A program made the position numbers and the translations under genes. From Conus ventricosus (lineage: Eukaryota; Mollusca; Gastropoda; Neogastropoda; Conidae): 64,000 bases of DNA. The notes beneath the pieces were generated by a model. The model was given only the letters and a program-made list of their open reading frames with translations. It made no database searches and was not told where the DNA came from. Position 1 is the first letter of the stretch; every line of letters starts with the position of its first letter. Below, piece by piece: positions 1-64,000 of the stretch. The DNA is taken from positions 18,086,181 to 18,150,180 of the forward strand of contig CM031622.1 of the NCBI GenBank assembly GCA_018398815.1. Direction: 5' to 3'.

Positions 1-620
1 GTTGAGTTTGCTACAGGCTCATTCGGGAAAACTAGGAACACAGTCAAGTTTCATCCACTTAATGGATGGGTCTCTGAGAGTGTTGCTCAAATTTCTTGAC
101 CAACAAGCATGTGTCTATCTCAGGCCATGTTGATGCCAGGATGTTTTATGAAAGGAAGTGTTCATTAGCCCTGTCGTGCAGTCTCAGACTGTGTTGGAAA
201 TCCATATTATCATCTTCGTCATCTCATCCTGACTTACCTACATTTAACAAAGGAAGTCTCAAATTCTGTGGCCCTTCATGCCCTGCTCTCATGGAGACCT
301 CAGTTTCGATGTCCTCTCCATGTCTATGGTCTTGGTGTGATTCTGTCAGGGTCACCGGTATCGGCGAGTCCATGGGTGCTGTCATTGAAGCTTTGAAGGT
401 GGTGGCCCCAGCTCCATGACCAAACAATCATTGTCATCAGTAGGGGGCCTAGTAGATGGTGTCCTGCGTATGTGGACCAGAACAGGCGTCACTGCACACC
501 ACGGAAGTGACTCGGCAGCAGTGCAGTGCCTCCTTCAGTGAGTTGCCTTCTGATGACCTGACATTGACTGCTCCCTGTGGATTGCTGTGCTGGGGCTGCA
601 GCAGGATGAGCTGGTCTTTG
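1..620 (+). repeat. Dispersed repeat family, copy 1
   Basis: This stretch matches, segment by segment, the reverse complement of 17940-18630 and the plus strand of 62618-63620. Shared landmarks in the same order are CATCCACTTAATGGATG (about 52), CTCAGGCCATGTTGATGCCAGG (about 120), AAATTCTGTGGCCC (about 258), GATGGTGTCCTGCG (about 455), CAGCAGTGCAGTG (about 517) and ATTGACTGCTCC (about 563). The left end may lie outside the window. No reading frame is shared by the three copies, so it looks non-coding. The family is not one I can name. Confidence 0.75.
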
Positions 621-1425
621 GACTGGGGAAGGGGAGGGGGGGGATAGCTGCCATGAGTGGCCTCCATTTTGTGAACTGGTTTTCATGGGATGCGTGTCAT
701 CCCTGATTTTCACCCCACTGAGTTCAGTGCAGCAGCTAGGAAAATGTTGAAAATTTTGTTCATTTTTTCAACATGCAAATTAGAATCATATATTCAATCA
801 TCATATCAAAACATACTGCTGAAAATAATCGAAACACAGAACTACCAATGGACAGTGTGAGACGCAGCAGACAGACAAATGGAGAGCAGACAAAGAGACG
901 TGGATAGACATGCAGGAAGGCAAGCAGACAGAAATACAAACATTACACAAACTGTTACATATACATGTTAGACAAATGTATCATACCTCTTCTGCTGTTA
1001 TCATCTTATGACAAAATTGCAAAGATGAAACTCGTCTGTCTAGTGAACAGAGTGTGATTGTTGATAACAGTTTGTAAAGTGCACTGAAGCCAATAACATT
1101 ACTATGCAAAAGAATGAAAAAGGAAGTGTTGTTATCTAAAGTCAAATTCAGTGAGATAAATGATTGCTTGTTCTTCATGTTCATTGTCCTGAGTGTTGTG
1201 TATCTTGCCTGAAGAAGACCTGAGAGGTCGAAATGTGTCATGTTTTGTCTTGTTGATTCGTTTGTGCATGTTTGGTGGATACAATACTTGACTTTTTTTT
1301 AAGATTTGTATACTAGGACTAAGTATATTTAATTTGCTGGCTCTTTGACTGTTTTATGCTTCTGAGTGAGAATGGTGCGCATGTTACTTTGGGAACTTAG
1401 TGGACTTTGTTTTCTTGTTTTTTAG
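621..1425. other. Non-coding stretch upstream of the Cys-rich exon
   Basis: I see no exon or transposon protein here. It is AT-rich and includes one copy of a dispersed folded motif at about 1209-1250, annotated separately. The last 20 bases form a pyrimidine-rich tract ending in TTTTTTAG, the acceptor of the next exon. Confidence 0.5.
1209..1262 (+). other. Dispersed stem-loop motif, hammerhead-like, copy 1
   Basis: CTGAAGA is followed by A, then GACC-TGAGA-GGTC, then GAAA. The 4-bp stem with a 5-nt loop lies between sequences resembling the two conserved strands of a hammerhead ribozyme core. An extra A between CTGAAGA and the stem departs from the canonical core. Related copies lie at 3779-3835 and 39253-39310, each followed by a similar TGTTTTGTCTTG-type tail. 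It is a shared transposon or motif remnant. Catalytic activity is not established. Confidence 0.5.
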
Positions 1426-1632
1426 GAACCAGCGAACAACCTTCGTGACTTCATGTGAAAGATATTGTGAAATATGTACAGTACCCAAGAGTATTAAGGT
1501 CATACAGGAAATGTTTTGAAGATTCCATTGTCATTTTCTGCCTGAGAAATATTCAACCGTTTGAAAATGTTGTTTGTAAAAGAATTCCCTGTGAACAGTC
1601 TGGCACTTTGCCCAGCTGCCCAAGACACTTGG
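1426..1632 (+). CDS. Candidate internal exon: Cys-rich extracellular segment
   Basis: The exon is bounded by a good acceptor (pyrimidine tract, then TTTTTTAG at 1418-1425) and a donor (GTAAGA from 1633). It encodes about 68 residues with seven cysteines: the first part contains SCERYCEICTVPK and the second FCLRNIQPF and KRIPCEQSG. The two parts lie in different frames, switching at a run of four T at 1514-1517 just before an in-frame TGA. That could be a one-base sequencing or assembly indel or a true lesion. The exon ends one base into a codon, which fits the phase of the acceptor at 4175. Together they would make a secreted or cell-surface Cys-rich domain followed by a membrane span. The family is not recognised with confidence. 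Confidence 0.45.
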
Positions 1633-2058
1633 GTAAGATGATTCTAAAGTTGAGGTTAAGCACATGGAACATTCAGTTCTCCTGTGATTTTATGTGTATT
1701 TGCAAAGGACTTATTTCTGTGTACTACCTGTAATTGCATTCTCCACTATAATAAGGAGAGATAATGAGAAATGTCTAAATATTGATAACTGTCTAAATGT
1801 AATTTGCATATTGTTTATATGCATATTACTGCTGTTATTGCTCAAACAGAAGTTGTGAGATTATTGTGAAGGTTTTGGTATTGATATCATGGCTCTGTAT
1901 GACAGATTGTGTTTGTGTAATAGAAAGTATCTGTGTGTGTGTGTGTGTGTGTGGTGTGTGTGTGGTGTGTGATTAAATATTATCTATGATGAACAGACCT
2001 TGAAACAGTAAGCTGAAATGAGCCCATAACAGTTACACCTTTTCTAAAGTGTGCTCTG

Positions 2059-2178
2059 GTTTCTTCCTGCTAATTGGCCGTTCACCAGCCTCTTTCTGAT
2101 GTGTGTTGATCTTTATGTGGTTTCTTCCTGCTAATTGGCCGTTCACCAGCCTCTTTCTGATGTGTGTGTTGATCTTTA
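2059..2178 (+). repeat. Two-copy ~57-bp tandem duplication
   Basis: The unit beginning GTTTCTTCCTGCTAATTGGC occurs at about 2059 and again at about 2119, nearly identical except for one extra GT in the second copy. Confidence 0.85.
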
Positions 2179-2489
2179 TGATCATGTACTGGATTAATGG
2201 TAGACGTTTGTTTTTCTAATGTCTGGCTCTGCCTCTTATCACACATGCTAACTCTTCACTTTTTCTTTCCTCTCTTTTTACGAAAAAAAAAATCAGTTGT
2301 TTGATTGTTATGTTTGTGAAAAGAGAAGAGAATTATTTGGTTTAATTTGAGTTTAAATTTTAAAACCCAGTATTATTGAACATAGTTTAATGAACGTTTA
2401 CTATCAGACCAATCTTGTTGTACATCTCAATCAACTTTCAGTGAAGAATGTTTGTTTTCTTGGCTGAGCATTGATTGGTTTTAGAGGGT

Positions 2490-2664
2490 AAGGAGTAATT
2501 CAATTCAATTCAAATTCAAACGACTTTATTATCACAAACGTGAAATTCAATGTGGCAACGTCTTTTGATTTTTAAAACACATAACACAATTACACATCCA
2601 ATAAAACAGCATTCTATTTATGTCATTTTATGTTATGCACTTCAACACAACACTATGCACCAAA

Positions 2665-2698
<34 letters not shown>

Positions 2699-2700
2699 GT
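2490..2700 (-). mobile_element. Retroelement 3'-end-like tail with CA tract
   Basis: On the minus strand an AATAAAGTCG signal is followed by TTTGAATTTGAATTGAATTGAATT, a TTGAA-type pentamer tail. That is the usual look of the 3' end of an invertebrate non-LTR retroelement or SINE. A (CA)n tract lies 130 bp to the right. There is no coding sequence. Confidence 0.4.
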
Positions 2701-3318
2701 CAGTTCAAGTTCTCAATGTTTTCATTTAATGTAAATAGAATCATTTGTTTTTCATGTAAATAGAATCATTTGTTTAGAAGTTGGATGGACATGGGGATAA
2801 AACTCTATTTTGTTTTGCACAGTCTAAATTTTGGGGTCCTATAACGTCTCCAGATGGCTAAAGTTCACAGCACCCACTACGCTGCTGTCGCTCACAATCA
2901 TCTGCGCCTTTCGAACTGCTCTTTGTTCAAACAACACATTCAAACTACTCTGTCTCTCGCCCACAATCTTGCTACAGACTTTCACCACCTTGTTCAACAC
3001 ATTCTTGCTCTTCACAGTTAGACTTCCAAACCAACAGATAAAAGAGAAAGTTAAGATGGACTCAATAAAACATCTGTAAAATCCTTGCAGCGCTTTTTTT
3101 ATTTACATTGAGGCTTCTGAGCTTCTGAAGGCAAAAGATCCTTGATTGACATTTCTTTAGTATTGTTTGCATTTCCAAGAAGAATATGGCCGTTAGTCCT
3201 TTAATTGTGGTTGAATAAAGTGCATATCATCTCAGAAATTCCCATTCATTTATCTTAGAGGTAATTTTTCCACTCATTTGTTTGTTCTGTTATATATCAG
3301 ATATCTCTGGAACACTGA

Positions 3319-3563
3319 CTTGATATATAGCTTTTGCCACTCAGCTGTTGTTTGGCATGTGACGATGGACTGTCAGGTAAAGTAAAACAATGGTATTTTA
3401 GGTGACTTGATATATAGCTTTTGCCACTCAGCTGTTGTTTGGCATGTGACGATGGCCTGTCAGGTGAAGTCAAACAATGGTATTTTATATAGCTTTTGCC
3501 ACTCAGCTGTTGTTTGGCATGTGACGATGGCCTGTCAGGTAAAGTCAAACAATGGTATTTTAG
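3319..3563 (+). repeat. Three-copy ~80-bp tandem repeat
   Basis: The block TATATAGCTTTTGCCACTCA, running on through GCTGTTGTTTGGCATGTGAC to AACAATGGTATTTTA, appears at about 3325, 3412 and 3487 with few changes. The third copy lacks the short TTAGGTGACTTGA linker. Confidence 0.85.
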
Positions 3564-3778
3564 ATCTAGTTGCAAAGTGAGGCAACAGCAGGCAGAAATG
3601 TGAACACATTTTAAATGTTGGGGATAGCGTACCGCAAAAAAAAAAAAAAACACCGTAGACAAACGTTTCACAAGACATGACGCATTTTGATTCAACACCT
3701 AGATATATCTTGCATTGAAATGGATGAAGATAAGTGATTGCTCGTTCATTTTCTTTGTCCCGGATGGTTTGTATCTTG

Positions 3779-3860
3779 CCGGAAGAAGACCTAAGAGGTT
3801 GAAATGTGTCGCGTTTTGACTTGTGATTTGTTTTTGTTTTTTTATGTTTCTTTTTGGTGG
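3779..3860 (+). other. Dispersed stem-loop motif, hammerhead-like, copy 2
   Basis: This is the same layout as at 1209 and 39253: GGAAGA, A, GACC-TAAGA-GGTT, GAAA. It is the most diverged copy, with the first strand CCGGAAGA and the stem closed by a G-T pair. The upstream sequence also matches copy 1 (a GATTGCTTGTTC-like segment about 50 bp before). Confidence 0.45.
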
Positions 3861-4174
3861 TACGCAATCAGTAAAATTCAAAAGATTGTATTTTATTCAA
3901 ATCCATATGTATGGTGCATAGAAACAACAATGGATTTTTTTGTAGACCTTTATTCAGTTGTATTTTGGGTATATATGCTAATTTCTGTCTTATTTGTTGG
4001 TATATTTAAAAGGGATGGGTAAATAATCAGTGTTTCATAATATCTGTTTGATTATGTTAAATGGCTTATATAAAGCAATTATTTAATGTGTTTTCCTCAT
4101 AAAGTAAATCGACAATCAGACGTAATCTCATGTCCATTTTGTAATCTTATGAGTACCTTTGTTGTGTTTTTCAG

Positions 4175-5022
4175 ATCATGATGATGGTTTCTGGACAACG
4201 ACATTTGGACGCGCTCTTTCATTCATCATCATCATCACGCTGTTAAGCGTCTTCAGCTTTCTCTGCAAACCCTGGAAGCAGTGGCCACAAGGGCCCGACG
4301 TCTGCCGCAGTGTTGTTGACGCTCTGGGAGACTGTCTCAGCCGGTGTGCAAAAAGACTGGCATCTCGTGTGCTGCTGATTTCATGTCCCGGATTGGAGGC
4401 GCAGGTCAGCATCATCAAGAGGGGAACCTCCTCAGGAGAGACCCTGCTCAACGTCACAACCCATACATAAAACTAGTGATGTGGAGGGCACCGATACAGA
4501 CATTGTTACTATTCAGCGGGTCAAAGGGCTCAGCCCCGGGGTCCTGATTTGTCCTCCCATTTTTCAGACCAGTGGTCAGATGGGTCTATGTCTTTTTGGT
4601 GCAGACCTGGGTGGACCACCCCTGACTATTCCACTGTCCTGGCGCACATTGCTTCGTCCTCCACGTCTTCAGAGACAAGTGACGGTGTGAGGCAGGACGA
4701 AGACGCTGTGCTTTGTTCAGTTCTGCAGCGTCACCCGCCTTCCACTCAGATTCGCAGGACTCAAATTCACCAGTCTGCTCTGCGTCCCCCTCCAGATGAG
4801 GGGACAGCCCCCTCCACTGTACGAGTGCCAGCACCACCATCGTATGAGTCTTGTTCACCTCCACACTACCTGAGGCATTTTTATTTTTTCCCACAGGGAT
4901 TTCTAACTGAAGTGTATGTGTGTGAGTGTTTCTTCCCATCTCTCTCTTTGAATTTGGTTTTCCCCACCTCGTCCCACCCCAAACGCTTGTTGTTTGACTT
5001 ATTTTTCTTCGTTGTACAGTGA
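4175..5022 (+). CDS. Candidate terminal exon A: membrane span, Cys-rich juxtamembrane region, PPxY tail
   Basis: The acceptor TTTTTCAG ends at 4174 and the frame needs one base from the upstream exon, which 1426-1632 supplies. The first frame (to the TAA at 4468) encodes a short lead, a hydrophobic span (ALSFIIIITLLSVFSFL, about 4217-4267) and a cysteine-containing cytoplasmic part (VCRSVVDALGDCLSRCAKR). The same frame is open again from about 4549 to 5022 and encodes a Ser/Pro-rich tail with TTPDYSTV and PAPPSYES, the latter a PPxY motif of the kind bound by WW domains. The middle (about 4430-4550) is open in another frame, so one or two small indels, or an unrecognised intron, break the exon. 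The layout is repeated at 56336-56845. A single-pass plasma- or vesicle-membrane adaptor is plausible, but no family name is claimed. Confidence 0.5.
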
Positions 5023-5062
5023 ACATTTTTCTCTTTTATGTGTTCACCATCAGAGATTTGCT

Positions 5063-5068
5063 ATTAAA
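5063..5068 (+). terminator. Possible poly(A) signal of exon A
   Basis: ATTAAA lies about 40 bp after the end of the tail frame of exon A, in AT-rich 3'-UTR-like sequence. Confidence 0.3.
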
Positions 5069-5809
5069 TTTCATGCAATCATAACCATTCAAAAAATGAT
5101 CAAAGTTTTCAGAGATCTGTTTTGTTACATATATGTTTTTCTATGTGTGTGTGCGTGTGGTGTTTTGTGCGTTGTGTGTGTGTGTGTGTGTGTTTTTTTC
5201 TTGCATCAAAGAATATAAAATGATTGATGAGAACCATGTTATTGTGTAAAAATATGAGGTGATGAAATTTTTTTTTTCATGTTTGTCTCCATTTGTTTTA
5301 AAGAAATGAACAGGATTCACAATCATTGTTTTCAAACATTAATTGTGGGAAATATTTTTACTTATTTTGATTTCACAAGTTAATGAACGTGTCTGAAATA
5401 GAGCCTACCTCTATTTTCAGATGCTGATTGGTCTGAGATTGTTTTATATGTGTATCAGATCTGTTTATCCATCTCATTTTGCCGTATTTTGGGCACAGTG
5501 TGGCAAAAAAAAAATGAACTTGACAAACTGGAAAAAAGTATTAAAAAAACCATCTTAAGATGAAGTCCTCAAGTGCACTTGTGATATTAGAAAAGTTTTT
5601 TAGACCCCAGATTCAAAAACTTACTTTGAGAATTTTTCGACAGGGTCGCTCTGTCTTCTTCGCTCACTGTTGCGTTGTGGCAGCGAGGGCTGGGGGGGGC
5701 GACTGTTGTGTGGGGTAAATAGTTGTCGGGAAACTGATTGTAGATGGGGGAAGTTCAAAACCTTGATCTCAGACTGTTCAGGCTGGGGCGTCTAGTCTTG
5801 ATTTCGAGG
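5069..5809. other. Non-coding stretch
   Basis: It contains a GT microsatellite (about 5141-5193). The segment from about 5640 may be the 3' flank of the Penelope-like fragment. No gene was seen. Confidence 0.5.
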
Positions 5810-6430
5810 GCTTCTTTAACTTTTTTTTTTGTGAGGAAGGGCTCTGTAGATAAGTTTCTTGGTTTTTTGGGGGGCTGAACTTTTGGCTGTGGCTTGTAGG
5901 TGTTCGTGATGGCAGAAGTAGATCGGTTTTGGTGTTCCTGTAGAGGGTGGTGAGTGGTCTTGCTGTCTCCCCAATGTAGGTATTGGCACAGTCTTGACCC
6001 CCTTTACCGGTACACTACACCACACCGTTTGAGGGGATCCTTTTTGGTCTTTGACATGGGTCAGTTGCTGGCATAGGGAATTGGTGGTTTGGGGAACACG
6101 TTGCATCCATGTTGTTGGGAAAGGCCCTGGCCAGACGCTCTGAAACTCCTTTAATGAAAGGATCCCAACTTTAAAATTTTGTATCTGTAGAAGAAGGGTG
6201 GGGAATTTGAGGGTTGTCCCACATCCATGCAGGGTATCCATTAGCGGAAAGGGCAGTCTTGATGTGTTCTTCTCCTTTCAGCCTTCCTCCTTAGTGGAAC
6301 ACAGTACAGTGAGAGGCTCTGGCCAGGGACCTTCCAAAAACATGGATACAAACTGTTCCACAAACCCCCCAAATTCCTACACCAGCAACTGATCCATGTC
6401 AAAGACAAAACGGACCCCCTCCACAGGGGA
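5810..6430 (-). mobile_element. Penelope-like element fragment with GIY-YIG endonuclease remnant, inverted duplicate
   Basis: On the minus strand about 5900-6100 reads through frame breaks as the start of a GIY-YIG nuclease domain of the Penelope-like retroelement type, with a VVYR strand, an altered G-x-Y region and an LQEHQ helix. The upstream stretch (about 6060-6240) resembles the linker before GIY-YIG, including RLARAFPNNM. A related segment appears again in the opposite orientation at about 6290-6425: the plus-strand words CTCTGGCCAGG, ACATGGAT and CATGTCAAAGAC match the minus-strand copy. The element is 5'-truncated and broken. A bacterial-type GIY-YIG gene is unlikely given the flanking retroelements. 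Confidence 0.5.
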
Positions 6431-6546
6431 GTTTGGGTGACATCATCATGGACTTGTTGAATATTGAACTGCTCTTTCTGTGAAGCCATTTAAAGGGCGG
6501 ATGGTACGGTGAGACAAGATCATGGTGAATGCCTAGAAATGAGTGA
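6431..6546 (-). mobile_element. Displaced second copy of Gypsy-1 integrase segment
   Basis: This stretch repeats about 7445-7575 of the Gypsy-1 integrase region (shared words include TTTGGGTGACATC, GAACTGCT, GATGGTAC, CATGGTGAATGCC). It is joined directly to LTR sequence at about 6547. The join is a rearrangement, since the parent copy lies 1 kb away inside the pol relic. Confidence 0.55.
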
Positions 6547-6617
6547 AGTTCATTCAACCATTTATGCTGTTCTTGTCTCTCGCTCTTCAGTGAGTATCAA
6601 GGGCGATCAACCCGACA
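6547..6617 (-). mobile_element. 3' LTR fragment of Gypsy-1 with adjacent polypurine tract
   Basis: Read on the minus strand, the purine tract AAAGGGGAGGG (6618-6628) is followed directly by TGTCGG, the start of the LTR. The next ~70 bp match 13912-13981. The remainder of the LTR is replaced by the displaced integrase copy at 6431-6546. Confidence 0.65.
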
Positions 6618-6628
6618 CCCTCCCCTTT

Positions 6629-6789
6629 AAGTTTTAATGTGAAATAAAACAACAAAACATTGTCAACATTTCGACCACTGCACTTCAAATGTTATCAAAC
6701 GGAAACGACTTACCACTGTCACTACATATGTTTTTAAACGGAAACCACTGATTACCTGTCAAAATCAACAAAAACAAAAACAAAATTGT
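6629..6789. other. Gypsy-1 3' untranslated stretch
   Basis: AT-rich sequence between the end of the pol relic and the polypurine tract, with no open frame. Confidence 0.4.
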
Positions 6790-8689
6790 AAGTAGTTCAT
6801 AGATCAAGTCGATCTAGGGCCTTGGGGGGATCTTTGGGCCGCTCAGCCAAGGCAGGAGAGCCCCCAGGTATCTGAAGTGTTGCAGACTGGAAACACCGCA
6901 GCACAGGGTGACCCACTGCCACCCATGCAGAGGTCTCGAACCAGCAGCGGCCACAGGGGGAATTGGTTCCAGGGAAGGGGAAACCCAGGCAATGGGTCCA
7001 CAAGCGTAGGAGCCAAAGGGGGTTGTGGGCTCCGCAATGGAAGAGCAGGGTCAAGCAACACGGAAAGATGTAGGTTCATAGGTCCTTTGTCATCAGTCCA
7101 AAGTTTGTGTGGCATCTGATCACACGGCCAATCTCCTATCTGATCCCCGAAGGAGAGAGGGCCAGTGCTTCAGCAACTGTTCCAAGCAGCCAAGTCTTGC
7201 CAGATCCAAAGTTGCAAAAAATATACCTTGTCACCAACTGCGTAGTCTCTGTCTTTTGCATTGCAATCCATGATACATCTTCGGGTTTGGGCTGGATATC
7301 TTCAACCTTTCAAGACAGTGTTGGCTGTGTCAAATCAAGAGTTTTCTTTGGTCTCCGGCTTCTTGAGGAGTTCTGCGGGGGCACACCAGTAGTTGGATGA
7401 GGTGTGATGTGCTGCTGAAGGAGGAAAAGTGGCCAGCTTGTGTTCCACAGTGAGTTTGGGCGACATCTTTTCATGGACTCTTTGGAAAAGTCTGAACTGC
7501 TGTTTCTGCAAAGGGCCATTTGAGCTGGATGGTACAGTGACAAGAACATGGTGAATGCCCAGAAACTGAGTGAAGGTTTGAAATCTGTGCACTGAATGTA
7601 GGGCCCGTTGTCACTCACAATGGTGTCTGGTAGTCCATGTGTAGCGAAGAGTTCTCTTATACAGCAAATTGTCTTTTCTGCTGTAATCTTGGTCATCAGC
7701 TTTATCTCCATCCATTTAGAATGTGAACCAACCAGCACAAGAAACAGTGTCCCATGAGAGGGCTGGCAAGTCCACATTTCAGTTGGACCGAGTGGAGCCT
7801 TTTGAGGCATGTGACAAACTTGTTGACACGCTTCACACTCTTGACTGTAGCTTCTTGTCACTACCAAGTCCTGGCCACCACACATAGCAGCAAGCAAGGC
7901 ACTTCATCTTGCAGACACCTGGATGACAAGAATGAAGCTCTTCCAGCATTGCTTGCCTACAAGCCGAAGGTACGACAATCTGTTACGTAAGGGGTAGACA
8001 ACCACTCCAACACACAGTTCTGTTTCACGAGTCTTGTAGATTTCGTTGTTCTGAAATTCTGCAGGCCATCTGTCAACGTATATATTTCTTGACCAGTGAA
8101 AGTTTCAGGGTCACGATCTCTGCCTGGATGTCAGCTAAAGTCACTGGTTTTCGGGAAAGATGATCCATCAGGAAGATGAACTCTTCTGGGGTCTCAGGCT
8201 CGCATGGTGGTTGGCCATGGGCAGTCTGCTGAGAGCATCAGCATGTGTCATTGTGGCTCCTGATTGTATTGGATAGTGTATGTGTACGGTAACAACTGCA
8301 TTGCCCATCTTTGAATCCCCGGTAGAAACCTCTGTTAGGATGAGTTTCTGTTCACTGAACAATGTCATCAAAAGGGTTGTGATCAGTGTACAAGGAAAAA
8401 ATGGCGGCCAAAGAGATAGTCACAGAATTTTTTCACTCCAAAGGCGATTGCAAGAGGTTTCCTTTCAATGTTTGAGTAATTTCATTCAGCTTTGTTTTAG
8501 TGACCTTGAGGCATAGGCAATGGGGGGCTCAGAACCCTCAGAAATTGTGGGCTAGAACTGCTCTTAGGCCCACGCAGAAGCGTCACAAGACAAGGTCATT
8601 TCCTGGTCTGGACGAAATGTACAGGAGATTGGCTGACAGGAGCATGTCTTCACTTTTTGAAAGCTTGAACCCGCTGTTTTTTTCTCCAC

Positions 8690-9045
8690 CTGAAAACAAC
8701 ACCTTGGTGAAGGGAGACTGCCTGCTGTTCTCCCCACCTGAAAACAACACCTTGGTGAAGGAGGGCTGCCTGCGTTCTCCCACCTGAAAACAACACCTTG
8801 GTGAAGGGGGACTGCCTGCGGTTTCTCCCCACCTGAAAAACACCACCTTGGTGAAGGAGACTGCCTGCTGTTCTCCCCACCTGAAACACCACCTTGGTGA
8901 AGGAGACTGCCTGCTGTTCTCCCCTCCTGAAAACACCACCTTGGTGAAGGAGGCTGCCTGCTGTTCTCCCCACCTGAAAACACCACCTTGGTGAGGAGAC
9001 TGCCTGCTGTTCTCCCACCTGAAAACAACACCTTGGTGAAGGAGG
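8690..9045 (-). repeat. Eight-unit ~46-bp minisatellite inside the Gypsy-1 RT-RNase H junction
   Basis: Eight tandem units of 45-49 bp, each with a CTGAAAACAACACCTTGGTG-type core, sit between the RT thumb and the RNase H start of Gypsy-1. On the minus strand each unit encodes a variant of FTKVVFSGGENSRQ, and the last unit runs into an FxKVK segment normally preceding RNase H. The unit is therefore a piece of the element's own coding sequence that expanded after insertion. Confidence 0.85.
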
Positions 9046-10329
9046 CTGGGTCAGTGGAGACAGCATGGTTGACAGCCCAGGCAGGAAAATTTTCCCCTAG
9101 AAGTGATGAGACCAAGGAACGACTTTTAACTCTGCTGCGTTCTGGGTGGTTTGGACATCCTGGGGCAGCCTTCACTTTCTCAGGTGTCGGGCCTGGGACT
9201 CCTTCTGCATTGATTCGGTGACCTAAGTATGTGACCTCAGGCAGCATGAACTCACTTTTTGTTTTCTTCAAAAAGAAAACCTCTGCTTCACGTCTGTGAA
9301 ATACTTCGCGGAGGGTGAAGAAAAGTGGGCTTCAGTGTGCTGCCAGTGACCAGGATATCATCCTGAAACACTGCCCTTTCGGAATGTCCCGTAGCAAGCA
9401 GTCCATTGTCCACAGGAAAATGGCTGGTGCAGCTGAGACTCCCAAAAAGCAATCGATTGTACCTCAACAGGCCCTTCTGAGTGTTTTATGGTGGTCAGCT
9501 CCCTTTGGGTTTTTCAGCAAGTGGTAGCTGCTGGTATGCCCTGCATCAAATCAAGTTTGGTGAAAGATTGTCCCCCGGCAACTTTATTCAACAGATCTTC
9601 AGCTCGAGGCAATGGGTACACATCTGCTTTTGCTAGAGTGTTTTACTGTCACTTTGTTGTCGCCACACAAGCGCACAGTTCCATCAGGCTTTAGAACTGG
9701 CACGACCGGTGCTGTTCCCAAACTAAGTACTTAATGGCTCAATGATTCCTTCATCTTCCAGTCTCTGGATTTCAGCTTCAACCTTGTCTCTGAGTGCCAG
9801 TGGGTACAGTACAGTTCTAGCTTTGTAGAACTTAGGTTTGCCGTTATCTTCAACATGAAGTGTGCATGGACATGACTCAAAAATGTCCCAGTTCATCCTT
9901 GAAGAGATTGGGAAAACTGGGCACATTTTTTGCTAAGGCTGAGGGGTGGTTCACTGACCCTTTGATTCACCAGAATCACTGTTTCCATGCCCAAACCTCG
10001 GATCCAGTTCCTACATTTGTAGACTGGGTCCACTTCACTAACCACAATGAGAGGTAGCATAGCAGACTTGCCTTGGGGGGCAAACTTTTGGGCTAGAGCT
10101 TTTTCCCCCGTTACTGGGATGATTGCCAGTGTTTTGTTTTCAATTTTGCTGTGAAATTTGAATCTGTCACCTTTTGACCAGCGGCTTGGGCGATACATGT
10201 GCCTTAAGAGTGTCAACAAGCTGATCATATTTTTTGTAGCTGGTGTGTCAGTTGAGCACAGTGACAAGCAGTGAATAGTATTTTGCACCAAAACTGACAA
10301 GAACACACTTTTCTTTTTACCACCAGCTA

Positions 10330-10924
10330 TGTATTTGCTTGACTTGACTTTATGGATCGACGATTTAGGCCTCTCCTGAGGCCTGTTCGCGTTTTAAAAA
10401 AACTGTCACTGACTTGGGTTTCAGCATGGCGAGCGGCAGGTAAACCAAATCGTTGGTCGTTGGGAAGACGGGATGTGCAGACCAGGTAGGTCCCTCCAAT
10501 GTTTATCTACAGGCTCTTGAAGGCGTTGACAGATGGTGCCAGGACCACCGAGCCTGGGAGACTGTTACCACTGTGTCACCACTCTGATTGAAAAGTAGTT
10601 CCCTCTGACATCAAGGCGAAAGCGTTTTTTTTTTTAGCTTCATGGTGTTGCCTATGAGGGTACTACTTAGTGACGGCTGGAATGCTGGCCTCTGTGCATC
10701 GTAGTGACCATGGAGGTATTTAAATACCTCTGTCATGTCCCCTCTCAGCCTCCGGTGTTCCAAACTTGGTAGCCCCAACAATCTCAAGTTACAGGGTAAG
10801 GCTTCTCTGTCAGTGAACTTAGGAGTTTTGTTGCTCACCTCTGAACATCTTCAATGTCACTGCATAGCGTTTATGACACGGTTGCCAGACACAGTAGCCA
10901 TATTCCAATAATGGTCGGACGAGG
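10330..10924 (-). mobile_element. 5'-truncated CR1-like non-LTR fragment inside Gypsy-1 gag
   Basis: Read on the minus strand from about 10924: a segment resembling the RPxLEYG motif, then LRLLGLPSLEHRRLRGDM (about 10740-10800), then a C-terminal end (about 10480-10620) of the kind that ends CR1-type RT proteins. The 3' end at about 10335 is a short AAGTC repeat (AAAGTCAAGTCAAGC on the minus strand), the pentamer-type tail expected of CR1. Both junctions lie within Gypsy-1 gag sequence. Confidence 0.65.
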
Positions 10925-11099
10925 CTTCAAAGTACATAGTAAGACGTTCAGTGTAACAGTCAAAATTTTCCACTGCTGAATTGAATTCGTCAAACATAAG
11001 TATGTTAGCCATTCTGAACAAAAAACAAAAAAACTTCCTTTCAGTTTTAGCAAAACAAGAATTTGACCGGCCCACACAGCTTTCACGCCCTGACACAGT

Positions 11100-13740
11100 G
11101 TTCAGGATCAGGATCAGGATCAGGGGCGTTGTATCAAATACAACTTAGCCTATTTAGGCTTTTTACACCCCTTCTGTATGCATATATCCTTCTTTTTTTT
11201 TTTTTTCGTAACCGTTGGTCCAGTCATAGGCTAGCTCAGACTTATTATCCATCAAATTCATATCTAATTTTTGTTAATAATTCATGTTTATCTATGAGGT
11301 TCTTAAAAACATTAATACTAGGTGCACGTTTGATGTCAAGTGTTAGTTTATTCCAAAAGTTGGTTACTCTATTAGTAAAAGTAAATTTTCTTAAATTCGT
11401 TCTAGAATATTGTTTAAATATCTTATCTTCACTGTTCCTTGTAACATTCTTCTGCGGAGTACAAAAAAAGCATGCTTTATCAACATCATCAATTCCATTA
11501 AATATCTTGTATGCTTGAATCAAGTCTCATCTTATTCTTCTTGCCTTAAGTGTTGGAAGTTGCAGATATTTTAATCTTTCCTGATATGAGTAATCTTATA
11601 TATTATGAATCATTTTGGTTGCTCTTCTTTGTACCTGTTCTAGAGCTTCTGATTGTCTCTTTAGCATTGGATACCATACAGTGTTGCCATATTCAAGAAC
11701 AGGTCTAACTAGTGTCTTATATAATTGCAAAAAAGTGTCCTTTTCCATAATGTAAAGGTTCTTTTTATTATTCCAGTCATTCTGTTAGCCTTATTAATAC
11801 TATTTACAATATGATTGTCAAATAGTAAATTTTTGTCAAAAGTCACACCTAGGTCTTTCTCTTCTTCACATTTAGATACTTTTATTTCCTTGCCCCAATT
11901 TTCATTATATACTCCTTTTGTGGGTTTGTTTTACCAATATGAAGTACTTTACATTTTTCTGCATTAAAATATAGGTTCCAAGTATCAGACCACTGTACTA
12001 ATGTTTCAATATCCTTTTGTAATTCCTTAAGCAATTTTGGAGAGTTATACAGTTTTGTGTCATCTGCAAAGACTTTACATGTACTCTTTAATTCTACAGG
12101 GAGATCATTTATAAACACCGTAAATAATATTGGTCCCAAAATACTGCCTTGTGGTATCCCACTAATAACATCAGCACTATGAGAGAAGGAACTACCAATC
12201 CTTACCTTCTGAGTTCTTTTTGATAAAAAGTCTCTAACCCAACCAAGTATATTTCCTATTATTCCATAAGACTCTAATTTCTTTAAAAGTCTTTCATGTG
12301 GTACTGAATCGAATGCTTTTCTAAAGTCTAAATACAAAACATCTATATTCTCTCCTTTATCTATCTCCTTTGTGAAGTCTTCCATCACTTCTAAAAGTTG
12401 AGTCACACAAGACCTTTTTGCACGAAATCCATGTTGACACTCAGCATATAATTTATTTTCTGTCATATGTTTAATAATAGCCTCTCTAATAAATGATTCT
12501 AAAATTTTGCATATAATGCATGTTAAACTCACTGGTCTATAATTTCCTGGATCTGTTCTTGTACCTTTTTTGAATACTGGAATGACTGTAGCTGTTTTCC
12601 AATCTGAAGGTACTATCATTTCTTTAACAGATTTAGAAAAGAGTATGTAAAGTGGGAAGGCCATTTCCTCGTTTAGCTCTTTTAGTACTCTCGATGGGAT
12701 AGCATCCGGACCACATGCCTTATTAGGGTTTAGAGATTGAAGTTTCTTTTTTATTGCATCCACTGAAATGTCTACATTTTTCTAACACTATGCCTTTTGA
12801 CCTTGAGGCTGGACTTAGAACAGGCATATTTTTAGTATCTTCCCTTGTGAATACACTAGAAAAAAATGTATTCAAAATATCTGCCTTACCTCTATCTGTC
12901 TCCACTGTGTCACCATCCTTAGTCACTAAAGGGCTCACTCCAGTGTTCATCTTTGTTTTCGATTGTACATATCTCCAAAAGGCTTTTGGATTTTGTTTAC
13001 ATTCCTTTGATAACTTCTTTTCAAATTCCTTTTTTGCTTTTCTTATTTTTTTATTACAAGTATTACGTGCTTTAATATAATTTTGATAATCTTTCCCTGC
13101 TTTGTGACTAAGAATCTCTGATACATATTATATTTCTTTTTTTTACAAATTTCATTGTCTTTACATTCATCCACTTTGGTTTCTGTTTTTTATTTTTCTT
13201 AATAATTTGTTTTGGAACGTTGTTTTCTATTAAAGAATTTAAAATACTTTTAATTTCCACCCAGCATTGTTGTTCTACACTAAGATCATTGAGTTTATTC
13301 CAGTCGATCTTCTTCAATTCTTCTTTCATTTGCATAAAATTTCCTCTCTTAAAATTATATGACTGCTTTGATTCTTCTTTCCCTTGCTCCTCTCCAGGTA
13401 CAAAGAGAACATTAAAACCTCATGATCACTTTTGCCTATAGGAGCTAAGTGCTTAATGTCTGATATCATATTTTCATCATTAACAAGTACTAAATCTAGT
13501 ATATTTGATTTTTGTCCCTCCCTGTGTCTTGTTGGTTGTTTCACCATTTGGTTCAGAAATGCATCCTGTAGGTAGTTTATGAACTTTTGACCTCTTTCTC
13601 CAGAGCCAGTACCATGCCAGTCAATATCTGGGAAATTAAAATCTCCAGTAATACAAACATATTTGAATCTTTCTAATCTAATTTGTTTCAGCAACTCAAA
13701 CTGTTGACTGGGCCTAAAGTAAACCGGCGCCATTACAGCT
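11100..13740 (-). mobile_element. CR1-like non-LTR retrotransposon inserted in the Gypsy-1 leader
   Basis: The minus strand carries the C-terminal half of an APE-type endonuclease (about 13330-13733: GDFNFPDIDW; IGKSDHEVL), a linker, an RT domain (11882-12763) and a C-terminal region ending at 11245. Several frame breaks separate these. The 3' end has a short UTR and the tail (TGATCC)n at about 11101-11124. The start is truncated at about 13735, within the endonuclease. The flanks on both sides are Gypsy-1 5' leader (primer site at 13862, gag start at 11012), so it landed there after Gypsy-1. Confidence 0.8.
11882..12763 (-). pseudogene. Reverse transcriptase domain of the CR1-like element
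   Basis: This is a 293-residue open frame with the RT fingers and palm in order: NKACGPDAIPSRVLK, VIPVFKKG, YRPVSLT, QHGFRAKRSC, LYLDFRKAFDSVPH (first catalytic Asp), GIPQGSILGP and VFADDTKL (the ADD catalytic pair), then the thumb WSDTWNLYFNAEKC. All catalytic aspartates are kept. It is only part of the polyprotein, the remainder lying in other frames on either side, so it cannot make a full ORF2 product as it stands. It would have copied the element's RNA at a nicked chromosomal target. Confidence 0.85.
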
Positions 13741-13873
13741 TGCTAACATGAATGAACAACAACCAATATCTCCAAGAACTATCTATCTTGTGAGAATTGA
13801 TATTATTCTACTGAATTCATTTTAAAAAAACTTATGAACTTCCCTGCATGAGTCTTTGAATCCTTGTCGCCAG
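13741..13873 (-). mobile_element. Gypsy-1 5' leader with primer-binding site
   Basis: Directly after the 5' LTR on the minus strand comes CTGGCGACAAGG (13862-13873), a typical Gypsy primer-binding site form. AT-rich leader follows, then breaks off at the CR1 insertion near 13740. Confidence 0.6.
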
Positions 13874-13981
13874 TGTGACATTCTTGCTCGTTGTTAACAC
13901 AACTCTTGAAGTTCGTTCAACCATTTATGCTCGTTCTTGTCTCTCATCTCTCATGCGAGTATCAAAGGCGATCATCCGACA
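13874..13981 (-). mobile_element. 5' LTR of Gypsy-1 (108 bp)
   Basis: On the minus strand it begins TGTCGG and ends GTCACA, followed at once by the primer site. Its first ~70 bp match the truncated 3' LTR at 6547-6617. A length near 100 bp is typical of Mag-like Gypsy elements. Confidence 0.65.
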
Positions 13982-14168
13982 GTTGATATAGTTGTTTGCT
14001 GAGTATCTTCTGGAAGGAGGCATGAAAGACGAGGTCATGAAGTTGGTTAGATATAATTCTCTTTTTCTCTTTTCTTCTTCTTCTTCTTCTCTCCGTAAGG
14101 GCCGGTTCATTTCTGAACGTAAGTGGCCCTGCGTGACGTATCGTTGATTCCGGCCGCGGAAGCTAGGT

Positions 14169-14170
<2 letters not shown>
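13982..14170. other. Spacer between Gypsy-1 and the third non-LTR element
   Basis: Contains a short TCT-rich tract (about 14070-14092). No coding sequence was recognised. Confidence 0.4.
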
Positions 14171-14201
<31 letters not shown>

Positions 14202-17110
14202 TTAAAACTATGTACAGGGCAGTAGGGAGGGTCATGGGGTGCCCACAAGTGGCTGCAGAGCCCTGCTGCCACCGAGTCGTGAGCGGAACATCTCCAGTGA
14301 CGTTGCTGATGTCGTAGAGGTGGGGAGGCTGTTCCAGTCTGAGGTTGTCCTCGGGAAGAAGGTGTTGTTTATTGCCTTGTGGAAATCCTGTTGTTGGTAT
14401 AGCCTTGCTCCTCTTGTTCTTGGTCAGAGTCCCTGATGTAGTTTGCAGGTGAGATTCCAACAAGATTGTGCTTGATCTTGTACAGCATCATTAGTCTATT
14501 CTTTGTTCTTCTTTCTTCCAATGACTCCCATCCTAAGGTGTTGAGCATATTGGTGATAATGCGGGTGTTCTTTCAAAGTAGTTGTTGTGGGTGTATCTGG
14601 CTGCTCTTCTTTGGACAGCTTCGAGTGATTTCTTGTCCTTCTCTTCATGTGGATCCCACACAGTTGACGCGTATTCTAATGTGGGGCGCACCATGGTGGT
14701 ATAGGTTGCTGCTTTAACTTTTGTTGTACATTCTTTAAAGTTGCGCCTCAGGAAGCCCACTGTTTTGTTTCCTTTTGCGGTGATGTTTTTGATGTGGCTG
14801 GTCCATGTTAGGTCATCTGATATGGTAACTCCCAGGTATTTGCTTTCTTTGGTCGTCTCTAGAGCCTGTCCATGGAGGTAGTAGTCGGACACTAGCGGTG
14901 GTTTATTCTTGTCTGCTAGGATGCGGATGATGTTGCATTTACTGGGGTTAAAGTTCATTTGCCACATTTCTTCCCCAGTCTTCAAGTGCGTCCAGGTCTT
15001 TTTGGAGTAGTCTCTGGTCTTGGATTCCTTTAATTTGCTTATAAAGAAGGCTGTCGTCTGCGAAAGTTTTTACTTTTGTGTGTTTCACAACATCAGGAAG
15101 GTCGTTGATGTACAATAGGAAAAGTAGCGGTCCAAGAACAGTGCCTTGGGGTACTCCTGATGTTACTGGGGTGGTAGATGAATATACACCCTCAAGTGCT
15201 ACTTTTTGTTCTCCCTGTCAAAACGATTTGATCCACTTATGTGTGTTTCCTCTAACTCCGTAGGCCTCAAGTTTGTGCATGAGTCGCTGATGTGGCACCT
15301 TGTCGAAGGCCTTGCTGAAATCCAACAAGATTGCGTCTGTTTGGCCTTTAGCAGCAAGGTTTTTGCGATGTCGTGGACGGTCTCTATAAGTTGGGTTTCG
15401 CATGACCTGTATTTCTGAATCCATGCTGTACGTCTGTGAGGATGTTGAAGCTGTCAAGGTGTTGCATGACGCTGCTATGTATGATGTGCTCGAGGAGCTT
15501 GCACATTATTGACGTGAGGGACACAGGCCTGTAGTTTGCTGGCTGGTGGTGATCTCCCTTTTTGAAGATCGGCACTACTAGGGCGTCCTTCCAGTCCTGT
15601 GGTACTTTTCCTTCGTCGAGTGACATTTGGAATAGTTCTGTCAGCACTGGTGCAAGCTCTTCTGCACCATTCTTCAGGATAAAGGCTGGGATGTTGTCTG
15701 GTCCTGTAGCTTTGTCAATCTTTAAGTTTTTCAGGAGCTTCTGGACACCTGCTCTGGTCACAGTGATGGTTTCTGCGGTTGGGTATTTGCTCGCGTCTAT
15801 GTGTGGTATGTTGGTAGTGTCTTCGATGGTGAATACTGACTGAAATTGTTTGTTCAATATTTCAGCTTTATTGACACTGTCACTCTTTAGGAATCCGTTC
15901 TGATCTTTCAGAGGTGCCACCCCTACTGATTCCTGGCCTTTTGTTTTGATGTGGGCCCAGAACTTTTTGGGATTTGCTGTGAAGTCAGCGCTGATGATGT
16001 CTTCAAGGTAAGATCTGTTGGCATTCTTGATTTCATATCGTACCTCGGCTTGCATCCTTTTGTAGCGGTCTATGTCTCTCTTTTTTCTGGTTCTTCTTGC
16101 CTTTTTATGCGCTCGTTGTTTTCTTCTAATGGCCCTTCTTATTGATGTATTAATCCAAGGGTGACTATGTTTGCGAGCCGTAGATTTACTCGGGATTCGA
16201 TTTTCGATGATGACATGTATTTTCTCTTTGAGGTAGGCCCAAAATTTCTCCACATATGTTTTAATTTCTTTGTCTTCTTCTACGTCTCTTGCCAGCTGGT
16301 GAAGATCTTCTTTCATTCCGTTGATGTCGGCCTTCTTCCACAGATAGATTTTTCTTTTTGTTGGCCATGGTCTTTGCGGGGTAAGAGTGGTGTCGTATAA
16401 GACCACGTCGTGGTCGCTCTTGCCAACAGGGGGAAGAGGCTTACAGCGCATCGTGAAGCTCGGGTGGGTGTGTTAAAATAAGATCTAGGGTCGCCTCCTT
16501 TCTGGTGGGGAAATTAACCACTTGTTCCATATCATTGTATGTCACGACGTCAAGAACACACTGACTGACTCGGTGGGGGTACTGACTTCTTTCAATTGAT
16601 GATGTTGTCCAATCAATGTCTGGAGCATTGAAGTCTCCTCCTATTATGAAAATGTTTCTTTTGTTTTTCCTTCTGATTTCTGAAATTTCTGTCTTTGTGC
16701 TTGTTAAGTACTCCTCGTCTGTTCTGTTGCATGGACGGTAATAGGCAGCAATTGTAATTCGCTTCCTACCAGGGCCCAGTTTGAAGTTGCCACTAATTAG
16801 CTCAACCTCCTTGATTTGAAGATGTCGTGCATACCCCGTTTCTCTTTTGCAGCTATTAGCACCCCTCCGTATGCTTGTGTTCCTCGGTCATTTCGATGGA
16901 TTTCGTAGCCAAGGTAGCTTGGGAAAATTTCAGTAGACTTATGTTTGCCTTCTTCCAGCCATGTCTCTGTTCCAAGAATAATGTCCGGATCAGTTGAATC
17001 AATGAGGGCTTCCAGATCTTTCCCTTTGTTTGTTGCGCTGTTGAAATTAATGTTTAGAATTCGGAAGCTTCTCTTGGGTTTGGAGTTTGCAGAGACATTT
17101 GGCGTTTGTT
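14171..17110 (-). mobile_element. Third non-LTR (CR1/Jockey-group) retrotransposon, near full-length ORF2
   Basis: Reading right to left: APE endonuclease from about 17100 (GTETWLEEGKHKS, then GGVLIAAKEKRG at about 16850-16970), the KSDHDVVLYD end at about 16420, a basic linker, then RT (YRPVSLTSIMCKLLEHI; LLDFSKAFDKVPHQRL at about 15300) and the thumb/C-terminus to about 14230. The longest intact frame, 15384-16451, is 355 residues. Breaks occur at about 15384, 15218-14985 and 14530. The 3' end is marked by an uninterrupted run of 30 G on the plus strand (14171-14200) directly after the presumed 3' UTR. It differs in sequence from the copy at 11100-13740, so it belongs to another lineage. 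Confidence 0.8.
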
Positions 17111-17426
17111 TTGGGGGGTGATGTTTTCCCTGGATAACAGATATGTTCCTGTTGAAACTTGGCAGAATTCCGGTTTACAACCTGCTGTGAATGAGAATAT
17201 TGATAACTTAAGACAAATTACAGCTGATTTAGTTCAGGAAAAGATACAATATATAAACACAAAAGAATACATATGTGTTTGTGTTTTAATGAAAAAATCA
17301 GAGAAATGAAGCCGGCATCATATATGTTGGGTTTTTTTTTGTTTAACATTAGAATATTCAGACAAAATATGAATGGACACGCAAAAGAAGGTTTAAGTAA
17401 TGTACTACAAAGTAGATGAGTGAATT
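17111..17426. other. Spacer before the minisatellite
   Basis: AT-rich, with a 67-codon open frame (17106-17309) whose product I do not recognise and which has no supporting splice or start context. Confidence 0.35.
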
Positions 17427-17800
17427 TTCCACCAATTGGTGCATTCATTTGTCCTGTTTTCCACCAATTGGTGCATTCATTTGTCCTGTTTTCCACCATT
17501 GGTGCATTCATTTGTCCTGTTTTCCACCAATTGGTGCATTCATTTGTCCTGTTTTCCCCCAATTGGTGCATTCATTTGTCCTGTTTTCCACCAATTGGTG
17601 CATTCATTTGTCCTGTTTTCCACCAATTGGTGCATTCATTTGTCCTGTTTTTCCACCAATTGGTGCATTCATTTGTCCTGTTTTCCACCAATTGGTGCAT
17701 TCATTTGTCCTGTTTTCCACCAATTGGTGCATTCATTTGTCCTGTTTTCCACCAATTGGTGCATCATGTCCTGTTTCACCCAAATTTGTGCATTCATTTT
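17427..17800 (+). repeat. 32-bp minisatellite, about 12 copies
   Basis: The unit ACCAATTGGTGCATTCATTT + GTCCTGTTTTCC is repeated about twelve times. Most copies are identical; a few differ by one base, and the last two decay. Each unit contains the palindrome CCAATTGG. Because 32 is not a multiple of three, the array is open in all three plus-strand frames, which explains the long spurious frames. Confidence 0.95.
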
Positions 17801-17939
17801 CCTTCTCAGTTACACTGCACTCTGTTTCCTTTTCTTCAAGAATACATGTATTGGTTTTATTGTTTATGTCTGGTAAGGCTTGTGCCTACTCACAGAACAT
17901 TGAAGCCAGTTCATTAGATTTTTTTCTGTCCCATCTTCA

Positions 17940-18630
17940 GTGTCACTTCCGTGGCATTGCATCCATGCCGCTCATTCCAACTCCTTGCCACAACCCCAGC
18001 ACAGCAGTCCACATGGAGCAGTCAATGTGAAGTTGTCATGAGGCAACCCACCAGAGGAGACACTGCACTGCTGCCCAGTCACTTCAGTCAGGGTGTCCAG
18101 TGGTACCTGTTCTGATTTGATGTACACAGGACATCACCAACTAAGTCCACCTACAGACCAGACAACAATAATAATTTTGTCGCAGACCCTGCAAGTGTGA
18201 GATCTCTCCCCCTGGGAGCCACCATGTCCGTCCAAAGTCAGTCCCTGTGAAATGTTGATACAGTGATGCCAACAGAATCAAACTGTGACCAAGGACGTGG
18301 ACAGGCAATTGGAATAGAGGTCATCGTGAGACCATGGCATGGGGGGCCACAGAATTTGAGATATGTTTTGAGTTGATTTATGAGGATTAGGATGATGAAG
18401 ATAATGCTACACATTTCCATTCTAGTCAAAGACTGCATGGACAGAGCTGTGCTCTATGCTTACTTTCATAATATATTCCAGCATCAACCAGGCCCATGAG
18501 ATACAGGCACCTGATGGGTTGTCTGGAGATTACAACAACTCTCCAGAGATGCATCCACTAAGTGGATGAAACCCAACTGTGTGGCCCCAGCCATCCCAAC
18601 TGAGCCCATAGTAAGCTCAAGTCTGAGTAG
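17940..18630 (-). repeat. Dispersed repeat family, copy 2 (inverted)
   Basis: The reverse complement follows 1-620 throughout. Shared words include CATCCACTTAGTGGATG, GGCCTGGTTGATGCTGG, AAATTCTGTGGCC, CTGGGCAGCAGTGCAGTG and CATTGACTGCTCCATGTGGA. It has no internal expansion, unlike copy 3. Confidence 0.75.
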
Positions 18631-18880
18631 AATCTAGCCGAGATAGATTGATTATTTTTCTACTATAATTTACAGTACCATCTTCATCTCCAGATCTACT
18701 TACTTTTATATTCATGTTATTCTTATTACTCATTCTCAACATGAAATTGATGTTTTTGTATGTGTTTAGCATTGAAGCAATAAGAAATCATGTCAAATTC
18801 TTACAGACGGCATTTAAAGGCTTGGTCTTCTATTTGTCATTTTGTTTTATGTTCCCTGAGATGCAAAAATGGCTGATACA

Positions 18881-19600
18881 GAGTGCTGGACAGAAGTTTA
18901 CTGCAAATGTTTACTTCTGCCTGAAATTCAATGTCATGTTTCGTTATTGTGTTTTTATCCTTTGTTTGTAGTAGACTGATAAGGGTTTGCGAGTGCATCA
19001 GGGATTTCAGTGAATTTTGATTTTTGTATCAGAAGGTTATCGCCTTGGTACCAGATAGCTGTTCCAGAATTCTTTAGAATTCATGGATGAGTAGGAATAC
19101 AATCCGCGTCTTGTGAATAATCAGTCTTCTTGGCATAATCTTGTAAAGGAATGTGCACAATAAACATTAATGGACATATATTCATGCAATGACAAATGCA
19201 TGATTAATACGTTATTATACTGAAGTCAGGCTCAAATACTGCTGCGTATTGCAGTGGTTGATAATGGGTGACAATATTCCGGCATCAGCCAGATACGCGA
19301 TCACTTCCCATTGCTCGTCACGGCTGCAGAGTTCTTGCGGTGGTTTGATAAAGGGAAAGACCGGTTCAGGCTGAGTACAGCACCAGTCAAAGAGTCTGTT
19401 TCAAACAATAAGAGAGTGGCCGGGACATTCAAGGGTGTGGGTCAACACCCTAGCCTGAGGTATGACTTGTTTGCTAGGCTGGCTTGGCTGGTTGGTAGGT
19501 TTGTTTGGGTGGTTTTGATTGGTTCGAATAAACGAAAAGTCAACATCCACCGGTCTTGTGAAATGGCCGTGATTTTCCACCTTCACCTGATTTGGTTACA
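18881..19600 (+). mobile_element. 5' LTR of Gypsy-2
   Basis: Aligned by eye with 25875-26493, sharing GGACAGAAGTTTACT, ATTTCAGTGAATT, CGCCTTGGTACCAGAT, GATGAGTAGGAATACAAT, TTAATGGACAT, TGCTCGTCACGGCT and GTGTGGGTCAACACC in order. The end TGGTTACA at 19593-19600 is followed by a weak primer-site-like sequence. The LTRs have diverged noticeably, so this insertion is old. Confidence 0.65.
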
Positions 19601-20116
19601 AAATTGCGGAACATTTCGAGGTAATACAGTGCCAACCTCATTGACTCGGATAGTCTCCTTGGATGTGAAAAGCCACAGCAAGGAAGTTTTAATTTTTTAT
19701 TGAAAATTTTGATCTATGTCTATGGTGCGATTGAGATGGCGGCCAGATCATTGTTCTGCGAAGGAGAGACCTGTAGTTATTCAGCATGAGGAGACTGTCA
19801 TGGCACAGTGATAAATGATGTATTTGATTATTGTGAATTGATATTGTTTGTCTTTTTTGATGAAGGACCACCTGATATGACCCTGTTGATCAGTTGAGCT
19901 TTAGGTGATGCATGGATGGATGTTTGCACTAATTTAGAGTTTAAAGATTGATGTTAGGTATGTGCATAAGTATGTTAGTGAGGGAATTGTTTTTTTTTAG
20001 CCGTTCTTTATCATGAGTATTGATATTTTTAGGATTTCACTTTCCCATTTTGTTTGTGTTCTTGTTTTCTAGTGTATTTTTAGTATATATTTATTCTTCA
20101 AAAAAATTATTGAAAG
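19601..20116. other. Gypsy-2 leader
   Basis: Untranslated leader between the LTR and the gag start. No other feature seen. Confidence 0.4.
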
Positions 20117-21300
20117 ATGGCTGAGGTGACCTTGGACAGTCTTGCTGACGAACTAGCAGCTTTGAAAAGTAATGCTCAGAGGGTAATTATAGCTCCCAAA
20201 GGGAAAAGTCGATCAAGGTATTTTCAGGGACAGGTCACCCAACATGGAAAAGTTTGAGAAGGATATCAAGAATATTTGGTCAAGTAGGGGTCCCAAGAGG
20301 CGGATCAAGGTGAAAAAGTAGATTTATTTATAGCCACTTGAAAAGAATGTGTCAAGAGTGAACTGTTGTGTCACCCCCCGGATGTCACGGATGACCCGAT
20401 GAGCTCTTCAAAATTCTAATAAGGTGTGGGGAGAGCAACGGTCTGTCAGTCAGCTGCTGGGACTTTTTACTCCATCTCCAGAGGGGTTTTGAAGGAGTTA
20501 GGGAGTATTCCCACAGGCTGAACAAAGCCTTTACAGATGTGACAAAGAGGCAGAGGAAAGGGATGCAATGCAGCAGCCGCTGGATCAGAAAATTCTGCGG
20601 ACCTTTTGTGGCGGGTTCTGCCAATGGGCAGTTAAGAAGGCGTCTGAGAGAGCAGACGCACAAAATCCCAAATTCCTCCTTCTTAGAGCTTAGAGATGAG
20701 GCTCTAAGATGGATGGAAGATAGGAGAAAAGGGTGCCACTGAAGCTGTCTCGGCTCAGGCGGAGGCATCTGTCAAGCAAATCCAAGCCATGGAGGCCATT
20801 GTAGAAAAATTAGGAAAAGGAGGGCAGGATGAGACAGATGGAGGAGCAGCTCTGTGCAGAGAAGCGCCCAAGCCACAATCAGGGGGTGCGGCAAGGCAGG
20901 CGGAAATGCCGTTTGCCAGAGGGCGGGAGGCCAATATGTCTGGGGTGCGACAGGCCAGGCCATATTCGCCGAAACTGTCCCGGGTCTGTCGAGGCAGGGA
21001 AACGACATTCCTCAGTAGTGACGAGTCGCACTGCTGAGGGGCAACCTTCCGGCTCACTCAATAAAATCCAGGGGTGTCCATATGCCAAGGTATTGATTAA
21101 TAACAGGAAGTTGATGCCCCTTTTGGACACTGGGTCACAGGTCACCATGATGGGGGAAGGCACATTCAAAAAACTTTTTGGGTGCTCTCCCCCCAAAACC
21201 TGTGGCTGGTTGGCTGCCCAGTCACTGCAGCTAAATGGCTGGACATTCCCCACGAAGGATATTTTGAAGCCGACGTGGGAATCTGGGGCACCACGGTAAG
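20117..21300 (+). pseudogene. Gypsy-2 gag and protease relic
   Basis: It starts at ATG 20117 (MAEVTLDSLADELAALKSN). Broken gag follows, with CHPPDVTDDP (about 20375) and LELRDEALRWMED (about 20685). A CCHC zinc knuckle (CLGCDRPGHIRRNC, about 20938-20980) precedes an aspartic protease active site (LLDTGSQVTMM, about 21122). The knuckle and protease share one open frame (20829-21299), while upstream gag is in several frames. Gag would have formed the particle, and the protease would have cut the polyprotein. Confidence 0.8.
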
Positions 21301-21999
21301 GGGAAAAGGGGAAATTTTGGTGAGGGCCTCTACATCCACATCGGATGTTCCTGTATCTAAAGGGGTGAAAGTGTTGCGGGGGGGTAAAGCCAGATGTCAG
21401 TGCCCCAGTGGGGCAGGGTTTGCACGGGTGGCAGGAAGGGAGTCTGTGTATATCCGCCCCGGGCAGTGGCCCGCCCGCAGAGCAACTGGGGCAGTAAATA
21501 GACCCCTGCAGGGTCAGGAATGTTGATGAGCACTTCCGGACTTCAGTCACAAAGGGTTGCTTGTCCCACCCACGGTAAGCAAGGTCGATGGCAATTGCTT
21601 TTTTTTTCAGGTCATTAATGTCAATGACGAAGGCGTTGTCTTGAGACCCGGGACAAGAGTTGGCACAGTTGCAGCTATTCCAACAAGGAGCTGCCCCCAG
21701 GCAAAGTGTCAAATGGAAGTTAGCTGCAATCAGATCCATGTATCAGTTAATTCCACTGAGACTGATAGAGAGGTACAAGGCGGAGAGTGCCCCGTTAACC
21801 TGGAGGGTTTTAGACTGCACTGACACCAAAGGCAGCAGCTGGAGGAGTTGCTGAAAGCCAATGCGGACCCGTTTTTCGCGATGACTGTGACCTGGGGTAC
21901 ACAGACAGGGTCACGCACAAGATCCGCCCTTTAAAGGGTGGATGTCCCGGTGGCCTCAACCTTTCGGGGATCCCACCAACGCAGTACCAGGAGGTGAAG

Positions 22000-24940
22000 G
22001 GGCATATTCAAACTTATGGCAGAAAGATTGTCCCGAAAGCTCCCGTTTCTTATGCATCTCCGGTAGTAGTTGTCCCAAAGAAGGACAACTCTATCCGCCT
22101 CTGCGCGATTACCGTCGCCTAAATGAGAAGGCCATACCAGATGGGCCCATCCCCTCCAGGATAGATGATTCATTGGATGCACTTGGAGGGGCCAAGTTGT
22201 TTTCCACTCTGGATTTGGCAAGTGGCTACCATCAGGTTGCCATGGCGGAGGAAGACAGGCACAAAACAGCCTTCATCACCCCATTCGGATTGTTCGAAAC
22301 CTGAGGATGCCAATGGGTTTGTCCACCGCCCCCAGCAACTTTCCAGAGGTGATGCAAAGCACAAGAATGATCTGCATTCCAAATCCTCCTGGTATATCTG
22401 GATGATCTGCTGGTCTACAGTCAGACGTTCGAGGAACATCTCGAGCGCCGGGAAATTGTATTTCCCGGTTGCGTGAGGTCGGTGAGTCCACCCCCAGAAA
22501 TGTAATATTGCGCAACGGCAAGTGGTGTATTTGGGGTACACGGTCTCATTGAGGGAATCGCAACCTCAGACTCAAGATCAAAGCTGTGGCGACTGGCCAA
22601 GACCGCAATCTCTGCGAGAATGAGATCTTCCTTGGGTTTGCCAGCTACTACAGGCGCTTTGTGAAGGGTTTGCCAGTTAGCAAAACCACTCAACCAACTG
22701 GTCCTCTGAAATAACCAGCAAGAGAAAGAAAAAAAGCGGAAGAGCCAGCGGTATCTATTTGTGAAGGCATGGACTCCTCAGTGTCAAAAGGCATTCGAGG
22801 ATCTAAAAGAAGCTTTGACCTCTGCACCCGTACTAGGGTACGCAGATTTCAAACTGCCTTTTGTCCGGAAACCGATGCTTCCTTGGACGGCTTGGGGGCT
22901 GTGCTCTCACAACACCCGGGAGGAGAGCAGGGGTTGTCGCATATGCCCGTCGGTCTCTCCGTCCATCAGAGAGAAAAATGCTCAATACAGTAGCATGGAA
23001 GCTGGAGCTCTTGGCACTTAAATGGGCTGTGCGAAAAGTTTCGACCTACCTTTTGGGCACCCCACTGTAGTTCTGACTGAAAAACAACCCCCTTAGTCAC
23101 ATCCAGACAGCCAAATTAGGGGAGTAGAGCAAAGATGGGCAGCTGACTTGGCATGTTTTGACTTCACCGTGAAGTATCGATCAGGGAGAGAGAACAGGAA
23201 TGCTGATGCACTATCTCGAAACCCTGTGTCTGGGCCGAGGGTCCCGGCGAGGAAGAGGTGAGTGCAAATCTCGTGTAGTGGGACACGCATGGTCGGAACA
23301 GTGCATGAAAAAGTTCATCGTACACGGTGGAACCATTGGGGGCAATCCAAGTGAAAGCTGACTTCCCCTCTGTTCTCTTCCTGAGCCCACCCCCCGCTAT
23401 GCAGTTCCCTTATTATCGTTTCTGAGATACAGGAAGCACAGGGGGAAAGACAGAACTAGCCTCTCTCATCCCATTTGTGGAGTCCCATTTTCGTCCTCCT
23501 GGGAAGCAAATTCGGACCATGGATGCTGACCCCGAAGCCCTTCTGCGGCATTTGACCGGCTGCATCTCAAAGAGAAGGTGCTTAACAGAGCGGTGGAGGA
23601 AAGTGACAGAGGGACGGGTGTCACAGCTCGTTGCCCCTGAAGGCCTTCGTGCCCGTCTCCTCCACATGGCACACCAGGACCTGTTGGTCATCAAGGCCAG
23701 AAAGGACTCTCGGCCTTCTCCGACGCGAGTGTTTGGCCCAACATTCATCTAGATGTGGATGAATGGTGCAGGCGTTGCCAGCGCGTCAGACAGCCAAGGT
23801 GCAGAACAAAGTGGCCCACACCTATGGGTCATTGCTGGTACAAACCCCTTGAGGTCATAGCAGTTGACTTCACTGTATGGAGCTGCCAGTGAGGCACAGA
23901 AAAATGTTCTAGTCTACCCGGACATTTTCACCAAGTACACAGTGGCCATCCCAACACGGGATCAAACATCTGCTGTTGTAGCCAAAGCCCTGATCCAGAA
24001 CTGGTTCCAGCATTATGGTATCCCACCCAAAGGATTCACTCTGATAAGGGGCGTGTTTCGAGTCGCCATAATTCATGCATTATTCCGCCCTTACGGGATA
24101 GCAAAGTCCGTACTACCTCATACAACCCTTCAGGAAATGGCCAGTGCGAACGATAAATCGTACCATGCACAACTGCTCGGACTCTCCCTGAAGAGCAAAA
24201 AACGTCGCTGGCCTCAGCATTTGGCAGAGATAACGTGGATGTACAACTGTACACCACACAGTGCCACAGGGATGTCCCCATTTTACCTCTGTTTGGGAGG
24301 AACCCCGGCTCCCATGTATCTTTCTAGGAGAGAAAGAAGAGGAGGGAAGGCAGTCATGCCAACCCAGTGGTTGGAGGGACTGTGGAGCGGTTGAGATTTG
24401 GGTCACAGAAAGCAGGGGAGCAACTCCACAAACCATGCTTCCAGGAGGAAGGCCAGGCAAGACCCGGGCCAATCCCCCCCAGACCTTTCCCCCCCGGGAG
24501 ATCTTGTCCTGACCAGAAAACATAGGCCGGGCGAATAAGATCCAGGATATCTGGGGGGAGCGGACTTCTTTGTGGTTCAGGTGCCTGGACCCGGGGGGTG
24601 GCCCTTCAAACCCTTGCCCCACTGGATGGTATTGGCACTATGGTGAAGGTGAACAGGCATGAAATTTGTCAGTTTCTCCCCTTGTTGTGGAGCCTCTTGG
24701 AAGGATGGATCCTGAGAGTCGCTCTGAGCCACCTCCAGCAGTGCCACACATCTAGAGTGGCACATTGTCCCATGGTCCACTGACAAAGGGAGCCAGGGAA
24801 CCTCCCTGAAACCCCTCCTATCCCACCTGCTGCCCCCCAGTCCTTGATCAGCAACACTGACAGACAGGAGCGGAATGACTGTCCGCAGATCTGCCCGCTC
24901 CAACAAGGGGGTTCCCCCCCGCTGGAAGTGGAAGTAGAAT
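22000..24940 (+). pseudogene. Gypsy-2 pol relic: RT, RNase H, integrase
   Basis: RT begins about 22030 and keeps [20 protein letters not shown] (about 22213). The region of the YxDD catalytic box is at about 22395. The RNase H region at about 22760-23060 includes WTPQCQKAFEDLKEAL and ELLALKWAV, and the DALSRNP end is at about 23205. Integrase zinc-finger remnants are at about 23550-23830. The core is at 23864-24394 (YPDIFTKYTVAIPTRDQTS; WMYNCTPHSATGMSPFYLCL). A C-terminal RRSARSNKG tail lies near 24885. Frame breaks occur every few hundred bases, so no functional enzyme is encoded. Confidence 0.85.
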
Positions 24941-25860
24941 GTACATGTTAGGATAGGCATGCACCTCCTCCATCTTTTGGAATCTTTTGTTTTTTTGTTT
25001 TTTTTTTTGACATTGGGCATGTGAATATATTCAGCCAAGTGGACACTTTTTTTTGGGGGGTTGTTTGATAATGTTCCAACTTGGCTGAAGGCAGTTCATT
25101 TGCGTGTATTGGGTGCAGATGTTTGTTGAAAATTGCATTTCGTTTTTGAAGGTTTTGTGAAGAAATGTGGTGCATCTGTGTATTCAATGTGGACATTTAA
25201 TGGGGTATGAAGCACTTCCACTACCTTTTTTTTTTAAAAAAAAGTTTGTCTTGCACCCCGGTATGTAAGAATGAGGATTGACAGATGCTGAGTCAAGACA
25301 GTTTAGGCAATAAATGGCCATACTGCCCCTGAAGCTTGTTGGGAAAGATGCATTTTCCAGATTTACTTTAAAAAGGAAGATCTGAAAATGACAGACTTGA
25401 GGGCTACAAGTTGAACATGGACTCTTTTTGGGAAAAGGTGAACTCGATGTCCTACTGAATGCGATGCTCAGTTTAGGAGGCGACAGAAAAGCGCGAGATT
25501 GGCAAATTTTAAATCCAGGGAGGTGTTTTGGTGTTGTAAGCCCAGGCCCGATTGGTTTTGTAAACTGCTGTCCTCCGTTCTCTTGGTCGGTATGACTGCG
25601 TTTGTTTTTTGTTGTTTCTTTTAAATTTATCTTTTTATGAACCAAATTCGGCATGTCTGATTTTGCTATGTGTGCTGATATGTTTTTTTTGTTTTGAATT
25701 CTAACGGAATCTACCTTGTCGGTTTAAGTGCTGTCACATGTTGGGGGTAATTTTTGCTTGACAATTTTCCTGTTGAGGGTTATATGTCGCCAATGATTTT
25801 TGTGTATTTTTTTGTGCAAAGGCAGGCTATATATAGGCGAAGTTATGGGACCATAACTGT
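24941..25860. other. Gypsy-2 3' untranslated region
   Basis: T- and G-rich non-coding sequence between the pol tail and the polypurine tract. Confidence 0.45.
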
Positions 25861-25874
25861 CAGCAGGGGAGATT

Positions 25875-26493
25875 TGTGGCTGGACAGAAGTTTACTTTGC
25901 AAAAGTTTAATTTCATGCTCTTGAACTTAGGGTTGAAGAGCATGTTTCGTTTTTATTGGGCTATTTTTTTCTTTTGTTTGTAGTGGTTGATAAGGGTTTG
26001 TGCGAGTGCATAGGGATTTCAGTGAATTCTGATCTTTTGTCAGAAGAGTTATCCGCCTTGGTACCAGATTAGCTGGTTCCCGATTATCTTTAGAATTTTA
26101 AAAGGATGAGTAGGAATACAATGGTTGGTTTGTGGATATAATCAGTCTACTTTGGCTAATCCTTTTTTGGGAATGTTTCACAAATTACCAGACATTAATG
26201 GACATTTATTCATGGCCAAATGACAAAGCCATTGATTAATACTGTTATTTACTGAAGCTCAGGGCCTATATTCTGCTGGTATTTGCAGTTGGTGTAAATG
26301 GGGGCAATAATACCGGCATCCCGCCAGAACGCGATTTTCTTCCCCACTGCTCGTCACGGCTAGCGAGGTCTTGCCGGTGCGTTTTATAAGGGAAGACCCG
26401 GTCTCAGGCTGGTACGCACCAAGACAAAGAGGATGCCTGTTCCACAAAAGAGAGGTGGCCGGGACAGATGAAAGGGTGTGGGTCAACACCCAG
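25875..26493 (+). mobile_element. 3' LTR of Gypsy-2, end replaced
   Basis: The purine-rich CAGCAGGGGAGA (25861-25872) is followed by TGTGGCTGGACAG, the LTR start. Similarity to 18881-19500 continues until GTGTGGGTCAACACCC (about 26476-26491), where the LTR end should follow but an inverted segment begins instead. Confidence 0.65.
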
Positions 26494-26740
26494 TCCCGAG
26501 GTTGCACTCGTTCATCCCGCTCGCAGCGCATTTTGTAACCAGTCAAGGGTAGAGGGGGGAGAGTCATCCGTCATCACCCAAGACCGCACTCGTGTTGGAC
26601 ATTTTCGTTTATACGTCAACCCAACCAAGCCAAGCCCAAACCAAGCCAGGCAAACCAACCAAGCCAACCTCAGGACAGGGTGTTGACACACCCGTTCATC
26701 TGTCCCGGCCACCTCTCTGGTGTGGAACAGGCATTTCACT
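26494..26740 (-). mobile_element. Inverted LTR end plus primer-site segment of Gypsy-2 type
   Basis: Read on the minus strand this is an LTR 3' part (GTTCCACACCAGAGAGGTGG, then the TTGGCTTGGTTGG-rich part and a TAAACGAAAA word shared with 19545). It ends in GGTTACA and is followed by AAATGCGCTGCGAGCGGG, a primer-site-like sequence close to the TTTGGCGCTGCGAGCAGG after the LTR at 34564. Two LTR ends of this family therefore face each other here. Confidence 0.6.
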
Positions 26741-27169
26741 TACAGAGAGTTTGGTGAAATGGATTGCAAAACCCAAACTTAGACGCTGGAAAGATTCATG
26801 TTTCAAGTTATGGTACAGGCCTGATACCTTTTGCACCTTCCCCTCATCCCCCTCACCAACTTCCAGTACCCCCCCCCCCCCCTTTTTTTTTTTTTAAAAT
26901 ATTTCCAGTAAGCTTCAAGTGGTATTTAAATGCTAGTCTTGCTTCTGAGAGTGATCATGAATCCCCAGCCGTCCTTCTCAACTACCCCGCCCACATTCTT
27001 CCATTCCCTATGTGCAACACACGTGTAGTCCCTGACAAAGAATACATGGCAACGAACAAGAAAGCTATGCACAGGTCACATTCTGTAAGAAAACAAAAGA
27101 CAAACCAAAGTGAAGTGCTTACAGACATACATGCTGAAAGGGTCAAGTGTGTTATACGTTTGTGTTAGA

Positions 27170-27412
27170 ACAGCTTGATAAACAATACAGATAAATAACA
27201 TGTGTCTGCAGAGCTTTCCTGAGTTGGTTTGTTTGATAAACAATACAGATAAATAACATGTGTCTGCAGAGCTTTCCTGAGTTGGTTTGTTTGATAAACA
27301 ATATAGTATAAATAACATGTGTCTGCAGAGCTTTCCTGAGTTGGTTTGTTTGATAAACAATACAGATAAATAACATGTGTCTGCAGAGCTTTCCTGAGTT
27401 GGTTTGTTTGCT
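27170..27412 (+). repeat. 61-bp tandem repeat, four copies
   Basis: The unit GATAAACAATACAGATAAAT + AACATGTGTCTGCAGAGCTTTCCTGAGTTGGTTTGTTT occurs four times, nearly identical. The third copy carries ATATAGT in place of ACAGAT. Confidence 0.95.
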
Positions 27413-29633
27413 TTATAGTTTTATCTCAATTCAGGTTTTTTTCCTGTTTGTTTGTATCCCCATTTTATGAAAACATTATGCTCCTGGATTTTATGAAAAC
27501 ATTATGCTCCTGGATTTTTGTTATATATTTGTCAGGGAAATTCATTTTCCTGAGGGCTAAATATCTATGTTATGCATTGTTCTCATTTTCTTCTTCCATT
27601 TGTCAAAAGTTCCCACTTCTGTCATCAAATGTTATATGAGAAAAATCATTTTCTTCTGACTGGATGTGTTTCACACGCCCAAAGCACACTTGAGAACTTG
27701 TCCACAAAGACTTAGAAGACAATTTCTTATTACTTGAGAATCACGAAATGTAAATTTCATAGTATCAATGAAGAAAGGTTATTTTGATGTATGATTTAAA
27801 ACATTGCATAATCGCAATGCTTTGTGTCTGTGTTGGTATGAAGCATATATACTTGGTTTATCCGTGATGATAATGTAATGTCAGCGATTAGTAATGAACT
27901 ACTGCTGATTAATGCTGGACATGTTTTCTGTTCTTTCATAATCTTTTATTTGATGGTTTTGTTGTTGTTGTTGTTGTTGGGGTTTATACATGGTTTGATT
28001 ATTGGCATAATATATCTTTTGGGTATAAAGCATTGCATTAGAATTGTATACGATTTGATATTACTGACCTGCAGAGAGTGCATAAACAACTATGTGATAT
28101 TGTAAATACAGTTTAGTTGATGGAGATTTAAAAAAAAAACACAACTAAACGTTGGCAGCCTTATTGAATTTTTCTTCAGGTGTTTGTTTTGTTTTCCATG
28201 ATGTTGTCACAAAGGATTCCTTCTTATGTTTGTTATTTTGGGGTGCCTCTGTATCCTGATTGATGCACAAGCAGTTACTCATTTTGGATTACAACTTTTT
28301 TGCATGAAACATTGATGCATGCTTGTTGTGATAATACTGGCTGCCATTACAATCTGACCATGACGGTGTACTCCTTGGCTTCTGTTGACTTTGGGGCGAC
28401 AGCCACTGGATTGTTTTTGTTAGCATGTTCATTCGTTGATATTTGTAGGACTTTGTTGCTGTTGTTTAACTACATCTGCTTTCTTTCTTTTTTTTTTTTT
28501 TAACTGATAATGAATGGAGGGTCATATTTGTTACTGTTTTGGGGAATGTTCTTCAGCAGAAGTATAAAATATCACCAAACTGTCATCGGCATCAACACCA
28601 GATTGGAGTCTGTTTAAGAAGAGAATTGCAACTGGCTTCCTTCTTGTTTGATGAGATTTCGGTTTTGCTATTGTGCATGTGTGGGACTTGTTTTAATCCC
28701 CATTTATGTCTGATTGATGGTGTAATGAACAGAAAAAATGAAATTAACAGTTTAAGTAAGATCAGTTTTTTTCACAAAGGAAGAGAGGAATTTTGAATGC
28801 AACTGCTGGTCAGAATGCTCGTTGTTATCTTGGTTCGACATCAGTTGGCCCTACCCCGACCCCTTTCATCAACCTTCCACCCACCCCTCACCCCCATCTA
28901 CACTCATCCATTCTCTATTTCTACCCTCTGCCACCCGTTCTCCTCACTCCCTTAGATTCTCCTGCATCATTCCCTCATTCCTCTCAGGATTTACAAACTT
29001 TACCATTAAACAGCCAGCTTTCAATTCATTCTGCTTTTGCGTGCAAGTCATCAGAATATTTTTACAGCAGATCTAGTAAGATAATTGACTGGAACTATAA
29101 AAATATTCTGCTGCTATTGCATTCTCATGATTACCTTAGCTATCATTCAATTATTAGCATTCTGGTAAGAGAAAAACCAGTCTGCCTCTGATTCATTTAT
29201 AGATATTTTCTGGCAAACCACAGCCGATCTTAAATGTATTCACAAATAGGTTACAATTAATAGAGTGAACATTCTATAAGTTCTCCATTATGCTATGATT
29301 AGATGTACTAGATTAATCATGATTTCTGTCCCTTGAAACTGCCTTGTAATTAATTTGAAATTATAAAAAAAAAAAATTATGTAGGTGTGCAGTAGATTCA
29401 AAGCATGTCAAAAAGTATACCCAGCAATTATCCTCACATACATCTTCATCAGTTAGTTACCACCATCACTGAGGGCACTATGAGGCTGCCTCAATGGTCA
29501 GATTTACAACAGTCTCAGGCAAAAATCTCACTCCTGGTGAGCCTTGGAAGTCCATGTGATGAGCAAAAAAGGAAAAGAAAGAACCTGTTACCTTGGAAGA
29601 TATACACAGTGTAATATGATAGTGTGTGTGTGT

Positions 29634-29681
<48 letters not shown>

Positions 29682-30559
29682 TTTTCTTTCAAATTGTAAT
29701 CAGTTAAGATTTTATGGATTGCAAATACTTTAGGGCAAAGAGTGTATTTTCCAATATTTACTTTAAAGATTCACACACACACACAAAATTGTTTGTTTGA
29801 TTTTACTGATCTAAAAGGAAAGGGTTTGTTATGGTCAAAATTGACATTCTTTTCATTTTTCTTTCACTTTAGATATGTTTATATTGCATCAAATGATTTT
29901 TCAAGTGTGAAAGATTTTATCTGGTACTGGATTTTCTTTTCCTCTGTGCCTTCCTTCATTTGTTTCTTTCCACTTTATTTTTCCCTCTGTGTTATGTTTT
30001 CTCCTCCCTACTTTTCCATGTCAATTTTTTTTTAATAATCAGATTGAAGCATGTACTTTGAGAATTCTTTAATACTGAATGTTTGAAAACAAATGTGCAA
30101 TTTTTATGGAAACTCAAGCTGCTGATGAGTACATATCATAATTTTTTGATCAAAATTATTGCCAGAGCTGTGCGTAAATACTACAAAGGTTTACTTTTGC
30201 TGTTTGCGAGTGCCTTTGTGTTTTAAAAACAGCACTTGCCCCCCTGTCTTTGTGGCTCTTCACCTTGCTTGGCTCCCCAAAGTCTTGACCAGTTTTGTTC
30301 CTTTCATGATTTATACAAATTACAATTGGCATATAGTTAGTCGGACTGTACACACTACCCTCGGTGGACATTTTCTGTCTGTTCTGCTGCCGTTTTTCCC
30401 ACACCGTTCTTCATGTATTTACTGTGGCTCTGTTATTTTCATGTTCTTTTCTACTCTTTACTCATGTCTGTAATCTGTGGCCGATAATAAATTGAGCTGA
30501 ACAGCTGATATTACAACACGGCCAAGTTTTTGTGTCTTCAGGTCAGTAGTTCAGTTCTC

Positions 30560-30727
30560 ATGTTGTTATGAATTGATGTACATTTTGTGGATGGTTGTCA
30601 CTATTTCTTCCCTCTTTTTGTTATGAATTGATGTACATTTTGTGGATGGTTGTCACTATTTCTTCCCTCTTTTTGTTATGAATTGATGTACATTTTGTGG
30701 ATGGTTGTCACTATTTCTTCCCTCTTT
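30560..30727 (+). repeat. 56-bp tandem repeat, three copies
   Basis: The unit starting GTTATGAATTGATGTACATT and ending CTATTTCTTCCCTCTTT occurs at about 30563, 30619 and 30675, essentially without change. Confidence 0.95.
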
Positions 30728-31418
30728 GGCCAGTACTTGGTTTTCTTTTCCTACTCAATCTGGCGACGCCCTGAACGGAGGCATGGGTGGCCAGCAGGTC
30801 ACAGTGACATTGATACTGAAACAGCAATTGCAAACAAGTATCTTACGTGTGCTACGTGTGTGTGTGTGTGTGTAAGGGCATGTTTTTCATTTGTTACAAA
30901 GGTCTGTGTGCGTGGGTGCTTGTATGCATGTCTACATGTGTGTGTGTGTAAGTGATGTATTTTCCCTATTCAGATAACCAGGTATAATCTGTGTGGTGTG
31001 GTTCACTGCTCATCTAAATCATCAATTGTTCACCTCTTTATAGAAACACTTAATATTTGGAGAAAAAAAAATTATATTCCTTTTATCTTTTTTTTTCAAT
31101 ATGATTTTGTATCTCAGAAATGCGTATTTTGAAATAACACTTGATTTCTGAAGGTATAATACACAAAAAACTCAACTGTTTCATGTTGCTTTTGTTTTTG
31201 ACACATGATTCAACTTTTACACTTAAAACTTTTATCAAGAAACTGAGATACTACTGAGAAAAGAAAGGATTTCAGATACGAGCGTATCTTTACAAGTCTT
31301 TGAGATGTGAGCATTTAAATTCTGAGGCAGTACTGTGATGACTGTTTACATACAATGAAATTATATTTTGTTAAAACTTAAAGGGTTTGGCAACTTGACC
31401 GCTATTTTTGAATGCAAC

Positions 31419-31618
31419 ATCACACACACACACACACACACACACACGCTCATACACAAACTCTGTAATGAGTGTGTGTGTGTGTGTGTGTGCGAGTATG
31501 TGAATACACACACACACACATACACACACACACATATATATCTTCTTCTTCTTCCTAAAATGTGTATATATATATATATATATACAAAAGGAAGTCATAA
31601 GAGACGTGAATCTACCTA

Positions 31619-31686
<68 letters not shown>
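31419..31686. repeat. Composite CA / GT / TA microsatellite cluster
   Basis: CA (about 31421-31446), GT (about 31471-31492), CA (about 31507-31533), a TA tract of about 22 bp near 31564, and a pure TA tract of about 66 bp (31621-31686). Adjacent CA and GT blocks are mutually complementary and could pair. Confidence 0.95.
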
Positions 31687-31688
<2 letters not shown>

Positions 31689-32118
31689 CAGGGCAGGCTT
31701 ATTACTACTATAGACACTGGCTGACCTAGTTTCAGAGAACTCCCAAGGGCGGTTCCCTGTGTCTGGTTCCAAACTAATCTGAGCGTGCTGGGGTATAGCA
31801 GAATTTTACCACGGAGGTAGCAGAGTGTGAGATTCCAGCCACACTATGGTCCGGTGTTGTCTGAATTTCACATTTTTTTTTAAAAAGAAGAAAGAATTCA
31901 AATGGGAAAGAACTGCATGAAAGTGTTATTTCAAAGGGAGACCATCTTATGCAACATTATCAGTGTAAATCAGCTATGTGTAAGGGGCCAAGGACATATT
32001 GTCAGCTTTTCCATACCTTCATTTTGAGACCCTCCCAGAATTCACTACAGATTTATTTTATTTAGTATTATTTTTTTTTTTTTTTTTATACAACTCAAGC
32101 TTCCTCTATGTGCAATGA

Positions 32119-32305
32119 AGAGAATGTAAATATACGGGTTCACGACCACCCATCTTATTTTGCACGAAAACCCCCCTTTTCACAAACAAATCGCGTCCTT
32201 CTCATGCTAATTTTAGCCAAAATTAACACCTGTTTTACAACCAAAATTAACACGCAAAAACTGCAAAATTGACGTAATCGTTAATTTAAAATGGGGGCTT
32301 ACGTG
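32119..32305 (+). repeat. Left terminal inverted repeat of the Polinton, outer part
   Basis: It begins AGAGAATGTAAATATACGGG and matches the reverse complement of 55147-55329 with few differences. It is cut after ACGTG (32301-32305) by the LTR retrotransposon, and the repeat resumes at 39068. Confidence 0.9.
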
Positions 32306-34564
32306 TGTGACATGTCAATGACATTTGCGGTCAAAGGGAAGCAACTTCACATATTAGTTCCTGGAGTTAGCAACTAGACACAGGGGTGTTATTTCCCTTC
32401 CGGAAGTGACCCGGTTTTGTTTTCAACTTTCAGTTTGGGTCTAGTTAGGGCTCTTCGTTCTAGGCTTTAGTAGTTTATTATTAGTTTATTGGAGATATTG
32501 ATAGTAATAACAAATAATAGAGTAGTGTAGGGCTGTAAGTAAAGAGTAAGTACAAATATTTAAAACCTAAAAGGAAGCTACCATTCTGGGTGAGAGTTGC
32601 TGGCGATTGGCTCCTTCAAGAGAATTACATCACCGGTGCCAGACGCGTCTCCTGAAGTTTGGCGCGAGTCAGAAGACTCCTGATCCCCCTCAGATCAAGA
32701 CGCACATCCTATCCCAGTCTGTCTGCTGCCTCCAGGTTGGTGTTGAAATGACTTTTATTTTCGGCTAAGATGTGTTGAGTAGTTTTAGGGGTTTTTTTCT
32801 GGAACCAGCCAATGTTGAGGAAGGTAGTGCCAGAATTATCAGAATGATCAGGGTTGAGAACATTCCCGGCCTAGTAATTCTCCCGGACGCGATGTTTTCT
32901 TTTTGTGTGGTAAATTGTTTAGGCCTATTTACTTTTTGGTTGTGTACATTTGTCCTTGTCATAATAAATTTGAGCCTACTAAGAAGCTGGGTTTGTTTGT
33001 TTTGTGTTGCCTTGGGTGAGGCTACACAGTTTTCTTTGGTTTGGGGCTCTGGCATGTGTGGTGGAAACAGACGTTCAAACCGGGCCAGTCTAAGGATAAT
33101 CCCTGGAAAGATTGTCATGATAATGCTTTGAGATGGACCAAAGGATCTTTTTTCTATGTTGGACTGCAGAGAAGTTTGGGTGCAACTTGTTTGAAAGGTC
33201 TTGTGAAAAGGCCAGATTACCTCCGGCTCCCTTCCACTATCAGTCTACTGACTGATCTAAAAGAATTATTTGCCTGATATTTTGTTTGTTTATTTTTGTG
33301 TGTGTTGTGCGTTTCTTGTAGGTTTGGTTTTGAATGGTTCATGCTGTTTCTCTTCTGTGAGTTTATTTTTCCTCTTCCCTTCATTGTTTTTTTATTATGG
33401 GGTACTGCATGAGAGAAAGTGTGTGTAGATTGTTAGAGAAAGTGTATGTATATTGTTAAATGAAAATATTTGATCTCGGTTTTGCCTTGCTTGCTCACTG
33501 GAATTTATTGTGGGGTTTGTTATGTCTGTTCCCGCTGTGTTTCCTTTCATCTTTTCTCCAAGGAGCTAGATCAGTCCCTAGTTGTGGGATTAGGAGACTG
33601 AGACTAGATGACCCCTTCCTTTTTTATCTTCTCTCAACTTGGTGGAAACCTTGAAATGGGGTAAAGCCTGTTCGGGTTGATGAGGATGCATGGTTCTTGA
33701 GGTCCTTAGTTAAATGTGTGTGGGACACTGCCAAATAATAGGGCAAGTCCATGCAACAGAAGTTCACAGTTGGGCTGTTGTAGTCTTAAAACTGTAAGAG
33801 TTGAGATGTCACAGTCTGTGGTGTGAAGTGCTAAAGCCTGTAAAGGATAAGCACGTCAATGCTTCGTACGGAAGTTGGCTGTGTTTATGATGTTATGTAC
33901 ATGTCCATACCAAATTTCTTTACGTAAGGTGGGAAGTAACCAGGTATAAGCGGCTAGTGCAGTGATGTGAAAACCAATAGTGTGGTTTGAGTTCAAGATC
34001 CACCTGCGGCCTCAAGTTCCTAGCCCTCTATGACATCAATTGGTGAATAAACCAATGTCTTTTTTCTTTGTCACTTATTTTGTTGTATTTCATGTTATGT
34101 ATTTTGTTGTGTGTATCACTTATTGTTAGTACTCCCTTTTTTCTCACTTTATTTTTAGGGGACTTCTTGTTATGTCATTTTTTTATGTGTTTCACTTATG
34201 TTATTATTTTGATGAATGTTTGTCATGATCCTAAGACTATTATTAGAAAGCTAAGAATGTTTTTTTTGTCTTTTGTTTCAGATAGCTTGGTGGGTTTTTG
34301 TTTTAGGTAGGGAATCTTCTGAGGGGGAAAATTTGAAAGTTAAATTGGGCAAACATCATCTTCAGCTCGCCCATTTAGTTAGGGACGTAGGGTTCTTATC
34401 ATTGTATGTCCTCATCACCTATGCCCCCACAACAGCATTTGGGCAATAAAAGAACTGGAATTTGAAGCTCTCTCATGTGGTCATTGAACGAGAAGATGTA
34501 TAAGGGGGGAGTGACAAGCATTGAGACAGGGAGCAAGTGACACTCTTCCCCCAACTCTATAACA
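32306..34564 (+). repeat. 5' LTR of the gag-only element
   Basis: Nearly identical to 36824-39067. The differences I see are mostly single-base indels in homopolymers plus a few substitutions. The AATAAA-containing segment ACCAATGTC lies near 34050, and a GCAATAAAAGAACTGG word lies near 34443, likely the poly(A) signal region. No credible gene lies in it. Confidence 0.9.
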
Positions 34565-35291
34565 TTTGGCGCTGCGAGCAGGATGGTGATGGGGACAAAA
34601 AGAAGTTAAGAAAAAAATTTCAGACTAGATAAACCCACCGAGGCTTCACAGACGACCCGGGCCCCGACGACTGAGATGGGAGAAGCCATACGGAGGGCCG
34701 TGATGAACTTGGAGACCCTAGGGAGGACCAGACTGCTGGGCGAGGACCATCAGTCCAGGACAAGACGGCACACCGGCAGCCCAAGACGAGGCAGCACCAC
34801 CAGCCCATGGTGATACACTTTGGATTTGCATTAACAAAAACCCAACAAATGAATTCTCTGTGGAACATTGATCTTTGAAAAAAATTTTCCTTTTCATGAG
34901 CAGGAAAGATGTGTGCCTTGAGTGACATTTCCAGAGAAGGCAAATTTTGACCTTATGATTTTTTTTTTTTACTTCAATTGAAAATCCTATGTTCCCACAA
35001 CTTGTGGACAGATGTGTGAGCCCTTAGCGAGTGGGTACACTTCATTATTGGGGTGTTTTGTTTTCTCTAGCCCCATAGTGCTCTCAAAGTCGGGGAGCAG
35101 TTGGATGCATTTGGCTGTATGGTTTTTGGTTTGGTTGTTTTTGTTTGTTATGGAATTGTTCTTTTCCTTTTCCCTTTTATGAAAGTGTTGGGTATTTTTT
35201 TGGTGGGGTTGTTGTTTGTAACATTCCAAGTATTTGGGTGTTGTACCATTGGTAGTATATTTTTTTTTTAAAAGAAAAAGTAGTTGTCCAG
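34565..35291 (+). other. Leader of the gag-only element
   Basis: Primer-binding site TTTGGCGCTGCGAGCAGG, then T-rich untranslated leader. Open stretches on either strand have no recognisable product. Confidence 0.5.
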
Positions 35292-36290
35292 ATGTCGCAA
35301 GAGCGTGAAAGCACATCTGTATCCCCAATGATGCCTAACTTACAGGCAGAAGTTGGAAGATCCCCAGGACTAGGAGAGGGATGATGATTAGTGGTGGTCT
35401 TGGGGGGATGAGGAGCCACAGCCCAGGCCATATGAGTGGGTTAGTGGAGGAGGTCGAGAGCCTACGCAGGCAATTAGAGGAAATGAACTCTCGGCCGCAG
35501 AAGGTTGTGGTGACTGGGCCCAAACAAAAGAAAGTTAGAAAATTCCACGGGGAGCCAGAAGTAGATGGGGGGTACGTAGTGGAGGATTTTATAGAGGAGG
35601 TTAGGGTATTGCTAAGAGGGGAAGAAGATAGAGAGGAAAGGAGGCAGCTGGTTCTCAGCCATCTCGAGGGGGTGGCAAAAACGGAGGTGCGGTCATGTGG
35701 GAGACCACAGGATCAGCGGAAGCCATTTTGGAGACCCTGCAACATGCATTCGGGGACCGCCGTTCCCTCCCGGCCTTACTGGCCAACTTCGCCGAACGGA
35801 AACAAGGGGCAAGAGAGGGCATAAGAGAGTATGCCAATGACCTGTTTTCCCGACATAAGAAATTAATACAGAAGCAACGGAAAGAAGGAAAACAGTTGGT
35901 CAAAGAGGATGCATTGGTAGGTCAGTTTGTAGAAGGACTCCACGACAAGAGCCTGGCATTTGACCTGAAAAGGCAAGTAAAAAGGAGCATGCCATCTTTT
36001 GCCAGAAATTAGGGAAGAAGCTCTGGAGTGGGAGGAAATGAAGGGGGGACAGTTAGTAGCCGTATAGCAGGTATTGGGGCAGTAGGGAGTCAGCTGTCAG
36101 AGTTGGAGAGGGCCCAAGAGGAGCTGAGACAGGAAAACATGAGCTTGAGGAGAGAGTCAGAGGCCATGGGAAAGCTCCGACTCAGACGACTCGGACGATG
36201 AGGAGACATGGCCAAGGAGATCAAGAAGGGCGAATGCTGGGGTGCATTCAAACCCTTACAGATTACCTCAGGTGGTCAAACATTGATGTT
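35292..36290 (+). pseudogene. gag of the nested LTR element, joined to a pol-like tail
   Basis: It starts at ATG 35292 (MSQERESTSVSPMMPN). Frame changes at about 35380, 35690 and 36010 break it. The body has a Ty3/Gypsy gag look (FIEEVRVLLRGEEDREERRQ; ILETLQHAFGDRRSLPALLA; REYANDLFSRHKKLI), then a coiled-coil-like stretch (LERAQEELRQENMSLRRES, about 36100-36155). Immediately after, another frame gives an acidic run, SDSDDSDDEETWPRRSRR, and HSNPYRLPQ, which resembles the extreme C-terminus of Gypsy pol proteins. A deletion that fused mid-element gag to the pol end would explain the missing enzymes. Confidence 0.65.
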
Positions 36291-36813
36291 TTGTTGTTTC
36301 ATAGTTGATTTGTTTTTTTGTTGTCGTTGCATGCCAGTGGCTCAGGGTCTACAAGTGCTAGAGGTGTGCTTGTTTCATGATGTTTTCGGCTGTACAGCAG
36401 GAGGCCATAACAGTTTGTTTTTTTTGTGTGTCGTGTTTAATATTCCACAGAGAGAATGCTGATATAGGCATTCTGGCTTATTACTTTTCATGATCTGTTT
36501 CATTTTTCTAATACCAACACTTGGAAGAGGTGAAGTTGCATTTTCCAGGGATTTCTGGTAGCAACTATAACCTTGTGTTTTGGTAATGAGGACCTATGGT
36601 TTTGCGTTCTCTGAGTGCGGTTTGGGTGGTAGGTGAGTGTAGTCCCTGGTGAGTGGGATCTGTTTATGCAGTGTGCATTGGTATTGGGGTGTCATGCCGT
36701 AATCACCAGATTTGTTGGCTTGGTGTTCAGGGTGGTACAGACAGTTTGGTATTTATATGTTTGTTGTTTGGTTGGTGTAGGGTTGAGTGTCCTCAGGTGC
36801 CGACATTTCACAG
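36291..36813 (+). other. 3' untranslated part of the gag-only element
   Basis: Non-coding sequence between the gag/pol tail and the polypurine tract. Confidence 0.5.
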
Positions 36814-36823
36814 TCGGGGAGAG

Positions 36824-39067
36824 TGTGACATGTCAATGACATTTGCGGTCAAAGGAAGCAACTTCACATATTAGTTCCCGGAGTTAGCAACTAGACACAG
36901 GGGTGTTATTTCCCTTCCGGAAGTGACCCGGTTTGTTTTCAACTTTCAGTTTGGGTCTAGTTAGGGCTCTTCGTTCTAGCCTTTAGTAGTTTATTATTAG
37001 TTTATTGGAGATATTGATAGTAATAACAAATAATAGAGTAGTGTAGGGCTGTAAGTAAAGAGAAAAGTACAAAATATTTAAAACCTAAAAGGAAGCTACC
37101 ATTCTGGGTGAGAGTTGCTGGCGATTGGCTCCTTCAAGAGAATTACATCACCGGTGCCAGACGCGTCTCCTGAAGTTTGGCGCGAGTCAGAAGGCTCCTG
37201 ACCCCCCTCAGATCAAGACGCACATCCTATCCCAGTCTGTCTGCTGCCTCCAGGTTGGTGTTGAAATGACTTTTATTTTCGGCTAAGATGTGTTGAGTAG
37301 TTTAGGGTTTTGTTCTGGAACCAGCCAATGTTGAGGAAGGTAGTGCCAGAATTATCAGAATGATCAGGGTTGAGAACGTTCCCGGCCTAGTAATTCTCCC
37401 GGACGCGATGTTTTCTTTTTTGGTGGTAAATTGTTTATTTACTTTTTGGTTGTGTACATTTGTCCTTGTCATAATAAATTTGAGCCTACTAAGAAGCTGG
37501 GTTTTGTTTGTTTTGTGTTGCCTTGGGTGAGGCTACACAGTTTTCTTTGGTTTGGGGCTCTGGCATGTGTGGTGGAAACAGACGTTCAAACCGGGCCAGT
37601 CTAAGGATAATCCCTGGAAAGATTGTCATGATAATGCTTTGAGATGGACCAAAGGATCTATGTTGGACTGTAGAGAAGTTTGGGTGCAACTTGTTTGAAA
37701 GGTCTTGTGAAAAGGCCAGATTACCTCCCTTCCACTATCAGTCTACTGACTGATCTAAAAGAATTATTTGCCTGATATTTTGTTTGTTTATTTTTTGTGT
37801 GTGTGTGTGCGTTTCTTGTAGGTTGGTTTTGAATGGTTCATGCTGTTTCTCTTCTGTGAGTTTATTTTTCCTCTTCCTTCCATTGTTTTTTTATTATGGG
37901 GTACTGCATGAGAGAAAGTGTGTGTGTAGATTGTTAGAGAAAGTGTATGTAAAATTGATTAAATGAAAATATTTGATCTCGGTTTTGCCTTGCTTGCTCA
38001 CTGAAATTTATTGTGGGGTTTGTTATGTCTGTTCCTGCTGTGTTTCCTTTCCATCTTTTCTCCAAGGAGCTAGATCAGTCCCTAGTTGTGGGATTAGGAG
38101 ACTGAGACTAGATGACCCCTTCCTTTTATATCTTCTCTCAACTTGGTGGAAACTTTGAAATGGGGCAAAGCCTGTTCGGGGTTGATGAGGATGCATGGTT
38201 CTTGAGGTCCTTAGTTAAATGTGTGTGGGACACTGCCAATAATAGGGCAAGTCCATGCAACAGAAGTTCACAGTTGGGCTGTTGTAGTCTTAAAACTGTA
38301 AGAGTTGAGATGTCACAGTCTGTGGTGTGAAGTGCTAAAGCCTCTAAAGGATAAGCACGCCAATGCTTCGTACGGAAGTTGGCTGTGTTTATGATGTTTG
38401 TACTGTCCATACCAATATTCTTTACGTAAGGTGGGAAGTAACCAGGTATAAGCGGCTAGTGCAGTGATGTGAAAACCAATAGTGTGGTTTGAGTTCAAGA
38501 TCCACCTGCGGCCTCAAGTTCCTAGCCCTCTATGACATCAATTGGTGAATAAACCAATGTCTTTTTTCTTTGTCACTTATTTTGTTGTATTTCATGTTAT
38601 GTATTTTGTTGTGTGTATCACTTATTGTTAGTACTCCCTTTTTTCTCACTTTTATTTTTTAGGGGACTTCTTGTTGTGTCATTTTTTTATGTGTTTCACT
38701 TATGTTATTATTTTGATGAATGTTGTCATGATCCTAAGACTATTATTAGAAAGCTAAGAATGTTTTTTTTTGTCTTTTGTTTCAGATAGCTCGGTGGGTT
38801 TTTGTTTTAGGTAGGGAATCTTCTGAGGGGAAAATTTGAAAATTAATTGGGCAAACATCATCTTCAGCTCGCCCATTTAGTTAGGGACGTAGGGTTCTTA
38901 TCATTGTATGTCCCTCATCACCTATGCCCCCACAACAGCATTTGGGCAATAAAAGAACTGGAATTTGAAGCTCTCTCATGTGGTCATTGAACGAGAGATG
39001 TATAAGGGGGGAGTGACAAGCATTGAGACAGGGAGCAAGTGACACCCTTCCCCCCCACTCTATAACA
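36824..39067 (+). repeat. 3' LTR of the gag-only element
   Basis: Starts TGTGACATGTCAATGAC directly after the purine tract and ends TATAACA, followed by the CGTG target duplication. Confidence 0.9.
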
Positions 39068-39116
39068 CGTGCAAAATAAGATAGGGTGATCGTGAACCCG
39101 TATATTTACATTCTCT
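39068..39116 (+). repeat. Left terminal inverted repeat of the Polinton, inner arm
   Basis: CGTGCAAAATAAGATAGGGT, continuing to ACATTCTCT, is close to the reverse complement of the outer 49 bp starting at 32119. The left terminal repeat thus ends as it begins, in inverted orientation. The equivalent on the right side is 55097-55146. Confidence 0.9.
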
Positions 39117-39252
39117 AAAGGGGCATAAAAATTAAGGGTTTACAGAATTAATTAATATTGTTGTGAAGTGCTTCTTCCTTGCGCTGAACCCTGAGCGATC
39201 TGATGCGATCAAAGCTAAGTGAATTCTCGTTGTTTTATTCGTTTATACTTCA

Positions 39253-39310
39253 CCTGACGAAGACCTAAGAGGTCGAAACGCGTTGTGTTTTGTCTTGTGA
39301 CTCGTTTGTC
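39253..39310 (+). other. Dispersed stem-loop motif, hammerhead-like, copy 3 (in Polinton 5' region)
   Basis: CTGACGA (39254-39260), A, GACC-TAAGA-GGTC (39262-39274), GAAA (39275-39278), CG. This is the best preserved of the three copies. It lies about 120 bp upstream of the first Polinton ORF, in what would be its leader or promoter. Confidence 0.5.
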
Positions 39311-39392
39311 CACGTTTCTCTGGGCGGTTTCGCTAACATTTATTTAAGATTTGTTAATATTTTAATTGTTGTTTTTAATCTGGTTTAAAAAA

Positions 39393-39723
39393 ATGAAGGA
39401 CGAAGTAGCTACAGAGCTTATTAATATACTTTACGAGTTGGATTGGAGAGGGAGGGCTGATAAAGATCAGTTAAAGAGCAGGTTTGAAGAATTAATTACT
39501 GATCTTTTTGAGCGTATAAATATGCGAGAAAGCGTAAAGCAGGCTGTCAGTAAAATACCAGTATTCTTGGCCCCAACCGGTTATAAAGTTGTTTGCCATT
39601 TTAGTTGATAATATAGCTTCTGAAGATGTTAATCTGACTGTTTCTACCAGCCCTGAAGGAGTAGCTATTCACTTTAATGAAGATCAGGTTTTACGATTAG
39701 AAAAGACAATGAATAATAGCTGA
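39393..39723 (+). CDS. Small Polinton ORF 1, related to the N-terminus of the polymerase ORF
   Basis: ATG at 39393 opens 71 residues (MKDEVATELINILYELDW) to a stop at 39606. The sequence stays open in another frame to 39723, so one indel may split a ~110-residue protein. The segment MRESVKQAVSKIPVFL parallels VQESVTHAISKIPESL in the polymerase ORF starting at 40099, and in both a beta-rich stretch follows. I do not recognise a function. It may be a duplicated N-terminal domain kept as a separate small protein. Confidence 0.5.
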
Positions 39724-39767
39724 ATTTACAATTATTATTTTTTTATTTAAATTTTTAGATTTTATAA

Positions 39768-40031
39768 ATGGCTGCCGAACTCAGTGAATCTGATTTAAAG
39801 AATTGTAATGAACTATTTGACGAAACAATGAAAGTATTAAACATTGATTTTAGTGAATTTGGTTTTGAGAATGATGTAAACAATATAATAAAAGATCATA
39901 GTGAACTATTTAACGAAGCAATTAAAGTGATGAACATTGACTGTAGTGATTCAGAAAAAGCTAAAATATTAGCAGGTGTTATTGTAAGGTTAACGTGTCT
40001 TGAAGTGTTGCAACGCTTGGGTGAAGAATAA
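39768..40031 (+). CDS. Small Polinton ORF 2, acidic, internally duplicated
   Basis: An intact 87-residue frame from ATG 39768. It is acidic and helical-looking, with no membrane span or signal peptide. Two ~30-residue repeats are visible: ELFDETMKVLNIDFSEF and ELFNEAIKVMNIDCSDS. It lies between ORF 1 and the polymerase on the same strand, with AT-rich gaps of 44 and 67 bp, so a shared early transcription unit is plausible. The function is unknown. Confidence 0.6.
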   Translation: MAAELSESDLKNCNELFDETMKVLNIDFSEFGFENDVNNIIKDHSELFNEAIKVMNIDCSDSEKAKILAGVIVRLTCLEVLQRLGEE

Positions 40032-41311
40032 AAGCGTGTTTTACTTACTTTATTTACATTTATTTTTTTTAATTTACATAAATATTGTGGCTTTAAAAAT
40101 GACGGCCACAAGTAAATTTGAGGATGGAAAACTATATACGATGGAAGAAATATTTGATAGTGACAAACAATTAAGCAATACGTTTAGTGAAGTAAACATG
40201 GATATTATTAACCCTACAAACGTTCAGGAAAGCGTGACACATGCTATCTCTAAAATCCCAGAGTCGCTTCAACGCGAGCCGCCAGTAAAAGTGTTGTTAA
40301 CCATTCTGATTGATTATGTAACACCTGATGGCAGTAACATAGAAGTCTGGGTTTCAACTAAACAGAAAGAAGTTATTAGCTATCGCGACCTTAATTCTGA
40401 CTGGGCTGATTACATGCTTACACAGTTTAACCATGCAAGTGAGGAGGCTAAGTTAAGGGGTTCTGGCTGGTCTGAAGGGACAGTCCTTGAAATCAAATTG
40501 AAACAAAGTTTTATCCTATAGTTGGCAATTCTTACCTTCCTCTTCCAAGAGAGTTAGAGTTAAAACGAGCAGTCTTAAACATACATAATTCTGACAACAT
40601 GTGTTTTATGTGGTGTGTTTTAGCGCATTTACATCCTGTTAAAAATCATGCAGAGTTTCCAATTATGAACAATATAAGCAAGAGCTGAACTTTGAGAACA
40701 TAACCTTTCCAGTAAGTATAGAAAGTATATTTCAGTTCGAAGAGCAAAACAAACCAATCGCCGTAAACGTATACAAATGGTCTGTAGAAGACAATCTAGT
40801 GCCTCTAAGGATTTCTCCAAACGCCCTACTTTAGGCGATTCACTTAACAAGCATGTAGACTTGATCCTGTTTGCAGATAGTACAAAGAGCCACTATGTAT
40901 TAATCAGAACAATAAGCAGACTGTTAGCCTATACGTCAAAGGATAAATCTAAACAAGAGCTTTGTAGAAGGTGCCTAATCAGAATCCCAACTATAGAAGC
41001 ATCTGCCAGTCATAAGAAACATTGTAAAAGTTTTGTAGACTGTGAAACCAAACTCCTCACGCCTAAACCAGGGTCTAAAGTTAGTTTTAAGAATGTACAC
41101 AAAATGCAGATGAGTCCATACGTAGTTTATGCTGACTTTGAATCAATCTTGCCACAATACTACGGCCCTCAACAAGAACAAAAAACAACCTTATTAACCC
41201 ACCATCAGATCTGTTCTTATGCGTTTATTGTTGTTAGGTCGGATGGCGCACACACGGCCCCCGAGATTTACAGAGGCCCCAATGCAGTTAGTAGATTTTT
41301 ACAACACATGA

Positions 41312-41342
41312 AACTATACTCCCCGCAACAAGTTAAGGAACG
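41312..41342 (+). repeat. 31-bp arm of an inverted repeat flanking the Tc1 insertion
   Basis: AACTATACTCCCCGCAACAA and the next 11 bases are the reverse complement of 42887-42917 with one mismatch. They lie within polymerase coding sequence, just outside the presumed transposon ends. Confidence 0.95.
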
Positions 41343-41366
41343 CCCTACGTTTTTTGTATCTTCTTA

Positions 41367-42867
41367 AATGAAATGAGTAAAAAAAGGCCAGGCCGCCCAT
41401 TTAGGAAAAAAAATGCAGCAGAACGGTACTTGAAACATTGCTCGACACACCGGTATGATTCCTGTACTCACCACTCTGCCACTCAATGCCTCGCCAGCAG
41501 CGGGACATTCGTGCAAATGAGGAAATTGCACTGACCGTGGAACAAGCCCCTGCTGACCAGACCGGGCATGTGCAGCGATTCGGCAGGTTGCACGTGCAAG
41601 CACTGACAACTGTGAACACTGACCCGCACAAACTGCACCAAAATGGGTATCAGAAAGGGCATTAAAAACGACACAACCAGACATGCCTCCAAGAAGACGA
41701 CCGAGTGCAGTGGACTGCGGGCGCGCTCTGGCGTGGCTAGCAGAGGGTGTGTCTTTACGAGAGGTGGGCAGACGTCTTCAGGTGTCGGCCTCAGTCATTC
41801 ACAGACTCAATGAACGTTATGCGACAACAGGCAGGACGGAAGAACGGGCGCGCACTGGACGTCCTCGTTGCACCAGTCGACGGGATGACCGATTTCTCTA
41901 CCTGTCAACTTTACGGGACAGAACAGTCACAACACCCATGCTGAGACGTCGCCTCATGCAAGCAGCAAATGTCAATGTCAGCGTTTCCACTGTCCGCAAC
42001 CGCCTTCATGAATTTGACCTCCAGTCTCGTCGGCCAGCCATCCAAATTCCACTGACTCAGGGTCACCGACAGGCCCGCCTGGCGTGGTGCCGCCTCCATC
42101 AGCATTGGAACAGGCAGCAGTGGTCGAGGATCCTCTTTACCGATGAGTCACGTTTCACTGTCTCATTCAATGATGGCAGGAGACGAGTCTGGCGCAGACA
42201 AGGAGAACGATTCACTGCCGCCACCATTCGTGAGGTCGACTGTTATGGAGGTGGTTCGGTAATGGTGTGGGGTGGTTTTCATCTCCATGGCAGAACCCCC
42301 CTGTACGTCATCCAGGGATCTTTGACTGGTCAGCGTTATCGGGATGAGATCGTCCGCCCCATTGTGCAGGCAGCTCTCCAGGCCATGGGTCCTGGTGCGA
42401 CTCTCCAGGACGACAACGCCCCTCCGCATCGAGCCCACGTGGTACGAGACTTCTTCCAGCAGCAGGGGATCCAACGCATGGAATGGCCATCGCGCTCTCC
42501 AGACCTGGCACCGATAGAGCACCTGTGGGACGTCCTGGGTAGACGAGTTGCTGACAACCACCCTCCGCCCGCTGATGTGGCCCAGCTGACCCAGTTCCTG
42601 CAGCAGGAATGGCAGGCCATCCCACAACAGACCTTTACAACCCTGGTTCATTCCATGCGGCGTCGGTGCAGAGCATGTGTGGCTCAGAATGGCGGCCACA
42701 CCCACTATTGACTGCTGCTGACTTTTCAAATGGGGGTGTCTCTTTTTTATTACTGATTGTTCAACGACGTGTGAATGGCTTTCATTGAAATTGTAGCCAC
42801 AGGTGGCTGAATGACTGGGCGAAACATTCGAGTAAACTGTTTTCCTCTGTCTGTATTAAAACACATT
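41367..42867 (+). mobile_element. Tc1-type DNA transposon inserted in the polymerase gene
   Basis: A transposase gene with 5' and 3' flanks, presumed to run from AATG at 41367 to CATT at 42867 with TA on both sides (41365-41366 and 42868-42869), the target of this superfamily. Terminal inverted similarity is short and weak, so the exact ends are tentative. It splits the polymerase ORF between the first exonuclease motif and the CWIC segment. Confidence 0.75.
41683..42711 (+). CDS. Tc1/mariner-family transposase, intact (DD34E)
   Basis: A 342-residue frame from ATG 41683, the usual Tc1 length, with no break. It cuts out and reinserts its own element at TA sites in the nucleus. An N-terminal helix-turn-helix (about residues 11-45) is followed by a GRPR AT-hook-like motif (59-62) and a second helix-turn-helix region (about 75-115). 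The catalytic triad is D154 in LFTDESRF, D244 in QDDNAPPHR and E279 in PIEHLWD, with 34 residues between the last two. The signature SRSPDLAPIEHLWD is complete, and VMVWGGF (about 193-199) is typical. GC content is much higher than the surrounding Polinton. It is intact, so it may be recently inserted, and is the best-preserved transposon gene in the window. Confidence 0.95.
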   Translation: MPPRRRPSAVDCGRALAWLAEGVSLREVGRRLQVSASVIHRLNERYATTGRTEERARTGRPRCTSRRDDRFLYLSTLRDRTVTTPMLRRRLMQAANVNVSVSTVRNRLHEFDLQSRRPAIQIPLTQGHRQARLAWCRLHQHWNRQQWSRILFTDESRFTVSFNDGRRRVWRRQGERFTAATIREVDCYGGGSVMVWGGFHLHGRTPLYVIQGSLTGQRYRDEIVRPIVQAALQAMGPGATLQDDNAPPHRAHVVRDFFQQQGIQRMEWPSRSPDLAPIEHLWDVLGRRVADNHPPPADVAQLTQFLQQEWQAIPQQTFTTLVHSMRRRCRACVAQNGGHTHY

Positions 42868-42886
42868 TAACAGCAATTTCTGTAAA

Positions 42887-42917
42887 CGTTCCTTAACTTG
42901 TTGCGGGGAGTGTAGTT
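42887..42917 (-). repeat. 31-bp inverted partner of 41312-41342
   Basis: CGTTCCTTAACTTGTTGCGG and the next 11 bases, the second arm. Without the transposon the arms would lie about 44 bp apart and could fold into a hairpin within the polymerase gene. Confidence 0.95.
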
Positions 42918-43626
42918 CGTAATTACTACTCCAACCAACTAAATCTTTCAGGCATTGTTATGACTCCTGAAGACCAAGAACGCTATGACTCATCTACGCT
43001 CTGTTGGATATGCAACAGAGAATTATTAGGCGACACAGTGAGAGACCACGATCACATTACTGGCAAATTCAGAGGAGCCGCACACAATAGTTGTAATCTT
43101 CAGCTTAAGGTTGACCCCAAAAAATGGAAACTGCCTATCTTCTTTCATAACTTACGAGGCTACGATTCTCATTTCATCATGCAAGCAGTGACTTCTGAAT
43201 ATAAGAGGGTTACCTGCATTGCACAGTCTTCAGAAAAGTACATGACTTTTACTCTTGACTTTATCCTTTTATGACTCTGCCCAACATCTGATGGCAAGTT
43301 TGGATAAATTAGCGGGATCGCTACAAGACTTTCCAATCACTAAACAATACTTTGACCCATCTTTAGTGCGTAAAGGTGTTTACCCCTATGAATACATGAA
43401 CTCGTGGGATAGGTTTGATGAAGACTCGCTTCCTCCTAAAGGCGCTTTCTTTTCTAGTCTTAGAGGCAAAGACATAACTGACTCTGAATATGAATACGCT
43501 CAAAAAGCCTGGACAGAATTACACTGCCAAACAATGGGCGACTACCACGATCAATACTTGATGGCTGACGTATGTTTATTAGCAGACGTCTTTCAGAATT
43601 ACAGATCTACATGCATAAAACATTAA

Positions 43627-46600
43627 AACTTAGATCATACATTACATCTTGCCCCAGGCCTTTCTTGGGTTGTTTTTCCTTAAGTCTACAAACACCCAAG
43701 ATTGATTTAAATATCGGGTTACCCCATTTCAGATAAATTGAAGCCCGGCCTGGGGGAGGTATTAGCGGGGCCTCACTTTTTTTAAATGCAAGCTAAAAAA
43801 CAAAGTATTTGGGACGATAGGGACCCCACAAAAAAACCGTTAAACCCTAATGTACTTGACGCCAAAAATCTGAAAGGAGGGGCTATGAGTCACCCGTTTT
43901 CCCAATGGGGAAATTTTTTACAATGTTTAAAAGGGGCCTCATGATGTCACTACTGTTTTAGGAATGTTTTTCACGCTTTAAACCTAATAACCCCATGGGA
44001 AATAATCTTAGAATTTGACTTTGAGTATCTTATAAAACTACACGACCCCAAAAAGTTACCCCTAGCCGGAAAGAAAAAATTAAAGATGACCCCACAAAAC
44101 CCTTCCAAAAAACTTTCCCTAATCTTCAACAAAAACTAAAAAAAGTCTGTCTTTTACAGACTTTTTGAGTTTTCCCTAAAGCTTTGGGTGAAAAAAAAAG
44201 CTTTCACAGAAAAAATTATTGTGATCAAGAGCCTTTTTAAAGGACCTTTACATCAGGAAAAATCTGATCTTGGGAAACCAAGCATGAGGGCTTCAAAAAA
44301 AAGGATTTTTAAAAGTTAATGAAAAACAGTTTTTTGGGTTTTAAAAACCATGAAGAACCCCCCCCAAACGCAAAATGTAAAATTTTTTGAAAAAGAAAAA
44401 CAAGCAATTAAGTGGTCTCTAAACCTAAAAATAAAGGGGATTTAGAAGATTTAACGCCCAGCCGGTTGGATTTTGAGGGAAAAAAAAGGTTTTTAAAGTT
44501 GGACAACCCGGTGTTTATCGGTTTTTCCCTTTATTGATTTTGTAAAATTTTTTTAAAGTTAGAATTTTGTAGGCCTATTTTAAAACCCACGTCCCCGAGA
44601 AGGCCCTTTTTTACCAGACGCTGATATTTTTATTTAGAGCCCCACGGGGAAGACTTTTAAAAGACTTAGAAACTGAGGTACCCAAAGGGAAAACAAATTG
44701 GGGGGGTACGACACTTTTGGATAACCCAAAGACGCCCCCTTTAATTCAACTGAAAAACAAAAAAGAAATTGGAAAAAGATGAAGGAAAAATTAATTTCCC
44801 CCAGTTATCAAAAAAAAATAGTTGGTTTGCGGTCAAAGATTTTATAGCTTTGGCAGCCAGATTCTGTAAGAAAAAAGCAAAGGGCAAAAGGTAAAGAAGT
44901 TTTTCAAAAAAATTTTAATCACGACAACTAAACCCCAAGTCCTTTGAAAAAAGTTTTTTCATACCCCAAATTTTTATTGCGCTTTTCTTCATAAAGGAAA
45001 ACACAACTGCTTTTTAAAAAAAAATTTCCATTTAACCTCTAACAATAACAAGAGAATTACGTCAACCCTGGGGTTTCCATATGCTTTTGGGAAATTGGAG
45101 AATTTTTAAAAGTTTAATTTGGGACTAATTGGTTTGGTACTTAACTTAAAAAACCTAACAAAGTACTTATTAAAAACCCTAATTTAGTACTTACTTAAAA
45201 AATTTTAGTACTTTCTTTAACTTATAATTTACTTTTACTTCCCCTTGAAAATTTATTTCCCATTTTAACTTAAAAATTATTTTCCTTAACAAACTTAACT
45301 TTTTTTATTAGTTTTTTTTTTTAAATTTCCCTTTAAAAAAACTTTTCCCTTTAAAAAAAGGGGGTCTACAGGGGGGCTGTACTTTTTTTGAAAAGCGGTT
45401 CTTCTTCTTTTACGTGGGCTTTTGTAATTTGTTGCTAGGTATGGGGGTTAGGTATTTGAAATGCTAAAAAACCACCAAAAACAGCAGTTTCCCAAATAAA
45501 AAAATGTTACACTTATGTTTGACTGCGTTTTTGTGTTGTTTTTAAATTGTGTTGTTGGGGGCGGCGGTTGTATTATATTAAAAAATTTTTGTTTTGCTGT
45601 GGGTTTGCTTTTTGCGGTTCTGTTCCATTCAGCTGGGTTTACCCCGCCTCAACACGTCCAGGACTTTTAAACTTAGAAACACCTAACCTTGTGGTCCATT
45701 CACTTGTGGTACATTCCTTGTGGTAATTTTTCTCCTCCCGGACGCCCTGCGGCGTTTCTCGCTCATTTTTTTTTTGGAATAAATTTAATATGATAAATTT
45801 TTAAATTATGATTTAAAAGTTTTTAAATTCCCATATAAAGGGGGCATAAAATGCCCCAAAATCTGTAATACTTTTCAATGAAAGGTTTCTAGGGACTTTT
45901 TTTTTAAAAACCGGGTTTCTTGTTTTAAGTCATATTTTAAATTTCTTTGATAAAGGCCCATCTTATTTTACTAACTTGCTTTAGGTTTAATCATTGTTGC
46001 CCCCGTTTAAACCCATTTTTACCCTAACTGCGTTCGTACCTAGCGTAGTTACTTCTAAGTCTGATGTGGGCCCTTGGGAAATTGTTCGAATTTAAGTTCA
46101 TTTCCCTAAATATGTTTATTTTTTCCCACACGCAGCTGAGAGTATAATTTTCTTTAGGGCATTGGTTGTGAGTGCCTACGGAGTGGGCTGCTTGTTCACA
46201 CTTTAATGTTGGTCACCCCCCCCTTTTTAAAACAAAAAAAAAATAATAAATATTTTTAAAACCATGATTTTTAACGTTGGTTAATTATGCATTCCCTATT
46301 GTTGGGTTATAGGGGTTTAACCCTTGCAAAAATGTTTTTTGGGGAAAAAAAAACCGCCCCCTGGAAAGTAGAAGATTTCCCAAAAACTATTTGCAACCTT
46401 ATTTTTACCCCTACCCACAAAAAGATTACTGATTAAAAAGCCCCTAGCCCAGTCTTTGTATTATAAATTATTTTAATTATTTTTTAGTTAATAAAAGAGG
46501 GAGTAAAAAAAAAGATTATCAATACGATTTCCCTTTCTCCCTGTAATTAGCGGTCTTGAATAGGTATAGTGGTTAGAAAAATCAGGGTTTAAAATGAAAC

Positions 46601-49600
46601 CGGCCCGCCCTGGGAAAGGGTTTAAAGAGGGGATGTTTTTTAGGTTAATTTTGGAATTCCTGCAGGGTTTTGCTTTCCCCCAAAAGTTTCCCCTTGGTTA
46701 CACAGGGGTTACCCCAGAAAATTTTAAAAGCATGAAAAAATTAAATTCAAAAGAAAAAAATTTTAAAAAAAGATGTCGGGATTGGCCCTGATGGTGGGAG
46801 GAGCTTTTTTAAATTTGCTTTGGCTTTTCTGGAAGAAAATTTATGTTTAGTAAATTGCGGTTTCCCGGATAAAGAGGGGAAAGAACATAAAAAGGCAAGG
46901 AAAGATTTTACCCAAAGGCAAGAGGCTTTTGGGAAAAAAGGCAAAATTCCTCCTTAGACTTTATTAAAAAAAATTTAAAGGGAAAAAGGGGGTCATGCAA
47001 AAGCCCCTTTACAGACGTTGATGACGCAATGACGGGAGTTTTTATTTAGCGACGGGAAAAGAAGTTTCTAACACGCCACCCCCAGCCCTGTTGACTTTTT
47101 GAACCTTTGAGGAACAAAAGGGGACGGGAGGACATTTTTTATTGCAGTTGGCATGACCTAAATTTCTTCTTGTTGCTCATTTCTTGTGAAAAATTTTTAA
47201 AAATGTTTTAAAAATGGAAAAAAAATATATTTTTCTCCTAAAGGGTTTTGGGAAAAGGAAAAGGGACGCTTTTGAAAAATGGTAAGCTGCTAGGGGTGTT
47301 TTAAAACAAAAATGCAAAAGGTTGGTTTTCAAAAAAAAAATTTGGGCCCAAATATTTTCTCCCTTTGCCCCAAAAAAAATTAATAAGCCCTTAGTTTTGT
47401 TTTTTTTCATTTCCCAAAATGAACCCCAAATGGACTTGTGTATTTCCCACATGAAAAAAGTTTTTAAAAAAAAAAAATTTTAAGTTGGCTCTGCCCGTTT
47501 TTGGGACAGGGGTTTTCAAGATACACGCGCTAAACCCTTTTAAAACCGAAAAAAAAGCTAAATGCTGTGGCTGTGGCTTTAAAAAAATATACTGAGGGGC
47601 CCATTAAGTACCCAAGGGGATGATTCAAGGTTGTTTGATGGAAAAGTTTTAAAAGGGTTTCGGAAAACCAAAATTTTTTTAAAACATCAAGTTAAGTTAA
47701 AAAGGGGGACCCCGGGGAACCCATCGACCCCACAACCCTTAGTAGAAAACTTTTAATAAGAATCTGCTGGAACCCCGTTTTCCTATAAATACACAGAAAA
47801 ATTATGGTTAGAGAATGAAAACACAAAAGGGTTTTTAGGAGATTCCCAGCGTTTTTCGGGCCATAAACAATGAAAAATTTTTAAGGGAACGGGCCCTTTC
47901 CCCAAACCCGAAAAACCCCAATTTAAAATTTTTAAAAAAAAAAATTGGGAAATTTGAAAGGGTACAGGGGATCAAAATCTTGCCTTTTGGGCCCCTAAAA
48001 GAAAGAACTTGTTTGCTCCTGGGAGGCAAAAGGTGTTGTTAAAATTTAAACAGCCACACCCCCCTTTTGGGAGCGTAGATTTTATATGGTTAAAAGGGAA
48101 TTATAAAAACACCCCCTTCCCGTATATTTTTTAAGAAAAAATTTTTCTGCTCCCGGGCCCCCCTAAAAATTCCTTTGTTCATGAAGAGCTGAAATTTGGG
48201 TCCCCCCAAAAAACACAGTGGAGTTAAAAAAAAATATATTTATTTTTTCCCAAAAATTTTTTTTTGTTTAAAAATTTTTTTTTTTCTTATTTTTTGGGTT
48301 TTAACTGATCATGTGTTTGTTTTTTTAATGTTCTGTTTTAAATTTATCAGTGTTTTCCCTGTTGTGAAGTTTAAAAATCGTCTCCCCTCCTTTTGAAGTT
48401 CAATTTTTTTTTTGTCTGTAATCCCCACCATCGGCCATAAGCTCTGAAAAAATTTTTTGGGCCGTTTAAAGTTTTCATCCTGTTTAAAGATTTTTCTTAT
48501 TTTAAACTTAATGAACAAAATTTTGCTGATGTAGGGCTACAATGGGGAGTGTGCTTTTTAATTTTTGGAGTTAATTTTTTTTTAAAAAAGCATTTTAAAC
48601 ATAGACTGGCGCCTAAACCTTTAAAACCCAAAGGCCCCCCCTAAAGCTAAAGGGACTGGCGCCCCCGCCCCCGTAGCTAAAAAAGAACCTAGGGCTCAGC
48701 CCCTTACGTAGCTACAGCTGTGAGCCAAATAATTAATAAGAAAGGTATTTAAACTTTTGCATAAATTTTTTTCTGTAACCCCATACCCTTTTTAAGTCGT
48801 TTTATTTCCCTTTTTAAGTTCAGTTATTTTTTTTACCTAAAATGTTGAACCTCATTTTTTTTAAAAGAATTTTTTTTAAAATTAATCTTTTTTCAAATCT
48901 TCTTTCCCTTTTTAATTTTCTGGCAGCAAATTTTATTAACAAAGTAAAACGCAAATAAAATCAAAAATAAATTTTTGAAAATAAAAATCGTGTACTGTTA
49001 GTTTGGTTTTGTTTTAACCCTCACAGTAAACCCTTTTAGATGATACAAGAGTGTTTATTTCATTCCCTTTTTGTAATTGCAATACTTTAGCTTAAGAGGG
49101 GCTCCAAGTTTTCGCCCTTTTTTTTGTATACCTCCCAATTAGCGTTTTGGTCTTTGGGAAACTAGGATCGCCCTCCTGGGGGGTAATAAATTAAACGAAA
49201 AATCCTCGTCATTTGCCCAGGTAGTGTCCGTGCGTTTGGGGGAAAAATTTTAAGTAAAAAGTGTCATCCCCCCCTTTGTAAGGATTCTTTTCTGTGATAT
49301 ATTTTAGAAACCCCGGGGGGAGGTTTTTTCAATCTGTTTTTTCTGTTGTGTTCCTGGGGAAATAGGCTAAAAGAATGGGTTCCCCGCATTTAAGGGTTTT
49401 CTAAAAAATTTTTTTTTTTTTATCAAAAATATACATTTGGGCTTCGTAGTTCAAAATTTAAATTAAGCAAAATTTTAGGAAGCAACGCCCCGCAAATTTT
49501 CTCTTTTATGGGAAATTTGATTTTAGTTTGCCAAAATCGTTTGCCCTTAAATTTCTTTCTCTTCTAGGGTTTTGGATATTGCTGTCGTTCTTTTTCTTCA

Positions 49601-52600
49601 ATTTTGTTCGTTTTTTAAACCCATATCTGTGTATCAAAAACCATAAACCCTTTCCTTCACCCCCATGATCAAACTGGGGTTTTGTTGGGTAGGTCTTTTA
49701 GGGTTCCCGCAACGCATTTTTGGGGCTAGCTGGCTTTTGATTCTGGCCCCCGAGAATTTTTTTTTAATTTTAAAATTTTATAAACAAAAATTTTTTTTAA
49801 AACAATCAATTTAAAAAAACAAAAATTTTTAATAAACAAAAGTATTGAAAAGGGGGGGCGTCCGTAAGCATAGCTTTTGTGTGCTTAGATTTTTTAATGC
49901 TCATTTTTTTTTTTTTAGCTATCTTTTTTCCCCTTTTTATATAATTTTCCTTAAAAAATTCTTCAAAATATCTTTGTCCCTTTGGTAAAATAAAAACAAT
50001 GATTTTAACTGATTTTAAAATCTTTTAAGACACATTTTATTTTTGAGTTTAGCCAACAGAAAAATAAGGGTAGCCCCTAAAGGCTAGCTTTGACCGAGCT
50101 TTTTTTTTTTTTAAAAATGTTTTCGGGTTTAGTGGGAAAAAGTCTCAATTAAAAAACAGTGTTTCAGTTTCCCCCAAATAGTCTATAGTAATGGTTTTTT
50201 TTTAAACCCCGCTCGGGGTTTTGTAGGATCAAACCCAAAAAAAATTTTTCTCGTCTGTCCAAAAAAAACTTCCTTTTTTTTTTGTAAGACTTTTTTGTGC
50301 TTTAATGGTTGTGCCCCGAATATAAAAATGTACTGTAAGGAAACCTGTATATTGTTTGTAAAAATAAGTACGAAAAACAGTTTTTCCCCCAAACCCGTAA
50401 TCCGCAGGAAGAGAACAGTGCGGTTTTTTGGAGAAAATTCAAAATATCCATCTTTTTTAATTTGGTTATTTCTTCTGCATTTTAAAAAAGCCCGTTTTTT
50501 AGCCTGTTTTTTTCATGTTTAGTGCGCATCAAAACCCTAAAAAACATTTCCTTTTTTATTGGGGGTTTCGTTGCCCTTTTTTGGGGAATATTTTTTTATA
50601 CCTCTTGCCCTACCCCTTTTCCCCCTTCAAACAATCTGTTGTCAAATGTTTGGGTCTAAATCCAACCACAGCCGATTTGGTTATTAAGTTTGTCTTCGAG
50701 TCTTACATAATAAAGGGGAAGTTTTTTTCATACACGATCAAATGCGGATCTCTTTTTTCCCACCCCAGCGGAAAAAAAACTTTCTTTTTTCATCCCCCGG
50801 TTGATGAGGTAAAAAATCCACGACCTGAATACAAAAGTCCCCCCTTGATTTATTGCAAAGTCAACCCTTTTCAATTTTTGGTTTTTAAAAAATTTGATTT
50901 TTCTTTTGAAAAAGGGGTTGGTTTCCTTTTAGTAAAAAAAGAACAAAATTTTTTTTTAAAGACTTCAGAGATGATTTTGATGTTTGTTCCCGAGAGTGTT
51001 CGCTTGTTTCTATTTTCTTTTAAAGGAGTGTTTTAAAAACCCCTTTATAATAAATAAGTTTTTTCTTTTTTTACCGGGTTAAAATTGTTCTGGCCAGTTT
51101 AAGGGGTTTGTAACAAATCAAAATCAAGAGAAATGTCCTAAATGTGTTTTGCCCCTTCCCCGGGTTTAGAAAGGGAAAGACCCGAAACGCTAAGATTAAA
51201 AGTCAGTTCATAAGTAAAATTTTTCTTTTAGTGCACCCTTTGGGAATATGGCATATGGTCTTTAACGCTCAAAAACTAGGGGGGATGCAGAATCTGTTGC
51301 AAATGCTTCTGCTATGCCTCATTTTTTAACATCATCCTTTTTTCCTCCCCTTTTTAAACCTGTGCTTGAGGGGCCCTTTGGGCTTTGTTTTCCCTGTAAA
51401 TTTCTCTTTTCCCTTTTTTTTTTAGGCAGCCATTTGGGTCAGAATGAGGGGGAAAAAAAGTCTGCCTCGCTTTTAAAGACTTCTCTGCCCCCCAGTTTCC
51501 TTGCTATTGTTTAACAATTTCCCCGCCCCAAAAATTTGCCCAAAAAGTAGCATTAGGATTTTGTGATTTAATATCCTTTTTTAATTGATAGTTTAGCAGT
51601 GGGCCCGGCGTTTAAAAATCGCCAGCCCAAAGATCATGGAATTTCTATTAAAATTTGTCCGGGCTGAACTGTTGATGGAGTTTTTTCACTAATTATGGTT
51701 TTTCCCCTTTTACCCTTTTCGGGGATACGGTTTTTTTCTTCTTTGGATGGGTCGAGGTCACCCCCGTTTGAGTTCATTTTTTATAAAACCCAAAAAAAAT
51801 ATAAATAAAAAATGGGGGGATGAAGATTTTTACGCGATTGGGGTCTGGTTTAAAGAAGATTTAAACGAAATGGGCCCCTTTATTGCAAGAAAAAAATTGA
51901 AGGGGGGTTCTTTTCTCCTAGACAACGCCAAGAACTATTGCGGGAAAGAAAAATTTAATTTATTCTATAGAAACATAGGACGGGGTTTCCCGGGTGCTTG
52001 GCCAAAGATTTTTTTAGGAAAATGGTGGGCATTTGTATGGGAAGAAATGGGGAGGAGGCCCTTGGGAAAAACTACTTTAACGCAAAAAACCCCAAAAAAG
52101 TTTTTTAAAAAAAGCCCAATTTGGCGAAAACTCCCTATTGCTAAAGGCCCGAACAATTAAACCTTTTAGGTTGAACCGAAGCCGTTGTGTTTACAAAAAA
52201 TTTTTGGGGAAGAGTTTCCCCAACCCCCAAACTAAAATAAAAAAATACCTCTAAAAATTTAAAAAAAGCAGATGAACTAATAGCAGAAATTGAAAAGAGT
52301 TTAAGTGGGGGACACGTTAAAAACCCAAATTTGGGGATTTTCCCTTGCCCCTTTCGTGAAATTTCCCCGGGGCTTTAAAGCTGCTTGGGACAAAAGGGGG
52401 GAAATAAAAACAATTTGGGAAACATGGGAGTAGATAGAAAGTAGAAAAAGAAAAAAAATAAATGGCTAATGCAGTTTATAACCCCAATTTTGGGCGAGAA
52501 GAAAAGGCTAGAATATGCAGAAAAAAAACGAAATTTTAAAGATAAAAAAGGGCAGCCCGGTTAGAAAAATGCTGTTCTAAACAGAGCGCAGTAGCATTTA

Positions 52601-55096
52601 CAAAAAAAGCAGAATTAAAGAAACTATAAACAAAATACTTTATGGAAAAAAATACGGGGGCTGAAAGATTAAGGGGTGTTCAGAAAAAACAGGGGGTTAA
52701 AAAGGTTTGCATATTAAAAGTTTGGGTTTTTCTATTTTTCCCCTGTTTATGCTTTTTTAAAAAGGGGGTTGGCCCCAAAAGGGCCGTAGCACCCCCAAAT
52801 AACCTTTTTTAAAAAATTGGAAATTTGAAAACAATTACATCATTAGCAAACTTATTTTTAAAAAAAAAAAAATTTTGCGCCCAAAACGCTTGATTTCTCT
52901 GCCTGGCATAAATGGGGGAGTGTTGTTAGTTTTTGGGGTTTTTTCTACTATAGGAAGTTACTGGTTATTGGCTGAATCTGTGGACGTTGGGGTTTTAGCG
53001 GGTGGATTAATTTTTAGTAAAATAAAAATTGGCCCAAACCCGTTTAAAAATTAAAAAAAACCCCAACAAGGGCGGGCTTTTTGCTAGGGGTGACTGTTGT
53101 GCGAGGGGATCAAAGGCGGTGTGCTTTTTGGTTCTGAACTGCTTTCTGGGGGGGGGGGGGGGGGGGGGGGGGGCTTTTTTTTATAACGGGGTCGCCTTTT
53201 TTCAGAGGGTAGGGTTCCCTTTTTTTTTTAAAGGATGGAGCAAAGGGCCCCTTTTGTTTTTTATTGTGCCCTAAGTTTTGGCGTTTTCCCGCTATGGGGT
53301 TTTTATGTTATTAAAAACTGGATCATGCCAATCTGTAGCCCCAAGGTCGAAGGGAAAATGTATAATTCCCTGCCCCCAACAAAATCAACTTTTACCTAGG
53401 GTTTTGCAAAAACCGTCTTTGGGCCTTTGTATGCTGGCAGGCAAAAATTTAACAAACCCCGGGGTTTTAAAAGATCTTTAAAAATTTCTGAAATTTTTTT
53501 TTAGAAACAAAAGCCGGGTAGATTGTTTTCTATGTAGATTAGTCTGTGCTTGTGTCCCCAATAAAAACCCAAAAGTATGTCCCCTATGGAGTCCCTTGGT
53601 TTTGCAATCCCGGATTGTTAGGCCTTCACTTTCATCTAAGAAAATGTTGTCCCGGCATCAGGGTGTTTTTGTTCTATGGGGTCCCTTTGGACTCGTTTGT
53701 CTGGTTTAAAAGAAGTGTGGCCGGCCAGTGTATAATTTTTAAATTTTCTACCCTTCGCCCCCCACAAAAACAATGTGCCTAAACCCCTTTAAATTTCGGG
53801 GTTAAAAATTTTTCTAAAATTTAGTTGGGGGTTTAATGTTAATTCATTTCAAAAATTTTTTCATTTGCATTTTGTGTCCCTTAGGGGGTTTTTAAAGGAT
53901 TAAAAGGGGTTGTCGTTAAAGGGGGGGGGGCACTTGTAGTTCAGTAGTATTGTCTTTATGGTAATTTAAATGAAAGTTATTTTACTGACCTTACCCAAAA
54001 GGATTGGGAGGGTTTTAAATGGTTTGCATATGAAACACCGCAGCCAGTAGTTGCGCAGTAAATTTTGGGAAAATTTAACTGATTTGGAAAAAAAACCAAA
54101 AGGGGGGATGCCCCTGCTGGGGTGGCACTCTGTCACTTTTATTGGGGGGTTTAAATATTTTGTTGGTGGGTTTACAAGTTGGGTTGGAAAACCCTTTGAT
54201 CCCTCTACTGAAAGGTTTTTAAATGTGAAAAATCCCAAAAATTTGGGGGTTTTAAAAAGTCTACTTTGTAAGTGGCACTTTCGTTATATTTTAAAAGGTT
54301 CCTTTTTTTTAAAAAGTTTTTTTTAAATAAATTATAAAAAAGATGTACATCTATATAACCCAAACAAAACGGGGGGTGTGTTTTAAGTTTCCAATTTTTC
54401 AAATTTGGGGCGGGAGTTGTGGATTGCCCTAAAGAAATTGGGGTTTAAGTTAAGTGGGTTAACAATTTTTGGGGAAAAAACTCAAAAACTTGGGTCAAAT
54501 TAGTAACGAGGTGGGCAATAAAAAAACTATGTAAAAATTCCTGATGGTTTTCAACTTTTGCTTTTTTAAAAGAAAGTACTTAGCGAATTTGGCATATTGT
54601 TAAAAATTTAAAGAAAACAAACCCCAGAATTACTATACATTTCCCCCTAGAAAGGAAAAAAGAGAGTACAATTTTCCTAAAGGCCCAGCTAAAAATTTTG
54701 GTTTCACAGTTTTTTCAGAGCTTATTTGATTTAGTTTCAAGAGAAAATGTTTTTAATTTTTAAGGTAATAAACCTGATTTTTGTGAACCCCAAAAATTGT
54801 TTTTTCATTTTCAAAAAGTTAAAAAAAAAGTTTTAAATTTTTTTGAGGCTATCCGTCTACGTTCTTTAAAAGGGGTTTTTCCATAACTAGGGGGGGGTTT
54901 TTCCCATTTTTTCGATTAAACTCAGTTGGAAATAAACAGTGAATTTAAAGATTAATTATTGGGCCTATAAATTTATTTGATGTTTAAAAAAAACTAACCC
55001 AAAAAAAGGGAGAGCCAGTTGTTTGTTTTTGATTTTTTAATTTGGGGTGGAAGTAAAAAGGGTACTGTAAAACCCCTTTAAATTTTTATGCCCTGG
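43627..55096. other. Corrupted Polinton interior (probable low-accuracy assembly)
   Basis: From just after the clean polymerase frame ending at 43626, the sequence becomes dense in AAAA, TTTT, GGG and CCC runs with stops in all frames. Polymerase motifs are still traceable to about 45115. Clean sequence returns exactly at the right terminal repeat (55097). No frame after 45115 can be trusted. I looked for integrase, ATPase, protease and capsid signatures and found none I could defend. A short basic minus-strand start (MSEKRRRASGRR, from 45766) and open stretches at 50515-51036 and 51747-52160 could be residues of real genes. Confidence 0.7.
53148..53173 (+). repeat. 26-base G homopolymer
   Basis: An uninterrupted G run inside the corrupted block, probably an artefact. 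Confidence 0.9.
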
Positions 55097-55329
55097 AGAG
55101 AATGTAAATATACGGGTTCACGATCACCAAATCTTATCTTGCACGTAAGACCCCATTTTAAAGTAACGATTACGTCAATTTTTGCAGTTTTTGCGTGTTA
55201 ATTTTGGTTGTAAAACAGGTGTTAATTTTGGCTAAAATTAGCATGAGAAGGACGCGATTTGTTTGTGAAAAGGGAGGTTTTCGTGCAAAATAAGATGGGT
55301 GGTCGTGAACCCGTATATTTACATTCTCT
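55097..55329 (-). repeat. Right terminal inverted repeat of the Polinton (233 bp)
   Basis: The reverse complement of the left repeat once the LTR insertion is removed. It starts AGAGAATGTAAATATACGGG and ends with the inverse of the same sequence, so both edges carry the ~49-bp arms. The arms are not identical: the inner one reads ACGATCACC where the outer reads ACGACCACC, and the left repeat shows the same inner/outer difference. Confidence 0.9.
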
Positions 55330-55334
55330 AATGA

Positions 55335-55518
55335 GCTGAAACTTACTGACTGCACATTTCGATAGGAAAGGCTTGTGTGCTTGTTTGTACGCTTGTGACA
55401 ATAAGGAAATTTGCAATTATTAAACAAGTGAGTAAAAGTCCATGTAGCATCTTATATTGCATTGCTGCAATTTGTAATAATGATCATGTCTTCAGCTTAA
55501 ATATCACAGGAGTTATGG

Positions 55519-55559
<41 letters not shown>

Positions 55560-55910
55560 ATCAGTTCTTCATGTTATTTTCCTTTTTTGCAAAGAAGCTG
55601 ACCAAAATGCTGCTCACATGTGGTGATGGAATACAAATTAGTAAGCATTGTTCAAACTGTATTCTGATTCATGTGGAATGATTAAAACTAGTAAGTGTAT
55701 TTTTACAAAGTACTCAAGAAACATATCAAATATTGAATAAAACTTGTACCATTTGCATGTTTAAAGCCTCCTCTTTGTCGTGCGTGTGTGTGTGTTTGTG
55801 CATGCTGACATGCATAGCTGTTCAGAAGATGACATTGTTATTCTTGATCAATAATAGTAATTATGAAAATCACTACCACCGATAATGATAATGAAGATGA
55901 TGATGATGTG

Positions 55911-55952
<42 letters not shown>

Positions 55953-56335
55953 GCAACAACAATTATGATAACGATGATAATAATGATGAGAGTGATAAGA
56001 TAAGATAATGTTGCTTATAGCCCAGCCGACCGCAAAGGGCCACATCAGGGCTGATGAGAGAGTGGTGAAAATAAAAAATATAATGTAGTGATAAATACTA
56101 GGGTTGAAAATGCTGATGACAATGATATTAATATTAACAATAATAGTGACAATAATACTAATTTAATATTTAATGTAATGATAATAATAATAATGATGAT
56201 AATGATAATAATAGTAATTAAGATGCCGGACGATGGCTTTGAAGAAAAAATGCTGCAGATATTATATTTCATTAGGCTTGGCTTTGGCTGACTGTGCTCA
56301 TACACAAGCATTGTTTTCTGTGTGTTTGACTACAG
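55335..56335. other. Non-coding stretch, probable intron before exon B
   Basis: Contains a GT tract (about 55519-55557), a TAA tract (about 55914-55950) and a GAT/AAT-rich low-complexity region. A short block, CCCAGCCGACCGCAAAGGGC (about 56020), resembles a SINE fragment. It ends in TGTTTGACTACAG, an acceptor. Confidence 0.45.
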
Positions 56336-56845
56336 GTACTACAGGATCACTGTTGGGCGCAGTCCATCGTGGCTTTGCCATCTTGATCGTTGGAGGAGTT
56401 TTCCTCGTGGCCATATGCAGCTTTTGTAGAATCTTAGTCGAACGTGCCGAGTGGTGCGAGCCCGTGCGCTCCCTTCTTCTCTGCTGCGAGAAGGCCTGTC
56501 CTCTCTGTGTGAAGGGGTTGGCCGCCTCTTTCACAGCCATGGAACATGTTCTACCGCAGAAATTCGAAGAACCAGCATCACTTTGGACAGCCCACCTTTA
56601 GGTGACTCAGAGAGAGACAACACATGGAGTGAAACGATATCCCCGCAATGTCGTCGGACGGAGAGGTCCTTCCTGGCGATCCAGCATCGCCTCCTCCTGA
56701 TTATTCTTCAGTGGTGGAGACTCCTTCCTGCCCCCAGCTTCAAGAACCTGAGCCAGCTGAACCTACAGCACCACCTATGTCACTAGCACCACGTCTGGAG
56801 ACAGTCAATCATCTGGAGCAATTGAGGCTCCTCCTCCATCTATGA
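56336..56845 (+). CDS. Candidate terminal exon B: membrane span, Cys-rich juxtamembrane region, PPxY tail
   Basis: The acceptor ends at 56335 and the frame needs one base from an upstream exon, the same phase as exon A at 4175. It encodes a hydrophobic span (GFAILIVGGVFLVAICSF, about 56372-56425), a cysteine-rich stretch (LLLCCEKACPLCVKGL) and, after two frame changes (about 56560 and 56645), a Pro-rich tail with SPPPDYSSVVE, a PPxY motif, ending at TGA 56843-56845. The middle frame has a natural-looking segment SITLDSPPLGDSERDN. The frame changes may be indel errors or decay. The layout and order match exon A, so they look like paralogues. No Cys-rich upstream exon was found for B within the window. 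Confidence 0.5.
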
Positions 56846-57529
56846 ATCGCTGTTTAGAGGGGAAAGTTCTGTGTAGAAAGCCTTGGTGTTTGCAAGCTTG
56901 ACAAGGTTGCTGTCTGTGTGTCTTGAGATCTGCATGCAGAGTGTCTTTTCAAAGTGTAAACTCATGGTTACACAGTAAGAGTGAGAATAAGAAAAATGTT
57001 CTGTTAAACAGTAAGAGTGAAAATAAGAAAAAAAATGTTCTGACTGGCTGACAAAACAACACTGGTCATGCTTGTCAAAGCGCTTGCTGGCATGAGATGT
57101 ACTAGTTCAGGTTAATTTTAAAACTTCGATAAATTAAAAGTTAATCATTTACTATTATTTATCACTTATGTTTGAGAGCGTTTATTTAGTGCAAATCTTC
57201 ATCTAGAGACCAAGTTCTTGGCGCTTTACAATCCATGTAGTTGTTTACACAATGGGTGGCCTATTTGGGTAGTCATCTGAAGAGCTGCCTGTTGGCACTA
57301 GATTCAGTTCTTTCTGTTGCCATTCAGTGCAATATCTGTCACTCAGTTTTATATTCTTCCAATTTTTTCATTAAGGATGCATGCTGTGTGTACAGGTGTA
57401 ATCTATGCCAGTGGCTAAACTGACCTCTTCCGCGAAAGTTTATGAAGGATTTTACGCATGGACAAGGAGTTGTGCATGTGTTCACACATGGAACCTCAGT
57501 TTATACTTTTAGTCTCATCAAAGGACTTT
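56846..57529. other. 3' flank with SINE-like segment
   Basis: Contains a short AGTAAGAGTGAGAATAAGAA duplication near 56977 and 57010. A segment around 57170-57240 (AGTGCAAATCTTCATCTAGA, then GGCGCTTTACAA) resembles the core of a molluscan SINE. No gene seen. Confidence 0.35.
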
Positions 57530-57532
57530 TGA

Positions 57533-57775
57533 ATTGAATCAGAACGAGTATTAAGACCAAGGGAACATCCCCTCCCCCCTCCCATTGAATCAGAACAAGT
57601 ATTAAGTCCAAGGGAACATCCCCTCCCCCTCCCATTGAATCAGAACAAGTATTAAGTCCAAGGAACATCCCCTCCCCCTCCCATTGAATCAGAACAAGTA
57701 TTAAGTCCAAGGGAACATCCCCTCCCCCTCCCATTGAATCAGAATGAGTGTTAACTCCAAGGAACAACCCCCTTA
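57533..57775 (-). repeat. ~49-bp minisatellite, five copies
   Basis: The unit TTGAATCAGAACAAGTATTA + AGTCCAAGGGAACATCCCCTCCCCCTCCCA is repeated five times, with variation in the C run. It lies directly downstream of the tRNA-like head on the minus strand, so it may be an expanded SINE body. Confidence 0.9.
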
Positions 57776-57777
57776 AA

Positions 57778-57800
57778 CCCCCCCCCCCCCCCCCCCCCCC
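57778..57800 (+). repeat. 23-base C homopolymer
   Basis: An uninterrupted C run between the minisatellite and the tRNA-like head. Confidence 0.9.
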
Positions 57801-57821
57801 TTTTTCCACCCATTACCAAAA

Positions 57822-57905
57822 CAGCAGGTGGAGGTTTGAATCCACAACCCCAAGATCACCAGAATCCTGAGTCTGGCGCGCTACCCACTGTGCTATTCCA
57901 GCCTG
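57822..57905 (-). mobile_element. tRNA-Leu(CAG)-like SINE head
   Basis: The minus strand reads as a tRNA-like unit: an A-box region TAGCACAGTGGGTAGCGC, an anticodon arm CCAGA-CTCAGGA-TTCTGG (CAG in the loop) and a B box in GTGGATTCAAACCTCCAC. The GCGCCAGACTCAGG word is characteristic of tRNA-Leu. The acceptor stem is poorly paired, so a SINE head or tRNA pseudogene is more likely than a working tRNA. Confidence 0.6.
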
Positions 57906-58900
57906 CACAATGTCTAATCCTGCTGGCTGTCTCAAATCAGACCATGTTGTAGAAGATCAGGCCCATAACAGGGTCATGAAACCCAGATGATATCAAAGCT
58001 GACTATCTGAATACCAGAGGAAAATGAAATGTGGGTCATCAGTCCTGGAGTCTTTGGACATCGGACAAAAATTAGGAAATCTGGTCAGAAATGAGAGGAA
58101 AAAAAAGATTTACAGAGTAAACGTTTTTCATGGATAGCCTACATAAATCCTAAAAAAATGTTGGTAAACTTGTATACAACAATTGTGTGTGTTTAATCTG
58201 CTGGCAATTTGACCTAAGATGGCTATTGCTTTCAATGACCATCTTCAAAAATAGTAATAGTAATAATAATACAAACAGTAAATTGTAATGAAAAATTGTG
58301 CACACCCTAATGAAAGAAAACTGGTCAAATATTAACAGAAAGTTGTGAGAAGAGAACAGGAACTAGTTTTATGACATACTTACCTGTCCAACAAATGCCT
58401 TATCTTCACAAGGCATGAAAACTGCCATGCATCAAGATTTTTTTTTAAAGACTAAAATGAGGGGGGTAGGTAGTTCTTCCTTTAACCATCAGGCAAACAG
58501 GAGCAGTCTCCATCAGCGATAGTTCATACTCAATTCACCCTCAATTTAGTTTTAGCCTCTTTTTCCACACTGGGGGAAAGTGGTGGAAGGAATTTTAGTG
58601 TTTTGACAGGTAACATATCATAGAATTACTTTAGCAGTAAATACCTTTTGTTCATGCTTACCTGTCCAAACAAATGCCTAAAATTTAAAGGATGGCAAGA
58701 ATTCTACTGAGAAAAAAGTTCATCTCAGACTCAATGCACAGGCTGACCATACCATCCAAAGCTCGCCCAAACAGCCACTGCCTAAGGCCCTTGTGTAATA
58801 TGAGTATTATTAGGGATGTGTCAAGAATTGGCTCAATGAAAAAAAGTTCAACTTCCTAGATAGAAATGCCGAAGGCTGACCCTATAAACTCTATCAAGTC
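57906..58900. other. Non-coding stretch up to the gap
   Basis: The word TTACCTGTCCAACAAATGCC at about 58380 recurs in variant form at about 58663, hinting at a 285-bp duplicated repeat. On the minus strand both copies look like GGACAGGTAAGT donors, but no exon frame supports them. Confidence 0.4.
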
Positions 58901-59000
58901 NNNNNNNNNNNNNNNNNNNNNNNNNNNNNNNNNNNNNNNNNNNNNNNNNNNNNNNNNNNNNNNNNNNNNNNNNNNNNNNNNNNNNNNNNNNNNNNNNNNN
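58901..59000. other. Assembly gap (100 N)
   Basis: Exactly 100 N, a conventional placeholder. The true distance and order across it are unknown. Confidence 1.
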
Positions 59001-59070
59001 TTCGGTTTTCGGTTTCAAGTAGCCTGGTCTGGGCCAGCGTCCGGGTAAGGGCCGCGCATGCAGTTCCGGG

Positions 59071-59480
59071 GCTGACTATAGAGACTTCCGGTTTTCTATT
59101 CAAAGCTCCCGTCTGTAACGTAAATACGTGTTGACAATAGAGACTTCCGGTTTTCCATTCAAAGTTCCCGTCTGTGACGTAAATACGTGTTGACAATAGA
59201 GACTTCCGGTTTTCTATTCAAAGTTCTCGTCTGTGACGTAAATACGTGTTGACAATAGAGACTTCCGGTTTTCTATTCAAAGTTCCCGTCTGTGACGTAA
59301 ATACGTGTTGACAATAGAGACTTCCGGTTTTCCATTCAAAGTTCCCGTCTGTGACGTAAATACGTGTTGACAATAGAGATTTCCGGTTTTCTATTCAAAG
59401 TTCTCGTCTGTGACGTAAATACGTGTTGACAATAGAGATTTCCGGTTTTCTATTCAAAGTTCTCGCTGTGACGTAAACTC
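59071..59480 (+). repeat. 60-bp minisatellite, about seven copies, with CRE-like sites
   Basis: The unit contains GACTTCCGGTTTTCTATTCA, AAGTTCCCGTCTG and TGACGTAAATACGTGTTGAC. Each copy carries TGACGTAA, a CRE/bZIP-like half palindrome, and ACTTCCGG, an ETS-like core. It starts about 70 bp after the gap, so the array could extend into it. Confidence 0.9.
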
Positions 59481-59684
59481 GTGGGTGACAGTGCTCCACA
59501 ACCACGATGACGCAACATCAGTGTCACGTCTGACGATTCAGTGGAAGGGGAGGGAAGCGGGAGTGGACGAGAGGGAAGGAGTGGGAGGGAGAGTGGGACA
59601 GAGTAGATGTACACTCCACCATGACAGTATCAGTTCCTGTGGCTTCACTGCAAACTGTGTTGGTGCCGCTACGGCCAGTCCAGT

Positions 59685-60495
59685 CATGACGTTTGTAGCC
59701 CGCCATCACCGCCATCACATCAGTCCAGTCATGACGTTTGTAGCCTGTCATCACCGCCATCACACCAGGCCTGTCATGACGTTTATAGCCCGCCATTACT
59801 GCCATCACACCAGTCCAGTCATGACGTTTGTAGCCCGCCATCACTGCCATCACACCAGTCCTGTCATGACGTTTGTAGCCCGCCATCACTGCCATCACAC
59901 CAGGCCTGTCATGACGTTCGTAGCCCGCCATCACCGCCGTCACGCCAGTCCTGTCATGACGTTTGTAGCCCGCATCACTGCCATCACACCAGGCCTGTCA
60001 TGACGTTTGTAGCCCGCCATCACTGCCATCACACCAGTCCTGTCATGACGTTTGTAGCCCGCCATCACTGCCATCACACCAGGCCTGTCATGACGTTTGT
60101 AGCCCGCCATCACGCCGTCACGCCAGTCCTGTCATGACGTTTGTAGCCCGCCATCACTGCCGTCACACCAGTCCTGTCATGACGTTTGTAGCCCGCCATC
60201 ACTGCCATCACACCAGACTTGTCATGACGTTTGTAGCCCGCCATCACTGCCATCACACCAGACCTGTCATGACGTTTGTAGCCCGCCATTACTGCCGTCA
60301 CACCAGTCCTGTCATGACGTTTGTAGCCCGCCATCACTGCCATCACACCAGACTTGTCATGACGTTTGTAGCCCGCCATCACTGCCATCACACCAGACCT
60401 GTCATGACGTTTGTAGCCCGCCATTACTGCCGTCACACCAGTCCTGTCATGACGTTTGTAGCCCGCCATCACTGCCATCACATCAGGCCTGTCAG
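59685..60495 (+). repeat. ~41-bp minisatellite, about twenty copies
   Basis: The unit GTCATGACGTTTGTAGCCCG + CCATCACTGCCATCACACCA is repeated about twenty times. Variants alternate (CAGTCCT, CAGGCCT, CAGACTT, CAGACCT), forming a higher-order pattern of about 125 bp near 60160-60480. The array produces long artefactual frames on both strands. Confidence 0.95.
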
Positions 60496-60599
60496 CAAGC
60501 GGAAGAAAAAAAAAATATATAAAAAGACCTGTATGGTACAAGTGAAAATGCCAGAATAACATGTGACCAACTATGTGACCAACCACGCATAATTCGGAT

Positions 60600-60700
60600 C
60601 AAAACAAACAAACAAACAAACAAACCCTAAAAAAAACCAACCAACCAAACAACCAAAGTCGAACGTCTTTTTTCGGAGTTAAATTCGCCATTTGCGTATA
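60600..60700. other. AAAC-rich spacer
   Basis: An AAAC tetramer tract (about 60603-60624) and low-complexity CCAA sequence. Confidence 0.6.
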
Positions 60701-61060
60701 CATAAAGATGAAGATTGTACTGAGTGCATTGTTCCGTTTTACATTCCATTGTATTGTATTGCATTGTATTGTGTGTATCGATATAAATATGAAGTTTGTA
60801 CTGTGTTGTGTTGTGTCATCTTGCATTCCATTGTATTGTATTGCATAGTACTGTGTGTGTCGATATAAAGATGAAGTTTGTATTTTGTTGTGTTGTGTCG
60901 TCTTACATTCCATTGTATTGTATTGTATTGTATTGTATTGTATTGTATTGTGTGTGTAGATAAAAAGATGAAGTTTGTACTGTGTTGTGTAGTCTTGCAT
61001 TTCGTTGTATCGTATTGCGTTGTTTTGTAATCTATTGTACTGTAATGTATTGTATCCAAT
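60701..61060 (+). repeat. Higher-order ATTGT satellite, four units
   Basis: Four ~80-95-bp units each contain AAAGATGAAGTTTGTACTGT or a variant, a GTTGTG stretch, TTGCATTCCATT and a block of TATTG pentamers. The pentamer block is longest in the third unit (about 60913-60950). Confidence 0.9.
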
Positions 61061-61289
61061 CATATCATTTACCTACTTAATGGTCCAAACCGAATTCTGC
61101 ACTACTGTTTACGTCGTGGTAGTAGGTATCCACGCTTCCCTCCTCTTCCCCCTCCCCAACCCCCCCACCCCACCCCCATCCCCCACCCTCTCCCTCCATC
61201 CCCCAATCCTCGATATATCGGTTTTTATCTTTCTTTTCTTATCTTTTTTTCTTTCATCTTCTGTTTCCTTTTGGAGTGTCAAAGTGGAT
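61061..61289. other. Pyrimidine-rich non-coding stretch
   Basis: A C/T-rich run at about 61135-61210. No coding potential recognised. Confidence 0.5.
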
Positions 61290-61411
61290 TTGCCAGCTCC
61301 TTTGTTGCCGTGAGTTCTTTAACATGCATTGATGAGTATGCGGCAAGCGGGGTCTCAGTTTAGCCCCTCATCCAAAAAGATTAGCGCTCGAACCACCACT
61401 TCAGGTTGAGT

Positions 61412-61487
<76 letters not shown>

Positions 61488-61655
61488 GCGCGCGTACATA
61501 CACACGTACACACAAAGACACGCGCGCGCACTCCCATGTACGCCCACTTACATAAACACACACAGACGCGCGCACATACACGCAAACGCAAGCACAGACA
61601 CAGACACAGACACAGACACACACGCACACATAGGCACATAAACAGACAGACAGAC

Positions 61656-61700
<45 letters not shown>

Positions 61701-61706
61701 CACACA

Positions 61707-61777
<71 letters not shown>

Positions 61778-61850
61778 TACCCCGACGAAATTCGAACCGA
61801 ACGTGTGTCCCCTGCTTCTCAATCATGACATGTCTCCCAAAGCAGTTTGT
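61290..61850 (-). mobile_element. SINE split by expanded microsatellites
   Basis: The right-hand part (about 61785-61850) read on the minus strand has a B-box-like GGTTCGAATTTCG, typical of a tRNA-derived head. The left-hand part (about 61300-61410) has TTCTTTAACATGCAT, CAGTTTAGCCCCTCATCCAA and AGATTAGCGCTCGAACCACC, resembling a tail domain common in gastropod SINEs (from memory, not searched). About 355 bp of CA, CG and CAGA repeats lie between them. Confidence 0.5.
61415..61772 (+). repeat. Compound CA / CG / CAGA microsatellite
   Basis: CA (about 61416-61473), CG (about 61473-61493), mixed ACAC, then CAGA (about 61643-61700) and CA again (about 61698-61772). All long frames across it are artefacts. 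Confidence 0.95.
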
Positions 61851-62379
61851 CTGTCCAACGGTGCTGATTTCTCTCTGTTCACATCTTTCTTGTGGGCATG
61901 TAAGACACTGCGTTCAGTGGCTTCCCAGTCACGAGACATGCTTGTGAACCATCAGTTAAAGAAGTGTCCTACGTTGCGGCTTTGTCCAGCTCATCTCCAC
62001 AATTGAAGAACAAAAAGATACACGAAGGTGTCAGTGGGACCCAGAAGAATACTGTCGTCAAATGCTGAACCACCGGGGACAATCCTGCATCCCATTTCGC
62101 AGTCTGCGTTTTGTTGGCCTAGGGTGCAGGCACTCTCAGCACTCCGGTAAGACGCTAAGGGACATAACTGCTCCCTGGCAGATGCCATTTAGTGGTAGCC
62201 ACTAGACACAACACAAAAGAACGTGCACGGAACGCCCCTAAGGGTACACCCGCCCGTATAACACCACTGCACACCCCACCGGTAGAAGACGCCGTCAGCT
62301 AAAACACTGCTGCGCATATTCTCCAGTCTTACTCTTTACTGCGTCGTCGACAGGGGAGACCAGCACAACTCCGGACAGA
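61851..62379. other. Non-coding stretch
   Basis: Moderate GC, with no exon or transposon protein recognised. Confidence 0.4.
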
Positions 62380-62617
62380 GCCAAACCTACGCCAAACGGC
62401 CCGTAGTGACATAGCCAAACCTACGCCAAACGGCCCGTAGTGACATAGCCAAACCTACGCCAAACGGCCCGTAGGGACATAGCCAAACCTACGCCAAACG
62501 GCCCGTAGTGACATAGCCAAACCTACGCCAAACGGCCCGTAGTGACATAGCCAAGCTTACGCCAAACGGCCCGTAGTGACATAGCCAAACTTACGCCAAA
62601 CGGCCCGTAGTGACATG
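62380..62617 (+). repeat. 34-bp minisatellite, seven copies
   Basis: The unit AGCCAAACCTACGCCAAACG + GCCCGTAGTGACAT is repeated seven times with only a few substitutions. Confidence 0.95.
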
Positions 62618-63064
62618 CCTTTTGAGGAGGATCAAATGAGAAGGCTGGAACTATACTGTCCAATTATTTCAACCACCTAACGGGTGCATTGCCAAAGAGT
62701 ATTGCTCAGATTCCCTGATCAACACTGCAGGTGCAGGATCTCTCGGGCTTGGTGAACACCGGGATAGATTTTGAAAGAAAGTGTAGAGTATAACTCTGTC
62801 ATGCAGTCTTAGACCAGATTAAAACTTCCTATCATCCTCTTCATCGTCCTTATCCGCACTGCTCATCATGAAAAAGTATCTTTCTCCCTTCATAGTCTGT
62901 CCTCATGCTGACATATTGGGGGTCAGTTTTCAGTTTGCCTTCACAATCACGCCGGGGATGGGCTCATGTTTAAAGCCGCCCGCACCGGAAAGTTTACAGG
63001 GATTGTCGTTCATAGACATGGCTGTGGAAAGGGGCTATCCGTTCATGTTGGCTCTACGACCAAG

Positions 63065-63343
63065 CAGTCATCGTCGGCAGCAAGAGGCCGACATGATGGT
63101 GTCCAGCCCAGCAGTCATCGTCGGCAGCAAGAGGCCGACATGATGGTGTCCAGCCCAGCAGTCATCGTCGGCAACAAGAGGCCGACATGATGGTGTCCAG
63201 CCCAGCAGTCATCGTCGGCAGCAAGAGGCCGACATGATGGTGTCCAGCCCAGCAGTCATCGTCGGCAGCAAGAGGCCGACATGATGGTGTCCAGCCCAGC
63301 AGTCATCGTCGGCAGCAAGAGGCCGACATGATGGTGTCCAGCC
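63065..63343 (+). repeat. 47-bp minisatellite within copy 3, six copies
   Basis: The unit CAGTCATCGTCGGCAGCAAG + AGGCCGACATGATGGTGTCCAGCCCAG recurs every 47 bp at 63065, 63112, 63159, 63206, 63253 and 63300. Copy 1 of the family has the corresponding segment once (about 425-462). Confidence 0.95.
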
Positions 63344-63365
63344 TTAGGTGAATCAGGACAGGCAC

Positions 63366-63562
63366 CACTGAACACCACCCCAGTGACTCGGGAACAGGGC
63401 CGTGTGTCTTCTGTCCCACACTGAACACCACCCCAGTGACTCGGGAACAGGGCTTCTGTCCCACACTGAACACCACCCCAGTGACTCGGGAACAGGGCTT
63501 CTGTCCCACACTGAACACCACCCCAGTGACTCGGGAACAGGGCCGTGTGTCTTCTGTCCCAC
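63366..63562 (+). repeat. ~45-bp minisatellite within copy 3, four copies
   Basis: The unit CACTGAACACCACCCCAGTG + ACTCGGGAACAGGGCTTCTGTCCCA occurs four times; the first and last carry an extra CCGTGTGT. Copies 1 and 2 have this segment once. Confidence 0.95.
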
Positions 63563-63620
63563 GCCCACCTCGTGTTGACTGTTCCTTGTAATTGGCCGGT
63601 GCAAGGACTGCGGCAGAACA

Positions 63621-64000
63621 CCCCTGAATGTAGCTCTAAAGCACAGGTCCAGAGTGAGCGGTATGAGAATGATGCCATTGAGAGAGCATTGAAGATGAAA
63701 AAAACAACAACCGAAAACCGGTCTGAAAATAAATCTCTAATAATAAAACATACCGGTTCTGTTGAAAGCTGTTAATACCGTTTCACAGAGACAGTCCAAC
63801 ATGCGCTCACGTTTTTGCATGATTTACATTATTCATCAATTAAGAATGCATCTGGTTAAAACACGGTTGCTTGACTTAATCTACAGAAAATGCACAAAGA
63901 GGTCTCATATCTCTCTTTACACACAGTGGTGTTACGGTTTGTTTGTTTTCTGGTCGTTGCTTTTGTTGTTGTTTGAGAGTTCGTTTGTTGTATTTTCATT
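63621..64000. other. Non-coding stretch to the window end
   Basis: AT-rich, with a GTT-rich tract near the end. No gene recognised. Confidence 0.5.

What the first reader, a model, noticed from the sequence alone, without database searches (positions are those of the whole stretch)
32119..55329. Three-level nested Polinton: LTR element in its left terminal repeat, Tc1 in its polymerase
The AATGA flanks, matched terminal repeats and a family B polymerase define one element of about 23.2 kb. An LTR retrotransposon with its own CGTG duplication cuts the left terminal repeat, and a Tc1 element with TA flanks cuts the polymerase. Removing both leaves about 15 kb, a normal Polinton size. The order of events can be read directly, and the 5-bp flank is one base shorter than the usual 6-bp Polinton duplication.
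Basis: partly seen in the sequence, partly recalled or inferred. Interest (0 to 1): 0.75.

Follow-up and report, generated by a model that had tools for sequence, protein, structure and literature searches.

The report
Nested Polinton with palindromic terminal repeats
A virus-like jumping element in what is probably a cone-snail genome was hit later by two other jumping elements; the nesting is ordinary, but its ends are long palindromes whose two halves appear to change together, a possible clue to how such elements copy themselves.

Summary
32119-55329 is one Polinton/Maverick insertion with a 5-bp AATGA duplication. A gag-only LTR element (32306-39067, CGTG) sits in its left terminal repeat and a Tc1 element (41317-42912, TA) in its family-B polymerase. 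Both inserts are at the same level, so the nesting is two-level and their mutual order is unknown. A 5-bp duplication is within the 5-6 bp reported for Mavericks. Two things were missed. (1) 43652-55091, half the element, is consensus noise (inflated runs, bases replaced by a neighbour); a clean twin locus and arbitrary stretches of the genome show this, so gene content there cannot be read. (2) Each terminal arm is a 233-bp imperfect palindrome. In 40 copies all 14 cells changed on both sides of the terminal 24-bp stem still pair (0 of 500 shuffles reach that number). I read this, tentatively, as a fold-back (hairpin) stage; my paper searches found no report of it. Integrase and capsid genes could not be tested.

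The parts
32114..32118 (.). left copy of the Polinton target duplication, AATGA
   Evidence: host flank single-copy in the assembly
32119..32305 (+). outer 187 bp of the left terminal arm
   Evidence: terminal 27-mer 4 times in window, 0 expected
32302..32305 (.). left CGTG duplication of the LTR element
32306..34564 (+). 5' LTR (TG...CA), 2259 bp
   Evidence: 37 other long match rows at 91-97%, the 3' LTR among them (38 of 319 candidates scored)
34565..36823 (+). internal region of a gag-only, non-autonomous LTR element; no reverse transcriptase seen
   Evidence: weak PNMA/gag-like match, E 0.025, below cut-off; crude motif look
36824..39067 (+). 3' LTR, 2244 bp; K2P 0.012 to the 5' LTR
39068..39071 (.). 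right CGTG duplication of the LTR element
39072..39116 (+). inner 45 bp of the left arm; holds the inverted copy of the terminus
   Evidence: (I20)
39117..39147 (+). about 30 bp by which the Polinton terminal repeat seems to run on beyond the 233-bp arm
   Evidence: 25 identical bases, 4 gap columns; the homopolymer-compressed version did not exceed its control; a motif of this stretch lies beside 39 of 40 arms
39994..43626 (+). family-B polymerase in four separate open pieces (39994-40521, 40696-41316, 42912-43274, 43246-43626), frameshifted and cut by Tc1
41317..42912 (+). Tc1 element; TA at 41315-41316 and 42913-42914; 25-bp terminal repeats; transposase frame 41623-42711 with HTH_Tnp_Tc3_2 and DDE_3; spacing 34 or 35 depending on which of two adjacent D is meant
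43652..55091 (.). consensus-noise tract (runs inflated, bases replaced by a neighbour); covers the rest of the Polinton interior
55097..55329 (+). right terminal arm, 233 bp; its two ends form a 63-bp imperfect palindrome (56 matches, 5 mismatches, 3 gap columns)
55330..55334 (.). right copy of the AATGA duplication

Best explanation
A roughly 15-kb Polinton inserted into host DNA, making a 5-bp duplication (shown; that a retrovirus-like integrase did it is inferred from the family). Later, in an order that cannot be read, an LTR element inserted in its left terminal repeat and a Tc1 element in its polymerase gene (shown). Half of the interior is not legible because the assembly consensus there is of raw-read quality (shown by comparison with clean copies and a clean twin locus). 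The family's arms are 233-bp imperfect palindromes whose terminal halves change together (shown statistically, mainly at two stem pairs). I infer that during protein-primed strand-displacement copying the single strand folds back on itself at each end, so that the two halves are kept alike by repair of the hairpin, by selection for it, or by both.
For: One element: terminal repeats plus AATGA on both sides; 39 of 40 scored arms share a short motif on the inner side, 38 of them in four longer types, 25 of the window's own type with the window counted by eye; C9076 holds two arms, a CATGG duplication and matches to all four polymerase pieces. Family: 534 exact 19-mer termini against 0 for the reversed control; among the first 100 places listed, 78 arms and 21 neighbours within 40 kb against 0.37 expected, 9 of the 21 at 13.6-19.5 kb. 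Polymerase; 39 further places match 43700-44700 at 72-75% (40 of 2536 candidates scored). Nested inserts. Noise. Palindrome: DNA fold z -11.3; 14 of 14 cells changed on both sides stay paired, 0 of 500 shuffles reach that number and slid partners lose it; stem pairs 7 and 10 are each other's best partner column, pair 10 being the strongest of 1533 background column pairs; arms sharing the pair-10 change are not nearest relatives elsewhere in the arm.
Against: No integrase, capsid, protease or ATPase was identified: 22 separate frames of the window and its copies, four of them polymerase pieces, scanned against Pfam, gave no such family. Of four arm pairs examined, only two show an exact 5-bp duplication; one needs a 2-base shift of the right end, one is 4 of 5. 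Covariation rests mainly on two stem pairs; pairs 16-19 are not significant alone, and 4 of the 14 cells are one block in L091. In the whole-arm consensus fold only 6 of 80 pairs have compensatory changes and the covariation term is slight, -0.17. The 40 arms are the best matches to one query, not a random sample. No flip-flop of the arm centre relative to the interior was seen, which a parvovirus-like resolution would predict.
Confidence: 0.9

Rival explanations
1. Two short unlinked inverted-repeat (MITE-like) elements happen to flank an unrelated polymerase gene.
For: Each arm is itself bounded by inverted repeats and so looks like a small element. One of 40 arms, L076, lacks the usual inner motif and L059 shares only the short part. 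36 of the 78 listed arms, by my count of the 21 pairs, have a neighbour within 40 kb, so many have none listed (other arms may lack the exact 19-mer).
Against: Neither arm alone has a target duplication, but the outermost flanks match; 39 of 40 arms continue into a shared inner motif; arms are paired far above chance; C9076 has both ends and the polymerase.
Confidence: 0.03
2. The noisy tract is biological: a slippage-type hypermutation or decay confined to the Polinton.
For: In the window and in L097 the tract begins at the inner edge of the arm; substitutions that copy a neighbour resemble transient misalignment (recalled).
Against: The twin locus has 99.8% identical arm and flank but a clean interior. 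Over the same last 1.2 kb each noisy copy is 77-78% identical to the clean one but only 69% to the other, so the errors are largely independent. 2 of 19 arbitrary 10-kb stretches with sequence hold such tracts, with no match to the element. The probable source assembly is PacBio CLR with wtdbg2 and no polishing step described.
Confidence: 0.03
3. The arm palindrome is only a relic, for example an old inverted duplication of the end, with no hairpin stage; the covariation reflects shared ancestry.
For: Related sequences can exceed shuffles without structure (tool note on the count of structure pairs); only a few stem pairs vary; the whole-arm covariation term is slight.
Against: Background association between columns is low and the stem partners rank first; the arms sharing the pair-10 change are not close relatives in the arm centre; a block of four changed bases is complementary on both sides in L091.
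Confidence: 0.45

Closest known systems
Polinton/Maverick elements
   Same: PF03175-type polymerase, long terminal inverted repeats, AG...CT ends, size near 15 kb, many copies
   Different: 5-bp rather than 6-bp duplication in the two exact cases; palindromic arms; integrase and capsid not legible. Vertebrate intact Mavericks: 12.7-24.6 kb, repeats 46-1447 bp, 6-bp duplications (PMC8097293, passages).
Endogenous virophages interrupted by Ngaro retrotransposons
   Same: Virus-like DNA element cut by retrotransposons, including in terminal repeats (4 of 20 sites) and pPolB (1 of 20) (PMC8547959, passages)
   Different: There the inserts are tyrosine-recombinase Ngaro elements in a protist; here an LTR element and a Tc1.
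Parvovirus-type hairpin ends and Bidnaviridae
   Same: Palindromic ends at a genome thought to copy through a single strand
   Different: Bidnaviruses, which are thought to have taken their polymerase and repeats from Polintons, are stated not to form such hairpins (PMC4061559, passages); no flip-flop is seen here.
Tc1/mariner, DD34E
   Same: TA duplication, transposase domains, spacing 34 if the second of two adjacent D is catalytic (assignment recalled)
   Different: Nothing unusual noted.

Membership tests
Polinton/Maverick | protein-primed type family-B polymerase | tested here: met
   piece 43246-43626 has a PF03175-bearing relative at 2.6e-43; Endonuclease_7 match above cut-off in the piece before it; the direct Pfam match of the piece itself is weak, E 0.064, below cut-off
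Polinton/Maverick | long terminal inverted repeats | tested here: met
   233-bp arms, probably plus about 30 bp
Polinton/Maverick | 5-6 bp target duplication | tested here: met
   AATGA here; CATGG at C9076; two other pairs imperfect. A strict 6-bp rule is not met.
Polinton/Maverick | retrovirus-like integrase | tested here: inconclusive
   no match in separate frames, but the region is noise
Polinton/Maverick | capsid, ATPase and protease genes | tested here: inconclusive
   same reason
Polinton/Maverick | length about 12-25 kb | tested here: met
   14849 bp by subtraction, inflated by noise; C9 relative 14.8 kb
LTR retrotransposon | paired LTRs with TG...CA ends and a short duplication | tested here: met
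LTR retrotransposon | reverse transcriptase and integrase | tested here: not met
   2.26-kb interior; no RT in the two frames scanned or in a crude motif look; so filed as non-autonomous; superfamily not assigned
Tc1/mariner | TA duplication, inverted repeats, DDE transposase | tested here: met
Parvovirus-type hairpin telomere | flip and flop orientations of the terminal palindrome | tested here: not met
   39 of 40 arms have one orientation relative to the inner motif; L076 has no recognisable inner motif

The most novel reading that the evidence does not exclude
In this Polinton family each terminal repeat is a hairpin-forming palindrome whose two halves evolve in concert, so the element passes through a fold-back single-stranded stage; Polinton ends would then be an intermediate between protein-capped linear ends and parvovirus-like hairpin ends.
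Probability: 0.35. Interest if true: 0.6.

Novelty: new variant of a known kind. Interest (0 to 1): 0.42.

Why it matters
The nested insertion itself is ordinary. Two results matter more. First, 6770 of 147546 legible bases in a small arbitrary sample of this assembly are noise of the same type (2 tracts in 19 stretches with sequence; summed), so claims about broken genes or decay in it need checking against reads. Second, I know of no experimentally worked-out Polinton replication cycle (recall, not a search); a terminal palindrome that co-varies across dozens of copies would be sequence evidence for a fold-back stage and makes that testable by counting.

Tried and rejected
Flip-flop of the arm centre (hairpin resolution as in parvoviruses): suspected from three loci, then seen to be my own misreading of orientation; 39 of 40 arms agree. 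Viral-contig scans with three polymerase pieces: two found no relative, one found 55 loci that match a short stretch around an endonuclease-VII-like motif and were not used. A protein search with piece 40696-41367 gave 2 relatives among 42 candidates, neither informative. Pfam on noisy frames: nothing useful. Homopolymer-compressed comparison to extend the terminal repeat: score 28 against a control mean of 26 and maximum of 41, so no support. Dating: terminal-repeat divergence, 6 substitutions in about 232 bases (entered as 235), and LTR divergence, 27 of 2228, do not differ significantly (p 0.12), and 22 of 30 LTR gap events are in homopolymers, so I give no dates. Empty site: only the two halves of this locus plus 5 short weak matches. 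An earlier argument for independent noise compared stretches of different lengths, and a more distant clean copy, L119, is also only 66-67% identical to the noisy tract; I replaced it with a like-for-like comparison.

Not settled: why two noisy tracts start at the arm edge; why L076 lacks the inner motif; why arms of one type continue into at least four types of inner sequence.
Full report
What is there. The window is G000:C28:18086181-18150180 of a 3.52-Gb genome in 12740 contigs. The finding's coordinates are right. The element runs from 32119 to 55329 between AATGA copies at 32114-32118 and 55330-55334. Its ends are inverted repeats: 150 bases at 99% outside, continuing on both sides of the LTR insertion site.

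The LTR insert. The LTRs are 32306-34564 and 36824-39067, start TG, end CA, and are flanked by CGTG. They differ at 27 of 2228 aligned bases with 30 gap events, 22 of them in homopolymers. The 2.26-kb interior shows a weak gag-like match and no reverse transcriptase. I call it non-autonomous and leave its superfamily open. A genome search with the 5' LTR scored 38 of 319 candidates; besides itself it lists 37 long matches at 91-97%, the 3' LTR among them, and 7 short pieces at 87-98%.

The Tc1 insert. 41317-42912 with TA on both sides, 25 matching terminal bases, an open frame at 41623-42711 with HTH_Tnp_Tc3_2 and DDE_3 above their cut-offs, and a spacing of 34 or 35 residues to the last catalytic residue (catalytic residues assigned from memory). 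It lies between two polymerase pieces that both match another copy at C9076.

The polymerase. Four separate open pieces remain, so it is frameshifted as well as cut. Piece 43246-43626 finds 264 relatives among 273 candidates; of the 120 listed, 5 carry PF03175, the best one included, and the two with a species name are from the dog whelk Nucella lapillus, 64 and 77% identity. The direct Pfam hit of that piece is weak (E 0.064); the preceding piece passes the cut-off for Endonuclease_7. The genome has 54 other PF03175 places over the cut-off (91 of 3955 candidates scored; 0 of 14 control genomes), and 39 DNA relatives of 43700-44700 at 72-75% (40 of 2536 scored).

One element or two? I examined the 40 scored arm copies including this one (40 of 4736 candidates scored). 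In 39 the arm is followed on the inner side by a shared short motif, in some copies with a few changes. Beyond it 38 fall into four longer types (25, 6, 4 and 3 copies, the window's own noisy copy assigned by eye), L059 shares only the short part, and L076 shares nothing. An exact 19-base terminus occurs 266 plus 268 times, and the reversed control 0 times. In the first 100 places listed, all on contigs C1-C9, there are 78 arms, 22 of them with both exact copies 212-234 bases apart. 21 neighbouring pairs lie within 40 kb where 0.37 are expected; 9 of these are 13.6-19.5 kb apart, the others range from 0.6 to 33 kb. C9076 has both arms, an exact CATGG duplication and matches to all four polymerase pieces; that copy is itself mildly noisy (mean run 1.58-1.77). 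C9 has both arms 14.8 kb apart, with one end matching the window's left part and the other its right. So the arms are element ends.

Duplication length. Of four arm pairs, two are exact at 5 bp and fail at the sixth (window, C9076); C9 gives CAGGG only if its right end has two extra bases; C33 agrees at 4 of 5. A passage in PMC8547959 gives 5-6 bp for mavirus and Mavericks; PMC8097293 uses 6 bp for vertebrate Mavericks (passages).

Order of events. Host, then Polinton, then LTR and Tc1 in unknown order. This is two-level nesting. Terminal-repeat divergence is 6 substitutions in about 232 bases and LTR divergence 27 of 2228; the difference is not significant (p 0.12, computed with 235).

The noisy tract. 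From 43652 to 55091 the mean run length per kilobase is 1.85-2.02 against 1.26-1.55 elsewhere in the window; the segment scores 851 nats over the background model and the next best outside it 11. Against four clean copies, 37 of 39, 33 of 35, 33 of 33 and 36 of 39 substitutions give a base equal to its neighbour; between clean copies the numbers are 2 of 9, 0 of 6, 4 of 12, 4 of 7, 3 of 5, 5 of 10, and 6 of 9 for L096. At C17 a twin of one insertion is held: arm and 3 kb of flank agree at 3203 of 3209 aligned bases with 24 gap columns on each side, yet one interior is clean and the other noisy, with 134 of 141 substitutions copying a neighbour. Over the same last 1.2 kb the window's noisy tract is 77.3% and L097's 78.0% identical to the clean L096, but 69.1% to each other, so the errors are largely independent. 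Of 20 arbitrary 10-kb stretches, one was all N; 2 of the other 19 hold such tracts, without similarity to this element. The tract is therefore sequencing or consensus noise. In this window and at C17 it starts at the arm's inner edge, which I cannot explain.

Probable source. Contig C1 is 184,223,000 bases long. The paper on the cone snail Lautoconus ventricosus reports a largest scaffold of 184.22 Mb, 35 pseudochromosomes, 19,399 scaffolds and 3.59 Gb, from PacBio CLR reads (passages), assembled with wtdbg2; [quoted passage not shown] the word polish does not occur). The held genome has fewer contigs and is slightly smaller, so the identity is an inference from the length of C1. It fits the noise well. 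The paper's main text does not mention Polintons or Mavericks.

The palindromic arm. Each 233-bp arm begins and ends with inverted copies of the terminus: 56 matches, 5 mismatches and 3 gap columns over about 63 bases in this window. As a single DNA strand it folds at -57.8 kcal/mol, z -11.3 against 200 shuffles, as an inverted repeat must. In 40 aligned arms the outer 24 pairs hold 97.3% standard pairs; 6 pairs and 14 cells are changed on both sides; 0 of 500 shuffles reach either number, and sliding the partner by 1-3 columns reduces the cells to 1-4. All 14 doubly changed cells remain complementary; 4 of them are one block in L091. Against this, the whole-arm consensus fold has compensatory changes in only 6 of 80 pairs and a slight covariation term of -0.17. 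As a control for relatedness I compared all variable columns: stem pair 10 is the strongest association among 1533 background pairs, pair 7 is in the top 0.3%, and in both cases the partners are each other's best match; pairs 16-19 are not significant alone. Dropping the second arm of the same element or twin leaves 36 arms and the same result. Arms sharing the pair-10 change rank 22nd to 29th among each other's neighbours in the arm centre, so it is not one close lineage.

How it may work. [quoted passage not shown] In such a strand each arm could fold back. Repair of mismatches in the folded arm, or selection for folding, would keep the two halves alike. Shown: palindrome and covariation. 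Inferred: the hairpin stage. Against a parvovirus-type cycle: no flip-flop orientation, and bidnaviruses are stated not to form hairpins. A technical worry remains: inverted misalignment in consensus calling might homogenise the halves; long reads make this unlikely but I did not test it. Full-text searches for Polinton or Maverick with hairpin, palindromic, fold-back, snapback and related terms listed no title or abstract that reports such arms; passages of two listed papers were read, and PMC8502044 on adintoviruses is not held.

Verdict. As a nested insertion it is ordinary. The arm palindrome is the part worth following.

Noticed in passing
G000:C17:68708001-68742500 (L096, L097, L098): The same Polinton insertion and flank occur twice, inverted, about 24 kb apart, with an N stretch between; one copy clean, one noisy. 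Probably an assembly duplication of one locus.
   Followed up: partly
L100:4747-9531 and L109:1-1985: Noise tracts like the one in the window, in arbitrary stretches without similarity to the element.
   Followed up: partly
window 11882-16887, minus strand: Open frames resembling endonuclease and reverse transcriptase of non-LTR retrotransposons, two neighbouring sets (read by eye).
   Followed up: no
window 7310-9331 (minus) and 20814-24394 (plus): Fragments resembling LTR-retrotransposon polyprotein and integrase (read by eye), one with an 8-copy 46-49-bp tandem repeat inside at 8679-9072.
   Followed up: no
window 59014-60601: Adjacent 59-bp and 45-bp tandem arrays; the frame at 58894-59217 reads X over part of its length, so there is an N run.
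   Followed up: no
L076 (G000:C16:80027400-80028400): The only one of 40 arms without the usual inner motif; possibly a solo or rearranged arm.
   Followed up: no
L057, L058, L060 and others: Arms of one kind continue into at least four types of inner sequence, so several related element types may share the same ends.
   Followed up: no
G000, 54 places: Family-B polymerase matches over the Pfam cut-off; 46 of the 54 have no stop inside the match, so the genome holds other, better preserved Polinton-like elements.
   Followed up: no
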